Below are positions 1 through 64,000 of a stretch of 64,000 bases of DNA, piece after piece. Made by a program: the position numbers and the translations under genes. The notes below the pieces were generated by a model. That model was not told the DNA's origin, searched no databases, and worked only from the letters and a program-made list of their open reading frames with translations. Source of the DNA: Medicago truncatula (taxonomy: Eukaryota; Streptophyta; Magnoliopsida; Fabales; Fabaceae); contig NC_053048.1 in NCBI RefSeq assembly GCF_003473485.1, positions 36,328,755-36,392,754 of the forward strand. The letters run 5' to 3'. Numbering within the stretch: the stretch's first letter is position 1; every line of letters starts with the position of its first letter.

Positions 1-3000
1 TGCAGGTTTGGTATCCATCTCCAGGTCCCAATTCTTTTAAGCAGGAGGATTTCTTGCAGGTATGGATATTTATTAGGATGTTGTAGGCTGCATTGAACAT
101 AACACGACTATTTTCTAGTTCATTGTTTTAAAATTTCTTTCCCTAACATTAAATTTTGTAATTCATTCCCTCGATACTTTTTGTTAATATGTTTATAGAA
201 TCACATGAAACTGTAGGTCCTTATACTGTTGATTGGCTTCATATTGCATCATCTTACTTTTATCTGCTAGGTATATAGAAATTGTTAAAAAAAAAAGGCT
301 ATTTGAAGCAACTTCAATAAATTTACTCATTCCTTTATCCAGGAATCGGTTAATTTACTGATTTGTCCTTAATTGATTTTTCAGTTGGATCCAGAACTAG
401 AGTTTGATCGTGAAGTATACCCTCTGGGACTTCTTCCGAATGCCGGTGTAGTTGTTGGTGTTTCCCAGAGAATGTCATTTCCATCAAGTGCAGAATTCCC
501 ATGTTTTGAGCCATCTCCTCAAGCACAAACTATACTGCACTGCCTACTGCGCCATCTTCTTCAGGTATTTATTACATTGAGTAAAATTGAAGTGGTTAGA
601 ATTGCTTGAACTCTTGATCCATATTTTATTTCTGAGGCATCGTTGATTTCTTTTTTTGCTTTTGCATTTATTGCTTAAAAAGGATATCTTGTCAGTGTGG
701 CATATTTTTCTCTATATGGTCCAATATATTTCTATGTGTCTATTTTTTTGTATTTTTTCAAATTTTGTTTTCCTAAACCCTTAGAAAGATAATCTTTGTG
801 ATTCTTATTATTTATGTGTCTGCCAGAGGGACAAAATTGAGGAAGCTTTAAGGCTGGCAGAACTATCAGCAGAAAAACCTCATTTTTCTCATTGTCTAGA
901 GTGGCTTCTTTTTACAGTATTTGAAGCAGATATATCCAGGTACTTAATTTGGAAACATTAATAGTTTCAGACTTTTGAGTTTAATATGTGAGTTTCAACC
1001 CATGCTTATATGCCACTACAGGCAACATTTCTGCCAAATATTATAAGGAGAATCTTTAGTTCTTACTGTATAATTTATCAAACTCTTGGCATATGATAAG
1101 TGTTGGTAGGCTGCTCTTAAAGATGGACAGTTATAAAATGAACTCGTCATCATGGGAAACCGGGTTCCCTCCTAACTTGATATGGCTTAAAATGGGGGCA
1201 TTTTGGGAAAATATTAGGAGAAATTCTTCTCCATAAAAACGTTTAGTTTAAGGGGCAGAGAGGCCTGCCTTAGGTGGTGACATAAAGCCAACTATTTGGA
1301 CAAAAGGGTCGTGAGTTTCAGCAAACAGTTTGAAGAATAAAGAGAAGACAAAGTAGTTGGTTTACACAGAATAGTTTATTGGTTTGTTAGAGGGGATTCG
1401 TCAAATAAATGAATAGGGAGAAGTAAGGAGTACGGGATTCTAAAACACGGTATTACTTTGATGCTAAGGCAATTTGGTAGTTGGCTATAGTTTCTTGTGA
1501 TTTTCCTTTGATTGAGCATGAGTGTAAAAATTTCTTGATACAAAACATAGCTGCCAATTGGTTTTTCTTTTGATTGGTTATTTTCATGCCAACTATTCCA
1601 GGCCAAATGTAAACAAGAACCAGGTTTCAGTTCTTAAATATGCAAAAACTCTTTTGGAGAAGACCTGTGATCTTATCCGAAATTTTCCAGAGTACCTAGA
1701 TGTTGTTGTCAGTGTTGCAAGAAAAACAGATGGTCGTCATTGGGCAGATTTGTTCTCTGCTGCTGGAAGATCAACAGAGTATGTCTTTCAAACATCTATG
1801 CTCTTCATTTTGATTTCATCGTTGATTAATATTGGGTATGTGCTAAAATCTTTCAAATTATGGAATCCCTTAGAAAAATCCTTGATGGACGAACTTGGTA
1901 ATACCATTTGGCATTGTGCTAGATGCCAATTTTGTATGGCTTGCAAGAATATCACAATAATGTTGCAACATTTCATTTATTAAATTTCTACCTTTGTTCA
2001 ACTAAATGCTTCATATTTTTTTCATGCTTCTGGATGTTAGGTAGCTTAAATAAACAAATCAAAATGAACGAGACATATTTTCTCGTGTGAAATTTAGCTT
2101 AAAGAAACAAAGAAAAGAATCATACAATGAATAAAAGTTTTACCTTTTATTTTGAACATGATTGCTATGCCGTTTTTCCCCTGCAAAGTCATCTGACTTT
2201 TGTTGCCTTTTTGGCTTGTTAACACTCGATACAAATTCCTTAAAAAAAAAAAATTGATACAAATTACATTTTTTTTTTCATTGCTGTATTTTAATGTGTG
2301 AATGATTCATTTTTGGCTTCTATATAGATTGTTTGAGGAATGTTTTCAACGTAGATGGTACCGCACTGCAGCTTGCTATATACTTGTAAGAGTCACCTGC
2401 CTTTCTCAATATATTTCTTTATCTGTAGAAAGTAGAAAGATTATCATTCTGAATGCCAAATAGTGGGTAGAATCTAAATATAGATATACTCACATGATCA
2501 ATTTCATTTCATCTCCAATGTAACAGGTAATTGCCAAACTTGAGGGTCCTGCTGTGAGCCAGTACTGTGCTTTACGGTTATTACAGGTTTGGGCTTCGCT
2601 GCTTTAATCATTTTATTTAATTTTATTTCCTTATTTTAAGCTCAAGTCACATCAATGATGTGAATTATCGAACTTATGCAGGCAACACTCGTTGATTCAT
2701 TATACGAGCTTGCTGGGGAGCTGGTAATTTCTTGAAACGCTATCAGATTATTCACTTTAGCTGGTCAAGTAATAATATATCATACAAGAGATTATGACCT
2801 CTTGCATAAATATTTTGTTTTGGGTCCTCAGGTGAGGTTCTTACTAAGATCTGGTAGGGAGTATGACCAAGCATCATCAGCCGATTCAGATAAACTGTCT
2901 CCTCGATTTTTAGGCTATTTTCTTTTTCGTTCTGCTGAGCGAAAGCAAGCATTGGATAAAAGGTTCATGTACAATTTAGTGAATTTTTTTTCTCTTTTCC

Positions 3001-4858
3001 TAGCATCAAAGTTACCAAATCATACTAACAAATATTTTTCTTTGGAGCAGCACCTCATTCAAGGAACAAAGTGCTCATGTCACCTCAGTTAAGAATATTT
3101 TAGAAAACCATGCTAGTTACTTGATGGCTGGGAAAGAGCTCTCCAAGCTTGTTGCATTTGTAAAAGGCACTCAGTTTGATTTAGTGGTAAGAAGATCTTG
3201 CTGATTGACTTGTTCTAATCCCCTTAAAATAATTTTCCTTCATTTTGAAGTTTGTAAATCGTTCAATGATAACCAATCACAGGAATACCTACAACGTGAA
3301 AGGTATGGAAGTGCTCGGCTGGAGAATTTTGCTTCCGGGCTCGAACTAATAAGCCAAAAGGTTTGAGATTTTAACATTTTGAAATCAAAACTTATTTTCT
3401 GATTGTTCCTGTTCCCTGTGCTTCATTTCATTGGTCTTAAATTTCATCGGCCCAATAATATATTGCTTTCCCTGTACTTCCTTAGTATTTTATTTACTGA
3501 AGTCTTAATTCTTTGCTCTGTGGTGATACTAAGCTACTTATAAAAGTATAACCTAATAAATGCGATCAGACTTATGCTCTAAGTGCTCTCATGTGATATA
3601 GGAGGATACTTTATCCTCCTGATATTCCCTTTTTTGAAAACATTGTAAGAAAAAAAATCTCATCAAAATCGAAATATACTACAATTCTACAAATTATCTT
3701 CAGGATCTTAGATGCAAGAACACTGATCATTTACTGCTGTAGCCTATCTTAAATACTGCAATGATGCACTCTTTGCTCATCTGGCAGAAGCTTGTGTAGA
3801 TTTATCATAAATTTTTTCCTTAGACCTATTTCTTCGCTCTGTTAATGAATACTGTTGTGTGTTATCAGCTTCAAATGGAAACATTACAGAGCCGATTGGA
3901 TGCGGACTTTCTCCTGGCTCATATGTGCTCTGTCAAATTTAAGGAATGGATAGTTGTCCTGGCTACTCTCTTGAGACGTTCCGAGGTATGTTTAGGTTCA
4001 TTGTGTACTAGACATTGACACCGAGATATGAAATTATGGTGACAGGATAGTATAGTATCAACAGTAGTGTTAAGATTTTAGAAAAAAGATGGAAAGGAGA
4101 GAATGAGATTACGGAAACTTCTTAATTAAAATAAATTTATGGTTGACTCACAAAAAAAGTCTTTATAATCTATAAACTTATGTGTATCAAGAAGTTAAAA
4201 AAGAGTTTATTAAAAGATTGAGATACAAAAGCTAATTTAATTTATACAAGAAGCTATTGTTTAAAAAATTCATAGTTACTGCAAGATTGTTTTAGTATTT
4301 TATTTTTCGGAAGTGTTTGTTGAGAAGTTAATCACAACGGACTTTTAGATTTTTCAGCGAATAGGTTGTGCTTACTGTTTAGACTTTGTTGCTGGAAATA
4401 TGTCGCAATATCCCTAATAACTTTTTTCTCTCCTTCTCCTTCTCCTTTTGAAGAGATGACTAAACGCGTCAAAGGGATATACTTTTACATATATTCATCA
4501 CTTATGGGTCTTTTGCTATTTTGTGAAAGGGTTCACTTTGATGATTAGCGTATTCTTTTGTTGATCTTCTACAGGTCCTTTTTGACTTATTCCGCCATGA
4601 TTTTCGGTTATGGAAAGCCTACAGCAGCACCCTGCAGGTATAACTATCTTAGTTTTTATGATGTATATGATAGTAACTATCTTAGTTTTTATGATGTATA
4701 TGATAGTAACTGCAGAATGTATACTTAATGAACAAAATTGTGCTTCCTGCTGGTTTTTCTGTGCACTACAGTCACACCCAGCATTCATTGAATATCAAGA
4801 TTTATTGGAAGACCTGGAAGATAAACTTTCATCTGTTGCAAATGAGGAAGAAAAATGA
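1..4858 (+). CDS. RIC1: RIC1-like protein, 3' part (Rab GEF complex subunit)
   Basis: Thirteen exons read on one frame: 1-59 (continues from outside the window), 385-564, 827-939, 1602-1778, 2328-2395, 2527-2586, 2682-2723, 2832-2962, 3051-3186, 3283-3360, 3869-3985, 4575-4637, 4772-4858. All junctions are GT-AG and the joined frame stays open to the TGA at 4856. Recognisable blocks include FPCFEPSPQAQTILHCLLRH, EKPHFSHCLEWLLFTVFEAD, RRWYRTAACYILVIAKLEG and FKEWIVVLATLLRRSE, which match my memory of the C-terminal RIC1 domain of plant RIC1-like proteins. In yeast and animals RIC1 with RGP1 activates Rab6/Ypt6 at the Golgi; a similar role here is inferred. The N-terminal WD-repeat half is upstream of the window. 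In plants the symbol RIC1 is also used for a CRIB-motif ROP effector, which is unrelated. Confidence 0.9.
4641..4706 (+). repeat. Perfect 2 x 33 bp tandem duplication in the last RIC1 intron
   Basis: Two identical 33-bp units (4641-4673 and 4674-4706) start three bases after the donor of the last intron. The second unit is preceded by TAG, so its start reads GTAACT, a second plausible splice donor. No mismatch between the copies suggests a recent duplication. Confidence 0.9.
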
Positions 4859-5896
4859 AAGCAATCATAGATTTCACATCTGTACTGTGGTCCTCATCGG
4901 TTTCCTGCTAAAGTAGTTTGCTTGGGAGGCTTCTAACCTCGGCCGACATCATAGTTCGATGAATCATACCACACTGAAAGGACTATGCATCCTTTCCCTT
5001 GGATTTGATCTTGCGGGGACCAGAAAATAATGTTGATGTGCTGGTTAAATTAAGATGATATTTGCATCACCATTTTTGTGGTTTTCTATTCCATTGAATT
5101 CGCACCGGAATAGTACTTGTAGATAGAGGTTAGAAATATCTGTAGGAAGGCTTGTTCATGTATGAGGATTTCACTATTCTTTTTACTTTTAAATTATCCA
5201 CACTTTGTAACATGCAATTTTTGTACAAGCATGAACATATCCATCTGTATATATATTGGTTATATGCTCTTGATCAGTTCAACATTATTTAAGAGTGGAT
5301 TTTAATTATGCACTTGATTTTTTCTCCCTTGAGAATGCCAAAGATTTTTCCATGTTTCATGTCTACCATTTTTTTACGAGTTTAGACATTGTACTTTCCA
5401 ACATACACAGTCTATCTTATTGAGATGAGATTTATGTGGATTTCACCAAATCATGAGACCCTATTCCCTATTTATAGGACTAACTTTCAAAGTGATGAAA
5501 TCGATATGAATCCCGTTCAATAGGATTTCACACAATCACGAGACCGTATATTCCCTATTTATAGTATATAAAATAGTATTATTTGATATCGATAAAAGAA
5601 AGGGATGAATCCGCATTGTTTATCGAATTTGTACACTTTTACTAAGTAATAACTTCATGTATAATGTAAATAATTGTCACATTGGGATGTTGAGTGATGT
5701 GATATTTTTTTTGGGGGGTTTTAATGTGATATTATCTATACATGCATTTTAAATTTCAAGGCAACTTGAAAATGTTTTTTTTTTTATCCAATAGTGAAAA
5801 CTAATTTGCGCATGATGCAATATTTGTCTCGCTTATACGCTGTATAATTGATCTAAATATACTACTTGTGTCAAACAAAAAAGTGTAAACATAGTG
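4859..5896. other. RIC1 3' UTR and intergenic spacer with an imperfect direct repeat
   Basis: AT-rich, no coding sequence seen. About 4859-5300 is the likely 3' UTR. Two imperfect direct copies of a ~43 bp segment containing TTCCCTATTTATAG lie at 5438-5480 and 5523-5568. Nothing else is recognised before the TNL upstream region. Confidence 0.6.
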
Positions 5897-6146
5897 CTAA
5901 GTCAGCAAACTAGCTTCCACTCTCCTTCTCTGGTAGGCCATACTTGTAAAGTGGTCTTTGTTTATCTTATTCTATGTTAAATATACTTCATCTTTCTCCT
6001 CACTCCTTTCTTTCTCACTAGAATCTACCATTCGACCTTCCACTTAATTTCTTTTCCAACAAAGCCAACATTTTCTTTAAAAGCTTGTATTCACTGCCAA
6101 TAAACTTGTATAACACACAGCTTTTGCTACAAGACATAGAATAACT
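5897..6146 (+). promoter_or_regulatory. TNL upstream region, homologous to the CNL upstream region
   Basis: This stretch ends 42 bp before the TNL start codon. It aligns almost end to end with the reverse complement of 38975-39229, upstream of the CNL gene. Shared words include TGGTAGGCCATA, GTAAAGTGGTCTTTGTT, TGTTAAATATACTT, CATCTTTCTCCTCAC, CCAACAAAGCCAACATTTT, AAAGCTTGTATTCACT and GCTACAAGACATAGAATAAC, with only small gaps. By eye most positions agree; no percentage was computed. The position suggests core promoter and 5' UTR. The pyrimidine-rich middle could be leader sequence. Confidence 0.75.
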
Positions 6147-6188
6147 CAGCACAATACGAGCTACAAAGTTGTAGCAATTGTTGAACAA

Positions 6189-9100
6189 ATGGAAGCCTCT
6201 TCTTCTTCTTCTTGCAGATCAAGTTCAACCACAAGTTTATGCACCTACCATGTCTTTTTGAGTTTTCGAGGAGAAGATACACGCAAAGGATTCACCGATC
6301 ATTTATGTGCTGCCCTTGAAAGAAAAGGGATCACAACTTTTAAAGATGACAAAGACCTTGAGAGAGGGCAAGTCATTTCAGAAAAGCTAATCAATGCAAT
6401 AAAAGATTCTATGTTTGCCATCACTATTCTCTCACCAGACTATGCTTCTTCCACTTGGTGTTTGGATGAGCTTCAAATGATCATGGAGTGCAGCAGCAAA
6501 AACAACCTGCATGTTTTGCCAGTCTTCTATGGTGTGGATCCATCTGATGTAAGGCATCAAAGAGGATGCTTTGAGGAAGCTTTCAGAAAACATCAAGAGA
6601 AATTCGGTCAACACAGTGACAGGGTTGATAGATGGAGAGATGCTTTCACACAAGTTGCCAGTTACTCTGGATGGGACTCCAAGGGCCAGTAAGTTAGCTA
6701 CCTCTTCAATAGATATATTTGTATGAGTTTAACTGTGTTAAAAATTCAAAATCAGACTCATGTGCTTGAGTTTACCTTGTAATTATCTGAAGGGGTATGT
6801 TAAACATACAAAATCATTTCCATAATTTCATTTTATTTGCTTATGATTTGGTTGTTTGTTGGCCTCTTCTTTCCTTCTGTCTCAACAGGCATGAGGCGTC
6901 ACTAGTCGAAAACATTGCTCAACACATACATAGAAAGTTGGTTCCTAAATTGCCATCTTGTACAGAGAACCTTGTTGGGATTGTTTCAAAGGTGGAGGAA
7001 GTAAACAAGTTCTTAGGTATGGGGTTGAATGACGTTCGCTTTATAGGCATATGGGGTATGGGTGGCATAGGCAAGTCAACTATTGCTAGAGCGGTCTATG
7101 AAACAATCCGATGTGAATTTGAACTTACTTGCTTTCTAGAAAATGTTAGAGAGATATCTGAGACAAATGGTTTAGTTCACTTACAAAGACAACTTCTTTC
7201 TCATCTGAGTATAAGTAGGAATGATTTTCATGATTTGTATGATGGGAAAAAAACAATACAAAACTCTTTATGCAGAAAAAAGGTTCTACTTGTTCTTGAT
7301 GATGTGAATGAACTAAACCAGTTGGAGAATTTGGTTGGGAAACAAGATTGGTTTGGTCCGGGAAGTAGAGTAATAATCACAACAAGAGACAAGCACTTGC
7401 TAATGACACATGGAGTACATAAAACCTATAAAACTGGAATGTTATGCAAACATGATGCCCTTGTTCTCTTTTGTTTGAAAGCCTTTAAAGGAGATAAACC
7501 ACAAGAAGGGTATTTGGACTTATCCAAAGAAGTGGTGGACTATTGTGGTGGTCTTCCATTGGCACTTGAGGTGTTAGGTTCCTATCTGTATGGAAGAAAT
7601 ATTGATGTTTGGCATAGTGCTGTTAAAAAATTAAGAAGTTTTCCCCACCCTAGAGTCCAAGATAACCTGAAAATAAGTTATGATAGTTTAGATACCATGG
7701 AGAAGGATATTTTTCTAGATATTGCTTGTTTCTTTAAGGGAATGAAGGGAGATAAAGTTATAGATATATTAGAAAGTTGTGGCTATTTCCCTCAAATTGG
7801 AATTCAAATTTTGATTGAAAGATCATTGATAACTCTAGATTCTGTGAATAATAAATTGGGAATGCATGATTTGCTTCAAGAAATGGGCAGGGATATTGTA
7901 TTTCAGGAATCTCCAAATGATCCTTGTAGACGTAGCAGGTTGTGGTCTCAAGAGGACATTGATCGCGTCTTGACAAAAAACAAGGTACTAGTAGGAGCTA
8001 ATATTTCTGCAACTGTCGGATAATTGGTTTTATATGAAATAACTAGCAAGTATAGATTAACTGATATGCACTGTTAGTGTAAATATCTCTTACAATGTCA
8101 ATTAATAACAAATAATTTGATGAGATTTTAAGGTAGTTAGGACAAAAGTAATCGTTTATAATCATCATTGATTACCATTTTGTTTGCTTAAGTTTGTGTT
8201 TTCCTTGATTCTATAAGATCATGTATTTGTTATTATGGTTTTGTAGGGAACTGAAGCAATTAACAGTATTGATATGAAATTACTTCAACCATATGAAGCA
8301 CATTGGAACACTGAAGCATTCTCAAAGACAAGTCAGCTAAAATTTCTCAGTTTATGTGAGATGCAACTTCCTCTTGGCCTCAGTTGCCTTCCTAGTTCAT
8401 TAAAAGTTCTTCACTGGAGAGGGTGTCCTTTAAAAACTCTCCCTATAACAACTCAACTTGATGAACTTGTTGACATTACATTATCTCATAGCAAAATTGA
8501 ACAACTCTGGCAAGGAGTAAAGGTAATAGACTCTTTGACCAAGAACTCTATTAAAGCTTACCATTATGACATTTGATGCTGATAACTTGTTCACATTTTT
8601 ACAACTTTGAGCAGTTTATGGAAAAGATGAAGTACTTGAATTTGGCTTTTTCCAAGAACCTAAAGAGATTGCCTGATTTTTCTGGTGTTCCAAATCTTGA
8701 AAAATTGATTCTTGAAGGCTGTGAAGGCCTAATTGAGGTTCATCCATCCCTTGCACACCACAAGAAAGTTGTTCTGGTGAATTTGAAAGACTGCAAAAGT
8801 CTTAAATCTCTTTCAGGGAAGTTGGAGATGAGTTCCCTGAAGAAGTTAATTCTTTCAGGCAGCAGTAAATTTAAATTCCTTCCAGAGTTTGGGGAAAAAA
8901 TGGAAAATTTATCAATGCTTGCTTTAGAAGGAACAGATATAAGAAAACTGCCCTTATCACTTGGAAGACTAGTCGGACTTACTAATTTGAACTTAAAGGA
9001 CTGCAAAAGCCTGGTTTGTCTTCCAGATACCATTCATGGATTGAATTCCCTCATAACTCTGGACATTTCAGGATGCTCAAAACTTTGTAGACTGCCAGAT

Positions 9101-10772
9101 GGTTTAAAGGAAATCAAGTGTTTGGAGGAACTCCATGCCAATGATACTGCTATTGATGAACTACCTTCCTCCATTTTTTATCTAGATAGTCTTAAAGTTT
9201 TATCATTTGCTGGTTGCCAAGGGCCATCGACAACGTCAATGAACTGGTTTCTTCCCTTCAATTTGATGTTTGGGAGTCAACCAGCTTCCAATGGATTCAG
9301 ATTACCAAGTTCTGTCATGGGATTACCTTCTTTGGAATATTTAAACCTAAGTTATTGTAATCTTTCTGAAGAATCATTCCCGAATTATTTTCACCACCTA
9401 TCATCTTTGAAGTCTTTGGATCTGACTGGTAACAATTTTGTTATCATACCAAGTAGCATTTCTAAACTTTCAAGGCTTAGATTTCTTTGTCTAAATTGGT
9501 GCCAAAAGCTTCAATTGTTGCCAGAGCTTCCATTAACCATGACACAGTTGAATGCAAGCAATTGTGATTCACTGGACACTATGAAATTTAATCCAGCAAA
9601 GCTATGCAGTCTCTTTGCATCACCTAGAAAACTGTCCTACGTTCAAGAACTTTACAAGAGATTTGAGGTATGTATCTCCTCATTATCTGTAACTGTGTAA
9701 AAATTCTTGAAGTACTTTGATGGTGATACATTAAGCCATTCAATGCATAATAAATAGGACACAAATAGAATATGATATCTAAGATTAAGGGCCTATTCCG
9801 ATTGACTTATTCGTGCTTCTTTACCGGCATAAGCAGTTGTGAGACTGTTTCGGAGAACTTATGGAATTATTTGTGCTTCTCTACCGACATAACACTTGTG
9901 AGACTGTTTCGGAGAACTTATGGAAACAGCTTATGACATGTCCATAACCTCTCCATGATAGCATATGAAAACAACTTTTAAGTTGTATGAAAAGTTCTTG
10001 ACTTTATTTCATCTTTTGTCATAAAAATAGCTTATACATAAGCATTTATATGATAAACGCTTAATTAAACTGTTTAGTCAAACAAGGCTTAACTTTGTAA
10101 TAATAATGTGTATTATGCATTACTCTCATAGTATATAAGCATTTCGTGTGTTAGTTTACTTGAGGATGGCTATGACATAATCTCTCATAGTTGTATGAAA
10201 AGTTTCACAATTATGTGTAGCACAATGATACAAATAGAATATGAGCTGTAAGATTAACTTTGTAGTAAAAGTTTCACAATTATGTGTTGCAGGATCGTTG
10301 TCTCCCCACAACAAGATTTGACATGCTTATCCCAGGGGATGAAATTCCATCTTGGTTTGTTCCTCAAAGATCCGTTTCCTGGGCAAAAGTACATATCCCT
10401 AATAATTTCCCTCAAGATGAATGGGTAGGATTTGCATTGTGTTTCCTATTAGTGAGTTATGCTGACCCACCTGAATTGTGTAAGCATGAGATTGATTGTT
10501 ATTTGTTTGCATCTAATGGTAAGAAGTTAATCACCACCAGGAGTTTACCTCCTATGGACCCATGTTATCCTCATCTTTATATTCTCTACATGTCCATCGA
10601 TGAATTTCGCGATGAAATTCTCAAAGATGATTACTGGAGTGAGAGTGGCATTGAATTTGTATTGAAATGTTACTGCTGTCAATCATTGCAAGTAGTGAGT
10701 TGTGGTTCCCGTTTGGTTTGTAAGCAAGATGTTGAAGATTGGAGCAAAATGAGTCATTTCAACGAGAGTTGA
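6189..10772 (+). CDS. TIR-NBS-LRR (TNL) disease-resistance protein with C-JID domain
   Basis: Five exons with GT-AG junctions: 6189-6688, 6889-7984, 8247-8522, 8615-9667, 10293-10772, giving about 1134 residues with no break. TIR domain at residues 19-160 (HVFLSFRGEDTRKGF); the STWCLDEL motif keeps the glutamate (E94) that is catalytic in plant TIR NADases. NB-ARC: P-loop GMGGIGKST (223-231), kinase-2 LLVLDDV (~300-306), RNBS-B VIITTRD, FLDIACFF (TIR-type RNBS-D), GLPLAL (388-393) and an intact MHD (492-494). LRRs run from about 533 to the end of exon 4. The last exon (LIPGDEIPSWFVPQ) is a C-JID post-LRR domain, which binds effectors in characterised TNLs. Family knowledge predicts effector recognition, oligomerisation and NADase signalling through EDS1. 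The exon layout is the usual TNL one, and all motifs look functional. A decayed relative lies inverted at 30100-32510. The specificity is unknown. Confidence 0.92.
9789..10089. mobile_element. Tourist-like (PIF/Harbinger) MITE in TNL intron 4
   Basis: A 301-bp insertion starting GGGCCTATTCCGATTGAC, with a degenerate inverted match at its right end, flanked by TAA at 9786-9788 and 10090-10092. The paralogous intron in the TNL pseudogene reads straight through as AAGATTAACTTTGTAAT (minus strand, near 30865), which is the empty site. Inside are two ~57 bp near-identical tandem copies (about 9808-9924) containing GAGACTGTTTCGGAGAACTT. Confidence 0.7.
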
Positions 10773-12208
10773 AGATATTTGCAGATCATATAGTTGGTAC
10801 TTGTCAATAACATCATTCCTTGAGATGCAAGTAACATGATATTACAAATTGGACCATCAAGATGCTGCACATGCATCTTGAAACAGTATCAGATGCAGAA
10901 GAAATCTTAAATATTAGAAAGTTTGAAACCTGTTTTAGTGGTCTTTGTTTAAAGAAGATGGTAAAGAGTCCAAGATAATCAGCAACTTGATGTGGTTTAA
11001 ATTTGAACTTGATTTATATGATAACGATTAATTAGTTCTGACTGACTCATGTAATATTTCATCTATATTTAGGTAAAATTGAAACGAACACTTTATTTTT
11101 CCTGTCTTTGATGTCGTCAATGGCATATCTTATAGTCTAAATTCTATACACCATTTTCTTTTGACTATTGTCTGGAATATTTTATTATTTGATTATATTC
11201 CAATGTACTTATGGAGACAAATATCTTTATAATAATTATCCTCTAAAAAAAAATCTTTATAATAATTATATTTCAAATTGAATAATAATTAATTAAATAA
11301 TATTTGATTAATTGATATTGGCTTAATACGAGTGAAAATCAGCACGGCTCATTAAAAGAATAATAGGAAACCCTAATTGACCACAGTATAAAAGAAAGAC
11401 TATGGTCTTCAATATATCAGATTGACAATTTTTTTTTTTAAGGAATACCAGACTGACAATATTATTGCCTCTTTCCTTCAAAAAAAATAAAATTATGGCA
11501 ACTTCTCCCTCTTCTCATCTGAAGAGTGCAATTGCAATACGAGTTTAGGTTGAAGAAGAACCATAAGAGCAGCTGCTAACTGTTTTAGATCGTTGCTTGT
11601 AGGGAGGCTACCATCAAAGGTTATTCCTAATACCTAATTCCTAGTATAGTTTATATGCATGCTCATCTGTTTATTCTGCTCTAAACTATAATTATGATTT
11701 TAATCTGTATAGAGCATGTCATTGATGAATTATGAAATTAATTCCAACAGTACTAGCTCTCATGAATGCATCAACTAGTGATTATGACCTAGTTTTTTGT
11801 TTTGTTTAGGCAAATAGTATTAGTTATCAAGTAAACTAGTGCTTATTTTAATTTGTAGCATCTGAATTTTGGACGTCATGGTTAAAATTGCTGTCACGTC
11901 TGTCAAGTCATCGATTGAGCTGTTCATTAGGACCTAAATATTGTTGAATAACCTACATTAGTATTGAAAAATTGTCTGAATTTAAATAATTTTATATATA
12001 CATTTAAAACACATTAATTTGTGACTTCCAATTTCTAAACAGATATACTAAATGTGACTTCCAACTACCGAGGAAGAATAAAAATTCATAGTTTCTGATA
12101 GGCAAATATAAATTCATTTTATGGAATATTAAGCAATGCTTTATCTCTTTCTCTTCCAAATTCTGAATTCAGATCCTCTCTGGAACAGTTTTCTTCACTT
12201 GAAACAGA
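10773..12208. other. Spacer between TNL and first Hsp70 gene
   Basis: No coding sequence is recognised. TNL 3' UTR sequence extends to about 10940, because the inverted pseudogene copy stays alignable that far. A TATA-like TATAAAAG sits at 11387-11394, far upstream of the Hsp70 ATG; it could serve a leader with a 5' UTR intron, but this is unproven. The last ~230 bp (from about 11980) align with the upstream of the second Hsp70 gene (from about 16200), so the duplication includes the proximal promoter. No clear heat-shock element was found by eye. Confidence 0.55.
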
Positions 12209-14224
12209 ATGGCCAAAAAATATGAAGGACCTGCCATTGGAATCGACCTTGGCACGACCTATTCATGCGTAGCAGTTTGGCAGCAGCGTAACAATCGAGC
12301 TGAGATCATCCACAATGATCAAGGCAATAGAACCACACCTTCTGTTGTAGCTTTCACTGATTCACTAAGGTTAATTGGTAATGCTGCTAAAAATCAGGCT
12401 GCCTCAAACCCAACCAACACTATCTTCGGTAGTAATTGATATTTCTTTCTTTCTTTCTGTTCACGTTGTTTTATAAATTAATTTATAGTTGTTAATATGC
12501 TTTCACTAAAAAAGAGAAAATTATATATCACAGCCATTTTATTTATTTATGCAGATGCGAAGAGGTTAATTGGAAGGAAATTCAGTGATTCCATTATTCG
12601 GAAAGATATAAAGTTGTGGCCCTTTAAGGTCATTCCTGGAGCTGATGACAATCCCAAGATCCTTGTTAAGTACAAGGGCAAAGAGAAGTGCTTTGTTGCT
12701 GAGGAAATATCGTCTATGATCCTCTCAAAGATGCAGGAGATTGCAGAGAAATTTTTGGAGTTACCCGTAAAGAATGCAGTGATCACAGTGCCAGCTTATT
12801 TCAATGATTCTCAGCGAAAAGCCACCAAAGATGCCGGCATTATTGCTGGCCTCAATGTAATGCGGATAATCAATGAACCAACTGCTGCTGCACTTGCATA
12901 TGGAATTCAAAAGAGAGGTAATTTTGTTGTTGGAAAGCGAAATGTATTCATCTTTGATCTTGGTGGTGGCACCTTTGATGTGTCTCTTCTCACACTTAAG
13001 GATGATAGTTTTGAAGTAAAGGCCACTGCTGGTGATACTCACCTAGGAGGAGAGGACTTCGATAATAAAATGGTGAGCCACTTTGTGAATGAGTTGAAGA
13101 GGAAGAACAATGTGGACATTAGTTTGAACCCAAAAGCTTTAAGGAAGCTGAGAACTGCTTGTGAGAGGGCAAAGAGGGCACTTTCATATGACATTGAGGC
13201 CACAATTGACATAGATGCTATATGTCAGGGTATTGACTTCTGCTCATCAATTACTCGGGCGAAATTTGAGCGACTCAACATGGACCTCTTTGAAAAATGT
13301 ATGGAGATTGTTCGGAGTTGTCTACGTGATGCTTACATGGACCAGAGTATGGTACATGAAATTGTCCTTGTTGGAGGTTCATCTAGAATTCCCAAAGTGC
13401 GGAAACTATTGCAAGACTTTTTCAAGGGTAGGGATTTGTGCATGAGCATAAACCCTGACGAGGCTGTTGCTTATGGTGCAGCTGTGCAGGCTGCTTTGTT
13501 GATTGATGGCATTAAGAATGTTCCAAATTTGGTCTTGCGAGATATTACACCCTTGTCGCTTGGTATATGGACAAAAGGAGATGTCATGAGTGTAGTGATT
13601 CCTAAGAACACTCCAATTCCTATTAAGATGACTGAGGATAGATGTAAGACAAGTGTAGATAACCAACTTGGTGTATCCATCCATGTTTATGAGGGTGAGA
13701 GAATAAAAGCCAGTGAGAACAACTTGTTGGGTTTGTTTCGTCTCTTTGTTCCTCCTGCTCCCCGTGGCCTTTGCATCAAAGTATGTTTTGCTATCGATGC
13801 AGATGGTATATTAAATGTCACTGCTGAGGAAGAAACAACTGGAAATAAGAGTGAGATCACAATAACAAATGATAATAGAAGACTTTCAACTCAAGAAATT
13901 GAGCGAATGATCCAAGAAGCTGAGAAATTCAAGGTTGAAGATATGAAGTTTCAAGAGAAAGCTAGAGCGGTAAATGCTTTGGAAGATTATCTTTACAAAA
14001 CGAGTAAAGTAATGGAGGATAACAGTGTTAGTTCCATGCTGGCTCCTGCAGACAAAATGAAGATCGATTCTGCGATTATGAATGGAAAGAGTTTGATTGA
14101 TAATCATGGCAACCAGCACAATGAAACATACGTGTTTGTAGACTTTTTAAAGGAGCTTGAAATCATCTTTGAATCCTCGTTGAATAAAATAAACAAAGGT
14201 TTCAAGAGAAAGTTTGAGCAATGA
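12209..14224 (+). CDS. HSP70: Hsp70-like chaperone, copy A (lacks EEVD tail)
   Basis: Two exons, 12209-12428 and 12555-14224 (GT-AG; the split codon rebuilds the Asp of [11 protein letters not shown]), giving 629 residues. The nucleotide-binding domain has [41 protein letters not shown] and [11 protein letters not shown], so ATP binding and hydrolysis look possible. The substrate-binding domain starts near [14 protein letters not shown] and is followed by [16 protein letters not shown] and a helical lid. Cytosolic Hsp70s usually have about 650 residues and end in EEVD, which docks TPR co-chaperones such as HOP and CHIP. This protein ends KGFKRKFEQ, so that tail and the Gly-rich linker are missing. 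Codon structure is intact over 1.9 kb, which argues for a functional but divergent member. It is probably cytosolic because no transit peptide is seen. Confidence 0.9.
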
Positions 14225-15150
14225 ATTTACAGCATGAGTTAAGTAATGAAGGATAACAGTGTTAGTTCCATATCGACTCTTGGAGACAAAGTAGTGCAAA
14301 AAGAAACATGTGTTTATGGACTTTATGAAGGAGCTTGAAAGATCAACAAAAGTTACATGCTCTGATGACGAAATTGATTTGGAATATTTTAGTTTTTTAT
14401 CATTTTCTTATCAATTTCAGTTTCCTCATGTACTTGATGAAGCTGTTTGTGTTGCGACTCATTCTCGAAATGATATGACTCAGAGACACACACAGATATA
14501 TATATTTCATTCAATAAGAGAGTAAGTGTTAGAAATAATATGTTAAAATATGCGTTGCTAATATTTCACAATAAAATTCACACCAATAACATCCGGCACT
14601 CTCTATCAAAAAATAAAATAAAATCCGGCACTATCACTAGAAGATTAACTAAATTGCTTCTAATGGTTCTTAAAAAAAAGATTACTTTCTAATGTATCTC
14701 ATGAAAACAACTATTTAGAAAGAAATGATTACTCTTGTGATTCCTTAACTTAATTTCAAATAATGATTTCTTCCTTTATCTTTTTTTCACGTCATTTTTA
14801 TCCTTTTAATTAATTTGAATGAAAGAAAATTGTTCAAGTTATAATAGAAAATGCTATAGAGTGCTCTTAGAGCATTGGTTATAGAAACAAAAATAAAAAC
14901 ATTGTGTTGGAAAATGGTAAAAAAAATTATCAATTAAATTTGTAAAAAGTTTAAAATGTGGTTTTTCTAAATTACTAATTTTGATTTCCTTAACCTTAAC
15001 CGGTTACTTCTACCCAATTATAGTTATAAAAGTTGAGTATGTCATATCTTTCTTGTTATGACTATCAACTAAACCCTTACCGTTGTATTATGTATAAGTT
15101 CAAACAGCTCATACAAAACATAATTTAGAGAATCAGTAAACTCATATTAT
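14225..15150. other. Spacer after Hsp70 A
   Basis: AT-rich with no gene. The first ~100 bp repeat part of the Hsp70 3' coding sequence in degraded form (AAGTAATGAAGGATAACAGTG), and the same degraded repeat follows Hsp70 B at about 18425. Past about 15100 the sequence aligns with the region after Hsp70 B (from about 18760), marking the duplicated block. Confidence 0.5.
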
Positions 15151-15319
15151 CATTTACTGCTCAATATGGTTACATAATTATCAAGGTTCAAACAGTTATA
15201 ACGATGAAAGCTACAATATTAAAACAGTGCAAAACAAAAAATGATAAACAAAAATAATGTAATGGCAAAAGGTATGCCTTAATATTATGATATAAACAAG
15301 TAAAAACAACTTAGATACA

Positions 15320-15601
15320 TTACAACAATCCAGTGGTATTAGTCAGCCTTTCGAACTCTTGGTTCTTCATGGTTTGATCAACAAAATGTTCTTTCAGCAT
15401 CGACAACAAAGTCAGCATAAAATGGGGAAGCCAGCGAATATGTAAACATGTAATCAAAGAGAGATCCAAATATTCAAAAGCCAAATAACCATTCACATAA
15501 ACATTGAAATATAACAACCGCATCAAAATGCTAGCAATATCACAGAAATGCAACCTAACAAGGTACTTATATCCACGCACAACCAGAAGCACCCAATTCA
15601 T
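15320..15601 (-). pseudogene. Malectin-like receptor fragment (decayed duplicate)
   Basis: The minus strand encodes GYKYLVRLHFCDIASI, LLYFNVYVNGYLAFE and DLSLIT, nearly identical to the second malectin-like domain of the gene at 19088-20476. The frame is lost after about 60 residues (the ADFVVDGDS match continues out of frame). Flanking sequence on the 3' side also matches the end of that gene region (about 15280-15330 versus 18930-18980). This is the remnant of a second malectin-type gene left by duplication of the Hsp70-malectin block. It has no start, signal peptide or membrane segment. Confidence 0.85.
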
Positions 15602-15639
15602 AGTTTAAGCTAAAGGATTAAAAATGACAGCTTTTATTG

Positions 15640-16384
15640 TCTAAGTTCTATACATTTTTTATATATTTTTTTTATATAAGAAATAAGCAAGAGTGCAGGA
15701 CTACTTAGAAGCAGTTACTCTGATGGATATCAACTAGGACCTAATTTTTTATTTCGTTTAGGCTAATATTAATTGTTAATTCTCAGGATTTGAACTCTAG
15801 ACCTCATGGTTACAAGTCCTACCGTCTCCGCCAAATCATCAATTGAGTTTCCCAGTAGGACCTAGATGCAGAACTCGGTTAACATTTTACATATTTTTTG
15901 AGACAATACAAGTAAAACAACAAGCAAAAGCTAAAGTACTAAAAAATGCATGGTTTAAGCTAAACTATAAACAGAAATTCCTACATTTGATTTTAAGCTA
16001 AAGGATTCAAATGGTTACAACCTCCTGCCTTTTCTTCTGAGTATATTTTCAAAAAGAAGATTAAATTTTTTAAGACTAATCAATAACCTATTCAGAGTAG
16101 AAGTTTAATAGCCTTTTGAAACAGTAATTCATATGCATTGTCCAACTCCAAACGTTTCCATGTGGTTTTTGAAATTAATTACTAGTAGTATTGAATTTTT
16201 TTTTGAATTTTTTAAATAACTTATATGCATTTAAAACACATTAATTTGTGACTTCCAATTTCTAAACAGATATACTAATGTGCACCAACTACCGAGGGAG
16301 TCTGTTTAGTGCATACATGTATCTCTTTCTCTTCCAAAAGTCTAAATTAAAATCCTCTCTAAAACAGTTTTATTCACTTAGAGA
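15640..16384. other. Spacer before Hsp70 B
   Basis: No gene. Around 15740-15870 there is a degenerate copy of a sequence also present at about 11790-11940. It contains, on the minus strand, GAGTTCAAATCC, which resembles a Pol III B box, so an old tRNA-derived SINE is possible but weak. From about 16200 the sequence matches the upstream of Hsp70 A. Confidence 0.4.
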
Positions 16385-18393
16385 ATGGCCAAAAAATATG
16401 AAGGACCTGCTATCGGAATCGACCTCGGCACAACCTATTCATGTGTAGCAGTTTGGCAGGAGAATATCAACCGAGCTGAGATCATCCACAATGATCAAGG
16501 CAATGGAACCACACCTTCTGTTGTAGCTTTCACTGACTCACTGAGGTTGATTAGTAATGCTGCTAAAAATCAGGCTGCCGCAAACCCAACAAACACTATC
16601 TTTGGTAATTGATATTTTTTTTCTTTCTTTCTGTTCTTGCATTGCTTTATAAATTAATTTATAGTTGTTAATAATATCCTTTCAGTAGAAAAGAGAAAAT
16701 TGTACATCAACATTTTATTTATGCAGATGCAAAGAGGTTAATCGGAAGAAAATATAGTGATTCTATTATTCAGGATGATATAAATTTGTGGCCCTTTAAG
16801 GTAGTTGCTGGCACTGATGACAATCCCATGATCCTTGTTAAGTACAAGGGTGAAGAGAAGAGGTTTGTTGCTGAGGAAATATCATCTATGATCCTCTCAA
16901 AGATGCATGATATTGCAGAGAAATTTTTGGAATTGCCTGTAAAGAATGCAGTGATTACCGTGCCTGCTTATTTCAATGATTCTCAGCGAAAAGCCACCAA
17001 AGATGCTGGCATTATAGCTGGCCTCAATGTAATGAGGATAATCAACGAACCAACTGCTGCTGCACTTGCATATGGTATTCAAAAGGGAGGTAATTTTGTT
17101 GGAAAACGAAATATATTCATCTTTGATCTTGGTGGTGGCACTTTTGATGTGTCTCTTCTCACACTCAAGGATGATAAGTTTGAAGTGAAGGCCACTGCTG
17201 GCGATACTCACCTAGGAGGAGAGGACTTTGATAACCGAATGGTGAATTACTTTGCGAATGAGTTGAAGAGGAAGAACAATTTGGACATTAGTGGGAACCC
17301 AAAAGCTTTAAGGAAGCTGAGAACAGCTTGTGAGAGGGCAAAGAGGACACTTTCATTTGACATTGAGACCACAATTGACGTAGATGCCATTTGTCAAGGT
17401 ATTGATTTCTGCTCACCAGTTACTCGGGCCAAGTTTGAGCAAATCAACATCGACCTCTTTGAAAAATGTATGGAGATTGTTGGGAGTTGTCTACGTGATG
17501 CTAACATGGTCAAGAGTAGTGTAGATGATATCGTCCTTATTGGTGGCTCTTCTAGAATTCCCAAAGTGCATCAGCTATTGCAAGAATTTTTCAAGGGGAA
17601 GGATTTGTGCATGAGCATCAACCCTGATGAGGCTGTTGCTTATGGTGCAGCTGTGCAGGCTGCTTTGCTGATTGAAGGCATTGAGAATGTTCCAGATTTT
17701 ATCTTGCAAGATATTACACCCTTGTCACTTGGTATATCAACAAAAGGAGATATCATGAGTGTGGTGATTCCTAGGAACACTCCCATTCCTGCCAAGATGA
17801 CAGAAGAAAGATGTAAGACAAGTGTAGATAACCAATTTGGTGTCTCAATTAATGTTTATGAGGGTGAGAGAATAAAAGCCAGTGAGAACAACTTGCTGGG
17901 TTTGTTTAGTCTCTTAATTCCTCGTGCTCCTCGCGGCCTTCGTATCAAAGTATGCTTTGCTATAGATGCAGATGGTATACTAAATGTCACTGCTGAGGAA
18001 GAAACCACTGGAAATAAAAAAGAGATTACAATAACAAATGTAAATGGAAGATTGTCAACTGAAGAAATTGAGAGAATGATCCAAGAAGCAGAGAATTTCA
18101 AGGTTGAAGATCTGAAGTTCCAAATGAGAGCTAGAGCAATGAATGCTTTGGACGACTATCTTTACAAAATGAGTAAAGTAATGGAGGATAACAACGTTAG
18201 TTCCATGGTGACTCCTGCAGACAAAACAAAGATCAATTCTGCAATTATGAACGGAAAAAGTTTGATTGATAATCATGGCAACCAGCACAAAGAAGCATGC
18301 GTGTTTGTGGACTTTTTGAAGGAGCTTCAAGGCATCTTTGAGGCAATGTTAAACAAGATCAACAAAGGTTCCAAGATTAAGTTAGAGCAATGA
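16385..18393 (+). CDS. HSP70: Hsp70-like chaperone, copy B (lacks EEVD tail)
   Basis: Two exons, 16385-16604 and 16727-18393, with the same intron position as copy A, giving 628 residues. All ATPase signatures are present: [50 protein letters not shown]. It ends KGSKIKLEQ without EEVD, like copy A, so the loss predates the duplication. Differences from A include LISNAAKNQ where A and canonical Hsp70s have a glycine (LIGNAAKNQ), and the usual single-Val FVGKRN where A has an extra Val (FVVGKRN). The two genes are tandem and on the same strand, about 2.2 kb apart, with homologous upstream DNA. The expected role is ATP-driven binding of unfolded protein. Lack of the TPR-docking tail suggests a changed co-chaperone set (inference). 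Confidence 0.9.
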
Positions 18394-19087
18394 ATTCTTT
18401 AGACGACTACATTTACAACATGAGTTAAGTAATGAAGGATAACAGTGTTGGTTCTATTCTGAGTCTTGGAGACAAAATAGTGCTTAATTATGCAACTATA
18501 AGGTCCACTTAATCTTATGAGGGAAGTGATTTGTAATATTTTAGTCTTTTTAGTTGCGTTTATCAATTTCAGTTTCTTCATGTATAATGTTGAAGTAGCA
18601 TGTTTTGCTTCTTTGATTACATATTTTGATAATATATGCTATGCTGGCCTTGTTATAAAATTAACATGTCTTACCATGTTGTCTTTCTTCTTATCAAATA
18701 GAATCTCGCTATAGTTTCAAAGTGCTCATACCAGAACATATAAATTGGGCCATCAGCAAACTCATTACTACTCTCAATATGAAGGTTACATAATCATTTT
18801 CACACTTCAAACCATTACAAATTTACAATGATGAAAGCTACAACATTAGAAAAACAGAGCATAACGAAAAATGATTGAAATACAAAATGTAATGGCCAAA
18901 GGTATGGCTTAATATTATTATATAAACAAGTAAGACAACTTAGATACATTACAACAATCCCTAAAAAGTGGTATTAGTCAGCCTTTCAAATCCTTGGTAC
19001 TGATATTTTACAAACAACTTATTTACTTGCAGATTAAAAATATTGCCAAATCGCATTTTTCATTTAACAAAACTATATGTTGCTGGT
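18394..19087. other. Convergent spacer between Hsp70 B and malectin gene
   Basis: Contains the 3' ends of both convergent genes. A degraded repeat of the Hsp70 coding tail lies at about 18395-18470. No kinase-like coding sequence is present downstream of the malectin gene stop at 19088, so the missing kinase domain is not simply frameshifted here. Confidence 0.5.
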
Positions 19088-20476
19088 CTAACCCTTTACA
19101 CTGTCCTCCGATAAATTCACAGGCAACCTTGACCATGATACAGTTTCCCTTGACTCAACAATCCTCCTGCGAATCACTATGGATAAACTTAGCACAATGC
19201 AAGCAGCAGCAGCCAAAGTAAGCAAAATACCCGTATTTCCACTTGACCGGTGACTATTGAGAACAAAATTAGCACAAACGTTTCCATCAAGACTCTTGTG
19301 AGTATTGTTCAACTTCATAACCTCGACTGCATTCAACATACCATCAACGACATGTGCAAGGCTGCTCTTTGAAGGACCTATACTAACATTCAAAGCCCCA
19401 ACACTACTATCTCCATCAACAACAAAGTCAGCGTAAAACGGGGAAGCCAGCGCATTTGTTACTAAAGAGAGATCGAAATCTTCTAAAGCCAAATAACCAT
19501 TCACATAAACATTGAAATACAACAACCGCATCGAAATACTAGCAATATCACAAAAATGCAACCTAACAAGATACTTATATCCACCCACAACTGGAAACAC
19601 CCAAGTCATATTAACATTCGGCACATAATCATTCCTACTTTTAATCAACCTAGCCGTATTATAAATATTATCCGGTCCAACCTCACGACTCGCTCCTCCA
19701 ACACGATAATTAATCCTACCCCCAAAATAAAACCTCTCGGACCCATCACTTGATTTCAGAAACTCATCATCAGTAACCCAAGTCCTCGACAAGGAATCAT
19801 TAAAAGGCGTAACTTTAGGACCGCCAACCGTAACCCTATAAACAACTTCAAAAGCTTGTTTATTCAAATCATCAAAACTCTTCAAACCCTCTTCACTCAA
19901 AAACTGTGCTGTTTCAAGAACAAGGTCATTAGGTGCAGAAACCACCTCAATAGCATTCACAAACCCAAAATTCAAATCTTTTTCCGGTACAAATACAATC
20001 TCCACCTTTTCATAATCAACCCAAATAAGATATTCAACTACCCTAGGGTTTTTTACACAATCACTAAGAAAACGTGTAAAATTGCTTAAAACAACATACC
20101 CATTAACCAAGATTTGAAATTTAGCATGACCCAGATCAAGATTCGATGAATTAAAGGCGTGGAAATGAAAACGGACAAAGTGGGTCCCTTTAGTTTTAAC
20201 AGGGAAAGTGTATTTGGTTGATTTGGTGAAAACCCTAGCGGTGTGGTAGATGGAAGGTGAATTGGGAAATGGGTTTTGGTTTGTGATGGAGATGGAATGG
20301 GGGGAGGTGGAAAAAGAAGAGTGTTCAGGGGTGAAAAGACGGTTGTTGAAGGTGGTGGAGAGGGTGGAGCCGGTGTTGATGAGGTAGTTGTCGAGGGGTG
20401 AGAAGAGGTGGGAGGAGATGGAGATGGTGGTGAAGGAGAGGAAGACGAGGAGAGAGAAAGGGTTGAAGATTTTCAT
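19088..20476 (-). CDS. Malectin-like receptor-like protein without kinase domain
   Basis: Single exon. The ATG at 20476 gives 462 residues starting with a good signal peptide (MKIFNPFSLLVFLSF); an in-frame ATG at 20575 would add 33 mostly hydrophobic residues and is less likely. Two malectin-like domains follow, with typical CrRLK1L phrases: DNYLINTGS near the N-terminus, TARVFTKSTKYTFPV, GTHFVRFHFHAF, then DNIYNTARLIKS, GYKYLVRLHFCDIAS, LNVSIGPS and DGMLNAVEVMKL. A membrane segment (LLTLAAAACIVLSLSIVI) and a ~20-residue basic tail end the protein. CrRLK1L receptors (FERONIA/THESEUS type) run to ~850 residues with a kinase; here it is absent. It may act as a cell-wall or peptide-sensing co-receptor or decoy (inference), or be a truncated gene that still has an open frame. 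Confidence 0.85.
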   Translation of the reverse strand: MKIFNPFSLLVFLSFTTISISSHLFSPLDNYLINTGSTLSTTFNNRLFTPEHSSFSTSPHSISITNQNPFPNSPSIYHTARVFTKSTKYTFPVKTKGTHFVRFHFHAFNSSNLDLGHAKFQILVNGYVVLSNFTRFLSDCVKNPRVVEYLIWVDYEKVEIVFVPEKDLNFGFVNAIEVVSAPNDLVLETAQFLSEEGLKSFDDLNKQAFEVVYRVTVGGPKVTPFNDSLSRTWVTDDEFLKSSDGSERFYFGGRINYRVGGASREVGPDNIYNTARLIKSRNDYVPNVNMTWVFPVVGGYKYLVRLHFCDIASISMRLLYFNVYVNGYLALEDFDLSLVTNALASPFYADFVVDGDSSVGALNVSIGPSKSSLAHVVDGMLNAVEVMKLNNTHKSLDGNVCANFVLNSHRSSGNTGILLTLAAAACIVLSLSIVIRRRIVESRETVSWSRLPVNLSEDSVKG

Positions 20477-20747
20477 GGTTGGGTTTGTGATTGTGTTGTG
20501 GAAAATGGTGATGAGAAGGAAGAAGATGAAGAGGAGAAGACTGAGGTGGTATGAAGAGTCAAGTGGGACCCACACGTTATGCTCTTACAGCCTGTGTGAG
20601 GTGGGATCAAGCACTTTCTGTCTTTGTAGTTGATTCATTCAAACCCACCTTCACTCTCTTCATCACCATTTCCGGGAACTTATCTTAATATTTGGTTTCT
20701 ATTTTGAAAGGTCCAAAATTGATCTTAGTAATTGAAAGTTACATTTA

Positions 20748-21077
20748 GGGGATTTATTGAATTATGATTCTACGAGATTTTAAAAGATTTTTTAATTATG
20801 AAAAAGTTTTGTGGTATTCAATCAAGATTCTTTGTCATTTTAAAAAAGTCTTGAGGTATTCAATCAAAACTTTTATCACTTAAAAAAAGTCTTCTGGTAT
20901 TCAAAATCATTCAAATTTTGAAGGATTGTTTAATAATTTGGATTTTGATGGATTTTGTAGTGTAATTTTAACAAGAAAAAGTCTTTCATAAAAAGATGAA
21001 ATTTCTTGAGATTGTTTTTCTTTTAAAAGTTACTGTATCTTTCTTCTCCTTTCTTTCTCTCCCTCCCCCTCCCTCTC

Positions 21078-21151
<74 letters not shown>

Positions 21152-21790
21152 CCCCTCTCTCCCTCTCTATCTCATAAAAAAAATAAAATGATGTATTGAG
21201 AATATTATGATAGAGAGTATGTCGTAGTCAATGTTCCGCAGATTGAGTGTTAACTCTCTGAGATTACCGAGTTTACGTTTTTAGGTACAAAAATCGTGTT
21301 AACTCTGAGGTAAAGTCGGTTTCGGGTAAAATCGGAAGGTTTAATGAGTTTGACTGAGTTAACACTCGGTAAACTCGTGTAAACTCGATCGATTTGTAAT
21401 GACTGACACAATATTTTTTTTAACAGATTTGTAAGTGCTGGCATAATTTTAAATATCTACAATTGAATTTTGTGGGAATAACATTTTTAACAAATAAAAA
21501 ATGTGTATTGAAATAATGTGTTATAGTGTTTTTTAGTCCCTTAACATCTTATAAAATCCATAAAATTCTTAAAATTTAAAAATCAATAGTAAAAGAATTT
21601 TTTATTGGTTTTATTTTTCTTTATTTAAACGCTAGAATTTATTTGTTCATTATTTTTATCATTCACGCTTGTAAGTTTGTTCTTTTTTCCTTAAAATTCA
21701 TTGAATCCTTTGAAAATTTAAAATCATATAAAATCTTTTAAAATCCTTAAAAGTCAGTGTGATAAATTCTTTAAAATCTTGAGTGTATAA
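20748..21790. mobile_element. Tourist/Harbinger-like element, copy 1 (one end missing)
   Basis: Starts GGGGATTTATTGAATTATGATTCTACG after a TTA. The whole segment is an inverted copy of 49203-50381, including the AG/CT microsatellite, the GTTAACTC-rich centre and the AAAATCCTTAAAAGTC tail. The other terminal ~100 bp, present in the second copy, are absent: homology stops at 21786-21790, where a different sequence (TGTAACATCCCGG) begins. No transposase is present. It lies 271 bp upstream of the malectin gene start. Confidence 0.75.
21083..21148. repeat. (CT)n microsatellite inside the Tourist-like element
   Basis: About 33 uninterrupted CT units. The second copy of the element carries the complementary (GA)n at about 49979-50023, shorter, so the microsatellite is part of the element and varies in length. 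Confidence 0.95.
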
Positions 21791-23215
21791 TGTAACATCC
21801 CGGTATTTTTATACATTATATATATGTCATTAGTAATATTTTTCTTGATTTATAATTTATTCTACAACTTATTTTATGCGTAAAATATTTAAGAAAATAT
21901 TGACATTTCCTACTTTGGTTAATTAATTTGAATTTTATTCCATCTATTTTACTTTTATTAATAAACTTGATGTCACAAAATAGGATAAGTATTTCTGGTT
22001 TATTTTTATTCTACTCCTTCCTTTTGGTATTTTATTTGGGCGTTATTTTAAGATTAATTCTGTATTATATTAATTAGTTTTTATTTGACATGGTCATAGT
22101 ATTATTAAAACTAAAGCTACACGTTTTGCTTGTGCCTTGCTCAGTCACATAGGTTGCACAATATACTTCCTAATTATTTGGCTTAGTGGCTGCACTTGAG
22201 AGAAAATAATAGCAACATTAGTATTCAATCCACTATCAACATAACTTCCCTTATTTTTGGTAATTAGAAACAAAAACTGCATCAGCTAGAGTCATAGAAG
22301 AATAAGCCGTCGTAAATTGAATTGGAAAAGCATTAAGCATGTAAGTTCTCCTCTCTCCCCTCAAATCATATATCACACGATTGAGAAGTTTCAAGATACC
22401 CAAATTCATGTCTCAAATTATACTACAGAGGCCAATTAATGTTCCTTATCAATTCTCTACAAGTCTTCCTTTGTTCAATTACAATTTTGATTACAATATT
22501 CAATTACTTGTCTCATTATAATTATGATCAACTTCTCCTTAATTTCCTCCTCTTTTTCCCTCGACCCCTATTTTCTCATGGTGACCCACATGCCACTTAT
22601 AGGTTCAAATACTCTACAATATTTTCTATGTTCACGAAAGTTATTTTCTGCCGTGAGCAACCACTAGAAATCATGCCACTCCCTCACATTCATACCAACC
22701 CCTTATGTTGTAATAGTAAACCTCTTTGTTCGAAGAATATTTATCATCTTGGAACCGTAAGCAAAACCACCCATCTGCAACATACTCAATTTCGTGCAAG
22801 CCTAAAGAAACATGAAGTGTTAGTTCGTGCGTTTGAAGATTCTCTAAAAGCACTAAGTTGAAAGGGGAGAAAAGCGTCTAAGGTAAGGGCTCTAGTCTTG
22901 ACCATGATTTGAATGAAAATGATAGATTATGATGTTGAATTTGATATGCTTCTTGATTTAATGGATGAGTGAAAAAGATTTATTATGTTTTATTAATTTT
23001 CTTGTAGTTGATAATTATATGAATTGGTGAGTTGCAATTTTGTTAAAGTATGTGATTTGATGAATGTGTAAAGTAAAGTGATCTTCGTTGTATATGTGAT
23101 TTTGTGTCAAGAAAAGTTTATAGAAAAGTGCATAGCATGCATATAATTGCATTTGAAGGATTTTAAGTGCCAAATGGGGCGATTATTATTGTTTTAATGG
23201 ATTTATAAGTGCCAA
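21791..23215. mobile_element. Possible LTR-type sequence, boundaries uncertain
   Basis: Begins TGTAACATCCCGG, a start I associate with Ty3/gypsy-type plant LTRs, exactly where the Tourist-like element is cut. It contains a repeated GTGCCAAATGGG motif near its right side (about 23167 and 23210). No matching 5-bp flanking repeat was found, so the right end is a guess. If real it is an old, partial fossil. No gene was recognised; a 140-codon open frame at 22439-22861 resembles nothing I know. Confidence 0.3.
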
Positions 23216-23219
23216 ATGG

Positions 23220-23251
<32 letters not shown>

Positions 23252-23292
23252 TTATGATTATGATTATGATTATGATTATGATTATGATTATG

Positions 23293-23334
<42 letters not shown>
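23220..23334. repeat. Compound microsatellite (GACGAT)n-(GATTAT)n-(ATT)n
   Basis: Five GACGAT units grade into GATTAT units and then pure ATT/TTA units in one continuous run. This looks like one tract that diverged in steps. Confidence 0.95.
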
Positions 23335-24674
23335 GCACGACTCCTAGATGATGGTCTATAGTGGAATACAAACAATATTGGTCTACCATAGACCTTATTA
23401 ATTCTTTTAATTCTAACGGTTGGATCTTTTTTATCAAAAAAAAGATTGTTGGATAGGTCCATTATATCTTATGATATGTCATCAATAACTTTTTTTTGCC
23501 CATTTCTTCATCTTCTACCTCATCTTCATTATCAACCATCCTCATAAAAAATCCAGAAAAAAACCAAAAAAAAAGCAAAAAAACATAAATCTAAACATTC
23601 AAACTCTAATCAAACACCTAAACATAAATCCAATCCCAATCCATAATCAATCACTTATCCATTTTATTTGTTCTTTAAACTAATTCTCACTTATTGAAAA
23701 TTCATTCTCGTAATGAGAATTTATTCTCCTCACACCACTAATAATCAATTATCCACTTTTTCTTCTCATCCCTTCGTACCCACAAATGTTTTCATTGTTT
23801 AACACCACATTTTTCTCTCAAACAAACCAATAAACAACCCATTAGAATCAATAACACTAACTCATCTCTTTTAAAGAGTTTGTTTAATCCAAAAAGTGAA
23901 GAAGATGATGATGATGATGTTGATAAGAAAAAGAAGAAGAAAATAGAATTTGCGTGTGATAAAGGGAAGGAAGAGGAGGATTTATTGTAAGAAAAGAGTT
24001 TGTTTTGTTGGTTGGTTTTGTTCATTACCATTTCAGTTAAGCTTTTTCTGGATTAACAGTAAAATTTATTGTAAGAATTAGGGGAAGATTCAAGATCCAA
24101 AATAGAGGTCAAGATCGATCTTTCTGGCACCAGAAGCAATGAAACAGATGGGAGAGATAACGAAGCAGGAGTGAGAAGGAGAATGAAGTTCGAGAGCGAG
24201 GATTGGTGGAAGAGGAGATGAGCGTGTGGATTGAAAAGTTTGAATGTGTGTGGTTCAGATCTGAAAAATGGGTTTTATAGAGGAGATGAGAGTTTTGCGA
24301 CGGTGACTGCGTTGGTGGTTACGGTGGCCATGGAAGAAATTTTGAGAAGTGGAACGAACGTGTTTGATTTGACAAGAGGATCTATGAATTTAATTAGTTT
24401 TTGTTTTTTTTCGCTTTCAAATTCTGGAAAAGGTTGATGAAGATTTAAGAAAGAAGAAGGGAGAAATGATGAAAAGTAAAAAAATTAAGTGATGACGATT
24501 CACTATAAATATAATGGATATGAAATCAAATGGTTAAAATCAAATCAAAAATTTTAAACATTAAAAAACTAACTGTGGCGACCAAATTAAATAACGGAGC
24601 AAAAGTTGAGGGAGCAAAATGATGATTTTAAGACTTATTGGACCAAAATGAAAACTGGGAATTAGTTGAGGGAC
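23335..24674. other. Gene-free repeat-like region
   Basis: AT-rich with a purine-rich patch (about 24060-24480). No coding homology on either strand. Phrases such as GGACCAAAATGAAAA and GTTGAGGGACTATTG near the right edge are typical of legume inverted-repeat transposons. The solo LTR that follows was inserted into this sequence. Nothing else is recognised. Confidence 0.45.
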
Positions 24675-24679
24675 TATTG

Positions 24680-25988
24680 TGAAGGTGAGAAAAACATAAG
24701 AAAGGGGGGGGGGGTTAATTGTGTTTTCTTTTTCTCTAAAAATTCTTCTTCTAGTATCACTTCAGAAGCTGGTTAGGAATGCTTCTGATGTGATGTTCAG
24801 AATCAGATATGCAGCGGAATAAAAACAGAGAAAAGAAAGAGAGACACAAGCAATTATCCTGGTTCCTTCCACAAACCGGAAGTAGTCCAGTCCCCCTTGC
24901 ACTTCCAAGGAGATTTCCACTAAGAAATAATCACACAGATCACAAATGCTCAATACTATCTAGTATGAGACTTCTCAAATGCTCAAGCACGCAGGCGAGA
25001 GACTTCCAATGCTCAAGCACTAAAGCAAGAGTCTTCTAATGCTCAAGCACGCAGGCGAGAGACTTCTAATCAAACAGAATTACACAGAAAATTGTTTGAC
25101 TTTGAACACTTGATATACAATAAGTGGTGTTCACATTACAATGCAATAAAGACTCTAGACTTAAGAATTTCTAAGATATATCAAATCAGTGCAGAAATTC
25201 AAAGTGCTTTTTAGAATCAAATTTGGCAGAGTTTTGGCGCTTTTAACTTGTGTTGATATCTCTTACAAATCTTCAAGTCTTCACTCCTTTATATAGTGGT
25301 GAGTAGAGAGACGTTGAGATTTTTAGCACGTCTAAAGAGTCGTTGAGTTCCTTTGATCATCCACCAGTAATCTTTTGCCTGATTTGGGTGTAGTCATATG
25401 AAGGATCAACTTCAAATTCATTCCTATCTTGAAGGAACATTTCTGCAGGCAGAGCTGTTGTCTTGTCTTGTAGCGTAGACAAAAACAGAGTAGTGAAGGT
25501 AGTGGTTGTACACTTGTACTTTGTCAACTCTTCAATGAAGGACAAGCACCCAGTGCTTTTCAAATGAACGTTGGTACCTCCCTTTTAATCCTTCGTTCTT
25601 TTAGACGAGATTAAAACGAAAAACAACTCCTTTGAAACTTCAGTTTAAATGTCCTGATCAACTGTAGCTTCTGGTGATGATATAGCTTCTGATGAAATCT
25701 TGCTTCTGATGGACTTCTGCTTCTGATGACGTCATTACTTCAGAGGCACTTGTTACTTCAGAAGCACTTCATAGCTTCATATGCAGTTTTCTTCAGATGC
25801 AGTTTTCTTCAGATGCTTTAGATTCATTTGCTCTCTATTGTTCTTCCAAGACCTATTGAAATTGATTAACTTTGCCTATGGTACTGTACACTTGAACAAT
25901 TATTAGCAATAACCAATTGACAATTTTTAATACCTTGTTATCATCAAAACTCATTAAGGTTTATTGTGAAATACATTTTGTTCCAACA
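24680..25988 (-). mobile_element. Solo LTR of a Ty1/copia-type retrotransposon (SIRE/Maximus-like)
   Basis: On the minus strand it begins TGTTGGAACAAAATG and ends in CA. The flanking 5-bp repeat TATTG is perfect (24675-24679 and 25989-25993). Length is 1309 bp with no internal coding region, so it is a recombined solo LTR. It contains the many CTTCTGATG / ACTTCAGAAGC words and the C-tract followed by TTTCTTATG near its 3' end that I associate with legume SIRE-type LTRs. The perfect flanking repeat suggests a fairly young insertion. Confidence 0.85.
24968..25072. repeat. ~31-33 bp tandem repeat inside the solo LTR
   Basis: Three units built on AATGCTCAAGCAC followed by a variable GCAGGCGAGAGACTTC part. 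Units 1 and 3 share GCACGCAGGCGAGAGACTTC; the middle unit differs. Confidence 0.75.
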
Positions 25989-25998
25989 TATTGGATTA

Positions 25999-26463
25999 AT
26001 TTAGACATTAGTTTTTAAGTTTCAAAAGTTTTAAATATGTCATTTTAGTTGGTAAGCTATTTCACCGTTACCCTACTGTTAGTTAATAATTAATTGATAA
26101 ACATTGCCTTTTAAAAGTTTTAGGGTGTCAAAAGATTACGTTTAATAGTCATAAATATCATTTTGGCACTATAAATGTCATTTAATAGTGCTAGAAAGAC
26201 ATTTGTTGTTGTAAATAGTTGCCTTTCTAGCACTACAAATTATCATTTGTGACTATTAAACCTAGTGTTTTGAGTTTTGACATCCTGGAGCTTTTAAAAA
26301 GCATCATTTTGATTCAAGTCAACAACTTAACAAATACATCAACATCAGTTAAAATGACTTATTTAAAACTTTTGAAACTTAAAGGATTATAACTTGCGGA
26401 TTTTGTCAAACTAAAATGACCTAATTAAAACTTTTGAAACTTAAAGGACTAACTTGATAATTA
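25999..26463. mobile_element. Foldback (long inverted repeat) element
   Basis: The left arm (TTAAGTTTCAAAAGTTTTAA, then GTCATTTTAG) is the reverse complement of the right arm. Arms remain alignable toward a centre near 26215, where GTGCTAGAAAGACA and CCTTTCTAGCAC face each other. The right arm carries its outer ~60 bp twice (about 26358 and 26427). No coding capacity. The LTR insertion site at 25989 lies just outside the left arm. Confidence 0.7.
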
Positions 26464-26879
26464 TATCAAACTAATAAGACAAAAGTGGTATTTGACCTTT
26501 ATTTTTTATTTTTTTTTTAAATTTAAGAAAAGTCATTTTCAGTTTAATATTTCCTTTTTTTTTTTTTTTTTTTTTTTTTTTGTCTTCTTTAATCAATTGG
26601 TTAACGTTTAATTTTGAATATATGTTCATTTTAATATGGACTATTCTCACAAGTGACATAAGTGCGTTAATATTTGACAAATGTTAAAAAATAGAGACAA
26701 TATGTCCTCTTTTGATAGTAGACGTCAATGATTATCTTTATTTGTACGATGAAAATAATGACTTAATTGATATCAGATTGATTCAAATAACATAAAATAA
26801 ATATGTACATCGTATTAAACCGACATCAATCAAATCACCATCTTAACCACACATATGAGAAATGCCAAAACTTTAAGTT
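26464..26879. other. Gene-free spacer with poly(T) tract
   Basis: AT-rich. A run of about 30 T, broken by nothing but length uncertainty, lies at 26552-26581. No feature is otherwise recognised. Confidence 0.5.
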
Positions 26880-27239
26880 TATGAATAGTAGTGTTGACTT
26901 TTGTTTGCATATTTTAAAATTTTAACCAATTGGTCTGCGGTGGATCATTTATGAAGGTGATTTTTCTTAAAAAAAATAAAAATTATGAAGGTGATCTACT
27001 AAAGAACTCACCTTGAGTTTATTCATAAACACTTATGATATTGTTTGAGAAAGCTTATAAAAACATTTTATGAGGTTACATAACTTGTTTTCAGTTTATT
27101 TCTATAATCTTTTAAAGATAACTTGTAAAAAGAGTTTATAAATTATACAAAAGCAATTTAACTTTTTTTAAAAGAAAAAACAATATAATTTTAAAAAAAG
27201 TTAATGATTTTTAAAATGTGTAAACACAGCTTGACGAAT

Positions 27240-27464
27240 AGGTTGAACACCCTACACCACAACCCCATCCACCGAAATCGAAGACAACGAATTAAGTCTT
27301 CTTCTAGCGGTTAAGATAGAGTGAAATTTTTTGGAATTAGCGTCACCATCCCGGAGCCAATTTAATCTTGATTGCTGCCAACAAATACTTGTATTAAGAC
27401 GAGACAGAGAATGAATATCCGTCGAAATACCATGAAGTTCATCGAGTTCGCCGATGAACTTCAT
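27240..27464 (-). mobile_element. LINE ORF2 fragment
   Basis: The minus-strand translation contains QQSRLNWLRDGDANSKKFHS, the conserved phrase that precedes the reverse transcriptase domain in plant L1-type LINEs (usual form: SR..WL..GD.NTKFFH), followed by ARRRLNSL. An in-frame stop follows at 27249-27251 and the frame goes on as GVQPIRQAV. Only about 75 codons remain, so it is an old fragment. Confidence 0.75.
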
Positions 27465-27804
27465 ATTATTACAAAACTTAATTTATAAACAATATATTAA
27501 TCTGTAAAATTTTAGAAATTTTAGAATCCAAAACTTATTATTATGTTGAGATTCATAAGTCGTAGGTGATATGTGATACTAACATAACAAGTAACAAATG
27601 TATCTACAAGGCTTCCAACAACGGTTTGTATTCAATCAAATTATAATAACTTATGCTAGAAAATAGTCAGCGAGCCATCCCTTCCTCGTTCCGATGGTAT
27701 AAATGGAAATTTCAGAGATTAGGCCTCTTCTATGTTTGAAATTGAAATTAGTTTCAAAATTCAAACAATTCATACACAAGAGAATTGCTGTTTACACTTT
27801 ACAT

Positions 27805-28745
27805 AAGGCTGTACCACATGGATATTTTACTCTTTTGCCCCCTTGGCAGTTAACTGTCGAGGAATTTGAAATCCGACTGCAATTAACTGCCGATGAAAAC
27901 TTCGGTAGTTAACTGTCGAAGAAAACTGATTATGCAGACAGTGGATTCTGCATAATTTTAAACATTTCCAAACCATTTTTTCGGCCAGTTTTTACCTGTA
28001 ATTAAACCAGAGCATTTCCAAAGGAAAAATAATTCATACAAGATTGAAACTCGGACATAAACAAGATAAATACAATATTTTTTACAATTGTCCATAATTA
28101 AATTAAACCGACATTTGGTTCAAATTACACAAACTTTTGAAATTACACATCATTAAATTAAATCCCTACTTACATTCAACGCAATTGCATATGGAACGAA
28201 CATACATATATAATGTATTATCTTCCACCATATTCCGAAACATAAATCTGACGTCGCTATCGTTGCGAATAAGCCAAGGCATATAACTTGCCGTTTTCCA
28301 TGCGTATTCATCTCTATCTTCTCCTAGGTCTATGCATGACATTTGACCAAACAAGTGACGTGTATATTGATTTTCACCAAGATGCTCAAAATAAGTGTTA
28401 AGTTGTGCCTTCAAATCGTCAAGAGAGTCCGTCGGAGTTATCATAACCTTAACCGTGTTTTTAAAATGTTCAATACCTATTTTTTTACGTCAAAAGTGTG
28501 TTGATACCTCCTATGCTTGATGCTTGAATGATTTTGGATTAAGAATTGATGAAAAAAATATTGGATTTTGGGATTGAATGGTGGTAGAAATGAAGTTGAT
28601 GATGAAAATAGTGTGTAGGGGGAGCAGGTGGCTGTTTCATCTGATGAAACATTTCCTCGGCAGTTAACTGCAGCCGGAATTCAAATTCCTCGGCAGTTAA
28701 CTGTCGAGGGGGTAAAATTGTATTTTACTAGTGTGGCACAACCTT
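27805..28745. mobile_element. TIR element with palindromic CAGTTAACTG subterminal motifs
   Basis: The left end (AAGGCTGTACCACATGG, then TTTTGCCCCCTTGGCAGTTA) is an imperfect inverted copy of the right end (TAAAATTGTATTTTACTAG, GTGTGGCACAACCTT). Each end carries GGCAGTTAACTGTCGAGG-like units: three at the left (about 27847, 27880, 27906) and two at the right (about 28659, 28691). The core CAGTTAACTG is a perfect palindrome. No convincing target duplication was found. The paralogous flank lacks the element. Superfamily is uncertain; Mutator-like is my best guess because of the encoded fragment. Confidence 0.6.
28166..28444 (-). CDS. Small open frame inside the TIR element, possible MULE-derived fragment
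   Basis: 92 codons from ATG, and the frame is open for roughly 25 codons further upstream (HFKNTVKV before the Met). It reads TPTDSLDDLKAQLNTY, then LIRNDSDVRFMF. I associate the pattern of a DDLK segment followed by a NDxDVxxMF segment with N-terminal domains of plant Mutator-like transposase proteins, but this is from memory and not secure. It may be a fragment captured or retained by a non-autonomous element. No catalytic region is present. Confidence 0.35.
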   Translation of the reverse strand: MITPTDSLDDLKAQLNTYFEHLGENQYTRHLFGQMSCIDLGEDRDEYAWKTASYMPWLIRNDSDVRFMFRNMVEDNTLYMYVRSICNCVECK

Positions 28746-29384
28746 ATCAAATGTGGGAACAACAATTCTCGAAACAACTAGATTTGCTAAATAATTAAAT
28801 TGAAATTATTTAATAGTAATTCTTTAACCTCGGTGCTTTTCCAGTTTTCTTGTCAATCTTCTCTTGTTTCCAAATGCAAGGAAGTTATTTTATAAACATA
28901 CTTGGGACGCTCAAGCATAAGGTGTGCAAACAAAGAGATAACAAAACGGATAAAATAGCATCAAAGTTGTCACTATAGTATAATCAAACAGACTTAACAC
29001 AAAGATATTTATGGCAAGAACATGTGTATAAAAAAACTAGAATCCAACATTAACACTGTCCAGCAAAGCTGCACTACACTTGAAGCAGGTAACCACCATT
29101 GTTTTTCACTTCAAAGCATTGCCAACCCACATTTAATTCCCAACCTCCAATAGTTACAGGACAGAATCACGGGTCTTCCCGATTTAGTACATGCAGCCAC
29201 TCCATTTGCAAAACATTTCAGCGCAATAACATAACAACAAGCAATTTGCAGCAACCAATTAACTCAGTTCTGCATTGAAATACAAAACCGGATCAGATTG
29301 TTTTCCTCAATAATTTAATATTACAGAAACAAAGAAGAATAACTTAATACCTTTAAACTTGACAGTGATATCCTTGAATTCCTC

Positions 29385-29610
29385 TTAATTTTCTGATGAT
29401 TTAATGTAAACGTGTTTGATGTGTGATATCTTGGGCCAATCATGTCCTACCTCTGGCTGGTATCTTCTACATAATTCAGGACAACCTTCCATTCCTAAGA
29501 TTTCAAGGTTTGGGAGGCAATGCAAATCATCAGGGAGAGAAAGTACTTTCGGGCAATTCACAATTAAAAGTGTATTTAGACAATGTGAATTAATTATCCA
29601 TACAATACCT
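29385..29610 (-). pseudogene. Tail of a CC-NBS-LRR gene
   Basis: The minus strand encodes CLNTLLIVNCPKVLSLPDDL, HCLPNLEILGMEGCPELC and QPEVGHDWPKISHIK, almost the same as the last ~70 residues of the CNL at 36301-38862, ending KSSEN where the intact gene ends KSSEHEN. Homology stops at about 29610; upstream there is unrelated sequence, so only the final LRRs remain. The downstream flank is also duplicated. Confidence 0.85.
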
Positions 29611-29660
29611 GTCCAAAGTTTAGTCAACGAGTAACTACCAATCATACCATTGCAGCAACA

Positions 29661-30099
29661 TCTGGATGGAGGAGCAACTTGGTATTAACTAAATTTTAAA
29701 TGAGAAAACCAAAATAAATAATTCCCACTGACATTTAGTGGTTGACACTGTCGAATAGGATTACCTCTTGCCGAGAAACTATGAGAAAACAAAATAAATA
29801 AATAAATGAGAAACAATATTTTGATACAAAATAATTTGTTGTCGAAACTTGATGTAAAGTTTTTGAGTCAAAATTCAAAATAACACGACTCATTTTATTT
29901 TGACAAATATTAATTCGTTTTATTTTACATTGTTGATGTAGTTCCTATGTTAATTTGTTTTACTGATATAAAAGGCACCAAAGGCAATACTACTTATGAG
30001 TTGATATAGACTTTATTTCTCTATTTATAGACTCAAACGGTCTTATAAATTAAGTTCGAATTTAAACCACACAAAACTCATGTGCTATCTTGAGCTGAA
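29661..30099. other. Spacer between the two NLR relics
   Basis: AT-rich, no coding homology and no clear repeat seen. Confidence 0.45.
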
Positions 30100-32510
30100 T
30101 CTAACCATTTTATTTAAACAATGGCCACTAAAACAAGTTCAAGATATTGTTTGCTTGTGCAGCATCTTGCCGGTCAAATTTGTAACATCATGTTACTTGC
30201 AGCTTAATGTTCATCAAGGAATGGTCTCTAAATATCTTCAACTCTCGTTGAATTGATTCATCACTTTGTTCCAATCTTTAACATCTTGCTTACACACCAA
30301 ACGGCAACCACACTTCACTATTTGCAATGAATGACAGCAGTAACATTTCAATACAAATTCAATGCCATTCTCACTCCAGTAATCATCTTTGAGAATTCTA
30401 TCGCGAAATTGATCAATGGACAAGTAGAGAATATAAAGGTGAGGAAGATATGGATTCATAGGAGGTAATGTTCTGGTGGTGACAAACAGCTTAGCATTAC
30501 TTGAAAACAAGCAACAATCAATCTCATGGTTGCACAGCTCAGGTGGGTCAGCATAACTAAGTAACAGAAAACACAGAAAATCCCATCCAATCATCTAGAT
30601 GGCAATTATTAGGGACTTGTATTTTTGCCCAGGAAACAATTCTTTGAGGAACAAACCAAGATGGGGTTTCTTTCCCAGGGATAAGCATGTCAAATCTTGC
30701 AGAGGGAAGACAAAGTCCCTGAAACACGTAATTGTGAAGTTAAGTAACAAGATGGAGATTATGTCATAGCATTAGCCATTCTAAAGTACAGACACACATG
30801 AAATTATTATGTCTATGAGAGTAATGCATAATACATCAATAGGCTTCAATTTTCATTACAAAGTTAATCTTACCACTCATATTCTATTTGTCTCATATGT
30901 TATTATGCATTGATTGCCTTAATGTATCACCATCAAGTGCATCAAGAATTTTTACACAGATAAATCTAAGATACGTACCTCGATAAAACTGTTAATTTTT
31001 TTTTCAACGTAAGATAGTTGTCTAGGTGATGCAAAGACACTGCATGGCTTTGCTGGATTAAATTTGGTAGTTTCCAGTGAATCACAGTTACTTGCATCCA
31101 ACTCAGTCATACTTGATGAAATCTCTGGCAACAATTGAAGCTTTTGGCAGCAATTTAGATAAAGAAAATGTAGCTTTGGCAGTTTAGAAATGGTGCTTGG
31201 TATGTAAACAAAATTGTTACCAGTTAGATCCAAAGACTTCAACGATGATAAGTGGCGAAGATAATCTGGGATTGATTCTTCAGAAAGATTACAGTAACTT
31301 AAGTTTATATATCTCAAAGAAGGTAAATTCCAAAGAGAAGTTGGAAATCTGAATCCAGTAGAAGCTTGTTGACTCCCAACTATCCAATTAAAGGGAAGAA
31401 ACCAGTTCATTGACTTGGTCAATGGCCCTTTGGAACCAGCAAATGATAATACTTTTAAGATTATCTAGATAGAAAATGGAGGAAGGTAGTTCATCAATAG
31501 CAGTATCATTGGCATGAAGTTCCTTCAAACACTTTATTTCCTTTAATCCATCTGGCAATCTACAAAGTCTTGAACATCCGGAAATGTTCAAAATTATGAG
31601 AGAATTCAATCGATGAATGGTATCTGGAAGGCAAACAAGACTTTTGCAGTTCTTTAAGTTTAAACTAGCAAGTCCAACTAGGCTTCCTAGTGATGAGGGT
31701 AGGTTTCTAATAGCTATTCCTTCTAAGGCAAGCATCGATAGATTTTCCATGCTTTCCCCAAACTCCGGAAGGATTTTAAATTCACAACAGCCAGAAAGAA
31801 TTAACTTCTCCAGAGAACTCATTTCCAACTTCCCTGGAAGAGATTTAAGACTTTTGCAGTCTTCTAAATTCATCAAAACAACTTTCTTGTGGTGTAAAAG
31901 GGATGGATGAACCTCAGTCAGGCCATCACAGCCTTTGAGAATCAATTTTTCAAGATTTGGAACACCAGAAAAATCAGGCAATCTCTTTAGCTTCTTGGAA
32001 AAAGTCATATTCAAGTACTTCAACTTTCCTATAAACTGCTCAAAATTGTAAAAATATGAAAAAGTTATCAGCATCAATCGTCATGGTGATGAAATTTAAT
32101 AGAGGTCTCGATGAAAGAGTGTCTTACCTTTATTCCTTGCCAAAGGTGTTGAATTTTGCTGTGAGATAATTTAATGTCAACAACTTCATCCAGTTGAGTT
32201 GTTTGTGGGCCAGAGTTTTCAATGGACAACCTCTCCAATGGAGAACTTTTAATGAACAAGGAAGGCAACTGAGGCTAAGGGGAAGTTGCATCTCACCTAA
32301 ACTAAGATATTTTAGGTGACTTGTGTTAAAGAATGCTTCACTGCTCCAATGCTTCATATGATTGAAGTAATTTCACACCTATGCTGTTAATTGCTTCGGT
32401 TCCCTACAAAACCATAATAACAAAAAGTATAATCTTATAGAATGAGGGAAAGCACAAACTTAAGCAAACAAATGGTTGCATTGCATTGTGTGTGTAAAAT
32501 ATTTATTTAG
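30100..32510 (-). pseudogene. TNL pseudogene: LRR and C-JID half only
   Basis: An inverted, diverged copy of exons 3-5 and introns of the TNL at 6189-10772. Exon 3 copy about 32406-32130 (SLSCLPCSLKVLHWRGCPLK), exon 4 copy about 32035-30978 (KLKRLPDFSGVPNLEKLILK), exon 5 copy about 30715-30238 (SYADPPELCNHEIDCCLF). Intron 2 is recognisable to about 32510; beyond that the TIR and NB-ARC exons are gone. At least three frameshifts are visible: in exon 3 after CPLKTL (+2 bases), near 31420 after the FYLDNLK block, and near 30590 before CFLLLSYADPPEL. The 3' UTR homology continues to about 30100. It cannot encode a receptor. Confidence 0.9.
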
Positions 32511-32571
32511 TTTAACTTTGATATACTTGTAGCTCAAGAAAAATCTATACTGTCAATCAATCATAAACGGT

Positions 32572-32928
32572 CATAAATGCGACAACCTGATTATGCTCGA
32601 GTGCCCGAACGATTGATGCATTCCGCCGATCGATCCTTCTCAGGTTCGATCAATCGCATCCTCACAAGTCTCCTATCAATTGATGCATTCCTTATGACGA
32701 TCTCTGATCTCAAGCCCCAATTCCAAACCCTAACTCTTGAAGGATAATGATTTGGTTCTTAACAGTGGTTTGAGTCTCCACTTTTGTGAATATGAAGCAT
32801 TTTAATCAACGATATGTAGTTTTCTCGTATCTTATGCTTCAATTTCAGATTTCAATCTTCATTTTCTCTTGTGACCAATGTTAACTTAAATTTGTAAAAT
32901 CTAGCATAATCAGGTTGTCGCATTTATG
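32572..32928. mobile_element. 357-bp element with perfect 26-bp inverted repeats
   Basis: 32572-32597 (CATAAATGCGACAACCTGAT then TATGCT) is the exact reverse complement of 32903-32928. The interior is unique, with several GATTGATGCATTCC/GATCAATCG words facing each other. No clear target duplication beyond TAA. It begins about 60 bp past the breakpoint of the TNL pseudogene. Superfamily not recognised. Confidence 0.65.
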
Positions 32929-33265
32929 TAACTTTTTTCAAATTTATATTCTAGAGTAATCATTGCCTTCAATTTATTTGTTGATTGTGTTTTTGTTCAT
33001 CCTTTTGATTTGCAGGAAGTTGATTTGGTTATGGAAGTTGGTTTGGTATATTCAACAATGTAGTTTCTATTAAATAATTAATTATTCTGCAATAGAGTAA
33101 CTAAAAGTTCCAGTTATTTGCTGTCTGGCTATAACACGCAGGTAACTCTGTTATAGGTTACCAGAATACCTTGCTGCTATGTAAAATTCTTGTGCCTTTT
33201 CTAATGAAATATTTGTTTAGAGTATTTCTAAAGTTCATAGCATAAAATTTCATTTGAAGGGATTC

Positions 33266-33531
33266 TGTTATGAATCATGGAATCCCAGGGATAAAGGTCA
33301 TAGTGATCAGCAAGAAAGAGAGCATAAGAGTATTCATGTGGGAGATACCCATAGAGACTCATAGTAGAATGAACTAGATTTGATAAAAGATGAATAAAGA
33401 GTATAATGGTGAGAGTTATTTATAGGGGTGAGTTAGTCTAACTAACTCCTAACCACCTAACCTACAAACTAACCATAGTTTACATATTAACTAACTATGG
33501 TTTATTCACTATACTCTAATAGATTCTATAG
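33266..33531 (+). mobile_element. Small solo LTR (266 bp), Ty1/copia-like
   Basis: Starts TGTTATGAATCATGG, ends ACTCTAATA, and is flanked by a perfect GATTC repeat (33261-33265 and 33532-33536). It contains a TATTTATAGGGGTGAG promoter-like segment and CTAACTAACTCCTAACC, typical of short copia LTRs. No internal region remains. Confidence 0.75.
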
Positions 33532-33771
33532 CATAAAATACCCTGCTGCTATGTACACATTGATTGTTGTTGTAAGTATTGCTACTTTTATTTGCATCGG
33601 TACCTTTGTTTTCCCGGTGTAAGTTATTGTTTTTAATTTCTGCCGTTTTGATGGATAATTGCAACAATAATTAATTTAACGTTGTTAAAGTGCAGTTTGC
33701 TTCTAATAAATGAAATCATTCTGAACATAGGCAGTAACATAACTCTTTAGCTTCATTCATGGGGACTTGAC

Positions 33772-34582
33772 TTATGAGGCCGTCGAGGAATGTGATACAA
33801 CTAGAGGGAATATGTGCACATCAGCTGAATTTGTCATCTCTACATGTCTGAGCACAACCATGGAGGAACACTACAAAGGAGAGAAGATTCCCGCTTCCGC
33901 ACAATAGATCCGTTGCAATCGCAGAGGAGATTGGTAAGCCTTTTTTCTAGGTACTATTGTGGTTAAACCTTTGGAAGTGAGGATATCCTAATGTATGTTT
34001 ACTGTTTTACCTTATAAATTTTCGGGAATGTTAAAATTATATCAGAAATATATTAAATTCTGTTTTCCCATATAATTCTTGGTAGAATTGCTTGGTAATA
34101 TGTTTAGGATTGATATTTTTACATCGGCCATGTCAGGTGTTGCATGCACTTACTGATGGTACGATCCCTTATAAGGATATAATATTTGCTGTGAGAAGGT
34201 TACATGATACAAAACATAAAGTATGTTAAAATTTTGCCATTTAAGTTTTGTAGTGAAACTCAGGATTCTGCCTACTACTTAGTTGATTTTGTTTTGAGTC
34301 ATTTTCTTGTGGTTAGGATAATCGAATAGGAATCATTGGATTAGGTTTTTTTAACTAAAATTTGAGTTACTAATTTGTTCGTAATGATGCTATTTTATTT
34401 GAGTTACTAATTAAAATTTGAATGCTTTGTTGCAATTGCAGCTTGTGAGGAGCAACAGTAAGCGGTTTACGCCGTCGCAGGCTGACGAAGAAGCACCTCA
34501 GTTGTCTTATCTGCAAAAGCACTTGGCTAACATTGTGTCTCTTCTAGCAGAGCCTGTGGAGGGGGAAAGTGAAAAATCTCTG
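33772..34582 (+). pseudogene. Orphan exon fragments, one resembling TBCCD1
   Basis: Exon-like pieces with correct splice borders but no surrounding gene. 34442-34582 (47 codons, AG before, GT after) reads LVRSNSKRFTPSQADEEAPQ then LSYLQKHLANIVSLLAEPVE; I recall this phrase from plant TBCC-domain protein TBCCD1. 34137-34220 (28 codons, AG before, GTATGT after) reads VLHALTDGTIPYKDIIFAVR, which I do not recognise. 33772-33934 is open in two frames and followed by a GTAAGC donor, also unrecognised. No start or following exon was found. Either a decayed gene or exons captured by a transposon. Confidence 0.45.
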
Positions 34583-34612
34583 GTTTGTTTGTTTACTGTG
34601 TGGCTTCCATGA

Positions 34613-36300
34613 GTTTCTGACTTTGGCCGCATTACTTTATGTTTTTCGTATTATCAATGCCATCAATATGTAAATAAAATTTGCTTGTAAGCCAGTAACT
34701 GCATTATATTCTTAATCTTTGGGGTCAATTCTTGCAATTGGTATGTTGTTTTGGTGAGATTCCTTTCAAACCAAGAAGAGATGTTGAAATTTGAATGTCA
34801 TGCGAAGTAGTTTATTTATCATTGTTATGTGCTTTTTTTTTTCTTTCTTTTTGGGGACAAGTACAACTGTTGCTCTTGTGAAATGACCTCACAAAGATTT
34901 TGTTGTTTAATATGAATCAAATTAAGCATTTTAGTTTTTACCCTATTGTGTGCTCATTGCCAGTTATATGTCCAAACATGATGCTTTATGCATACATTGA
35001 ACTCTGAAGGCATCAGTTGCTATAAATATGAACTTGATTGGTATCGATTTTTATTTCATTCACGTATGATTACATCTTTGTATCCGGGAATTATGAATTT
35101 TCTCCTCTTAGTCCGCGAATCCAATTTTCTAGCCTACAATCATGTAGTTTTTCAGAGGAAGGAAATTATAAGGAGCCTTTAGATAGATTTTGTGCTGTTT
35201 TTTTCTTGAATACTATTTCAGCAATTTATTTTCTGTTCACTCTTCAAATATTCATCTGTTTTTATTTTTGTTCTTAGTCCTACTATGATTTTGCTTATTT
35301 GAATAGTACCTTCGACTTTTGTTTGTATTTTTGATAATTTTAACTAATGGTCTACAATGGAACACTTATGAAGGTGATATACTAAAGAACTCGCCTTGAG
35401 TTTATTCATAAACACTTGTGATATTGTTTGAGAGAGTTTATAAAAATATTTTATGACGTTACACATTTTTAATAAAGGATTAAGGACAAAAAAAAATTAA
35501 GCCAATATCTAATTACCACGAGATCAATGGTTAGGAGTTAATTTAAAAAAAATGAAAAATATAATATCTTAATTTGTAAAATTTTAGAAATTTTTGAATC
35601 CGAAACTTTTTATGTTGAGTAATTAGTTCATAAGCCGTAGGTAATATGTGATACTAACAAATGTATCTACAAGGCTTCCAAAAGTAGTTCATACACCTAA
35701 ACTAGATTTGCTAAATAATTGAATTGAAATTATTTAATAGTAATTCTTCAACCTCAGTGTTTTCCAGTTTTCTTTTCAATCTTCTCTTTTTTCCAAATGC
35801 AAAGAAGTTATTTTATAAATATACTTGGGACTCTCAAGCATAAGTTGTGCAAAGAGATAACAAAACAGATAAAAATAGTATCAAAGTTGTCACTATAGAT
35901 ACCTATGACAAGAACATGAGTATCTAACAAAACTAGAATCCAACAATACTAATACATCCAGCAATCATGCACTACACTTGAAGCTGATAACCAACATTCT
36001 GTTTCACTTCAAAGCATTGCCAACCCACTTTTAATTCCAAGCCTTCAACAGTAACAAGACAGAATCACGGGTCTTTGCGATTTAGTACATTCAGCCACTC
36101 CATTTGCCAAACATTTCAGCGCAATAACATAACAACGTAACATGCAATATGCAGCAACCAATTAACAGAAAGTTGTTACCTCAGTTCTGCATTGAAATAC
36201 AAAACCGAATCCGAATGTTTTCCTCAATAATTTTATATTACAGAAACAAAGAAGAGCAACTTATACCTTTTAACTTGACAGTGATATCCTTGCATTCCTC
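34613..36300. other. Spacer and CNL 3' flank (copy 2 of the duplicated flank)
   Basis: 34613-35300 is AT-rich with no recognised feature. From about 35300 the sequence matches copy 1 (26880-29385) block by block, without the LINE fragment and TIR element. No coding sequence is seen. Confidence 0.6.
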
Positions 36301-38862
36301 TTAATTTTCATGTTCTGATGATTTAATGTTAACTCGTTTGATGTGTGAAATCTTGGGCCAATCATGTCCTACCTTTGGCTGGTATCTTTTACATAATTCA
36401 GGACAATCTTTCATTTCTAAGCATTCAAGGTTTGGGAGGCAATGCACATCATCAGGGAGTGAAAGTAGTTTCGGGCAATTTCTAATTGTAAGTGTATTTA
36501 GACAAATGAAAGTTGATGACCACTCAGGAAGTTTCTCAAGATTTTCACAGTGACCAATAAATAAGCTGTGTAATGTGTCCGCACATCCTTGCAACCATTG
36601 AGGAAAACTCAACAATTCTGGCAAGGATTCAATATACAGTAACTTGAGCCTTAACTTGGGAATTGCATTCTCATGGCCCAAAGACAATTTCAACTTATTG
36701 CAATTACTAATCATCAAACTATCCACATTTGGAATAAGCTGGAGTGGCAAAGATGTTATATTCCCACAATAAATAATACTCAACGATTTAAGATTAGGTA
36801 GTTCTAATTCTCCAAGCAATGACTCCAAATTGTCACAAGAACAGATAGATAAGAACTCTAGATAAGTCAATTTGGCAATCTCTTTGTCTGGAAAACTAGA
36901 TTGCATTGTGGTTATATGTAGTTGTCGAAGGCTGATCAAATTTCCTATCCCATTGGGTAATTTTTCAAGCTTTAAGCATCCCTCAAGAATCAAAGTTTGC
37001 AAATTCTGAAGTTTGCACACTGAATCAGGGAGGCTCTTCAATTCTTTATTTCCCTTAAGATTGAGATATCTCAAATGTTTTAATTTACCAATTGAGCGGG
37101 GCAAACTCTCATATGTAGAATGAGTTAACCGCAAAACTCGCAAGAATTTACACCTTGATGCCAAATTGTTCAAAAAAGCTACATTGTTGGCTTCTAATGG
37201 AAAAAGTATGGTTCTCAGTCCTGCGGGAATTGGTGTTTGTCCAAGTAAATCATTTGTAGTAAATGACAAATGGAGAACATTCTTAATTATATTTTCATTA
37301 TGGAGTTTCAGCAATTGAAACTCATCTCTGGCAACATATAGGGCAAGATCATGCACTAAATCATGCAATTTAAATACACAAACATTACCAGAGACATAGA
37401 AATCTTGAAGGAAAGATCTTGATTGTAGCTCGTGCAAAAATTGATTACCGACATCTTCCAAGGTTTTACCCTTGTTTGGTGATGGAAGAAAATCAAGAGC
37501 CTCCCAAAGCACAGTGACAGTATAAGTAACAAATTTGAAGTCTTTTTCGAAGAGGGAGAAGCAGGCAAAACATCGTTTTAAATAAGATGGTAATTGATCA
37601 AAACTTAATTTGATAGCAGGCAAAATATCATCTTCTTTTTGTGGTAAATTCCAAATCTCATTGTCCCTAACAAACTTCCACTCTTCTATATCATCTTTTA
37701 AGAACAATAAACTCCCCAATGTTCTTAGGGCCAAAGGAAGCCCTCCACATTTTTGAACAATTTCTTTCCCAATCTCTATCAATTTTGGATATTTTTTCTC
37801 TTCTCCCTCTTTAAATGCCCATTTGACAAATACAGACAAGGAATCCTCTCTAGAAAGACCTTGCAAAGTGTAAGATGTGTTTGTGCACATCATTTTAGCA
37901 ATTGAGTGACTACGTGTAGTCACTAAAACTTTACTTCCTTCATCTCCTACTTGTAATAGATTCTTCACCTCTATCCATTTGACACGATCCTCGCTCCACA
38001 CGTCATCCAAGACAAGCAAGAATTTTTTGCCAGCAAGTGTGTTTCTCAAATGAGTTTGTAGCTGCTGCACATCAAGGTTTTTAATGTTCTCTTCGTGAAT
38101 GAGGTTAGGAGTGGCATCACTAACGCTAGCTGAATTGAGGATTTTAATGAGCAGATGCTGAAGTTCAAAATCATCGGAGACACACACCCACATCTTTAAT
38201 GGGAAAGTCTCGTCTAAACTCTTATCATTGAACACCGTCTTTGCAAGTGTAGTCTTTCCCAAGCCTCCAATTCCAACAATAGGAATAACAGAGAGACTTT
38301 TATGACCACTATCTTGCAATAAGAGATCAATAATTTTTTGCTTATCGTAATCCCTTCCTATCACATCAGAATCAACTACATGCGAATGAGTCAACTCCCG
38401 CCTTTTTACAACATGATTATCGCTATCATTGATTTGAAGGCCAAAATTATGCCTAGCAGCAGCGTTCTTATTCAATCTCTTATTAATATGTTTGATTTGA
38501 TGTGCCATTTTAAGGCGATAAACAAGAGGATTAGAACTGGATAAGTAACGTCGTACCTTCCTTCTGATGCTACCAGAAGTGTTGACTACGTGCTTTCGCA
38601 ATGCCTCGCACTCAAAATCATTGATTACATCTTCTGCATCGTAGAAGACACGTTTGATCTGTTGCAGCCATTCACGAAGCTCGTGATTCTGCTTCTGCTT
38701 TAACTCAGCATCCAAGAGCACTGCTTTGATGAGTGACACAGTGTTTTTAATCTCTCGTAGATCATCATAGACGCCGAGTGCCAATGAAGCTTCTTCAACA
38801 GCACGAGAAGCAACCTTGGTGATAAATGATTCAGCAAGGCTAAAGAGAAATGATTCTGCCAT
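36301..38862 (-). CDS. CC-NBS-LRR (CNL) disease-resistance protein, RGA-like
   Basis: One intronless frame of 853 residues. The N-terminal coiled-coil domain (1-~165) carries the EDVID-type motif as AEDVINDFE (76-84). NB-ARC: P-loop GIGGLGKTT (197-205), kinase-2 FLLVLDDVW (281-289; the final W is typical of CNLs), RNBS-B KVLVTTRS, GLPLAL (374-379) and CFACFSLFEKDF (431-442, non-TIR RNBS-D). The MHD motif is LHD (KLHDLVHDLA, 499-501): the Met is replaced, though His and Asp remain. LRRs run from about 560 to the end, ending in CPELCKRYQPKVGHDWPKIS, as in many RGA2/Rpi-blb1-like proteins. Family knowledge predicts recognition of a pathogen effector and assembly of a membrane resistosome. Its upstream region matches that of the TNL gene, and its tail and flank are duplicated at 26880-29610. 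No defect is visible. Confidence 0.92.
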   Translation of the reverse strand: MAESFLFSLAESFITKVASRAVEEASLALGVYDDLREIKNTVSLIKAVLLDAELKQKQNHELREWLQQIKRVFYDAEDVINDFECEALRKHVVNTSGSIRRKVRRYLSSSNPLVYRLKMAHQIKHINKRLNKNAAARHNFGLQINDSDNHVVKRRELTHSHVVDSDVIGRDYDKQKIIDLLLQDSGHKSLSVIPIVGIGGLGKTTLAKTVFNDKSLDETFPLKMWVCVSDDFELQHLLIKILNSASVSDATPNLIHEENIKNLDVQQLQTHLRNTLAGKKFLLVLDDVWSEDRVKWIEVKNLLQVGDEGSKVLVTTRSHSIAKMMCTNTSYTLQGLSREDSLSVFVKWAFKEGEEKKYPKLIEIGKEIVQKCGGLPLALRTLGSLLFLKDDIEEWKFVRDNEIWNLPQKEDDILPAIKLSFDQLPSYLKRCFACFSLFEKDFKFVTYTVTVLWEALDFLPSPNKGKTLEDVGNQFLHELQSRSFLQDFYVSGNVCVFKLHDLVHDLALYVARDEFQLLKLHNENIIKNVLHLSFTTNDLLGQTPIPAGLRTILFPLEANNVAFLNNLASRCKFLRVLRLTHSTYESLPRSIGKLKHLRYLNLKGNKELKSLPDSVCKLQNLQTLILEGCLKLEKLPNGIGNLISLRQLHITTMQSSFPDKEIAKLTYLEFLSICSCDNLESLLGELELPNLKSLSIIYCGNITSLPLQLIPNVDSLMISNCNKLKLSLGHENAIPKLRLKLLYIESLPELLSFPQWLQGCADTLHSLFIGHCENLEKLPEWSSTFICLNTLTIRNCPKLLSLPDDVHCLPNLECLEMKDCPELCKRYQPKVGHDWPKISHIKRVNIKSSEHEN

Positions 38863-38974
38863 GTTGATTGATTGGTTTTTGAATTTGGTGAGGAGCTGAA
38901 ATGGTTGAAGCCAAAGGAAGCAAAAGGTGAAGTTGCAACCAACAACTTTGAATTAATAATATATACTAATTCGA

Positions 38975-39229
38975 AGTTATTCTATGTCTTGTAGCAAAAG
39001 TATTGTTTTAATACAAGTTTATTGGTAGTGAATACAAGCTTTTAAAATGTTGGCTTTGTTGGAAAAGAAAATGAGTGGAAGGTGGTATGGTAGCTTCTAG
39101 TCTAGTGTGAAAGAAAGGAGTGTGAGGAGAAAGATGAAAGTATATTTAACATATAATAAGAAGAACAAAGACCACTTTACAAATATGGCCTACCAAGGAA
39201 AGAGTGGGGAAGCTAGTTTGTTGACTTAG
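38975..39229 (-). promoter_or_regulatory. CNL upstream region, homologous to the TNL upstream region
   Basis: On the minus strand this runs from CTAAGTCAACAAACTAGC to ATAGAATAACTT and matches 5897-6146 nearly throughout. It ends about 110 bp before the CNL ATG, so the two genes diverge right at the leader/coding edge. Homology outside this block was not seen on the distal side. Confidence 0.75.
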
Positions 39230-39379
39230 AAGAAACTTCCATTTTCCTTTTTTCAGATTAAAGTCACCACTGTTTATTATTTTCTGTTTCAGAAATAATT
39301 TATACCATGGATCAAAATCAAATCACAATGTAAATATATTTAATTTACTTTTTGATCCATGCATATTCCGAAATTATTA

Positions 39380-39491
39380 CTCCCTCTGCGTCATATTATT
39401 ATTAGTTACATTTGAAACTGTTTTTTTTTTTTTAAGGAAGTTACATTTGAAAAATTTACTAACACGCCAACACTAATATGATATTAGGGAG
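39380..39491. mobile_element. Possible Stowaway-like MITE
   Basis: Begins TA-CTCCCTCTGCGTCATATT, the usual Stowaway start, with TTACATTTGAAAC inside. The right side (TTACATTTGAAAA is direct, ATGATATTAGGGAG inverted) matches only partly, and no TA follows it. Call is tentative. Confidence 0.4.
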
Positions 39492-41684
39492 CTTGATGGT
39501 TTGAAGGTATGGTGATCCATTTGTTCAATATACACGAATGTGGGCCATGAACTATGAAGCACAACCACAGACGCAAACATCGGACACAACACGAACACGC
39601 CAACGCTAACACGTCAACACTGGTACTTATTTCATTATGATTTCATTCTGATTCACATTAGATAACAACTAAAGTGTCTACATATATAGTATTTTTTTTC
39701 AAATCTGAATGAGAATGAAATCATTGAGACCATATCAGAAATGAAACTCAACTTTAGGTTACAAACCATAGAAATACATATATGAATAATATGAGTATGA
39801 CCAAATATACAGTAAGCATATAAGATCAAGTCACTAAACCTCATATCAGCTTCAAATATTTGTGAGTTTATTTTTTCACAAATTGGAGGTGTCTTAAAGA
39901 GCTTCAAATACTTCATACCTTGCAGTATTGCAATTCCTTTTCCAGTGGGAGGTGAAAAAATCCACAGCATGCAGAGGTATGACTATAAAGAATGGTACTG
40001 TACTGTTTTCTATATTGCAAATCTGAAATATTGTACAAGGATATAAATATACAATTGTGCAATAATCTCATTTAATAAGATTAATGACAATATTGATATT
40101 GATCTTATATGCTAGCTGGAGGAGTTACAAAAACAGATTTGAATTATAGACAATGTTATTGATTGAGATTAATGCAGAGTTGAAAATGTAGACAGCAGAA
40201 GCACAGATCAAGGCATGACTGAAGGAGCTGTGCTGACTGTTCTGACAATGACAGATCCTAACCTCAGATGCAACTTCAACTTGATGAGTCAACTAATATT
40301 TTAATTGCATAGACAGTTATTTCCTCCTCCCCTAGTCGTTCCGCATGTCAATTCTTTCAACCAATATACTTATGGCAGAGCAGTTTTGGTTCTACGACCT
40401 AATCGACATCTATTTCATCGTCGCTAAACGGAGAAGTAGAATAACATTGATATGAATCATTAGTTTGTATGTGAAAAATTATGACGATCATTGATCCTAG
40501 TAATCAGATATGATTTTTCACCGGGCATCATTCATGAAGCTAGCCTGACTTTGCAATTCAACCTATCATTGGAACACATCAAATTTTCAAGTTGCATCCG
40601 AGGTTATGTTCTATCATTCCAATCTATTACAACTTACTTTTCTGATTTCTGTCAGGAATTCATGTATGAGTGGTAAACTATGAAGCCTAGATACTTCAAA
40701 AATGGACAACGACAAGTATATAATTCCGGAACGTGTCTAGAAAGAATATGTTAGGAGTCTTGCAATGACTAGAGATTATAGCCTGTGTGATGCTTATACA
40801 GACAGTCATTCCTCGCGTTATAGACCGGCTTTCTAAGGTCCGGTAATAAAACGAAGAGGGGAAGTCAGTGAAATAGAGTGGTTACCAGTTACGCATTTCC
40901 ACTCTTTGAATATATAGTCTGCATCTTCAAGATTCTCCCCAATTCTTCTTGGGTGTGATGCTTCTTCTTTGGAGTATGAGGAAAGGATGAAAAGAGAGAA
41001 TTTGGAATGACAAGACTTACACTGAGATATAAAAATTTACATTGGGAAAGTGTTGGAAAAGACGTAAAGAGAGTTTGGAAATAAAATAACACTGTCAACT
41101 GATGGTGAAGGCTTTTTCTTCTTTGGGGATAATTCTTTTAGCAGGAATGGAAAAGGACAGAAATGAACCGAAGTAGTTGTGCTCCCTCTACCTATATTTG
41201 TAGGCTCAGTAATCATAAAGCAATATTAACAGTGTCGAAAAGCCGAATACGGGCAGGTGACTGTCTTGACGCTAGTATAATGTCCATTCGTTCATTTCTA
41301 AGTGCCTTTCTATTTGACTGTGGTGCATTATGTCAATTATACACTTAGTCAATTACTTCTACTTATTCTTTTTTAATAAAGCTAATTAATGTTATCTATT
41401 TGAAAAAGGATATCTAGTTATAGCGAAACATCATCCAACGAAAGTTTCATGAGCAAATTATTACTCAATACCATTCTTAAACTATACCCCACCACTACCC
41501 TTGTTTTTCGACATGGAAAAAAAATAATTGGCTAATAGCTTTTCGAGATCAACTAGGGACAATTTTTTTGGGGAACTTCTACGGTACACTCACAAAATGA
41601 GGTGTACTGGGACTCTTGCTTCTTAATTTTATAAATGAACGATTATTTTTTATGTAGTAAATAGTTATTTGTCAATATTTATAT
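39492..41684. other. Gene-free region
   Basis: No coding homology on either strand. 39540-39640 has the ACACGAACACGCCAACGCTAAC style of repeat often seen in plant intergenic DNA. Small open frames (for example minus 39653-39970 and plus 41163-41348) resemble nothing I know. Confidence 0.5.
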
Positions 41685-42412
41685 TTTATAAAACAACATT
41701 TCATAATAAAAAACATCATTTTAACTCCCTTGTATGGATAACTTGCTTCTGTGGCAATTCCACCGTTTTCTAAAATGAATTTAAAAGCATCAATCTTATT
41801 ACCACCATTACATCCATTGGTCCAATTACTTGTGACACAATCCACAAGTTGTTGCTCTGAAAAGGAGACTAAATTTCCACTGATTATTTGTTGGATACCT
41901 TCTATTCTATTGCAGCCACCATAGAAAATGCCCAACAACGTAACTACCTGTTATTGTTATTAAAATACAAAATTAAATAATTAAGGACAAATAATTATGA
42001 ACTAAGCTATGAGATGAATTAAACTGGAGTACTGAAACTTAAAACAAGAAGAAGAAAGAAGTGTCTTTTTATGTTACCACATCCTCTTTGATTCTTGACT
42101 GGAGTAACTGCTCTACGTTTCCTCCAGTCTACGGCGGTAGGAATATCAGTGATATTTTTATGCCTAGATGACGTTGTTGTAGTTCTCTTGAACCCAGCAT
42201 GGGATTGGGAATCCTTAATGGGTTGGTCCGCAAATCCATTAATGGCAAGTTTATGGGTTTGTTGCCTGCAGCATTTAGGGATTCAATGTAGATCACATTG
42301 TGTTTGAATATTTGGAAGTGTTTTTTTTTTCTGCAACATCCTTGTAGACAACTCCATATTTTGTCTTCCAGTGTTCGAATCTTTCGGATATTTTATCTTC
42401 GACGTCAGTTTT
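41685..42412 (-). pseudogene. Papain-type (C1A) cysteine protease pseudogene, SAG12/SAG39-like
   Basis: Read on the minus strand, pieces in three frames follow the family order. Inhibitor I29 propeptide: ERFEHWKTKYGVVYKDVAEK (about 42390-42320), then HFQIFKHNVIYIESLNAAGN, then HKLAINGFADQ. Mature start: DIPTAVDWRKRRAVTPVKNQ (about 42140-42090), then an intron with a GT donor after RGCG. Second exon: CWAFSMVAAIE with the active-site Cys, a 5-bp TAGAA duplication that shifts the frame, then LVSFSEQQLVDCV, GCNGGNKIDAFKFILENGG and TEASYPYKGV. Sequence stops there, before the catalytic His and Asn. At least three frame changes plus a 3' truncation make it non-functional. Confidence 0.85.
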
Positions 42413-42589
42413 TTTTTTGTTGTAAGAATTAACTTGTCAATTATATTCTTTCTCAATTACTCATACTTGGGTGTATACTCCATTTACTTTAACAAATGGA
42501 GAGGATCCTTACTCCCTTACAGCTGGTCATTCCAGGAGCTGCTGTATGCATGACTTTGTTCAAGACAAAAAATAAACGAATGGCAAGAG

Positions 42590-43160
42590 CACCGTCCTAA
42601 AGTTGAGAAGGGGCACACCAATATTGGAAGGCTTTCATCAACGTCCAACTAAGAAGGATGAAATTGAGAAGGGCAATATGCAAATGGCGTAGGAGCCTAA
42701 CCTCAACACTAGTAAAAGGAATCCTAACATATAACTCCCAAAACAAAACTTTGTACATAGGAATGCAACAACCATCGCAGGAGCTGCATGCATATCCATT
42801 TTGCAACCTCATGGCGCTCTACCCGCCATTTGTCATCCAGGGCCTCGCCAACAGAACCGGTCGTGCACAGACTCTCCGTGTCATTATAGGAGGAATGCAC
42901 GCTCAGGACATTCAGGATCACCCAACTATAGTCCCCAACATCGGGTGGAAGTTCTAGAATAATTGGCTTTGACTTCCCCAAATCCTTATCTACTCCACAT
43001 AAATAAAGTGAGAACCGTCGTGGACATTTATGGGATTTGTCAACTCAACCTCACTAAAGTTGTAGTCGATACCCGCACGTCCTTCCTCGTAACAGGCGTG
43101 GAGAGAGGAAAGGTTTTCCAACTACAGGAAAGGGTTCGCGTCAGGATCAATAAATTAAGT
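42590..43160 (-). mobile_element. Broken gypsy-type retroelement fragment
   Basis: The minus strand carries short stretches in more than one frame similar to the plant 'putative gypsy-type transposon' gag-region domain (for example VRIPFTSVEVRLLRHLHIA). It is an old fossil without recognisable LTRs, interrupted several times. Confidence 0.5.
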
Positions 43161-43379
43161 TGAAACCTTTATCCTCTTTTGAGTCTACTACCCTCACCGT
43201 TTCACTCCTACTTTCAGTTAGAGAATTGAAACAACAATCATGGAAGTATCCTGGGTTTCTAAGGTTAGAGGTTCTCTCCATTCTAAGCGAAAAGGGGTAG
43301 AACTAACAAGAACAACAAACAGAGAAGAAAGAGAATAGAAAAAAGGAAATACATTTGATTTCTATGCAAAGTCTGAAGT

Positions 43380-44416
43380 TGTTGGTGCAAACAACAAAAT
43401 GAAGATATTTGAAGTTGTTAAGGATGACTCAAAATTTGGTGTTTTGGAAAACTTTGAATCGTGATACGATTTGTGAAGTGTGTCACGATTTTGCAATGTC
43501 GAGAGCTATTTTGCAGGGTGTCCAATCGTGACACGATTTTTGGGGAAAAGTGATACAATTTTCGACTTGTTGGGCAAGTTTTCAGGATAAGGTTGGTCGT
43601 ACGCACCAAACGTGTCACAATTTAGGAAATCATGACACGATTTTGTCCGGATCTGAACACAATATAAGCATTCTTTGACCCATATGTTGATAAAGCTTGG
43701 TGAATCTCATGGAAACCAAAGGAGGGAACTTTTAGGGTTTTAGATACTAAAGGTTGAGGGTCTTTGGGTGAGGTTCAAAACTTCAAGATGTGAATCTTGG
43801 AGAACCAAAAGAGGGGGCTCTTGTGAAAAGGGTTGGTGCCTTTTGGATTCATGGGGTTGGGAAACACATGAGTGGAGAGTCTTTTGTGAGCAACTTGGGT
43901 GAGTCTTGTGAAACCAAAATAGAAGATTCTTAGTGAAATCAAAGGCTAAGGGTTGGTTCTCTTTTGGGGGTTAGATTCTAGAGTTGGGAAACAATTGTAA
44001 ACACCTTGAGAGAGCGAAACTTCATGAGTGTCTTGTTCTTTGGTGAGATTGGGAAAATGGGTAGAAATTAGGGTTGTTCTTTGTGAGCTTGTTGAAGCTA
44101 ATTTCTTGTAACTCATTTGTATCTCTTTGTAAGAACTCATTGATAGTGGATTGGAGATATCAATCACTCCTCCAGAGTAGGTCAAGTTGGACCGAACTGA
44201 GTGAATATTTCTTGGTGTTGTTATCTTTTCTCTACTCTCTTTATCTTGTTTATCCTTTGCTTAGATTGTGGTTTTTGATATGCACTTGGTTTCTATATTA
44301 GATCTAGATTGTTGTTGTTGCTTGTGGTTATTTACATTTGGTTGTCATTGATACTTGCTCCACGAATCTAAATTTCATTAATGTGAGGTTTGGAATTTGA
44401 ATTCGAATTCATAACA
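43380..44416 (+). mobile_element. Solo LTR (1037 bp), Ty1/copia-like
   Basis: Starts TGTTGGTGCAAAC, ends ATTCATAACA, flanked by a perfect 5-bp repeat GAAGT (43375-43379 and 44417-44421). The 5' third holds several copies, in both orientations, of TGTCACGATTT/ATCGTGACAC. No internal region is left, so it is a recombined solo LTR; the intact flanking repeat suggests moderate to young age. Confidence 0.85.
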
Positions 44417-44421
44417 GAAGT

Positions 44422-45066
44422 AAATCCCTAAACTTCTAGAGAAAATCTGGAAAAGCACCGCTGTCAAGCGCCTAACTTTCTAATTTTCTCATTTCTATGC
44501 ATTTTTCATCATATAACTGTTCTCACATTTCCATCAGATCTTATAAAATTAATGTAATCATGGATTGGAAGTAATATTTGCTTGGTACATTGAATCATGA
44601 AAGTAATAAGAACACTATAACGAAAAAAAGAGTTTCATCAGTAAAGTTCTTTTTCTTTAGGAGTCAATTAGTTAAGTAAGAATTGTCCACAAAGATAAGT
44701 TGTATATATTCCCAATGACCCTATAACTCAACAACTTCATCTTCTCTACATTTCCCTACATCAATCACTAGAATTCCTTCCTCATTTCTAGGTTGAACCC
44801 TGCAACAATTTCTTCTCGGAGACTGCTCAAAACAAACACAAACAAAAAAAAAAAGACATTTTAGTGAAGAATTGTATCAACTCATTTCATAAAATCAAAT
44901 TAAAAATACACTAACTAACATTTGAAACAAATAAGAAAACACCCAAAGTTTAAGCTTTATAAAGTATTTGCATTTTTTAAGACACCTTTTGTTTATTTAA
45001 AATACTCCTTTTTATTATTGAGCAAAATTGAATTTATATTATTCCACTAACATTACATTTATTATT
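44422..45066. other. Gene-free spacer
   Basis: AT-rich. Nothing recognised apart from short A-runs. Confidence 0.45.
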
Positions 45067-45239
45067 AGAGCAATGATATTTGTACATCAATTTAATGACA
45101 ACTTTGGTGACAACTTTGTTTTCCTCTCTTTTGATTTGTCAAAAAATAATGAAGAGAGAGGATAATAACATCATGTAAGTATGAGAGAGAAAGTTGTCAA
45201 AAAGTTGTAGTAAAATAGTTGTACAAATATGATTTCTCT
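45067..45239. mobile_element. 173-bp MITE with AGAG.AAT.ATATTTGTACA ends
   Basis: Left end AGAGCAATGATATTTGTACA is matched by the inverted right end AGAGAAATCATATTTGTACA. It is flanked by a 7-bp repeat TATTATT (45060-45066 and 45240-45246). GACAACTTT words sit at both sides of the centre. Superfamily not assigned. Confidence 0.75.
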
Positions 45240-45445
45240 TATTATTAAGGAGTGTTAATATCGCTCTCTAAAACCTATCAACAAAAAAAAAAAAAAAAAA
45301 AAAAGCCACTCTCTAACGAATATTTTCCAACACACTTTATTTATTCTTCAAAATTCATATCATCCTCATCAAATGTTGGTATTTTTCGTCAGTGATTAAA
45401 AATACACGTTAATATTAATAAGTGGAAAAATTCAAAGTTTAAATT

Positions 45446-45625
45446 ATGCCCTTGCAATCTCAACATCCCTACAAACTAAACTTTAAATTATATATGCCCT
45501 TGCAATCTCAACATCCCTACAAACTAAACTATCCTATTATTATTCTTTATTATTCAAGTAGAATAACACTGTACTCTTTTCAACTCATTTTTTATTGTCA
45601 ATATTTATTTTCATCCAAATATTTC

Positions 45626-45682
<57 letters not shown>
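45446..45682. repeat. 37-bp direct repeat pair and (TA)26 microsatellite
   Basis: A 37-bp unit starting ATGCCCTTGCAATCTCAACA occurs identically at 45446-45482 and 45494-45530 (period 48). A pure TA tract of 52 bp lies at 45631-45682. Confidence 0.9.
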
Positions 45683-45685
<3 letters not shown>

Positions 45686-46077
45686 GAAGAGATATATTGA
45701 TTCCAAGAGCAAGTGTTTAAAGTTACTCCTAATATTGACCATTGATCTTGTTATTAATTAGTGGTTATGATTACTAATTATTCCTCTCATCAGACTTCCA
45801 CCCACTATCTAAAAATTATCCAGATATGAGACGGGAAACCTTTTGGAAGATGGAGGCGAAACTTAATATTTTGCATTCGATCATCACGACTCATCCAATA
45901 TGACCAATGATCATGAAATTGTTAGTGTTTCTTATGGTTTTTTCTAAATTACCTTTGAAGAATGGTGGGTAATTTACCCACCAATCAATGAAAATGAGCA
46001 ATTTATTTGTGGGGTTAAGATAGTTCATGAATATGTGCTTATGTGGCTAATGTGTATTGATTGGAGTAAATTACTCA
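45683..46077. other. Spacer downstream of the glycosyltransferase
   Basis: Likely contains the 3' UTR of the minus-strand glycosyltransferase gene. Nothing else recognised. Confidence 0.45.
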
Positions 46078-49000
46078 TCATTCTTTCATGGGTAGCATAG
46101 TTGCCACCGGTTTCTTATTAATAAAAATAGTTACCTTGTCCCACAAATATGGATCTGGTTTCTTGTAAACTTCCACCATATGAATCTGTGTAGGATCCTC
46201 CATTTTCCACTTGCAATTAGGGTTAGGTTGGACCCTAACATATCTTGTGACAATTTCATTAGCAGCAACATCATAGGTAGTATTAAACAAATGAAAAACA
46301 AACGGTTTTTGACAAGCATTGCGACTAAAAGGTCTTGTATTGAATGGAAACCCATTATAATCAACTCGACGATACCAATTTAAGAAAGTTCGTGCGGGCA
46401 TTTCAATATCTCGTGCTGAGAAAATTCCGCGAAATATTTGAACCGCATAACCCCAAGAAACCGATACGGTCCAAACCCAGTTTTTGACATAGCATATAGA
46501 TTGTTGCATGAGGCCATATGGGTCGAGTTTTATTGGCTCTTTGAGCTGTTGTAGGGCCTGAACCCGGTTCATGTTTGGAAATATGGGTTCAATTAGGTCC
46601 AAGTGATGTAGGGACACTAGTGGTGTAACTGGATGAGCTGCTAGGAGTCCAAACGCATTGCCATATACATCAAACTGAAGAAAAAAAATGAAGAAAAAAA
46701 AATTAGACAGTTAGTATTGCAAAAATGTGATGTTTAGTATGTAATTGCAAAATTAGAGACAGAGACTCTTGTTATGAAAGCAATAACTTTTTTCAAAACA
46801 GATGTAACAAAACAATAACTGTCATAATAACCAACTAAACTCATGATGGATCCTGATTTTCCACACTAAATCCAAGTATTTGATTAGTAGTTTGTGCTAC
46901 AAGTTAGAAGGATGCCTAAATAATGTAGCAAGTGTCTCAACCAAAAGTGATAGTGGAGAGGATTATAAGGTTTACTTGGTGATAATGGATGAGATACTTG
47001 GGGTATAGGATGTATAGTATGAAATGTAGAGCTTAATCTCTAGGCTACTTGTATAAGTAGTTTTATTTTATGTATAATTTTGATTTTGTTATTAGTCATA
47101 TATTCAGATCAAATGTGATATGGTGTGACTCATTGATTTAATGGTAATAAAATGTATGTATGATATATATTAGTTGTGCATTATAGAATTAACTTAATCT
47201 CTTGTAAAGAAAAGAGTTATTCTAATCTCTATCCACTAATTTTCCAACAACTGCTAATTTTGGGAGTTTTAAAAAAAAACTTATTTTTTTTTAAGAAAAA
47301 AACATATTTTTTAATTCTTTTTCAGAAAAAAGAATCATATCAGGAGTGGGGTTGATTCAGCTACTATTATGACACCTCACACGACATCAGTGTTAACAAA
47401 GTGGCCATGTGTAGTACATGTGGAAGCTATGCATGCCTTTTGATACTCCAAAAAAAGTACATTTTAAATACAAAATTCAAGAATAATAATTTTTAAGAAG
47501 AAGAAGGAGGACACCAAGTCATCAACGACTTTTCAGGATAAACTTTTTGGATCATTGAAGATGGAAGTGACATTATGAGTGATTGGGTTTTGGTTTGTTT
47601 TGAGAGAGTCAAAAATGATTAGGTCACAGGAGGATTTCTATGGTCAATTCACACAACAAAAATAAAAGTTCTAAAAGGCATATATATATATATTTTCCTT
47701 TAACTAGTTTTATTAAAGGTAGGATATCTTCAAAAGGGTATTCACGAATTACATGTGACTTTAGTATCTTTATCTTGATGCTGGTAAAAAGGATCGGAGT
47801 TAACCATATGAACCATCCAAAATGCACCTCCTTCTTTGTCTTTTTTTAATTTATAGCAATGGCCCTAATTTCAATCATAGGTTGACCAAAGTTAGGTAGT
47901 TAAAGCTTATAAAAATATCTAGGCAGTTAAAGACCTACTTAATTAATTTATCAAATGGTTACTCTAATTAATTGACTTTTTCTCATAATTTCATATCCAA
48001 ATTTATGCAATAGAAAGAAAGAAAAAAAAGTCACACAATTAAAAATCTTATTCATGAATATCAGATAACTTAGTATGTATTTGGATTAACTTTTGCGGTG
48101 TAAATATCATATCTCAAGACAAGCTGAATGTGGAAATTCTCAAGTTACAAAAGCAAGTTTTCTTAAAAACGTACAAATCCATCGTAAGAAATCACTGCTA
48201 AATCAAACGAGCACTTAATATGCTAACTTTACCAAATCAAAGTGACTGAAAAGTGAAAACTACTAACCTGATGAAAGCCTTTCTCTATGGTGAGAGGAAC
48301 ACCAAGCTCAGCCATACAAGCTTGAATCCTATCATCTGACCCATACAATTTAGGGTACCTTTCAATACACCTATCTTGCATTCTCTCCAATGCAACAGCC
48401 AAAGGATAACTAATAGCAAATCCACCACCACCATAAGCCATATTATAAGAAAAATTAATATTCTGAAAGTGACTTTCCGAATTTGACCCAATATAATAAA
48501 ATCCATTATGATCATATTTTTGTAACAACTTCACCAAATTCTCAGTCACAAAAAATGTGTCATCATCCCCCATCACAAACCACCTCACATTCTCCAACCT
48601 TAACCTTACTGTCTCCGACACAATCCTAGATATCCTAATCCCTGACCTTATCCCAAGTGGATGTTTGTACTTGAATTTTGATGTGTCACTAGATATTTTC
48701 AATGTTGGAAGAAGTTTCTCATCACTAGGTTTAATTTTCACTTCTTTGTCTAACCATACATTTCCTCTTGTTATATTAGGCTTCCACCATAATTTAATAT
48801 ATTCTTTTCTATGGTTCCATAATTTTGATGAGGCTCCTATTCCAAACACTATGTGTGAAATATTGGTTTTTTGTTCCAACGGTAATTTTGGTATAGGTTC
48901 AATTTGGTATTTAATTGGAGAAAGTATGTTAGGGTTTTTATCAAATTGATGTGAAGTATTATTATAAGCAAGGAAACCAATGGTGTAGAAAAGGTAGGAC

Positions 49001-49137
49001 ATGAATATTAAGAAGATGAATATAGTAACAAGTTTTGTTATGTTCCATGAAGATTGAAAGTGTTCTAATTGTTTTGGATTGTTCATGGTAGACATGATAT
49101 TTGTTGGTGTCAATTTCATGGGTTTGGGTTTTGACAT
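46078..49137 (-). CDS. DUF604 glycosyltransferase (fringe-like, GT31 relative)
   Basis: Two exons on the minus strand: 49137-48268 (290 codons) and 46674-46078, joined at GT-AG borders around a 1.59-kb AT-rich intron, giving about 488 residues. Type II membrane layout: a short cytosolic N-terminus, a signal anchor at about 35-58 (ITKLVTIFIFLIFMSYLF), then the luminal catalytic part. SHIVFGIGASSKLW starts the family domain. The DxD-type metal site is GDDDTFF (Asp 191-193); AYGGGGFAIS and LYGSDDRIQACMAELGVPLT follow. Exon 2 encodes the plant-specific C-terminal half (TRPFSRNACQKPFVF). Family knowledge points to Golgi transfer of a sugar, but donor and acceptor are not known to me. A Tourist-like element sits 62 bp before the ATG. 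The frame is intact. Confidence 0.88.
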
Positions 49138-49202
49138 GAGGAAAGAGTAAAGGAAGCAGAAATAGAACCAAGAGTGAGAGAAGGGTGTGATGATGTTGTT
49201 AA

Positions 49203-49979
49203 GGGAGGTGTATTGGATTAGGATTTTAAAAGACTATTTTAATAAAAAAAAGTCTTTAAGATTTTAAAAGACTGTGTGAGATTGTATTGATTCTGTGAGA
49301 TTTTAAAAGACTTTTTTATGTAAAAGACTTTATACACTCAAGATTTTAAAGGATTTATCACACAGACTTTTAAGGATTTCAAAGGATTTCATGTGATTTT
49401 AAAATTTCAAAAGATTCAATAAATTTTAAGGGAAAAAGAGCAAACTTACAAGCGTGAATGATAAAAATAATGAACAAATAAATTCTAGCGTTTGAATAAA
49501 GAAAAATAAAACCAATAAAAAATTCTTTTACTATTGATTTTCAAATTTTAAGACTTTTATGGAATTTTTAAGATTTTAAGGGACTAAAAAACACTCTAAC
49601 ACATTATTCTCAATACACATTTTTTATTTGTTAAAAATGTTATTCCCATAAAATTCAATTGTACATATTTAAAATTATGTTAGCACTTACAAATCTTTCA
49701 AAAAAAAAATATTGTGTCAGCCATTACAAATCGGTCGAGTTACACGAGTTTACCGAGTGTTAACTCAGTCAAACTCGTTAAACCTTTCAATTTTACCAGA
49801 AACCGATTTTACCTCAGAGTTAACACGATTTTTGTACCTAAAAATGTAAACTCGATAATCTCGGAGATTTAACACTCGATTTGCGGAACATTGATTACGA
49901 CATACTCTCTATCATAATATTCTCAATACAATTTTTTATTTTTTTATGAGATAGAGAGAGGGAGAGAGGGGGGATGAGA

Positions 49980-50026
<47 letters not shown>

Positions 50027-50381
50027 TGAGAAGAAAAAGATAGTAACTTTTAAAATAAAAATAATCTCAAGAAATCTCATCTTTTCATGAAAGACTTTTT
50101 CTTGTTAAAATTACACTACAAAATCCCACAAAATCCATCAAAATCCAATTTATTAAACAATCCTTCGAAATTTGAATGATTTTGAATATCACAAGACTTT
50201 TTTTAAATGATGAAAAGTCTTGATTGAATACCTCAAGACTTTTTTAAAATGACAAAGAGTCTTGATTGAATACCACAAGACTTTTTTTAAATTGCAAAAA
50301 GTCTTGATTGAATACCACAAGACTTTTTCATAATTAAAAAGTCTTTTAAAATCTCATAGAATCATAATCCAATACATCCCC
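49203..50381. mobile_element. Tourist/Harbinger-like non-autonomous element, copy 2 (complete)
   Basis: 1179 bp, flanked by TAA on both sides (49200-49202 and 50382-50384). Ends: GGGAGGTGTATTGGATTAGG at the left; the right end inverted reads GGGGATGTATTGGATTATG. Both run into TTTTAAAAGACTTTTT. TAA target and GGG(G/A) ends fit PIF/Harbinger. The interior contains (GA)n at about 49979-50023 and a GTTAACTC/ACTCGGTAAACTCG-rich part, but no transposase. Homologous in inverted orientation to 20748-21790. Confidence 0.85.
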
Positions 50382-50384
50382 TAA

Positions 50385-50800
50385 GTTTGAAGATTTTGGG
50401 TCTGAATAAATAATAATTTTTAAAGATTAACAAACTTCTGCTAAGTCCCCTAAAAAATAAAAATAAAAATTAAACTTCTACTAATAACTATTATTTGTCA
50501 AAAGAAGAAGAAAAAATAATAACTATAAGTTCCCTATTCTTAGATATATCTATGAAATTACTTTTGAATTTGATAAAAGGTACTAACAACAAATTTGCAT
50601 TTCCCAACCGTCAAGTTCATACCTACGTCATAGGCAATATCCCTTCAAAATCTGTTAAAGAAGGCATTATCTTCAATAACTATTTGACTATTCAAGATAA
50701 TATTTCTTTATATAGAAAAAACAATAATACTATTTTTTTGATGAAGTATTCACGAAACTATTTAATTCCTACAAAAAAAATCTTTTTTTTCTTTTCACAA
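50385..50800. other. Gene-free spacer
   Basis: AT-rich. A 103-codon frame at 50495-50806 ends inside the next element's flank and resembles nothing I know. Confidence 0.45.
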
Positions 50801-50809
50801 TTATAAATA

Positions 50810-51596
50810 GAGTAAATTACCCTACCCTTCCCTCAAAGATGCTTGAATTACACTCTCCTCCCCTCTTATGTTAAAATATACATTCCCCTCCCTTAAAAAG
50901 TAAAATTAATACTCCCTTCCCTTATAAGATGCTTAAATTACAACCCCCTCCCTTACTAATTAAATATGCATTACACTTTAATCTATTTTAACATAAATAA
51001 ATATTTTTATGATATATATTACTTTTGAACCACCATTTAAGATCTCTCAAAAAAAAAAAACCACCATTTAAGATAAATAAATTCATTTCTTTATAATTTA
51101 AATGTAAATGATAATTAAATTTAAATATTTTGCTATTGATTTTATAATTTAGAGTATAAAATTAACTTTTAAATAACCATGCTTTATTATCTTTAGTAAT
51201 TTTTCACATATTTTAATTTTATTTTGGGTTCTTTCATATTTTATAATTGAGTTTAAAACTACATGTCAATGAAATTGTGAATAAAAAATAACAAAAAATA
51301 TGTATTCAAATTTTAATTATATTTAAATAGCCCCGCAATACTATTTTTTTGCCGAATTGTGTTAGATTGTTATTTTTTACTAGATTATTAGAAATAAAAA
51401 AATATTGAGGGAGTAAAGAGTAGATTTTAACATGAGAGGGGAGGTGAATATGTAACTCAAGCATCTCTTAGGGGAGGGGAGTGAAAGTTTTTCTAATATG
51501 ATTTGAATAAGAGGGGAGAGGATTATATATTTTAATATAAAAGAGGATGAGATTGTAATTCAAACATTTTTTAGAGGAGGGGGATGTAATTTACTC
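50810..51596. mobile_element. Mutator-type MITE A
   Basis: 787 bp with long imperfect inverted ends starting GAGTAAATTAC and rich in CCCCTCCC on one strand. Flanked by a perfect 9-bp duplication TTATAAATA (50801-50809 and 51597-51605), as expected for Mutator-like elements. No coding sequence. Confidence 0.85.
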
Positions 51597-51609
51597 TTAT
51601 AAATATTTA

Positions 51610-52560
51610 GGTTTAATTACAGCTTTAATCTTCCTATTTTAATATGTTTACGGAATTGGTCCCCCTCTTTCAAAATCATACAGTTTTGGTTCCCAGTAGA
51701 AAATTTGGCACAAGATTGGATGTGTTGTCACCTTTATAATGATGTGGCACAACTGTGCAGACGTGGCTTGGCTTAATCCAAATCTTCTTCTTCATCCACT
51801 TTGTCTCAATTGCTTCAACATGTAAACATCCTCTTTCTAAATCCGTTTAACACTTCCATCATCAATTCGTTTTACATCTTCAGCTTCTTCGGGTCACACC
51901 ATCACCTTCATCTTTTCTGAAAATTCATGGCTTCCAAAGCTTTTTCAGTCACAAGCAACTTACAAGAGGTTTGCCATGGAAAAATATTAATTCTTTAGGG
52001 TTTCAAGAGGTTTGCAGCTTTGGGGTTTCAATACACAAAACCAATCGATATCATATGTCGACTTTGAGGTTTGAGAGAGGAAACGAAAGAGGAAATTGAT
52101 TTTGCGATTTCAGTACACTAATGAAGAAGAACTAGAACACAACTCGCGATTTCGGGTTTCAACAATAGAGGAATGCGATTTTCGGATTTTGGGGTTGAAG
52201 AATAACTGGAAACAGATAGGACCTTGGTTATGAGAAGAGCCATCAACTATGTAAATAATTGGAACGCTTCTCATGTTTTTTAAATTTGTTTTATTTTCTT
52301 TTCAAGTTCTTAACTTAATTGTTTATTTACTTTAATTTAGTGATTTTTGTTTATAAATTAAAGAGATAATGACATGTAAACCGTTTTACAAAATGTAGAT
52401 TAAGTCATGTCAGCGACAACTGTGCCACATCGGTAAAAAGGTTACAACTCGTTTAATTTCGTGCCAAATTTTCTGTTGGAGGACTAAAACGGTATGATTT
52501 TAAAATAGGGGGCCAATTCTGTGAACATATGAAAATAGGGGACCAAAATTGTAATTAAGC
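51610..52560. mobile_element. Mutator-type MITE B, adjacent to A
   Basis: 951 bp. Left end GGTTTAATTACAGCTTTAAT and inverted right end GCTTAATTACAATTTTGGTC stay alignable for about 100 bp (to GAAAATTTGGCAC on both). Flanked by a perfect 10-bp repeat TAAATATTTA (51600-51609 and 52561-52570), overlapping the right target repeat of MITE A. The TTAATTACA.TTTTGGTCCCC end type is common in legume MITEs. Confidence 0.85.
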
Positions 52561-52699
52561 TAAATATTTATTAGATCGTCCAAAACAAAATCAATATATA
52601 CACGGACGTTGCTTATGTATTTTTTTTTTTTTTTGATAAAAACAAAACGATATTCATTCATTTAAGTTGATATAGTACATTGCATATAATAATATGTTT

Positions 52700-52838
52700 A
52701 TCCCCGTGAGCTTAGCTCAGTTGGTAGGGATATTGCATATTATATGCAGGAGCCGGGGTTCGAACCCCGGACACTCCACTTCTCCACAATTAAATTGTGT
52801 GAGCTCTAGCCACTAGGCTACTTGACCAAAAAAAAAAA
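52700..52838 (+). mobile_element. tRNA-derived SINE, copy 1
   Basis: A box TAGCTCAGTTGGTAGGGATA and B box GGGGTTCGAACCCCGGACA in tRNA order, then a short body (CTCTAGCCACTAGGCTACTT) and a poly(A) tail at 52828-52838. Closely similar to 61216-61348. Flanking repeat is not clear. Confidence 0.85.
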
Positions 52839-53809
52839 GTTTAACAACGCTAAAAACGTAAATGGTGAATCTGCAAACAAACTCACAACACCAAGTTAAT
52901 AGCACTCAACAACAAAATGTCTACAAATAATATGATAAAATCTAAGTGATCGAAATACCCATGTTTCCATATTTTCAACGTTCGACGCATAAATTACTGA
53001 TTTAATCTGTAATTGTCTAAAGTTGATCTTTCAATACGAATCAAACAAACACTACAACAAGACGCGAAATCAAACAACGCCGTACCTGACGATGAACTAC
53101 ACAACTCGTAAATAACTATTTTCATACAAACTCATTTTGAACCTCTATGCAACTCAACTAGATCCTAAAACGCCATTGTCATGCATTGATTCCATTTCTT
53201 CTTTCATAATAGTAATCCATTTTTTCAGAATTGTCACTTTTCATGACTTGTACGTATGAACGAGACCGAATCTTCAATTCATGAACGATCAAGTCACATT
53301 CATGCTCAAGTGAATAAATAACATAACTGGTCAGAATAGTTGGTCTTTAGTTACAACAAGGCAATACCTTTTTATTTTAGAGCACTTATATTTGTACATT
53401 ATTAATTTTTCTAAGGTCATTTTCCTCTTCATATCACATCACCAACTTACCACATCTATCATTTCATTCTTTTTATTTTTTTATCCAGTGGTAAATTGAA
53501 GTTTAGGTGTCTAATAATCATTTTCCTTTATTTTATAGCTCACTCATTCATGCTCAAGTGGATAAAAAACCTGACCTTAGTAAAAAAATGTGGGTGCATT
53601 AGAAAAAAGGTGGTGTGGACAGAACCCTTCCATTTTATTGGGCCAATAATAAAACAACGGCCTCAGTTATTCATAATCAAAACTATTTTAAAAAATAAAA
53701 ATATTCAAATAAACAAAAACAATAAATAGTTATTTTTGTTTTGGTGACTTTCGTTAAAAACAATAATGTACGTAGAAACATGCATGGTGCATGAAACAGG
53801 TGACTTTCA
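52839..53809. other. Spacer and U-box gene upstream region
   Basis: AT-rich, no coding homology. About 53383-53410 resembles one end of the MITE at 45067-45239 (AGAGCACTTATATTTGTACA). The promoter and leader of the U-box gene must lie at the right edge; no clear TATA was chosen. Confidence 0.45.
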
Positions 53810-56800
53810 ATGGAAGAAACAGAAGAGAGGGAGGAAAATGTAGAACCAGAACCAAACAACCCGGAAAATGAGAATGAAGAAGAATGCAACGCTGTGGTGG
53901 TGGTGGAGGAGATCCAAGGACTCATCGAATCGGTGGTTCAATTCGGTGAATACAGAAGAACACAAAGGAAAGAATCACACAACCTCGCTCGTCGTTTCAA
54001 ACACATGTTGCCTCTTATGGAAGACCTTCGTGACCTTTGTCATCCTGCTCCTCGAAAAGGCGTTGTTTGGTTGAAGAACCTCAGAGATGCGCTTTTCTTC
54101 GCTAGGGAATTGTTGAAATTGTGTAGCCAAGGAAGCAAAATTCACCTCGTAAATAACAAACAAACTTTTTCTCATTTTTATGTTTTTTTTTTCTTTTTCT
54201 AATGAAATAATATAAAACATCAAATCTATGATTTCTCTTCTTTAAGGATAAGAAATAATTATCAATTTTTGTATTTGATTATGTTTTGATGAACATGGTA
54301 TTGATGTTTTCTTTATTTCTTGCGTTTTAGGCATGGGAAGGTGAGATGGTTATGATCAAATTTCAGAAGGTTTATGAAAAATTAAGTCAAGCTTTTGATG
54401 GTGTGCCTTGTGATGAATTAGGGATTTCTGATGAAGTAAAAGAACAGGTATTTGTAAATTGTAATACATTGTGTGTTTTATATTCATTTAGTTTAATAAT
54501 CACCATGATTTCGCATAGATTGTTCAATATATAATTATGTCTATGGAACCCTTATTTTTGACTGGCAAGGTGTGTCATCTCATGGCTAAAAAATAAGCTG
54601 ATTTTGATCGCCGCATTCACATGGTCAATCGGTGATCGTTTGATCGAGATGTAGAAAACAAACCAATTTTGATCAAACAACCACCGATGTGCAAATTGTG
54701 CGAATGAGTGGAATTTGTGACTATATCAAATGCAAATCCGCTCTTAATAGTTACACTCTCGATCACTATTATAAACAAAAAACCACTTTGTACATTAATT
54801 GAATAACTGGGTCATTATTATAGACCAGATACATCAATTATTGAATAAACCTAAAATGATTTGTTGTTTATTATAGTGACCAGAGGGAGTATGTTTTTTA
54901 AGAACTTCAATTTCAAATCACTTTGTTTTTAACTTGTTAGCATTTCCTAGTTAAAATTATGGTATTCCCTTATTGGGATGTGTGTACCATAGTCTAGTAT
55001 TTGATTACCTTTCTGTGATCTTTAATTTGTTATGAATTCTAGTGTAATTCATTATAAAATCAAGAAGATTTCAGTTCACTATGTTGCTAGTAGTCTTCAA
55101 TCATATATAATATGCATAATAATGTTATATACTTTGGCTTAATTCAGCTTGAGCTAATGCACGTGCAACTCAGGAGGGCAAGGAGAAGAACTGATACACA
55201 AGACATAGAGCTAGCAATGGATATGATGGTGGTGTTCTCTGATGAAGATGATCGTAATGCCGATAGTGCCATTATCGAAAGGCTTGCAAAGAAGTTGGAG
55301 CTTCGTAGTGTTGAGGATCTTGAGGTAGAAACAGTGGCTGTTGGAAACCTTGTTAGAGAAAGAAAAGGGAAGCAAAGTGAGAGTACAAAAAAAATAATTG
55401 ACCTTCTTAACAGATTCAAAAGGACTGCAGGCATGGAAGAAACCGATGTTGTCTTTGACGATGATCATGCCATGCCTAATAAGATGCTTGGAAGAAGCAC
55501 TTCTTTGGTCATCCCTCATGAGTTTCTGTGTCCTATAACACTTGAAATTATGTCTGATCCTGTTATTATTGCAAGTGGCCAGGTAATCACAAATTAAGTT
55601 CTGTAAGAGAATTTTAACTTTTTCAAATGTTTGAGAGGAAAAGCACATTTAAGCCTAAGTTGGAAGCATACTAGTCATGTTTATGAAAATAGATTCGGTG
55701 CGGTCAATAATTTCTACTATAATCAATAGATCTCGACTGTTGCATAAATATTGGACGGTTCATATTATGAACTCGTATTATAAATTTGATTTGGTGAAGT
55801 TCAAATATGAATCGTCCAATCTTTATCAAACCGTCGGACTGTGAGGATTTTGAAATACAATCCTCTAAGACTGCAGTTGTATAGACTATTAGATTTAGAG
55901 AATTTCTCACTATAAATCTAACGGTCGCTACATATGCAACATCATGGTACAGCTGTAGAGGACTGAAGTTCGTGGATTTTTTACTTTAGATAATCTGGAA
56001 TGAAGAAAACTTAGGTTTAATCTCTATAATAATGCTAACAAAGGTTTTATTTCTCTTTTTCTTGTCATTGTGTGCGTTTGTTTCCATCAAAGACATATGA
56101 AAGGGAAAGCATAGAGAAGTGGTTCAAATCCAATCACAAAACCTGCCCAAAGACAAGGCAGCCTTTGGAACATCTTCAGTTAGCACCAAACTGTGCCTTA
56201 AGAAATTTAATTGCTGAATGGTGTGAGAACAACAATTTCAAACTTCCAAAAATCTGCTCTTCGTGTCAAGAAACCACTCCAACCGAAAACCAAGAAGAAA
56301 TTCCATGTTTGGTTGAAAGCCTATCGTCAATCAACTTAGAACATCAAAGAAAGGCAGTCGAGAGAATCCGCCTGTTATCAAAAGAGAATTCAGAGAACAG
56401 AATTTTAGTCGCCGAAAACGGAGGAATACCACCATTAGTACAAATCCTATCATATCCAGATTCAAAAATAAAAGAACATGCTGTTACAGCACTTTTGAAC
56501 TTATCAATTGATGAAGCTAACAAAAAACTTATATCAAAAGAAGGTGCTATTCCAGCTATAATAGAAGTATTGGAAAATGGAAGTATTGTGGCTAAAGAAA
56601 ACTCTGCAGCAGCTTTATTTAGCTTATCAATGATTGATGAAAATAAAGAGGTTGTAGGAATGTCAAATGGGATTCCAGCTTTGGTAAATTTATTACAAAA
56701 TGGAACAGTTAGAGGGAAAAAAGATGCTGCTACAGCACTTTTTAGCTTATCATTAACCCATGCAAATAAAGAGAGAGCTATAAAAGCTGGAATTGTGACA

Positions 56801-57142
56801 GCTTTACTTCAATTGTTAAAGGACAAAAACTTGGGAATGATTGATGAAGCACTTTCTATTTTGTTGCTACTTGTGTTGACTCCTGAAGGGAGACATGAGG
56901 TTGGACAATTATCATTTATTGAAACTCTTGTTGAGTTTACTAGAGAAGGGACTCCAAAGAACAAAGAATGTGCAGCTTCTGTTCTTCTTGAATTGTGTTC
57001 AAGTAATTCATCTTTTACTTTGGCAGCACTTCAGTTTGGAGTTTATGAACATTTGATTGAGATTAAAGAAAGTGGTACAAATAGAGCACAAAGGAAAGCA
57101 AATGCAATTTTAGATCTCATAAAAAGGAGTGAGCAAATTTAA
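53810..57142 (+). CDS. PUB15: U-box/ARM-repeat E3 ubiquitin ligase, PUB15-like
   Basis: Four exons with GT-AG borders and all introns in phase 0: 53810-54148, 54331-54447, 55148-55582, 56093-57142; 646 residues. The N-terminal acidic stretch is followed by a UND-type helical domain (~35-240: [20 protein letters not shown], then [16 protein letters not shown]). The U-box, at about 274-345, is split by the last intron: [20 protein letters not shown] then [11 protein letters not shown] and [16 protein letters not shown] repeats fill the C-terminal half ([39 protein letters not shown]). The end [20 protein letters not shown] matches my memory of Arabidopsis PUB15. U-box proteins recruit E2 enzymes and ARM repeats bind substrates; the substrates are unknown. 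No defect is seen. Assignment to PUB15 rather than a neighbouring PUB is moderate. Confidence 0.88.
54754..54889. mobile_element. Stowaway-like MITE in U-box gene intron 2
   Basis: 136 bp between TA dinucleotides (54752-54753 and 54890-54891). Right end inverted reads CTCCCTCTGGTCACTATAAT and the left end CACTCTCGATCACTATTATA. Inner sequence stays complementary toward the centre. No coding capacity. Confidence 0.8.
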
Positions 57143-57774
57143 TTAATCATGTTCACTTCCTCTATAGGTAAAGTTTTATTTCTTTTCAGAAAATTAATTA
57201 AACTAATACTTTCACATGTTGTGATGTACAAAGTATAGTTTTTTTGTTGTTTTTCAAATACCAAGTATAGTTAAAAGTGTAATTGAATTTTTTATTTCAT
57301 CTCTATGATTAGTTACATGTGGCAAAATTGGTTATTTGGCCTGCATTGCATCGACTCATATTGGAAAAATTAAGTCTCACACAGTTAAAGATAAGACTTG
57401 ATTAAAGTTTATAAAGAGTGACACCCTCATAATACAAATCGGATTTATAAAGATGAGTTAAGTTCAATATAGTATCACAACCACCAAAGTGAAACCAACA
57501 GATCGAAATTTCTAGACAAACGTGCAAGCCATCAAATTAACTTTAGAAACTAAAATCAAAATTACGAAACAACTACTTGATATTAACTAGCAATATTTCC
57601 AAACAATACCATGTATTTAGTGCAACTGACTACAAATACAGATTATTATACACAGAAATTTTAATTCATAGTATCGCAACAATAACAATCACACACTTGA
57701 TTTATGGCTACAGACTACTCAACCTTTCTTGTGAACACAATTATTTTCTTATCACAGTAGCAACGCAACGAATC
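57143..57774. other. Convergent spacer between U-box gene and LRR kinase
   Basis: 3' ends of two convergent genes. AT-rich with no further feature. Confidence 0.45.
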
Positions 57775-60700
57775 CTAGCATGGAAACTTTGATTTGATTT
57801 CATTCAACTTAACTATAACATCTTTTATTAGCATTCGATGAGCAGGAAACTCTTGAGAACATGCAACTCCAATTCTAGCAAACATCACCAAACAATTCCT
57901 AATCTTGTTTTCCACAATCCCTGTCCGATCTTCAGCAAATGGTATAAGTAAACGGGAATCCACTATCTCAAGAATTCCTTCTGGAATCTTCATCTTACAG
58001 AATTTGTGTAGGCTTAAATTCTCACAAAACATGTTATCTGCTGGTCTCTTTCCAGTGAGCATCTCTAACAGAAGAATGCCAAAGCTGTAGATATCTCCCT
58101 GTGGTGATACTGGAACACCTGTTCCATATCTCCCTGTGCGCGGACAATAAATAGTAAGTGATAGCAATCATTTGTAAAATAAAACATGGGATAGAAAGAA
58201 CTTACCAGGAGGAACATATCCTATAGTTCCCTTAATTGTGGAAGAAGTAATTTGATCATTACTTGAATGGTTTGAGGATCCATTAATGAGCCTAGCTAAT
58301 CCAAAGTCTCCCAAGTGGGCTACAATGTCATCATCAAGAAGAACATTGCTTGGCTTAACATCACAGTGAACTACAGCTTGTTCTATATCATTGTGAAGAT
58401 AATCCAATGCATGAGCTACATCAAGAGCAATGTCTATCCTTTGTGTGAGGTTGAGATTATGGCTTCCAGATCCTTCATTATCGTGCAACATCTTTTCTAG
58501 ACTCATATTAGGCATGAACTCAAAAACAATAGCCTTGAAATCTTCACCTTTATAATCAACACTTGAACAACAAGTTAGGATCTTGACAAGATTCCGGTGT
58601 TTCATCTTTCCTAGAGATTTACATTCTGCAATGAAACTCTTTGCTGCTCCACGTGTTTCAAGATTCAACACCTTTATGGCAATAGGTCTTCGAAAGTTGG
58701 GAAGAGATCCTATGTAGACAGATCCAAAGCTTCCTGCTCCTAACAAATTAGATGAAGAATATCCATTGGTTGCTTCATGTAGGTCTCCATAAGTAACCCT
58801 CAAATTCTCATTTTGCAAAGATGGTGAAGAGGGTAACCTTTTGGGCTTTCTTGTGAGAAAATGGGCAATTATAAAAGCTATGAAAGATATCAAACTCCAC
58901 CAGTTACAATGATGAGGATAATTTTCTTTTTGAGAGATAATTTGTGTTTCTTGGAGAGCATTGAGCATGCAGGAAGCTTCAATTGAGGTATCCCTCCACA
59001 AAGGTTCTTATTTCCGGTTAGTGAAATTGCTGTGACATTGCTAAAGATACCTCCCACGGGAACCTCACCATGTAGATTGTTAAAAGACAAGTTCAAAGTC
59101 TTCAAAAATCTTAGTTTTTCTAGTTCAAAAGGGATTGTACTTGAGAAACTATTGTTAGAAATGTCTAAGATTTCCAAGGATCTTAAAGAGCCCAAGAACG
59201 AAGGTATACTTCCATGCAAGAAGTTTCTCCCCAACCTAAGTTCTGTCAATGATAAGCAAGAAGCTAGATTCTTGGGAATTTCACCAGAAAACTTATTCGA
59301 GTCTAGAGACAATCGTGAAAGTTGCATTAATTTACCGAACTCAGAAGGAATGGGACCGGTGAAGGAGTTGTTGTCCAAGTGAAGAAATATTAAATGTTTT
59401 AGATGAATAAATTTTTGATTGGGTATATCACCACTCAATTTGTTATCACTAAAACTTACTTTCTCCAATCGGGTGCAATATATGAGGGATAATGGAATGC
59501 TTCCTTCCAATTTATTTTCATTTAGATATAGCTCAGACAATATTGTAAGATTGGCAATACTAGTAGGAATGTTACCATATAACTTGTTTGATTTCAAGTA
59601 CAAACCTCCTAGATTCTTAAGCTTTCCAATTGAATATGGTATTGTTCCCTCAAGGTAATTGTTGCCGATGTTTAAGTAAGTTAAATTGATTAGTTCTCCA
59701 ATTCTTTCAGGTATGACTCCATATATTTGATTAAACTGCATTTGAAGACTGTTGAGATGGGTGGAAAAGTTTCCTATAAGATCTAGCAATTTACCAACAA
59801 ATCTATTTTGTGAAATAAGGAGCGTTGATAATTGAGTACAGTTGGTTAAAGAGGAAAGGAAGTCCAAATCAAAAGCTCCTCCAATCCCAAAGTTATTCAT
59901 AGCAATATTAAACCGCTTGAGTTTGGTTAATCTACCCAAAGTAAGAGGTATTTGGCCATTAAAAGAATTATTTGCTATTTCAAACTCTTTCAATGTAGTG
60001 AGGTTGGATATTGAAGATGGAAAACTTCCACTTAGTTGGTTATTACCTACCAAGAATATTTCAATATTGGGAAAAGCAAGATTCATATTCGATGGAAGAC
60101 TACCGAATAATTTGTTTATCCCAAGTCCGAAATATTTAAGATTTGATAGGTTGTAAATAGAATGTGGGATTTCTCCTGACAAATTGTTTAAACATAGAGA
60201 CAGAAATACTAAATTTGACAACTTACCTAAAGAATAAGGTATGTTTCCTTCCAAGTGATTACGTGCAAGTGTTATAACTTCGAGTGACGATACATTTTCA
60301 AGGGAAGATGGAATAGTACCAACTAGGTTATTGCCATTAAGAATCAAGTAACTAAGTTGCATCATTGATCCGAACCATGTGGGAACTTTTCCTGTGAGTT
60401 GGTTTTTCTCCAAAACAATTTTCTTCATATTTGTGCAGTTTGTGAGCTCTGTAGGAATCTCTCCTTGAAGTTTGTTATCGGTTAAGTTGAGAACTTCCAG
60501 TTGCTTCAAACGGCCAACTTGACTTGGAATTTCACCATGCAAGTCGACGTGTACAAGTATGAGCACTCTGAGAAAGGTTAGATTTCCCAATGATGGCCCA
60601 ATAGTACCACCCAATGTTTGGTTTTCCAAACGCAACTCTCATGTGTGGATGATCACATGTAATCCCTTGCCATTCACAGAAATGTAAAGACTCATTCCAT

Positions 60701-60864
60701 GATGGCAGAGAATCCGACACCCCATTCGTAAGCTTTTCCTTCAAAGCAAGCAAAGCGAGCTTATCAGTGTCTGAACTCGAAGAAATAGCAAATGTTGCTA
60801 ATGGCCAGTCATACACCAACATTTGACTTGCAAAGCAGAGAAGAAACATTGTAAAAATTCTCAT
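57775..60864 (-). pseudogene. LRR receptor-like kinase (LRR-XII, EFR/Xa21 type), two frameshifts
   Basis: On the minus strand: signal peptide (MRIFTMFLLCFASQ), LRRNT (LALLALKEKLTNGV; LHFCEWQGITCDH), about 20 extracellular LRRs, a membrane segment, and a kinase split by a 72-bp intron (exons 60864-58206 and 58133-57775). Kinase motifs: GAGSFGSV, IAIKVLNL, VVHCDVKPSN (HCD, a non-RD kinase), LGDFGLARL, DIYSFGILLLEMLTGKRPAD. Non-RD LRR-XII kinases in other plants recognise microbial patterns. The frame breaks twice: near 60630 right after CDHPHMRV, and near 58915 in the membrane segment, where GTTTGATATC probably lost one T from GTTTTGATATC. Otherwise 3 kb is open, so the inactivation is recent or an assembly error is possible. 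Intron and exon structure fit the family. Confidence 0.88.
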
Positions 60865-61200
60865 TTTGCTAGTGGAGAATATGTATTATGGGTAACAAAA
60901 TAATAATATCTTCTAATGCATATGCAGCTTTGAGATTTGATCATATATATAAAGAGAAGCATGTGCAATAGCCAAGTGCTTTATGGTCACATTCGTTTAT
61001 TTTGATAAAGGACGTGATTTGTTAAATCGTACAAATGGGATATATTTTATTCCAAACGTAGTTAACCAACCAAAAATTACATTCCACACGGTTTCTTTTC
61101 CTTACTTTTGAATGATACATTCCACACGGTTGATTAAAAACTACCTCATTTAGTTTAATTTTTAATAAATATAAACTCTTTTATTTTTTTTATATAATAA
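60865..61200. other. Upstream spacer of the LRR kinase
   Basis: AT-rich. Probable promoter of the minus-strand kinase; ATATATATAAAG at about 60944-60955 (TTTATATATATG on the minus strand) could be its TATA region. A repeated ACATTCCACACGGTT occurs at about 61079 and 61117. Confidence 0.4.
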
Positions 61201-61215
61201 ATATTAATTATTTCT

Positions 61216-61348
61216 ATCCACGTGAGCTTAACTCAGTTGGTAGGGATATTGCATATTATATGCAGAGCCGGGATTCGAACCCCGACACTCCACTTCTCTA
61301 TAATTTAATTGTGTGAGTTCTAGCCATTATGCTACTTGATCAAAAAAA
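61216..61348 (+). mobile_element. tRNA-derived SINE, copy 2
   Basis: Same family as 52700-52838: A box TAACTCAGTTGGTAGGGATA, B box GGGATTCGAACCCCGACA, body and a short A tail. Flanked by a ~15-bp target repeat ATATTAATTATTTCT (61201-61215) and ATATTAACTATTTCT (61349-61363), one mismatch. Confidence 0.88.
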
Positions 61349-61454
61349 ATATTAACTATTTCTCTTATTTAACAATAGTATCTCTAAATATACCTCATTT
61401 AGTTTAATTTTTTTATTTCTAAATTTTTAACGAACAAATTTATTAGTCATAGAT

Positions 61455-62337
61455 AAATATAACGGTTGGTTGTTAGCTTGGGAGGAGGGGAAGGTGCGGG
61501 AGTGTTGTGATATTTAACTAATATTGTAATGCAGTCTAATCATTCTGACAGGTGGATTTGGCATTTACATTCATCCAAGAAATATAACGTCACAAGTGCT
61601 TATAATTACTTGTTGACTTCAACAAATAACAACTTGGCAGCTGATCAGATAACTGAAATTTGGAATAAGGAAGTGCCTTTAAAAGTCAGTCTCCTTACTT
61701 GGCGTCTGCTTCTTAATAGATTACCAACTATAGACAATTTAGTTAAAAGACAAATTATACAACCAAATGCTCAAGTTTGTGTGGGCGGATGTGGCATGTT
61801 AGAAGACGCAGAGCACTTATTCTTCTCTTGTGATTTTTTTGGTAAACTGTGGTATGGTATTTCTCACTGGCTTAGGTTCCATATAGTGTTTCCTGAACAT
61901 GGGTCAGATCATTTGTATCAATTTGGCACCTTAGGCGGGTTTTCCAAAAGCAACCGCTCAGCTTTTAATCTCATATGGCTTTCTTGTGTGTGGGTGATTT
62001 GGATAGAAAGAAACACTCGGATCTTTCATCAAAAAGAGGCCTCGTTCATTCAATTACTTGATAAAATTAAACTTCAATAATACTGATGGCTGAAAGCGAA
62101 CCGTCCTACCTTTGCTTTTTCCTACCATTTGTGGTGGTTGAACCCTTTACCTTGTCTGGGTATTTATCTGTAATGGGGTGATTTTGTCATTTGATCTTTT
62201 ATTTTTATTTTTATTTTTTGTTACCCTTTGTTCTGTGGTTGTAATTTGATACTCTTTCAGCTGGGGTTTTTGCACTTCTTGTGCTAAAATTTCCAGGCTT
62301 CAGTATTATACTCCATTTTAGCTTCTTCAAAAAAAAA
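61455..62337 (+). mobile_element. 5'-truncated LINE with ORF2 tail
   Basis: The frame 61529-62080 encodes a zf-RVT domain: RWIWHLHSSKKYNVTSAYNY, VPLKVSLLTWRLLLNRLPT, then CVGGCGMLEDAEHLFFSCDF and VWVIWIERNTRIFHQ, the usual C-terminus of plant L1-type LINE ORF2. A ~250-bp 3' tail follows and ends in A's at 62329-62338. A 10-bp target repeat AGTCATAGAT flanks it (61445-61454 and 62338-62347). Endonuclease and reverse transcriptase are missing, so it is dead on arrival by 5' truncation. WEEGKVRECC-like sequence just after the left repeat also fits ORF2. Confidence 0.9.
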
Positions 62338-62347
62338 AGTCATAGAT

Positions 62348-63347
62348 TGTATTGTATGCAATTTACTTTAAAAAAAAATTACATTATACTTAATTTTTTC
62401 TATTGACAACTCATTCCTGTCACTGTTAATAACTTTAATTTTGTTGGTGTTAACTCTCCAATTTTAGGAGAAGTGGTTGTGATAATCTGAAGTTCGGTGA
62501 AGAAGTAAGTAAAGTAGGATCACAAATTGTCCGACTCAAAAATCGTATGTAGGTTGTTTTTAAGAATTCCTCTTTTGATGAAGCTCGTTAACCACTTAAA
62601 CTTAATTACTTGGTTTATTTAAAATAATAATTAGTTTTTCTTGTTTGTATAAAATAATTAGTCTTTAAATCCTCTCAAAATTTAATTACAAATAACTTTT
62701 ACTTTTGACTGACCAAATAACTTTATCTATAATAAGCTAATTTTCAAACATGAGATTAAATCGATTAGTCCAGTCAATCCAAAACTTCTAGTCTTTGATT
62801 TACTACTTTCACAGTAGTTTCTATGCATTAGACATTACGATTCACTAGTTAAGGATATATTTTTCTGTTCAAACGTGTGAAAAGAGTTACTGACCAAAAG
62901 TATTCCATTCATGAGAGGATTCAACTCCAAACTCTATAATCACACAATAGAGATGTCTAGTTTTGAATTTTGATACATGCATCAATGCGTTTTTCTTTTG
63001 AAAACCTATAACTTTTATTCATATACAAAATAGAGATGACCATATTGCTATGCAATATCAGCAATGAAATTGGTTATTTTCTCTTCGATAAATACATATT
63101 TGATATTGTATATTATAAATGATTTTTTAATGAAGTATCTAGACATTGTCATATATATGCAACGTATCGCCAAATTTAAACCTTTTTTTTTTTAAAAGGA
63201 TCGCCAATTTTAAATCTAATTAGCATGAAAAATTGAGAACGTTCTTTCTGATATCCCTGCAATTTATTATGCATTATTGCTAAGCCTTTAATTTATTTTA
63301 AGTGTACCCATTGATTCTCAAGGAAATGAGCCCTACTTACTTATGAG
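62348..63347. other. Gene-free spacer
   Basis: AT-rich with no coding homology. Nothing recognised. Confidence 0.5.
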
Positions 63348-64000
63348 TAGGGGTGTTCGCGGTGCGGTTTGGTTCGGTTTTGAGGTGAAAAGGTATCCGA
63401 ACCGCAAGGTAAAAAAACATGCGGTTTGATTTGGTTCGGCTGAATTTTAAAATAAAATTTGAATCAAACCAATGTGGTTTGGGTTGGATCGGTTGGTGCG
63501 ATTTTTTCGAGACAATACAATTTTTTGTTTCCAACATTAAAACCGAGTTAAAAAGGTAAAACATGACATTTTTCAGCAATGTTTTCGACAATGTTTTTAA
63601 TTCATTCCACATTACAATTTCATTCCCACGAAACAACATAAACAAAATAAAAAACGTGGACAAAAAGTTTTTTTTTTTTTTGTAGATAGACGAAATGACA
63701 AAGCCATTTTAAACTCACACACACAAGTGGAGGTACCGGGATTCGAACCCTGATCATGGCATCCGACCTAATAATTTCGGCATTTTTCCAGTTGAGCTAG
63801 GACTTCTAGATATTATTATTCTCTAAAAGTTTAAGTAGCACATAAATATATTCTCGAAATAAAAAGTAATGAAGAAACTTAACACGAGAAAAAAAAAATG
63901 TAATTTATAAAAGTTTCCATTGAGTTTCTATCAGTGTTTGTGTAGGTGACATAGCTTTAATTAGTGTTTTTCTTATGTTGCGGTTTGGTTTGGTTTGGTT
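63348..64000. mobile_element. One end of a hAT-like element, cut by the window edge
   Basis: Starts TAGGGGTGTTCGCGGTGCGG, with GGTTTGGTTCGG repeats, a terminus type common to plant hAT non-autonomous elements. Similar GCGGTTTGGTTTGG sequence reappears at 63980-64000 in the same direction, so the far end is probably outside. No transposase is visible; the minus-strand frame over this region is a by-product of the repeat. Confidence 0.45.
63668..63812 (-). mobile_element. tRNA-derived SINE, second family
   Basis: On the minus strand: A-box region CTAGCTCAACTGGAAAAATG, B box GGGTTCGAATCCCGGTACC, then CACTTGTGTGTGTGAG, GGCTTTGTCATTTCGTCTAT and a poly(A) tail (T-run at 63668-63681). It differs in body from the SINEs at 52700 and 61216. 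It lies inside the hAT-like sequence, so it inserted later. Confidence 0.85.

Follow-up and report, generated by a model that had tools for sequence, protein, structure and literature searches.

A 250-bp block shared upstream of a TNL and a CNL gene in Medicago truncatula

Two NLR genes of different classes, a TNL and a CNL, carry nearly the same 250 bp upstream of their start codons. The block is close to private to these loci and joins two unrelated coding regions, so that one gene most likely took over the upstream region of the other. We think it fairly probable that a CNL came to stand in place of the front half of a TNL, retaining that TNL's promoter and leader, the block itself coming from a small TNL subgroup; this reading is built from sequence comparison.

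The NLR genes of the window

The window, that is, the whole stretch of 64,000 nucleotides analysed here, corresponds to C7:36328755-36392754 of a genome of 430 Mb in 42 contigs. Besides unrelated genes, it contains an open TNL, a TNL remnant, an intact CNL and the 3' end of another CNL:

6189..10772, plus strand: TNL1, from Pfam matches and a splice model with predicted exons
30041..32575, minus strand: TNL2 (T2), a remnant with the end of intron 2, the LRR and the C-terminal exons, from BLASTN against TNL1 and against the duplicated copy of the locus (X, described below)
36301..38862, minus strand: CNL1, an intact single-exon coding region of 853 aa, from Pfam matches
26882..29583, minus strand: CNL2, the 3' end of another CNL, whose 5' part appears to be CNL4 at C7:36506847-36509079

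Pfam bears out an earlier reading of the window, made from its sequence alone, in placing the two complete coding regions in different NLR classes: TNL1 has TIR, NB-ARC, WHD_ROQ1 (a Roq1-type winged helix), LRR and C-JID domains, and CNL1 has Rx_N, NB-ARC, WH_DRP and LRR in one open frame. The predicted exons of TNL1 are 6189-6688, 6889-7984, 8247-8522, 8615 to about 9667, and from about 10272 onward; with ten open alternatives for the last intron, predicted splicing keeps the gene open across TIR, NB-ARC, LRR and C-JID and gives a protein of 1,115-1,150 aa. TNL1, under this predicted splicing, and CNL1 are the NLRs of the window that are open throughout. They are encoded on opposite strands and point towards each other across about 33 kb, with start codons at 6189 and 38862.

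A shared block with sharp limits

The block and the two leaders that separate it from the start codons are as follows:

5897..6146, plus strand: block A, upstream region and leader of TNL1, 250 bp, from alignment with 39229-38975
38975..39229, minus strand: block B, upstream of CNL1, from alignment with block A
6147..6188, plus strand: leader native to the TNL, between block A and the ATG, common to the TNL relatives T9 (24 bp) and T10 (whole)
38863..38974, minus strand: leader of CNL1, whose inner 88 bp or so align with the leader of a CNL relative on chromosome 4 (L038)

The sequence-only reading had described 5897-6146 and 38975-39229 as matching almost base for base with small gaps, and had proposed a pairwise alignment as a check. 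Once run, local alignment returned exactly these limits, with 259 columns, 13 of them gaps, and 225 of the 246 ungapped columns identical (91.5%; BLASTN E-value 1.05e-82). MAFFT, which places the gaps otherwise, finds blocks A and B identical in 219 of 246. The block ends 42 bp short of the start codon in TNL1 and 112 bp short in CNL1, and anchored extension shows its limits to be sharp at both ends: no match between the two loci was found beyond the outer edge (anchored left-flank score 10, reached by 101 of 400 random places) or beyond the leader side (anchored score 4, reached by 161 of 400). That the match stops between leader and start codons, as had been noticed from the sequence, is thus confirmed.

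We also considered a TNL-derived piece of leader past the block in CNL1, where the two genes have CAAAGTTGT in common, and rejected it as not significant (255 of 2000 shuffles; 161 of 400 places by anchored extension). The stretch with CAAAGTTGT in the CNL1 leader fits the leader of the CNL relative too. Apart from itself and its duplicate, the 300-bp flank of block B matches a single place on C4, over 57 bp.

Three copies in the genome

Within the window the block occurs at exactly two places. In the 430-Mb genome we found it at three, all on C7 within 180 kb, with block A as query and with block B at E-values up to 10, although diverged copies can escape such searches. A 30-mer core with up to 3 mismatches returned the same three places, and a 24-mer core with up to three mismatches returned these three and one 3-mismatch match on C3. 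This whole-genome search, with the class of the gene that follows each copy, had been suggested by the sequence-only reading; the additional copy heads a CNL:

C7:36513399-36513657: block C, third copy, ahead of CNL3, which is nearly identical to CNL1 but frameshifted

Blocks B and C are identical in 255 of 255 aligned bases, with one 4-bp indel. Such identity is expected with a probability of 0.04-0.05 from flanks at 98.8%, and we draw no inference from it.

Sharp limits would suit a transposable element, but just three copies were found, one of them inside a duplicated unit, and no target-site repeat was seen by eye at the ends of the block. A dispersed element, which the sequence-only reading had named as an outcome that would refute its view, we rejected on copy number, and we regard any reading of the block as a transposable element as highly improbable. 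Another source to weigh is a third gene that has since been lost or is missing from the assembly, from which both genes would have taken the block. NLR clusters often lose members, and no other member that was read carries the block; yet this would require two captures with the same outer limit, at 5897 and 39229, and no such gene was found in 430 Mb. We consider this origin quite improbable.

The two classes are as a rule regarded as distinct families, each exchanging sequence within itself. How unusual, then, is a block common to both? As a control, we compared about 600 bp upstream of 30 TNLs and 19 CNLs (570 pairs), on the same strand only and with the low-complexity filter on. The TNLs were 30 loci cut from 150 scored matches, TNL1 included; the CNLs were CNL1 and 18 others chosen by hand from 58 matches, several of them with start codons placed from the match and hence approximate limits. 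A long common block was present in one of the 570 pairs, TNL1 and CNL1. No other pair shared more than 30 bases, and two further cross-class pairs shared 25 and 30 bp at E-values below 1e-3. Within classes, upstream sharing at E-values below 1e-10 was found in 29 TNL pairs and 7 CNL pairs.

Which gene owned the block first?

The leaders of relatives on either side bear on this question. On the CNL side, the closest gene outside the unit, among those with a start codon read, is L038 on C4 (76% protein identity). Its leader aligns with that of CNL1 up to about 88 bp before the ATG, with a score of 49 reached by none of 150 random places; when the first 12 nt are left out, the score is reached by 2 of 150 and 10 of 1000 random places. 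The alignment does not continue into the block and, if right, places the CNL1 junction between about 38950 and 38975. In L039 and L040, the leader shows no alignment past the first 12 nt (52 and 47 of 150, respectively), so that one of the three CNL leaders tested, that of L038, aligns further. The block has no match in the 800-1100 bp upstream of each of the four relatives L038-L041; these outgroups are distant (70-76%, one 51%), the closer CNL4 and C4:57479485 being broken or left unread. We accordingly dropped the idea of a block general to the CNL lineage, as far as these four relatives go.

On the TNL side, T9 and T10 are close to TNL1 in the TIR exon (94% and 92%, respectively). T10, at C7:36.585 Mb, aligns with the TNL1 leader and beyond it with the 3'-terminal 47 bp or so of the block. 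The anchored score of 29 was reached by 2 of 400 and 5 of 1500 places in the window and by none of 1500 pieces of other TNL loci; when 33 offsets were allowed, one of 27 further TNL loci reached it. This extension is short and relies on the anchoring: without it, 379 of 2000 shuffles score as high as the alignment does. The T9 leader aligns over just the 24 bp before the ATG, and its extension towards the block has a score of 3, reached by 225 of 400. Compared as a whole, the block shows weak similarity to the T10 upstream region (14 of 300 shuffles) and none to that of T9 (211 of 300). No block match was found in T9, T10 or a relative on C8, and a block general to the TNL clade was likewise rejected.

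Modest evidence thus favours the TNL as first owner. In the opposite direction, the block would be the CNL unit's own promoter, and TNL1 would have gained it by ectopic conversion or repair from the unit 33 kb away. Though the less likely of the two, this direction retains some probability, because the block is absent from T9 and T10, the relatives nearest to TNL1 by their TIR exon; T9 and T10 also share another short upstream sequence (about 26 columns, its score reached by 43 of 2000 shuffles). It has against it that the T10 leader aligns, if weakly, with the 3'-most part of the block, that the leader of L038, the nearest CNL with a leader read, stops short of the block, and that both units have a TNL remnant behind the CNL. 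On balance we hold a transfer from CNL to TNL to be unlikely.

A TNL remnant behind the CNL in two units

CNL1 and its block belong to a larger duplicated unit:

35580..43383, minus strand: CNL unit including the block, duplicated (X) at C7:36509123-36517049, plus strand, with segments 97-99% identical

Read along one strand, both units have the same order: block, CNL, then a TNL from intron 2 onward. In the X unit, the TNL remnant, T3, begins within intron 2 (near TNL1 8062-8076), some 110-190 bp past the end of unit homology. In the window, TNL2 starts at 32575, and about 2.7 kb without TNL match lie between the 3' flank of CNL1 and TNL2; CNL and TNL remnant are close together in the X copy only. 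The TIR and NB-ARC exons have no BLASTN match in TNL2 or T3. At the 5' edge of TNL2, 29-bp inverted repeats bound a MITE-like segment of about 360 bp (32572-32928).

For the 5'-proximal part of the LRR (TNL1 8232-8750), a tree sets TNL1, TNL2 and T3 apart from T9, T10 and the C8 outgroup with a support of 83; T9 and T10 group with a support of 99, TNL2 and T3 with 100. Unrooted site counts in the 8250 and 8500 bins are 25 for TNL1 with TNL2 versus 3 and 1, and eight derived sites in this 5' part are found in TNL1 and TNL2 alone, versus two in TNL1 and T10. Over the whole LRR stretch, the unrooted counts are 33, 26 and 10, and the support for TNL1, TNL2 and T3 falls to 63; downstream of 8750, TNL1 groups with T10 (support 89 and 93). 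By these patterns TNL1, T10, T9 and TNL2 are mosaics over 8232-9595, and the tree backs the 5' part only.

Divergence between blocks A and B (21 of 246 sites, or 27 of 246 by MAFFT) does not differ significantly from that between TNL1 and TNL2 (176 of 1362; Fisher P-values 0.06 and 0.47). Between the two remnants, TNL2 and T3, one stretch shows 43 differences in 495 sites and a second shows 17 in 216 (about 8-9%), against 30 of 2561 (about 1.2%) for the CNL coding regions of the two units (P = 5e-17 for the comparison with 43 of 495). Since the remnants are far more diverged than the CNL parts, the two units do not have one simple common history, and conversion between the CNL units must be assumed. 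If block, CNL and TNL form one old arrangement, the CNL parts would have been homogenised since; otherwise, the CNL unit would have been placed twice.

A proposed replacement of a TNL front half

The reading we favour, a CNL set into a TNL, can be put together as follows. In a small TNL subgroup on C7, made up of TNL1 and of TNL2 and T3, which are both broken, the block would have formed the promoter-proximal sequence together with the start of the leader. An illegitimate rearrangement in one member would then have inserted a whole CNL unit, replacing the 5' half of that TNL between leader and intron 2; the incoming unit would have consisted of its own inner leader of about 88 bp, the coding region and the 3' flank. 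The outcome would be a CNL downstream of a TNL block, followed in turn by what remains of the TNL, its LRR end. We infer the TNL-to-CNL direction, the replacement in place and the role of the block as a working promoter. Much the same picture would be expected if a deletion in a tandem array had joined the leader of a TNL to that of a CNL.

Promoter capture by ectopic recombination had been the interpretation offered in the sequence-only reading. What stands of it is a near-private block ahead of unrelated coding regions, as opposed to a dispersed element; the route would be another one, with a CNL taking the place of the TIR-NB half of a second TNL rather than a copy of the block being carried to a distant CNL. 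The same reading had also seen evidence of recombination between TNL and CNL in the nearby TNL pseudogene followed directly by a CNL tail, and this argument has to be withdrawn. The tail (29583 downward) seems to derive from a different rearrangement: CNL4, a pseudogene at C7:36506847-36509079 on the plus strand, ends at the very codon where CNL2 (29583, minus strand) begins, at 36508 and 36505, respectively, in CNL1 coordinates. CNL4 and CNL2 look like two parts of one CNL, about 150 kb apart on opposite strands, which points to an inversion with one of its breaks inside the gene, or to an error in the assembly. The CNL tail would thus stand behind the TNL pseudogene because a separate rearrangement split this CNL. 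The reading frames of CNL4 and CNL3 are both broken.

Is the block a working promoter?

If the block holds a working promoter, both receptors would answer to the same inputs. More specifically, the receptor class may have been swapped in place, putting a CNL on the regulatory programme of a TNL and leaving the two open receptors of the window co-regulated despite their different signalling routes; we offer this tentatively, at somewhat less than an even chance. The block may instead be shared while not acting as a promoter, with transcription starting elsewhere or CNL1 silent, and hence without shared control, a view compatible with the other readings. No canonical TATAAA was seen by eye in the block, and the sister gene CNL3 is frameshifted, so one of the copies behind the block has decayed. 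Against this, the ATGs of the window's two NLRs that are open throughout follow the block at 42 and 112 bp, and copies A and B are still about 90% identical. We judge a block without promoter function rather unlikely, if well within consideration.

Both blocks contain a short upstream frame, with an ATG at 5974 and 39152 and a length of 15 and 16 aa, respectively; its first five and last six codons are the same in A and B despite two indels. This frame could be regulatory if transcribed, or could be due to chance. A structured RNA was also considered and discarded, the window having no Rfam match at gathering scores.

Relation to known promoter exchanges

In the rice Xa21 family, promoter regions have reportedly been exchanged between resistance gene paralogues by recombination near the 5' end. 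The present case is similar in that a coding region is joined to the upstream region of another gene inside a cluster, with the break near the leader. However, the Xa21 exchange involves paralogues with homology at the break, whereas the genes here belong to different NLR classes and have no homology there. A CRISPR study in soybean is said to have obtained NLR paralogues from chromosome breakage in tandem arrays. There too, new NLR arrangements arise through repair between array members but, by its description, within tandemly duplicated NBS-LRR complexes, while here a promoter would have passed between classes.

Head-to-head NLR pairs with a common promoter are described for RPS4/RRS1 and RGA4/RGA5 (PMC6032283). 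As in these pairs, two NLRs would share regulatory sequence; unlike them, TNL1 and CNL1 have separate copies of the block, lie 33 kb apart facing each other, and show no sign of being a functional pair. A head-to-head pair with a bidirectional promoter was therefore rejected, the genes being convergent at this distance and each having its own block copy. For Arabidopsis halleri, ectopic conversion along with promoter selection has been described at the HMA4 cluster (PMC3749932). Coding regions and promoters have separate histories there as well, but the HMA4 copies are homologous copies of one gene with homogenised coding regions, whereas the coding regions joined to our block are non-homologous.

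Among the entries covered, mostly the best 10-20 of longer lists, a literature search returned no paper on a promoter common to a TNL and a CNL, which is no proof of absence. The present case is a cross-class variant of known promoter exchange, and one case in one genome. A clean transfer of a promoter from one class to the other, if true, would mean that mixed clusters can rewire NLR expression while leaving the receptor untouched. With the same 250 bp upstream and a different receptor behind, TNL1 and CNL1 make a natural test pair for NLR promoter function.

Two further repeats were observed in the window: tandem HSP70 genes, 86% identical, at 11959-14297 and 16186-18483, and an inverted pair of about 1 kb, 87% identical, at 20784-21793 and 50305-49327.
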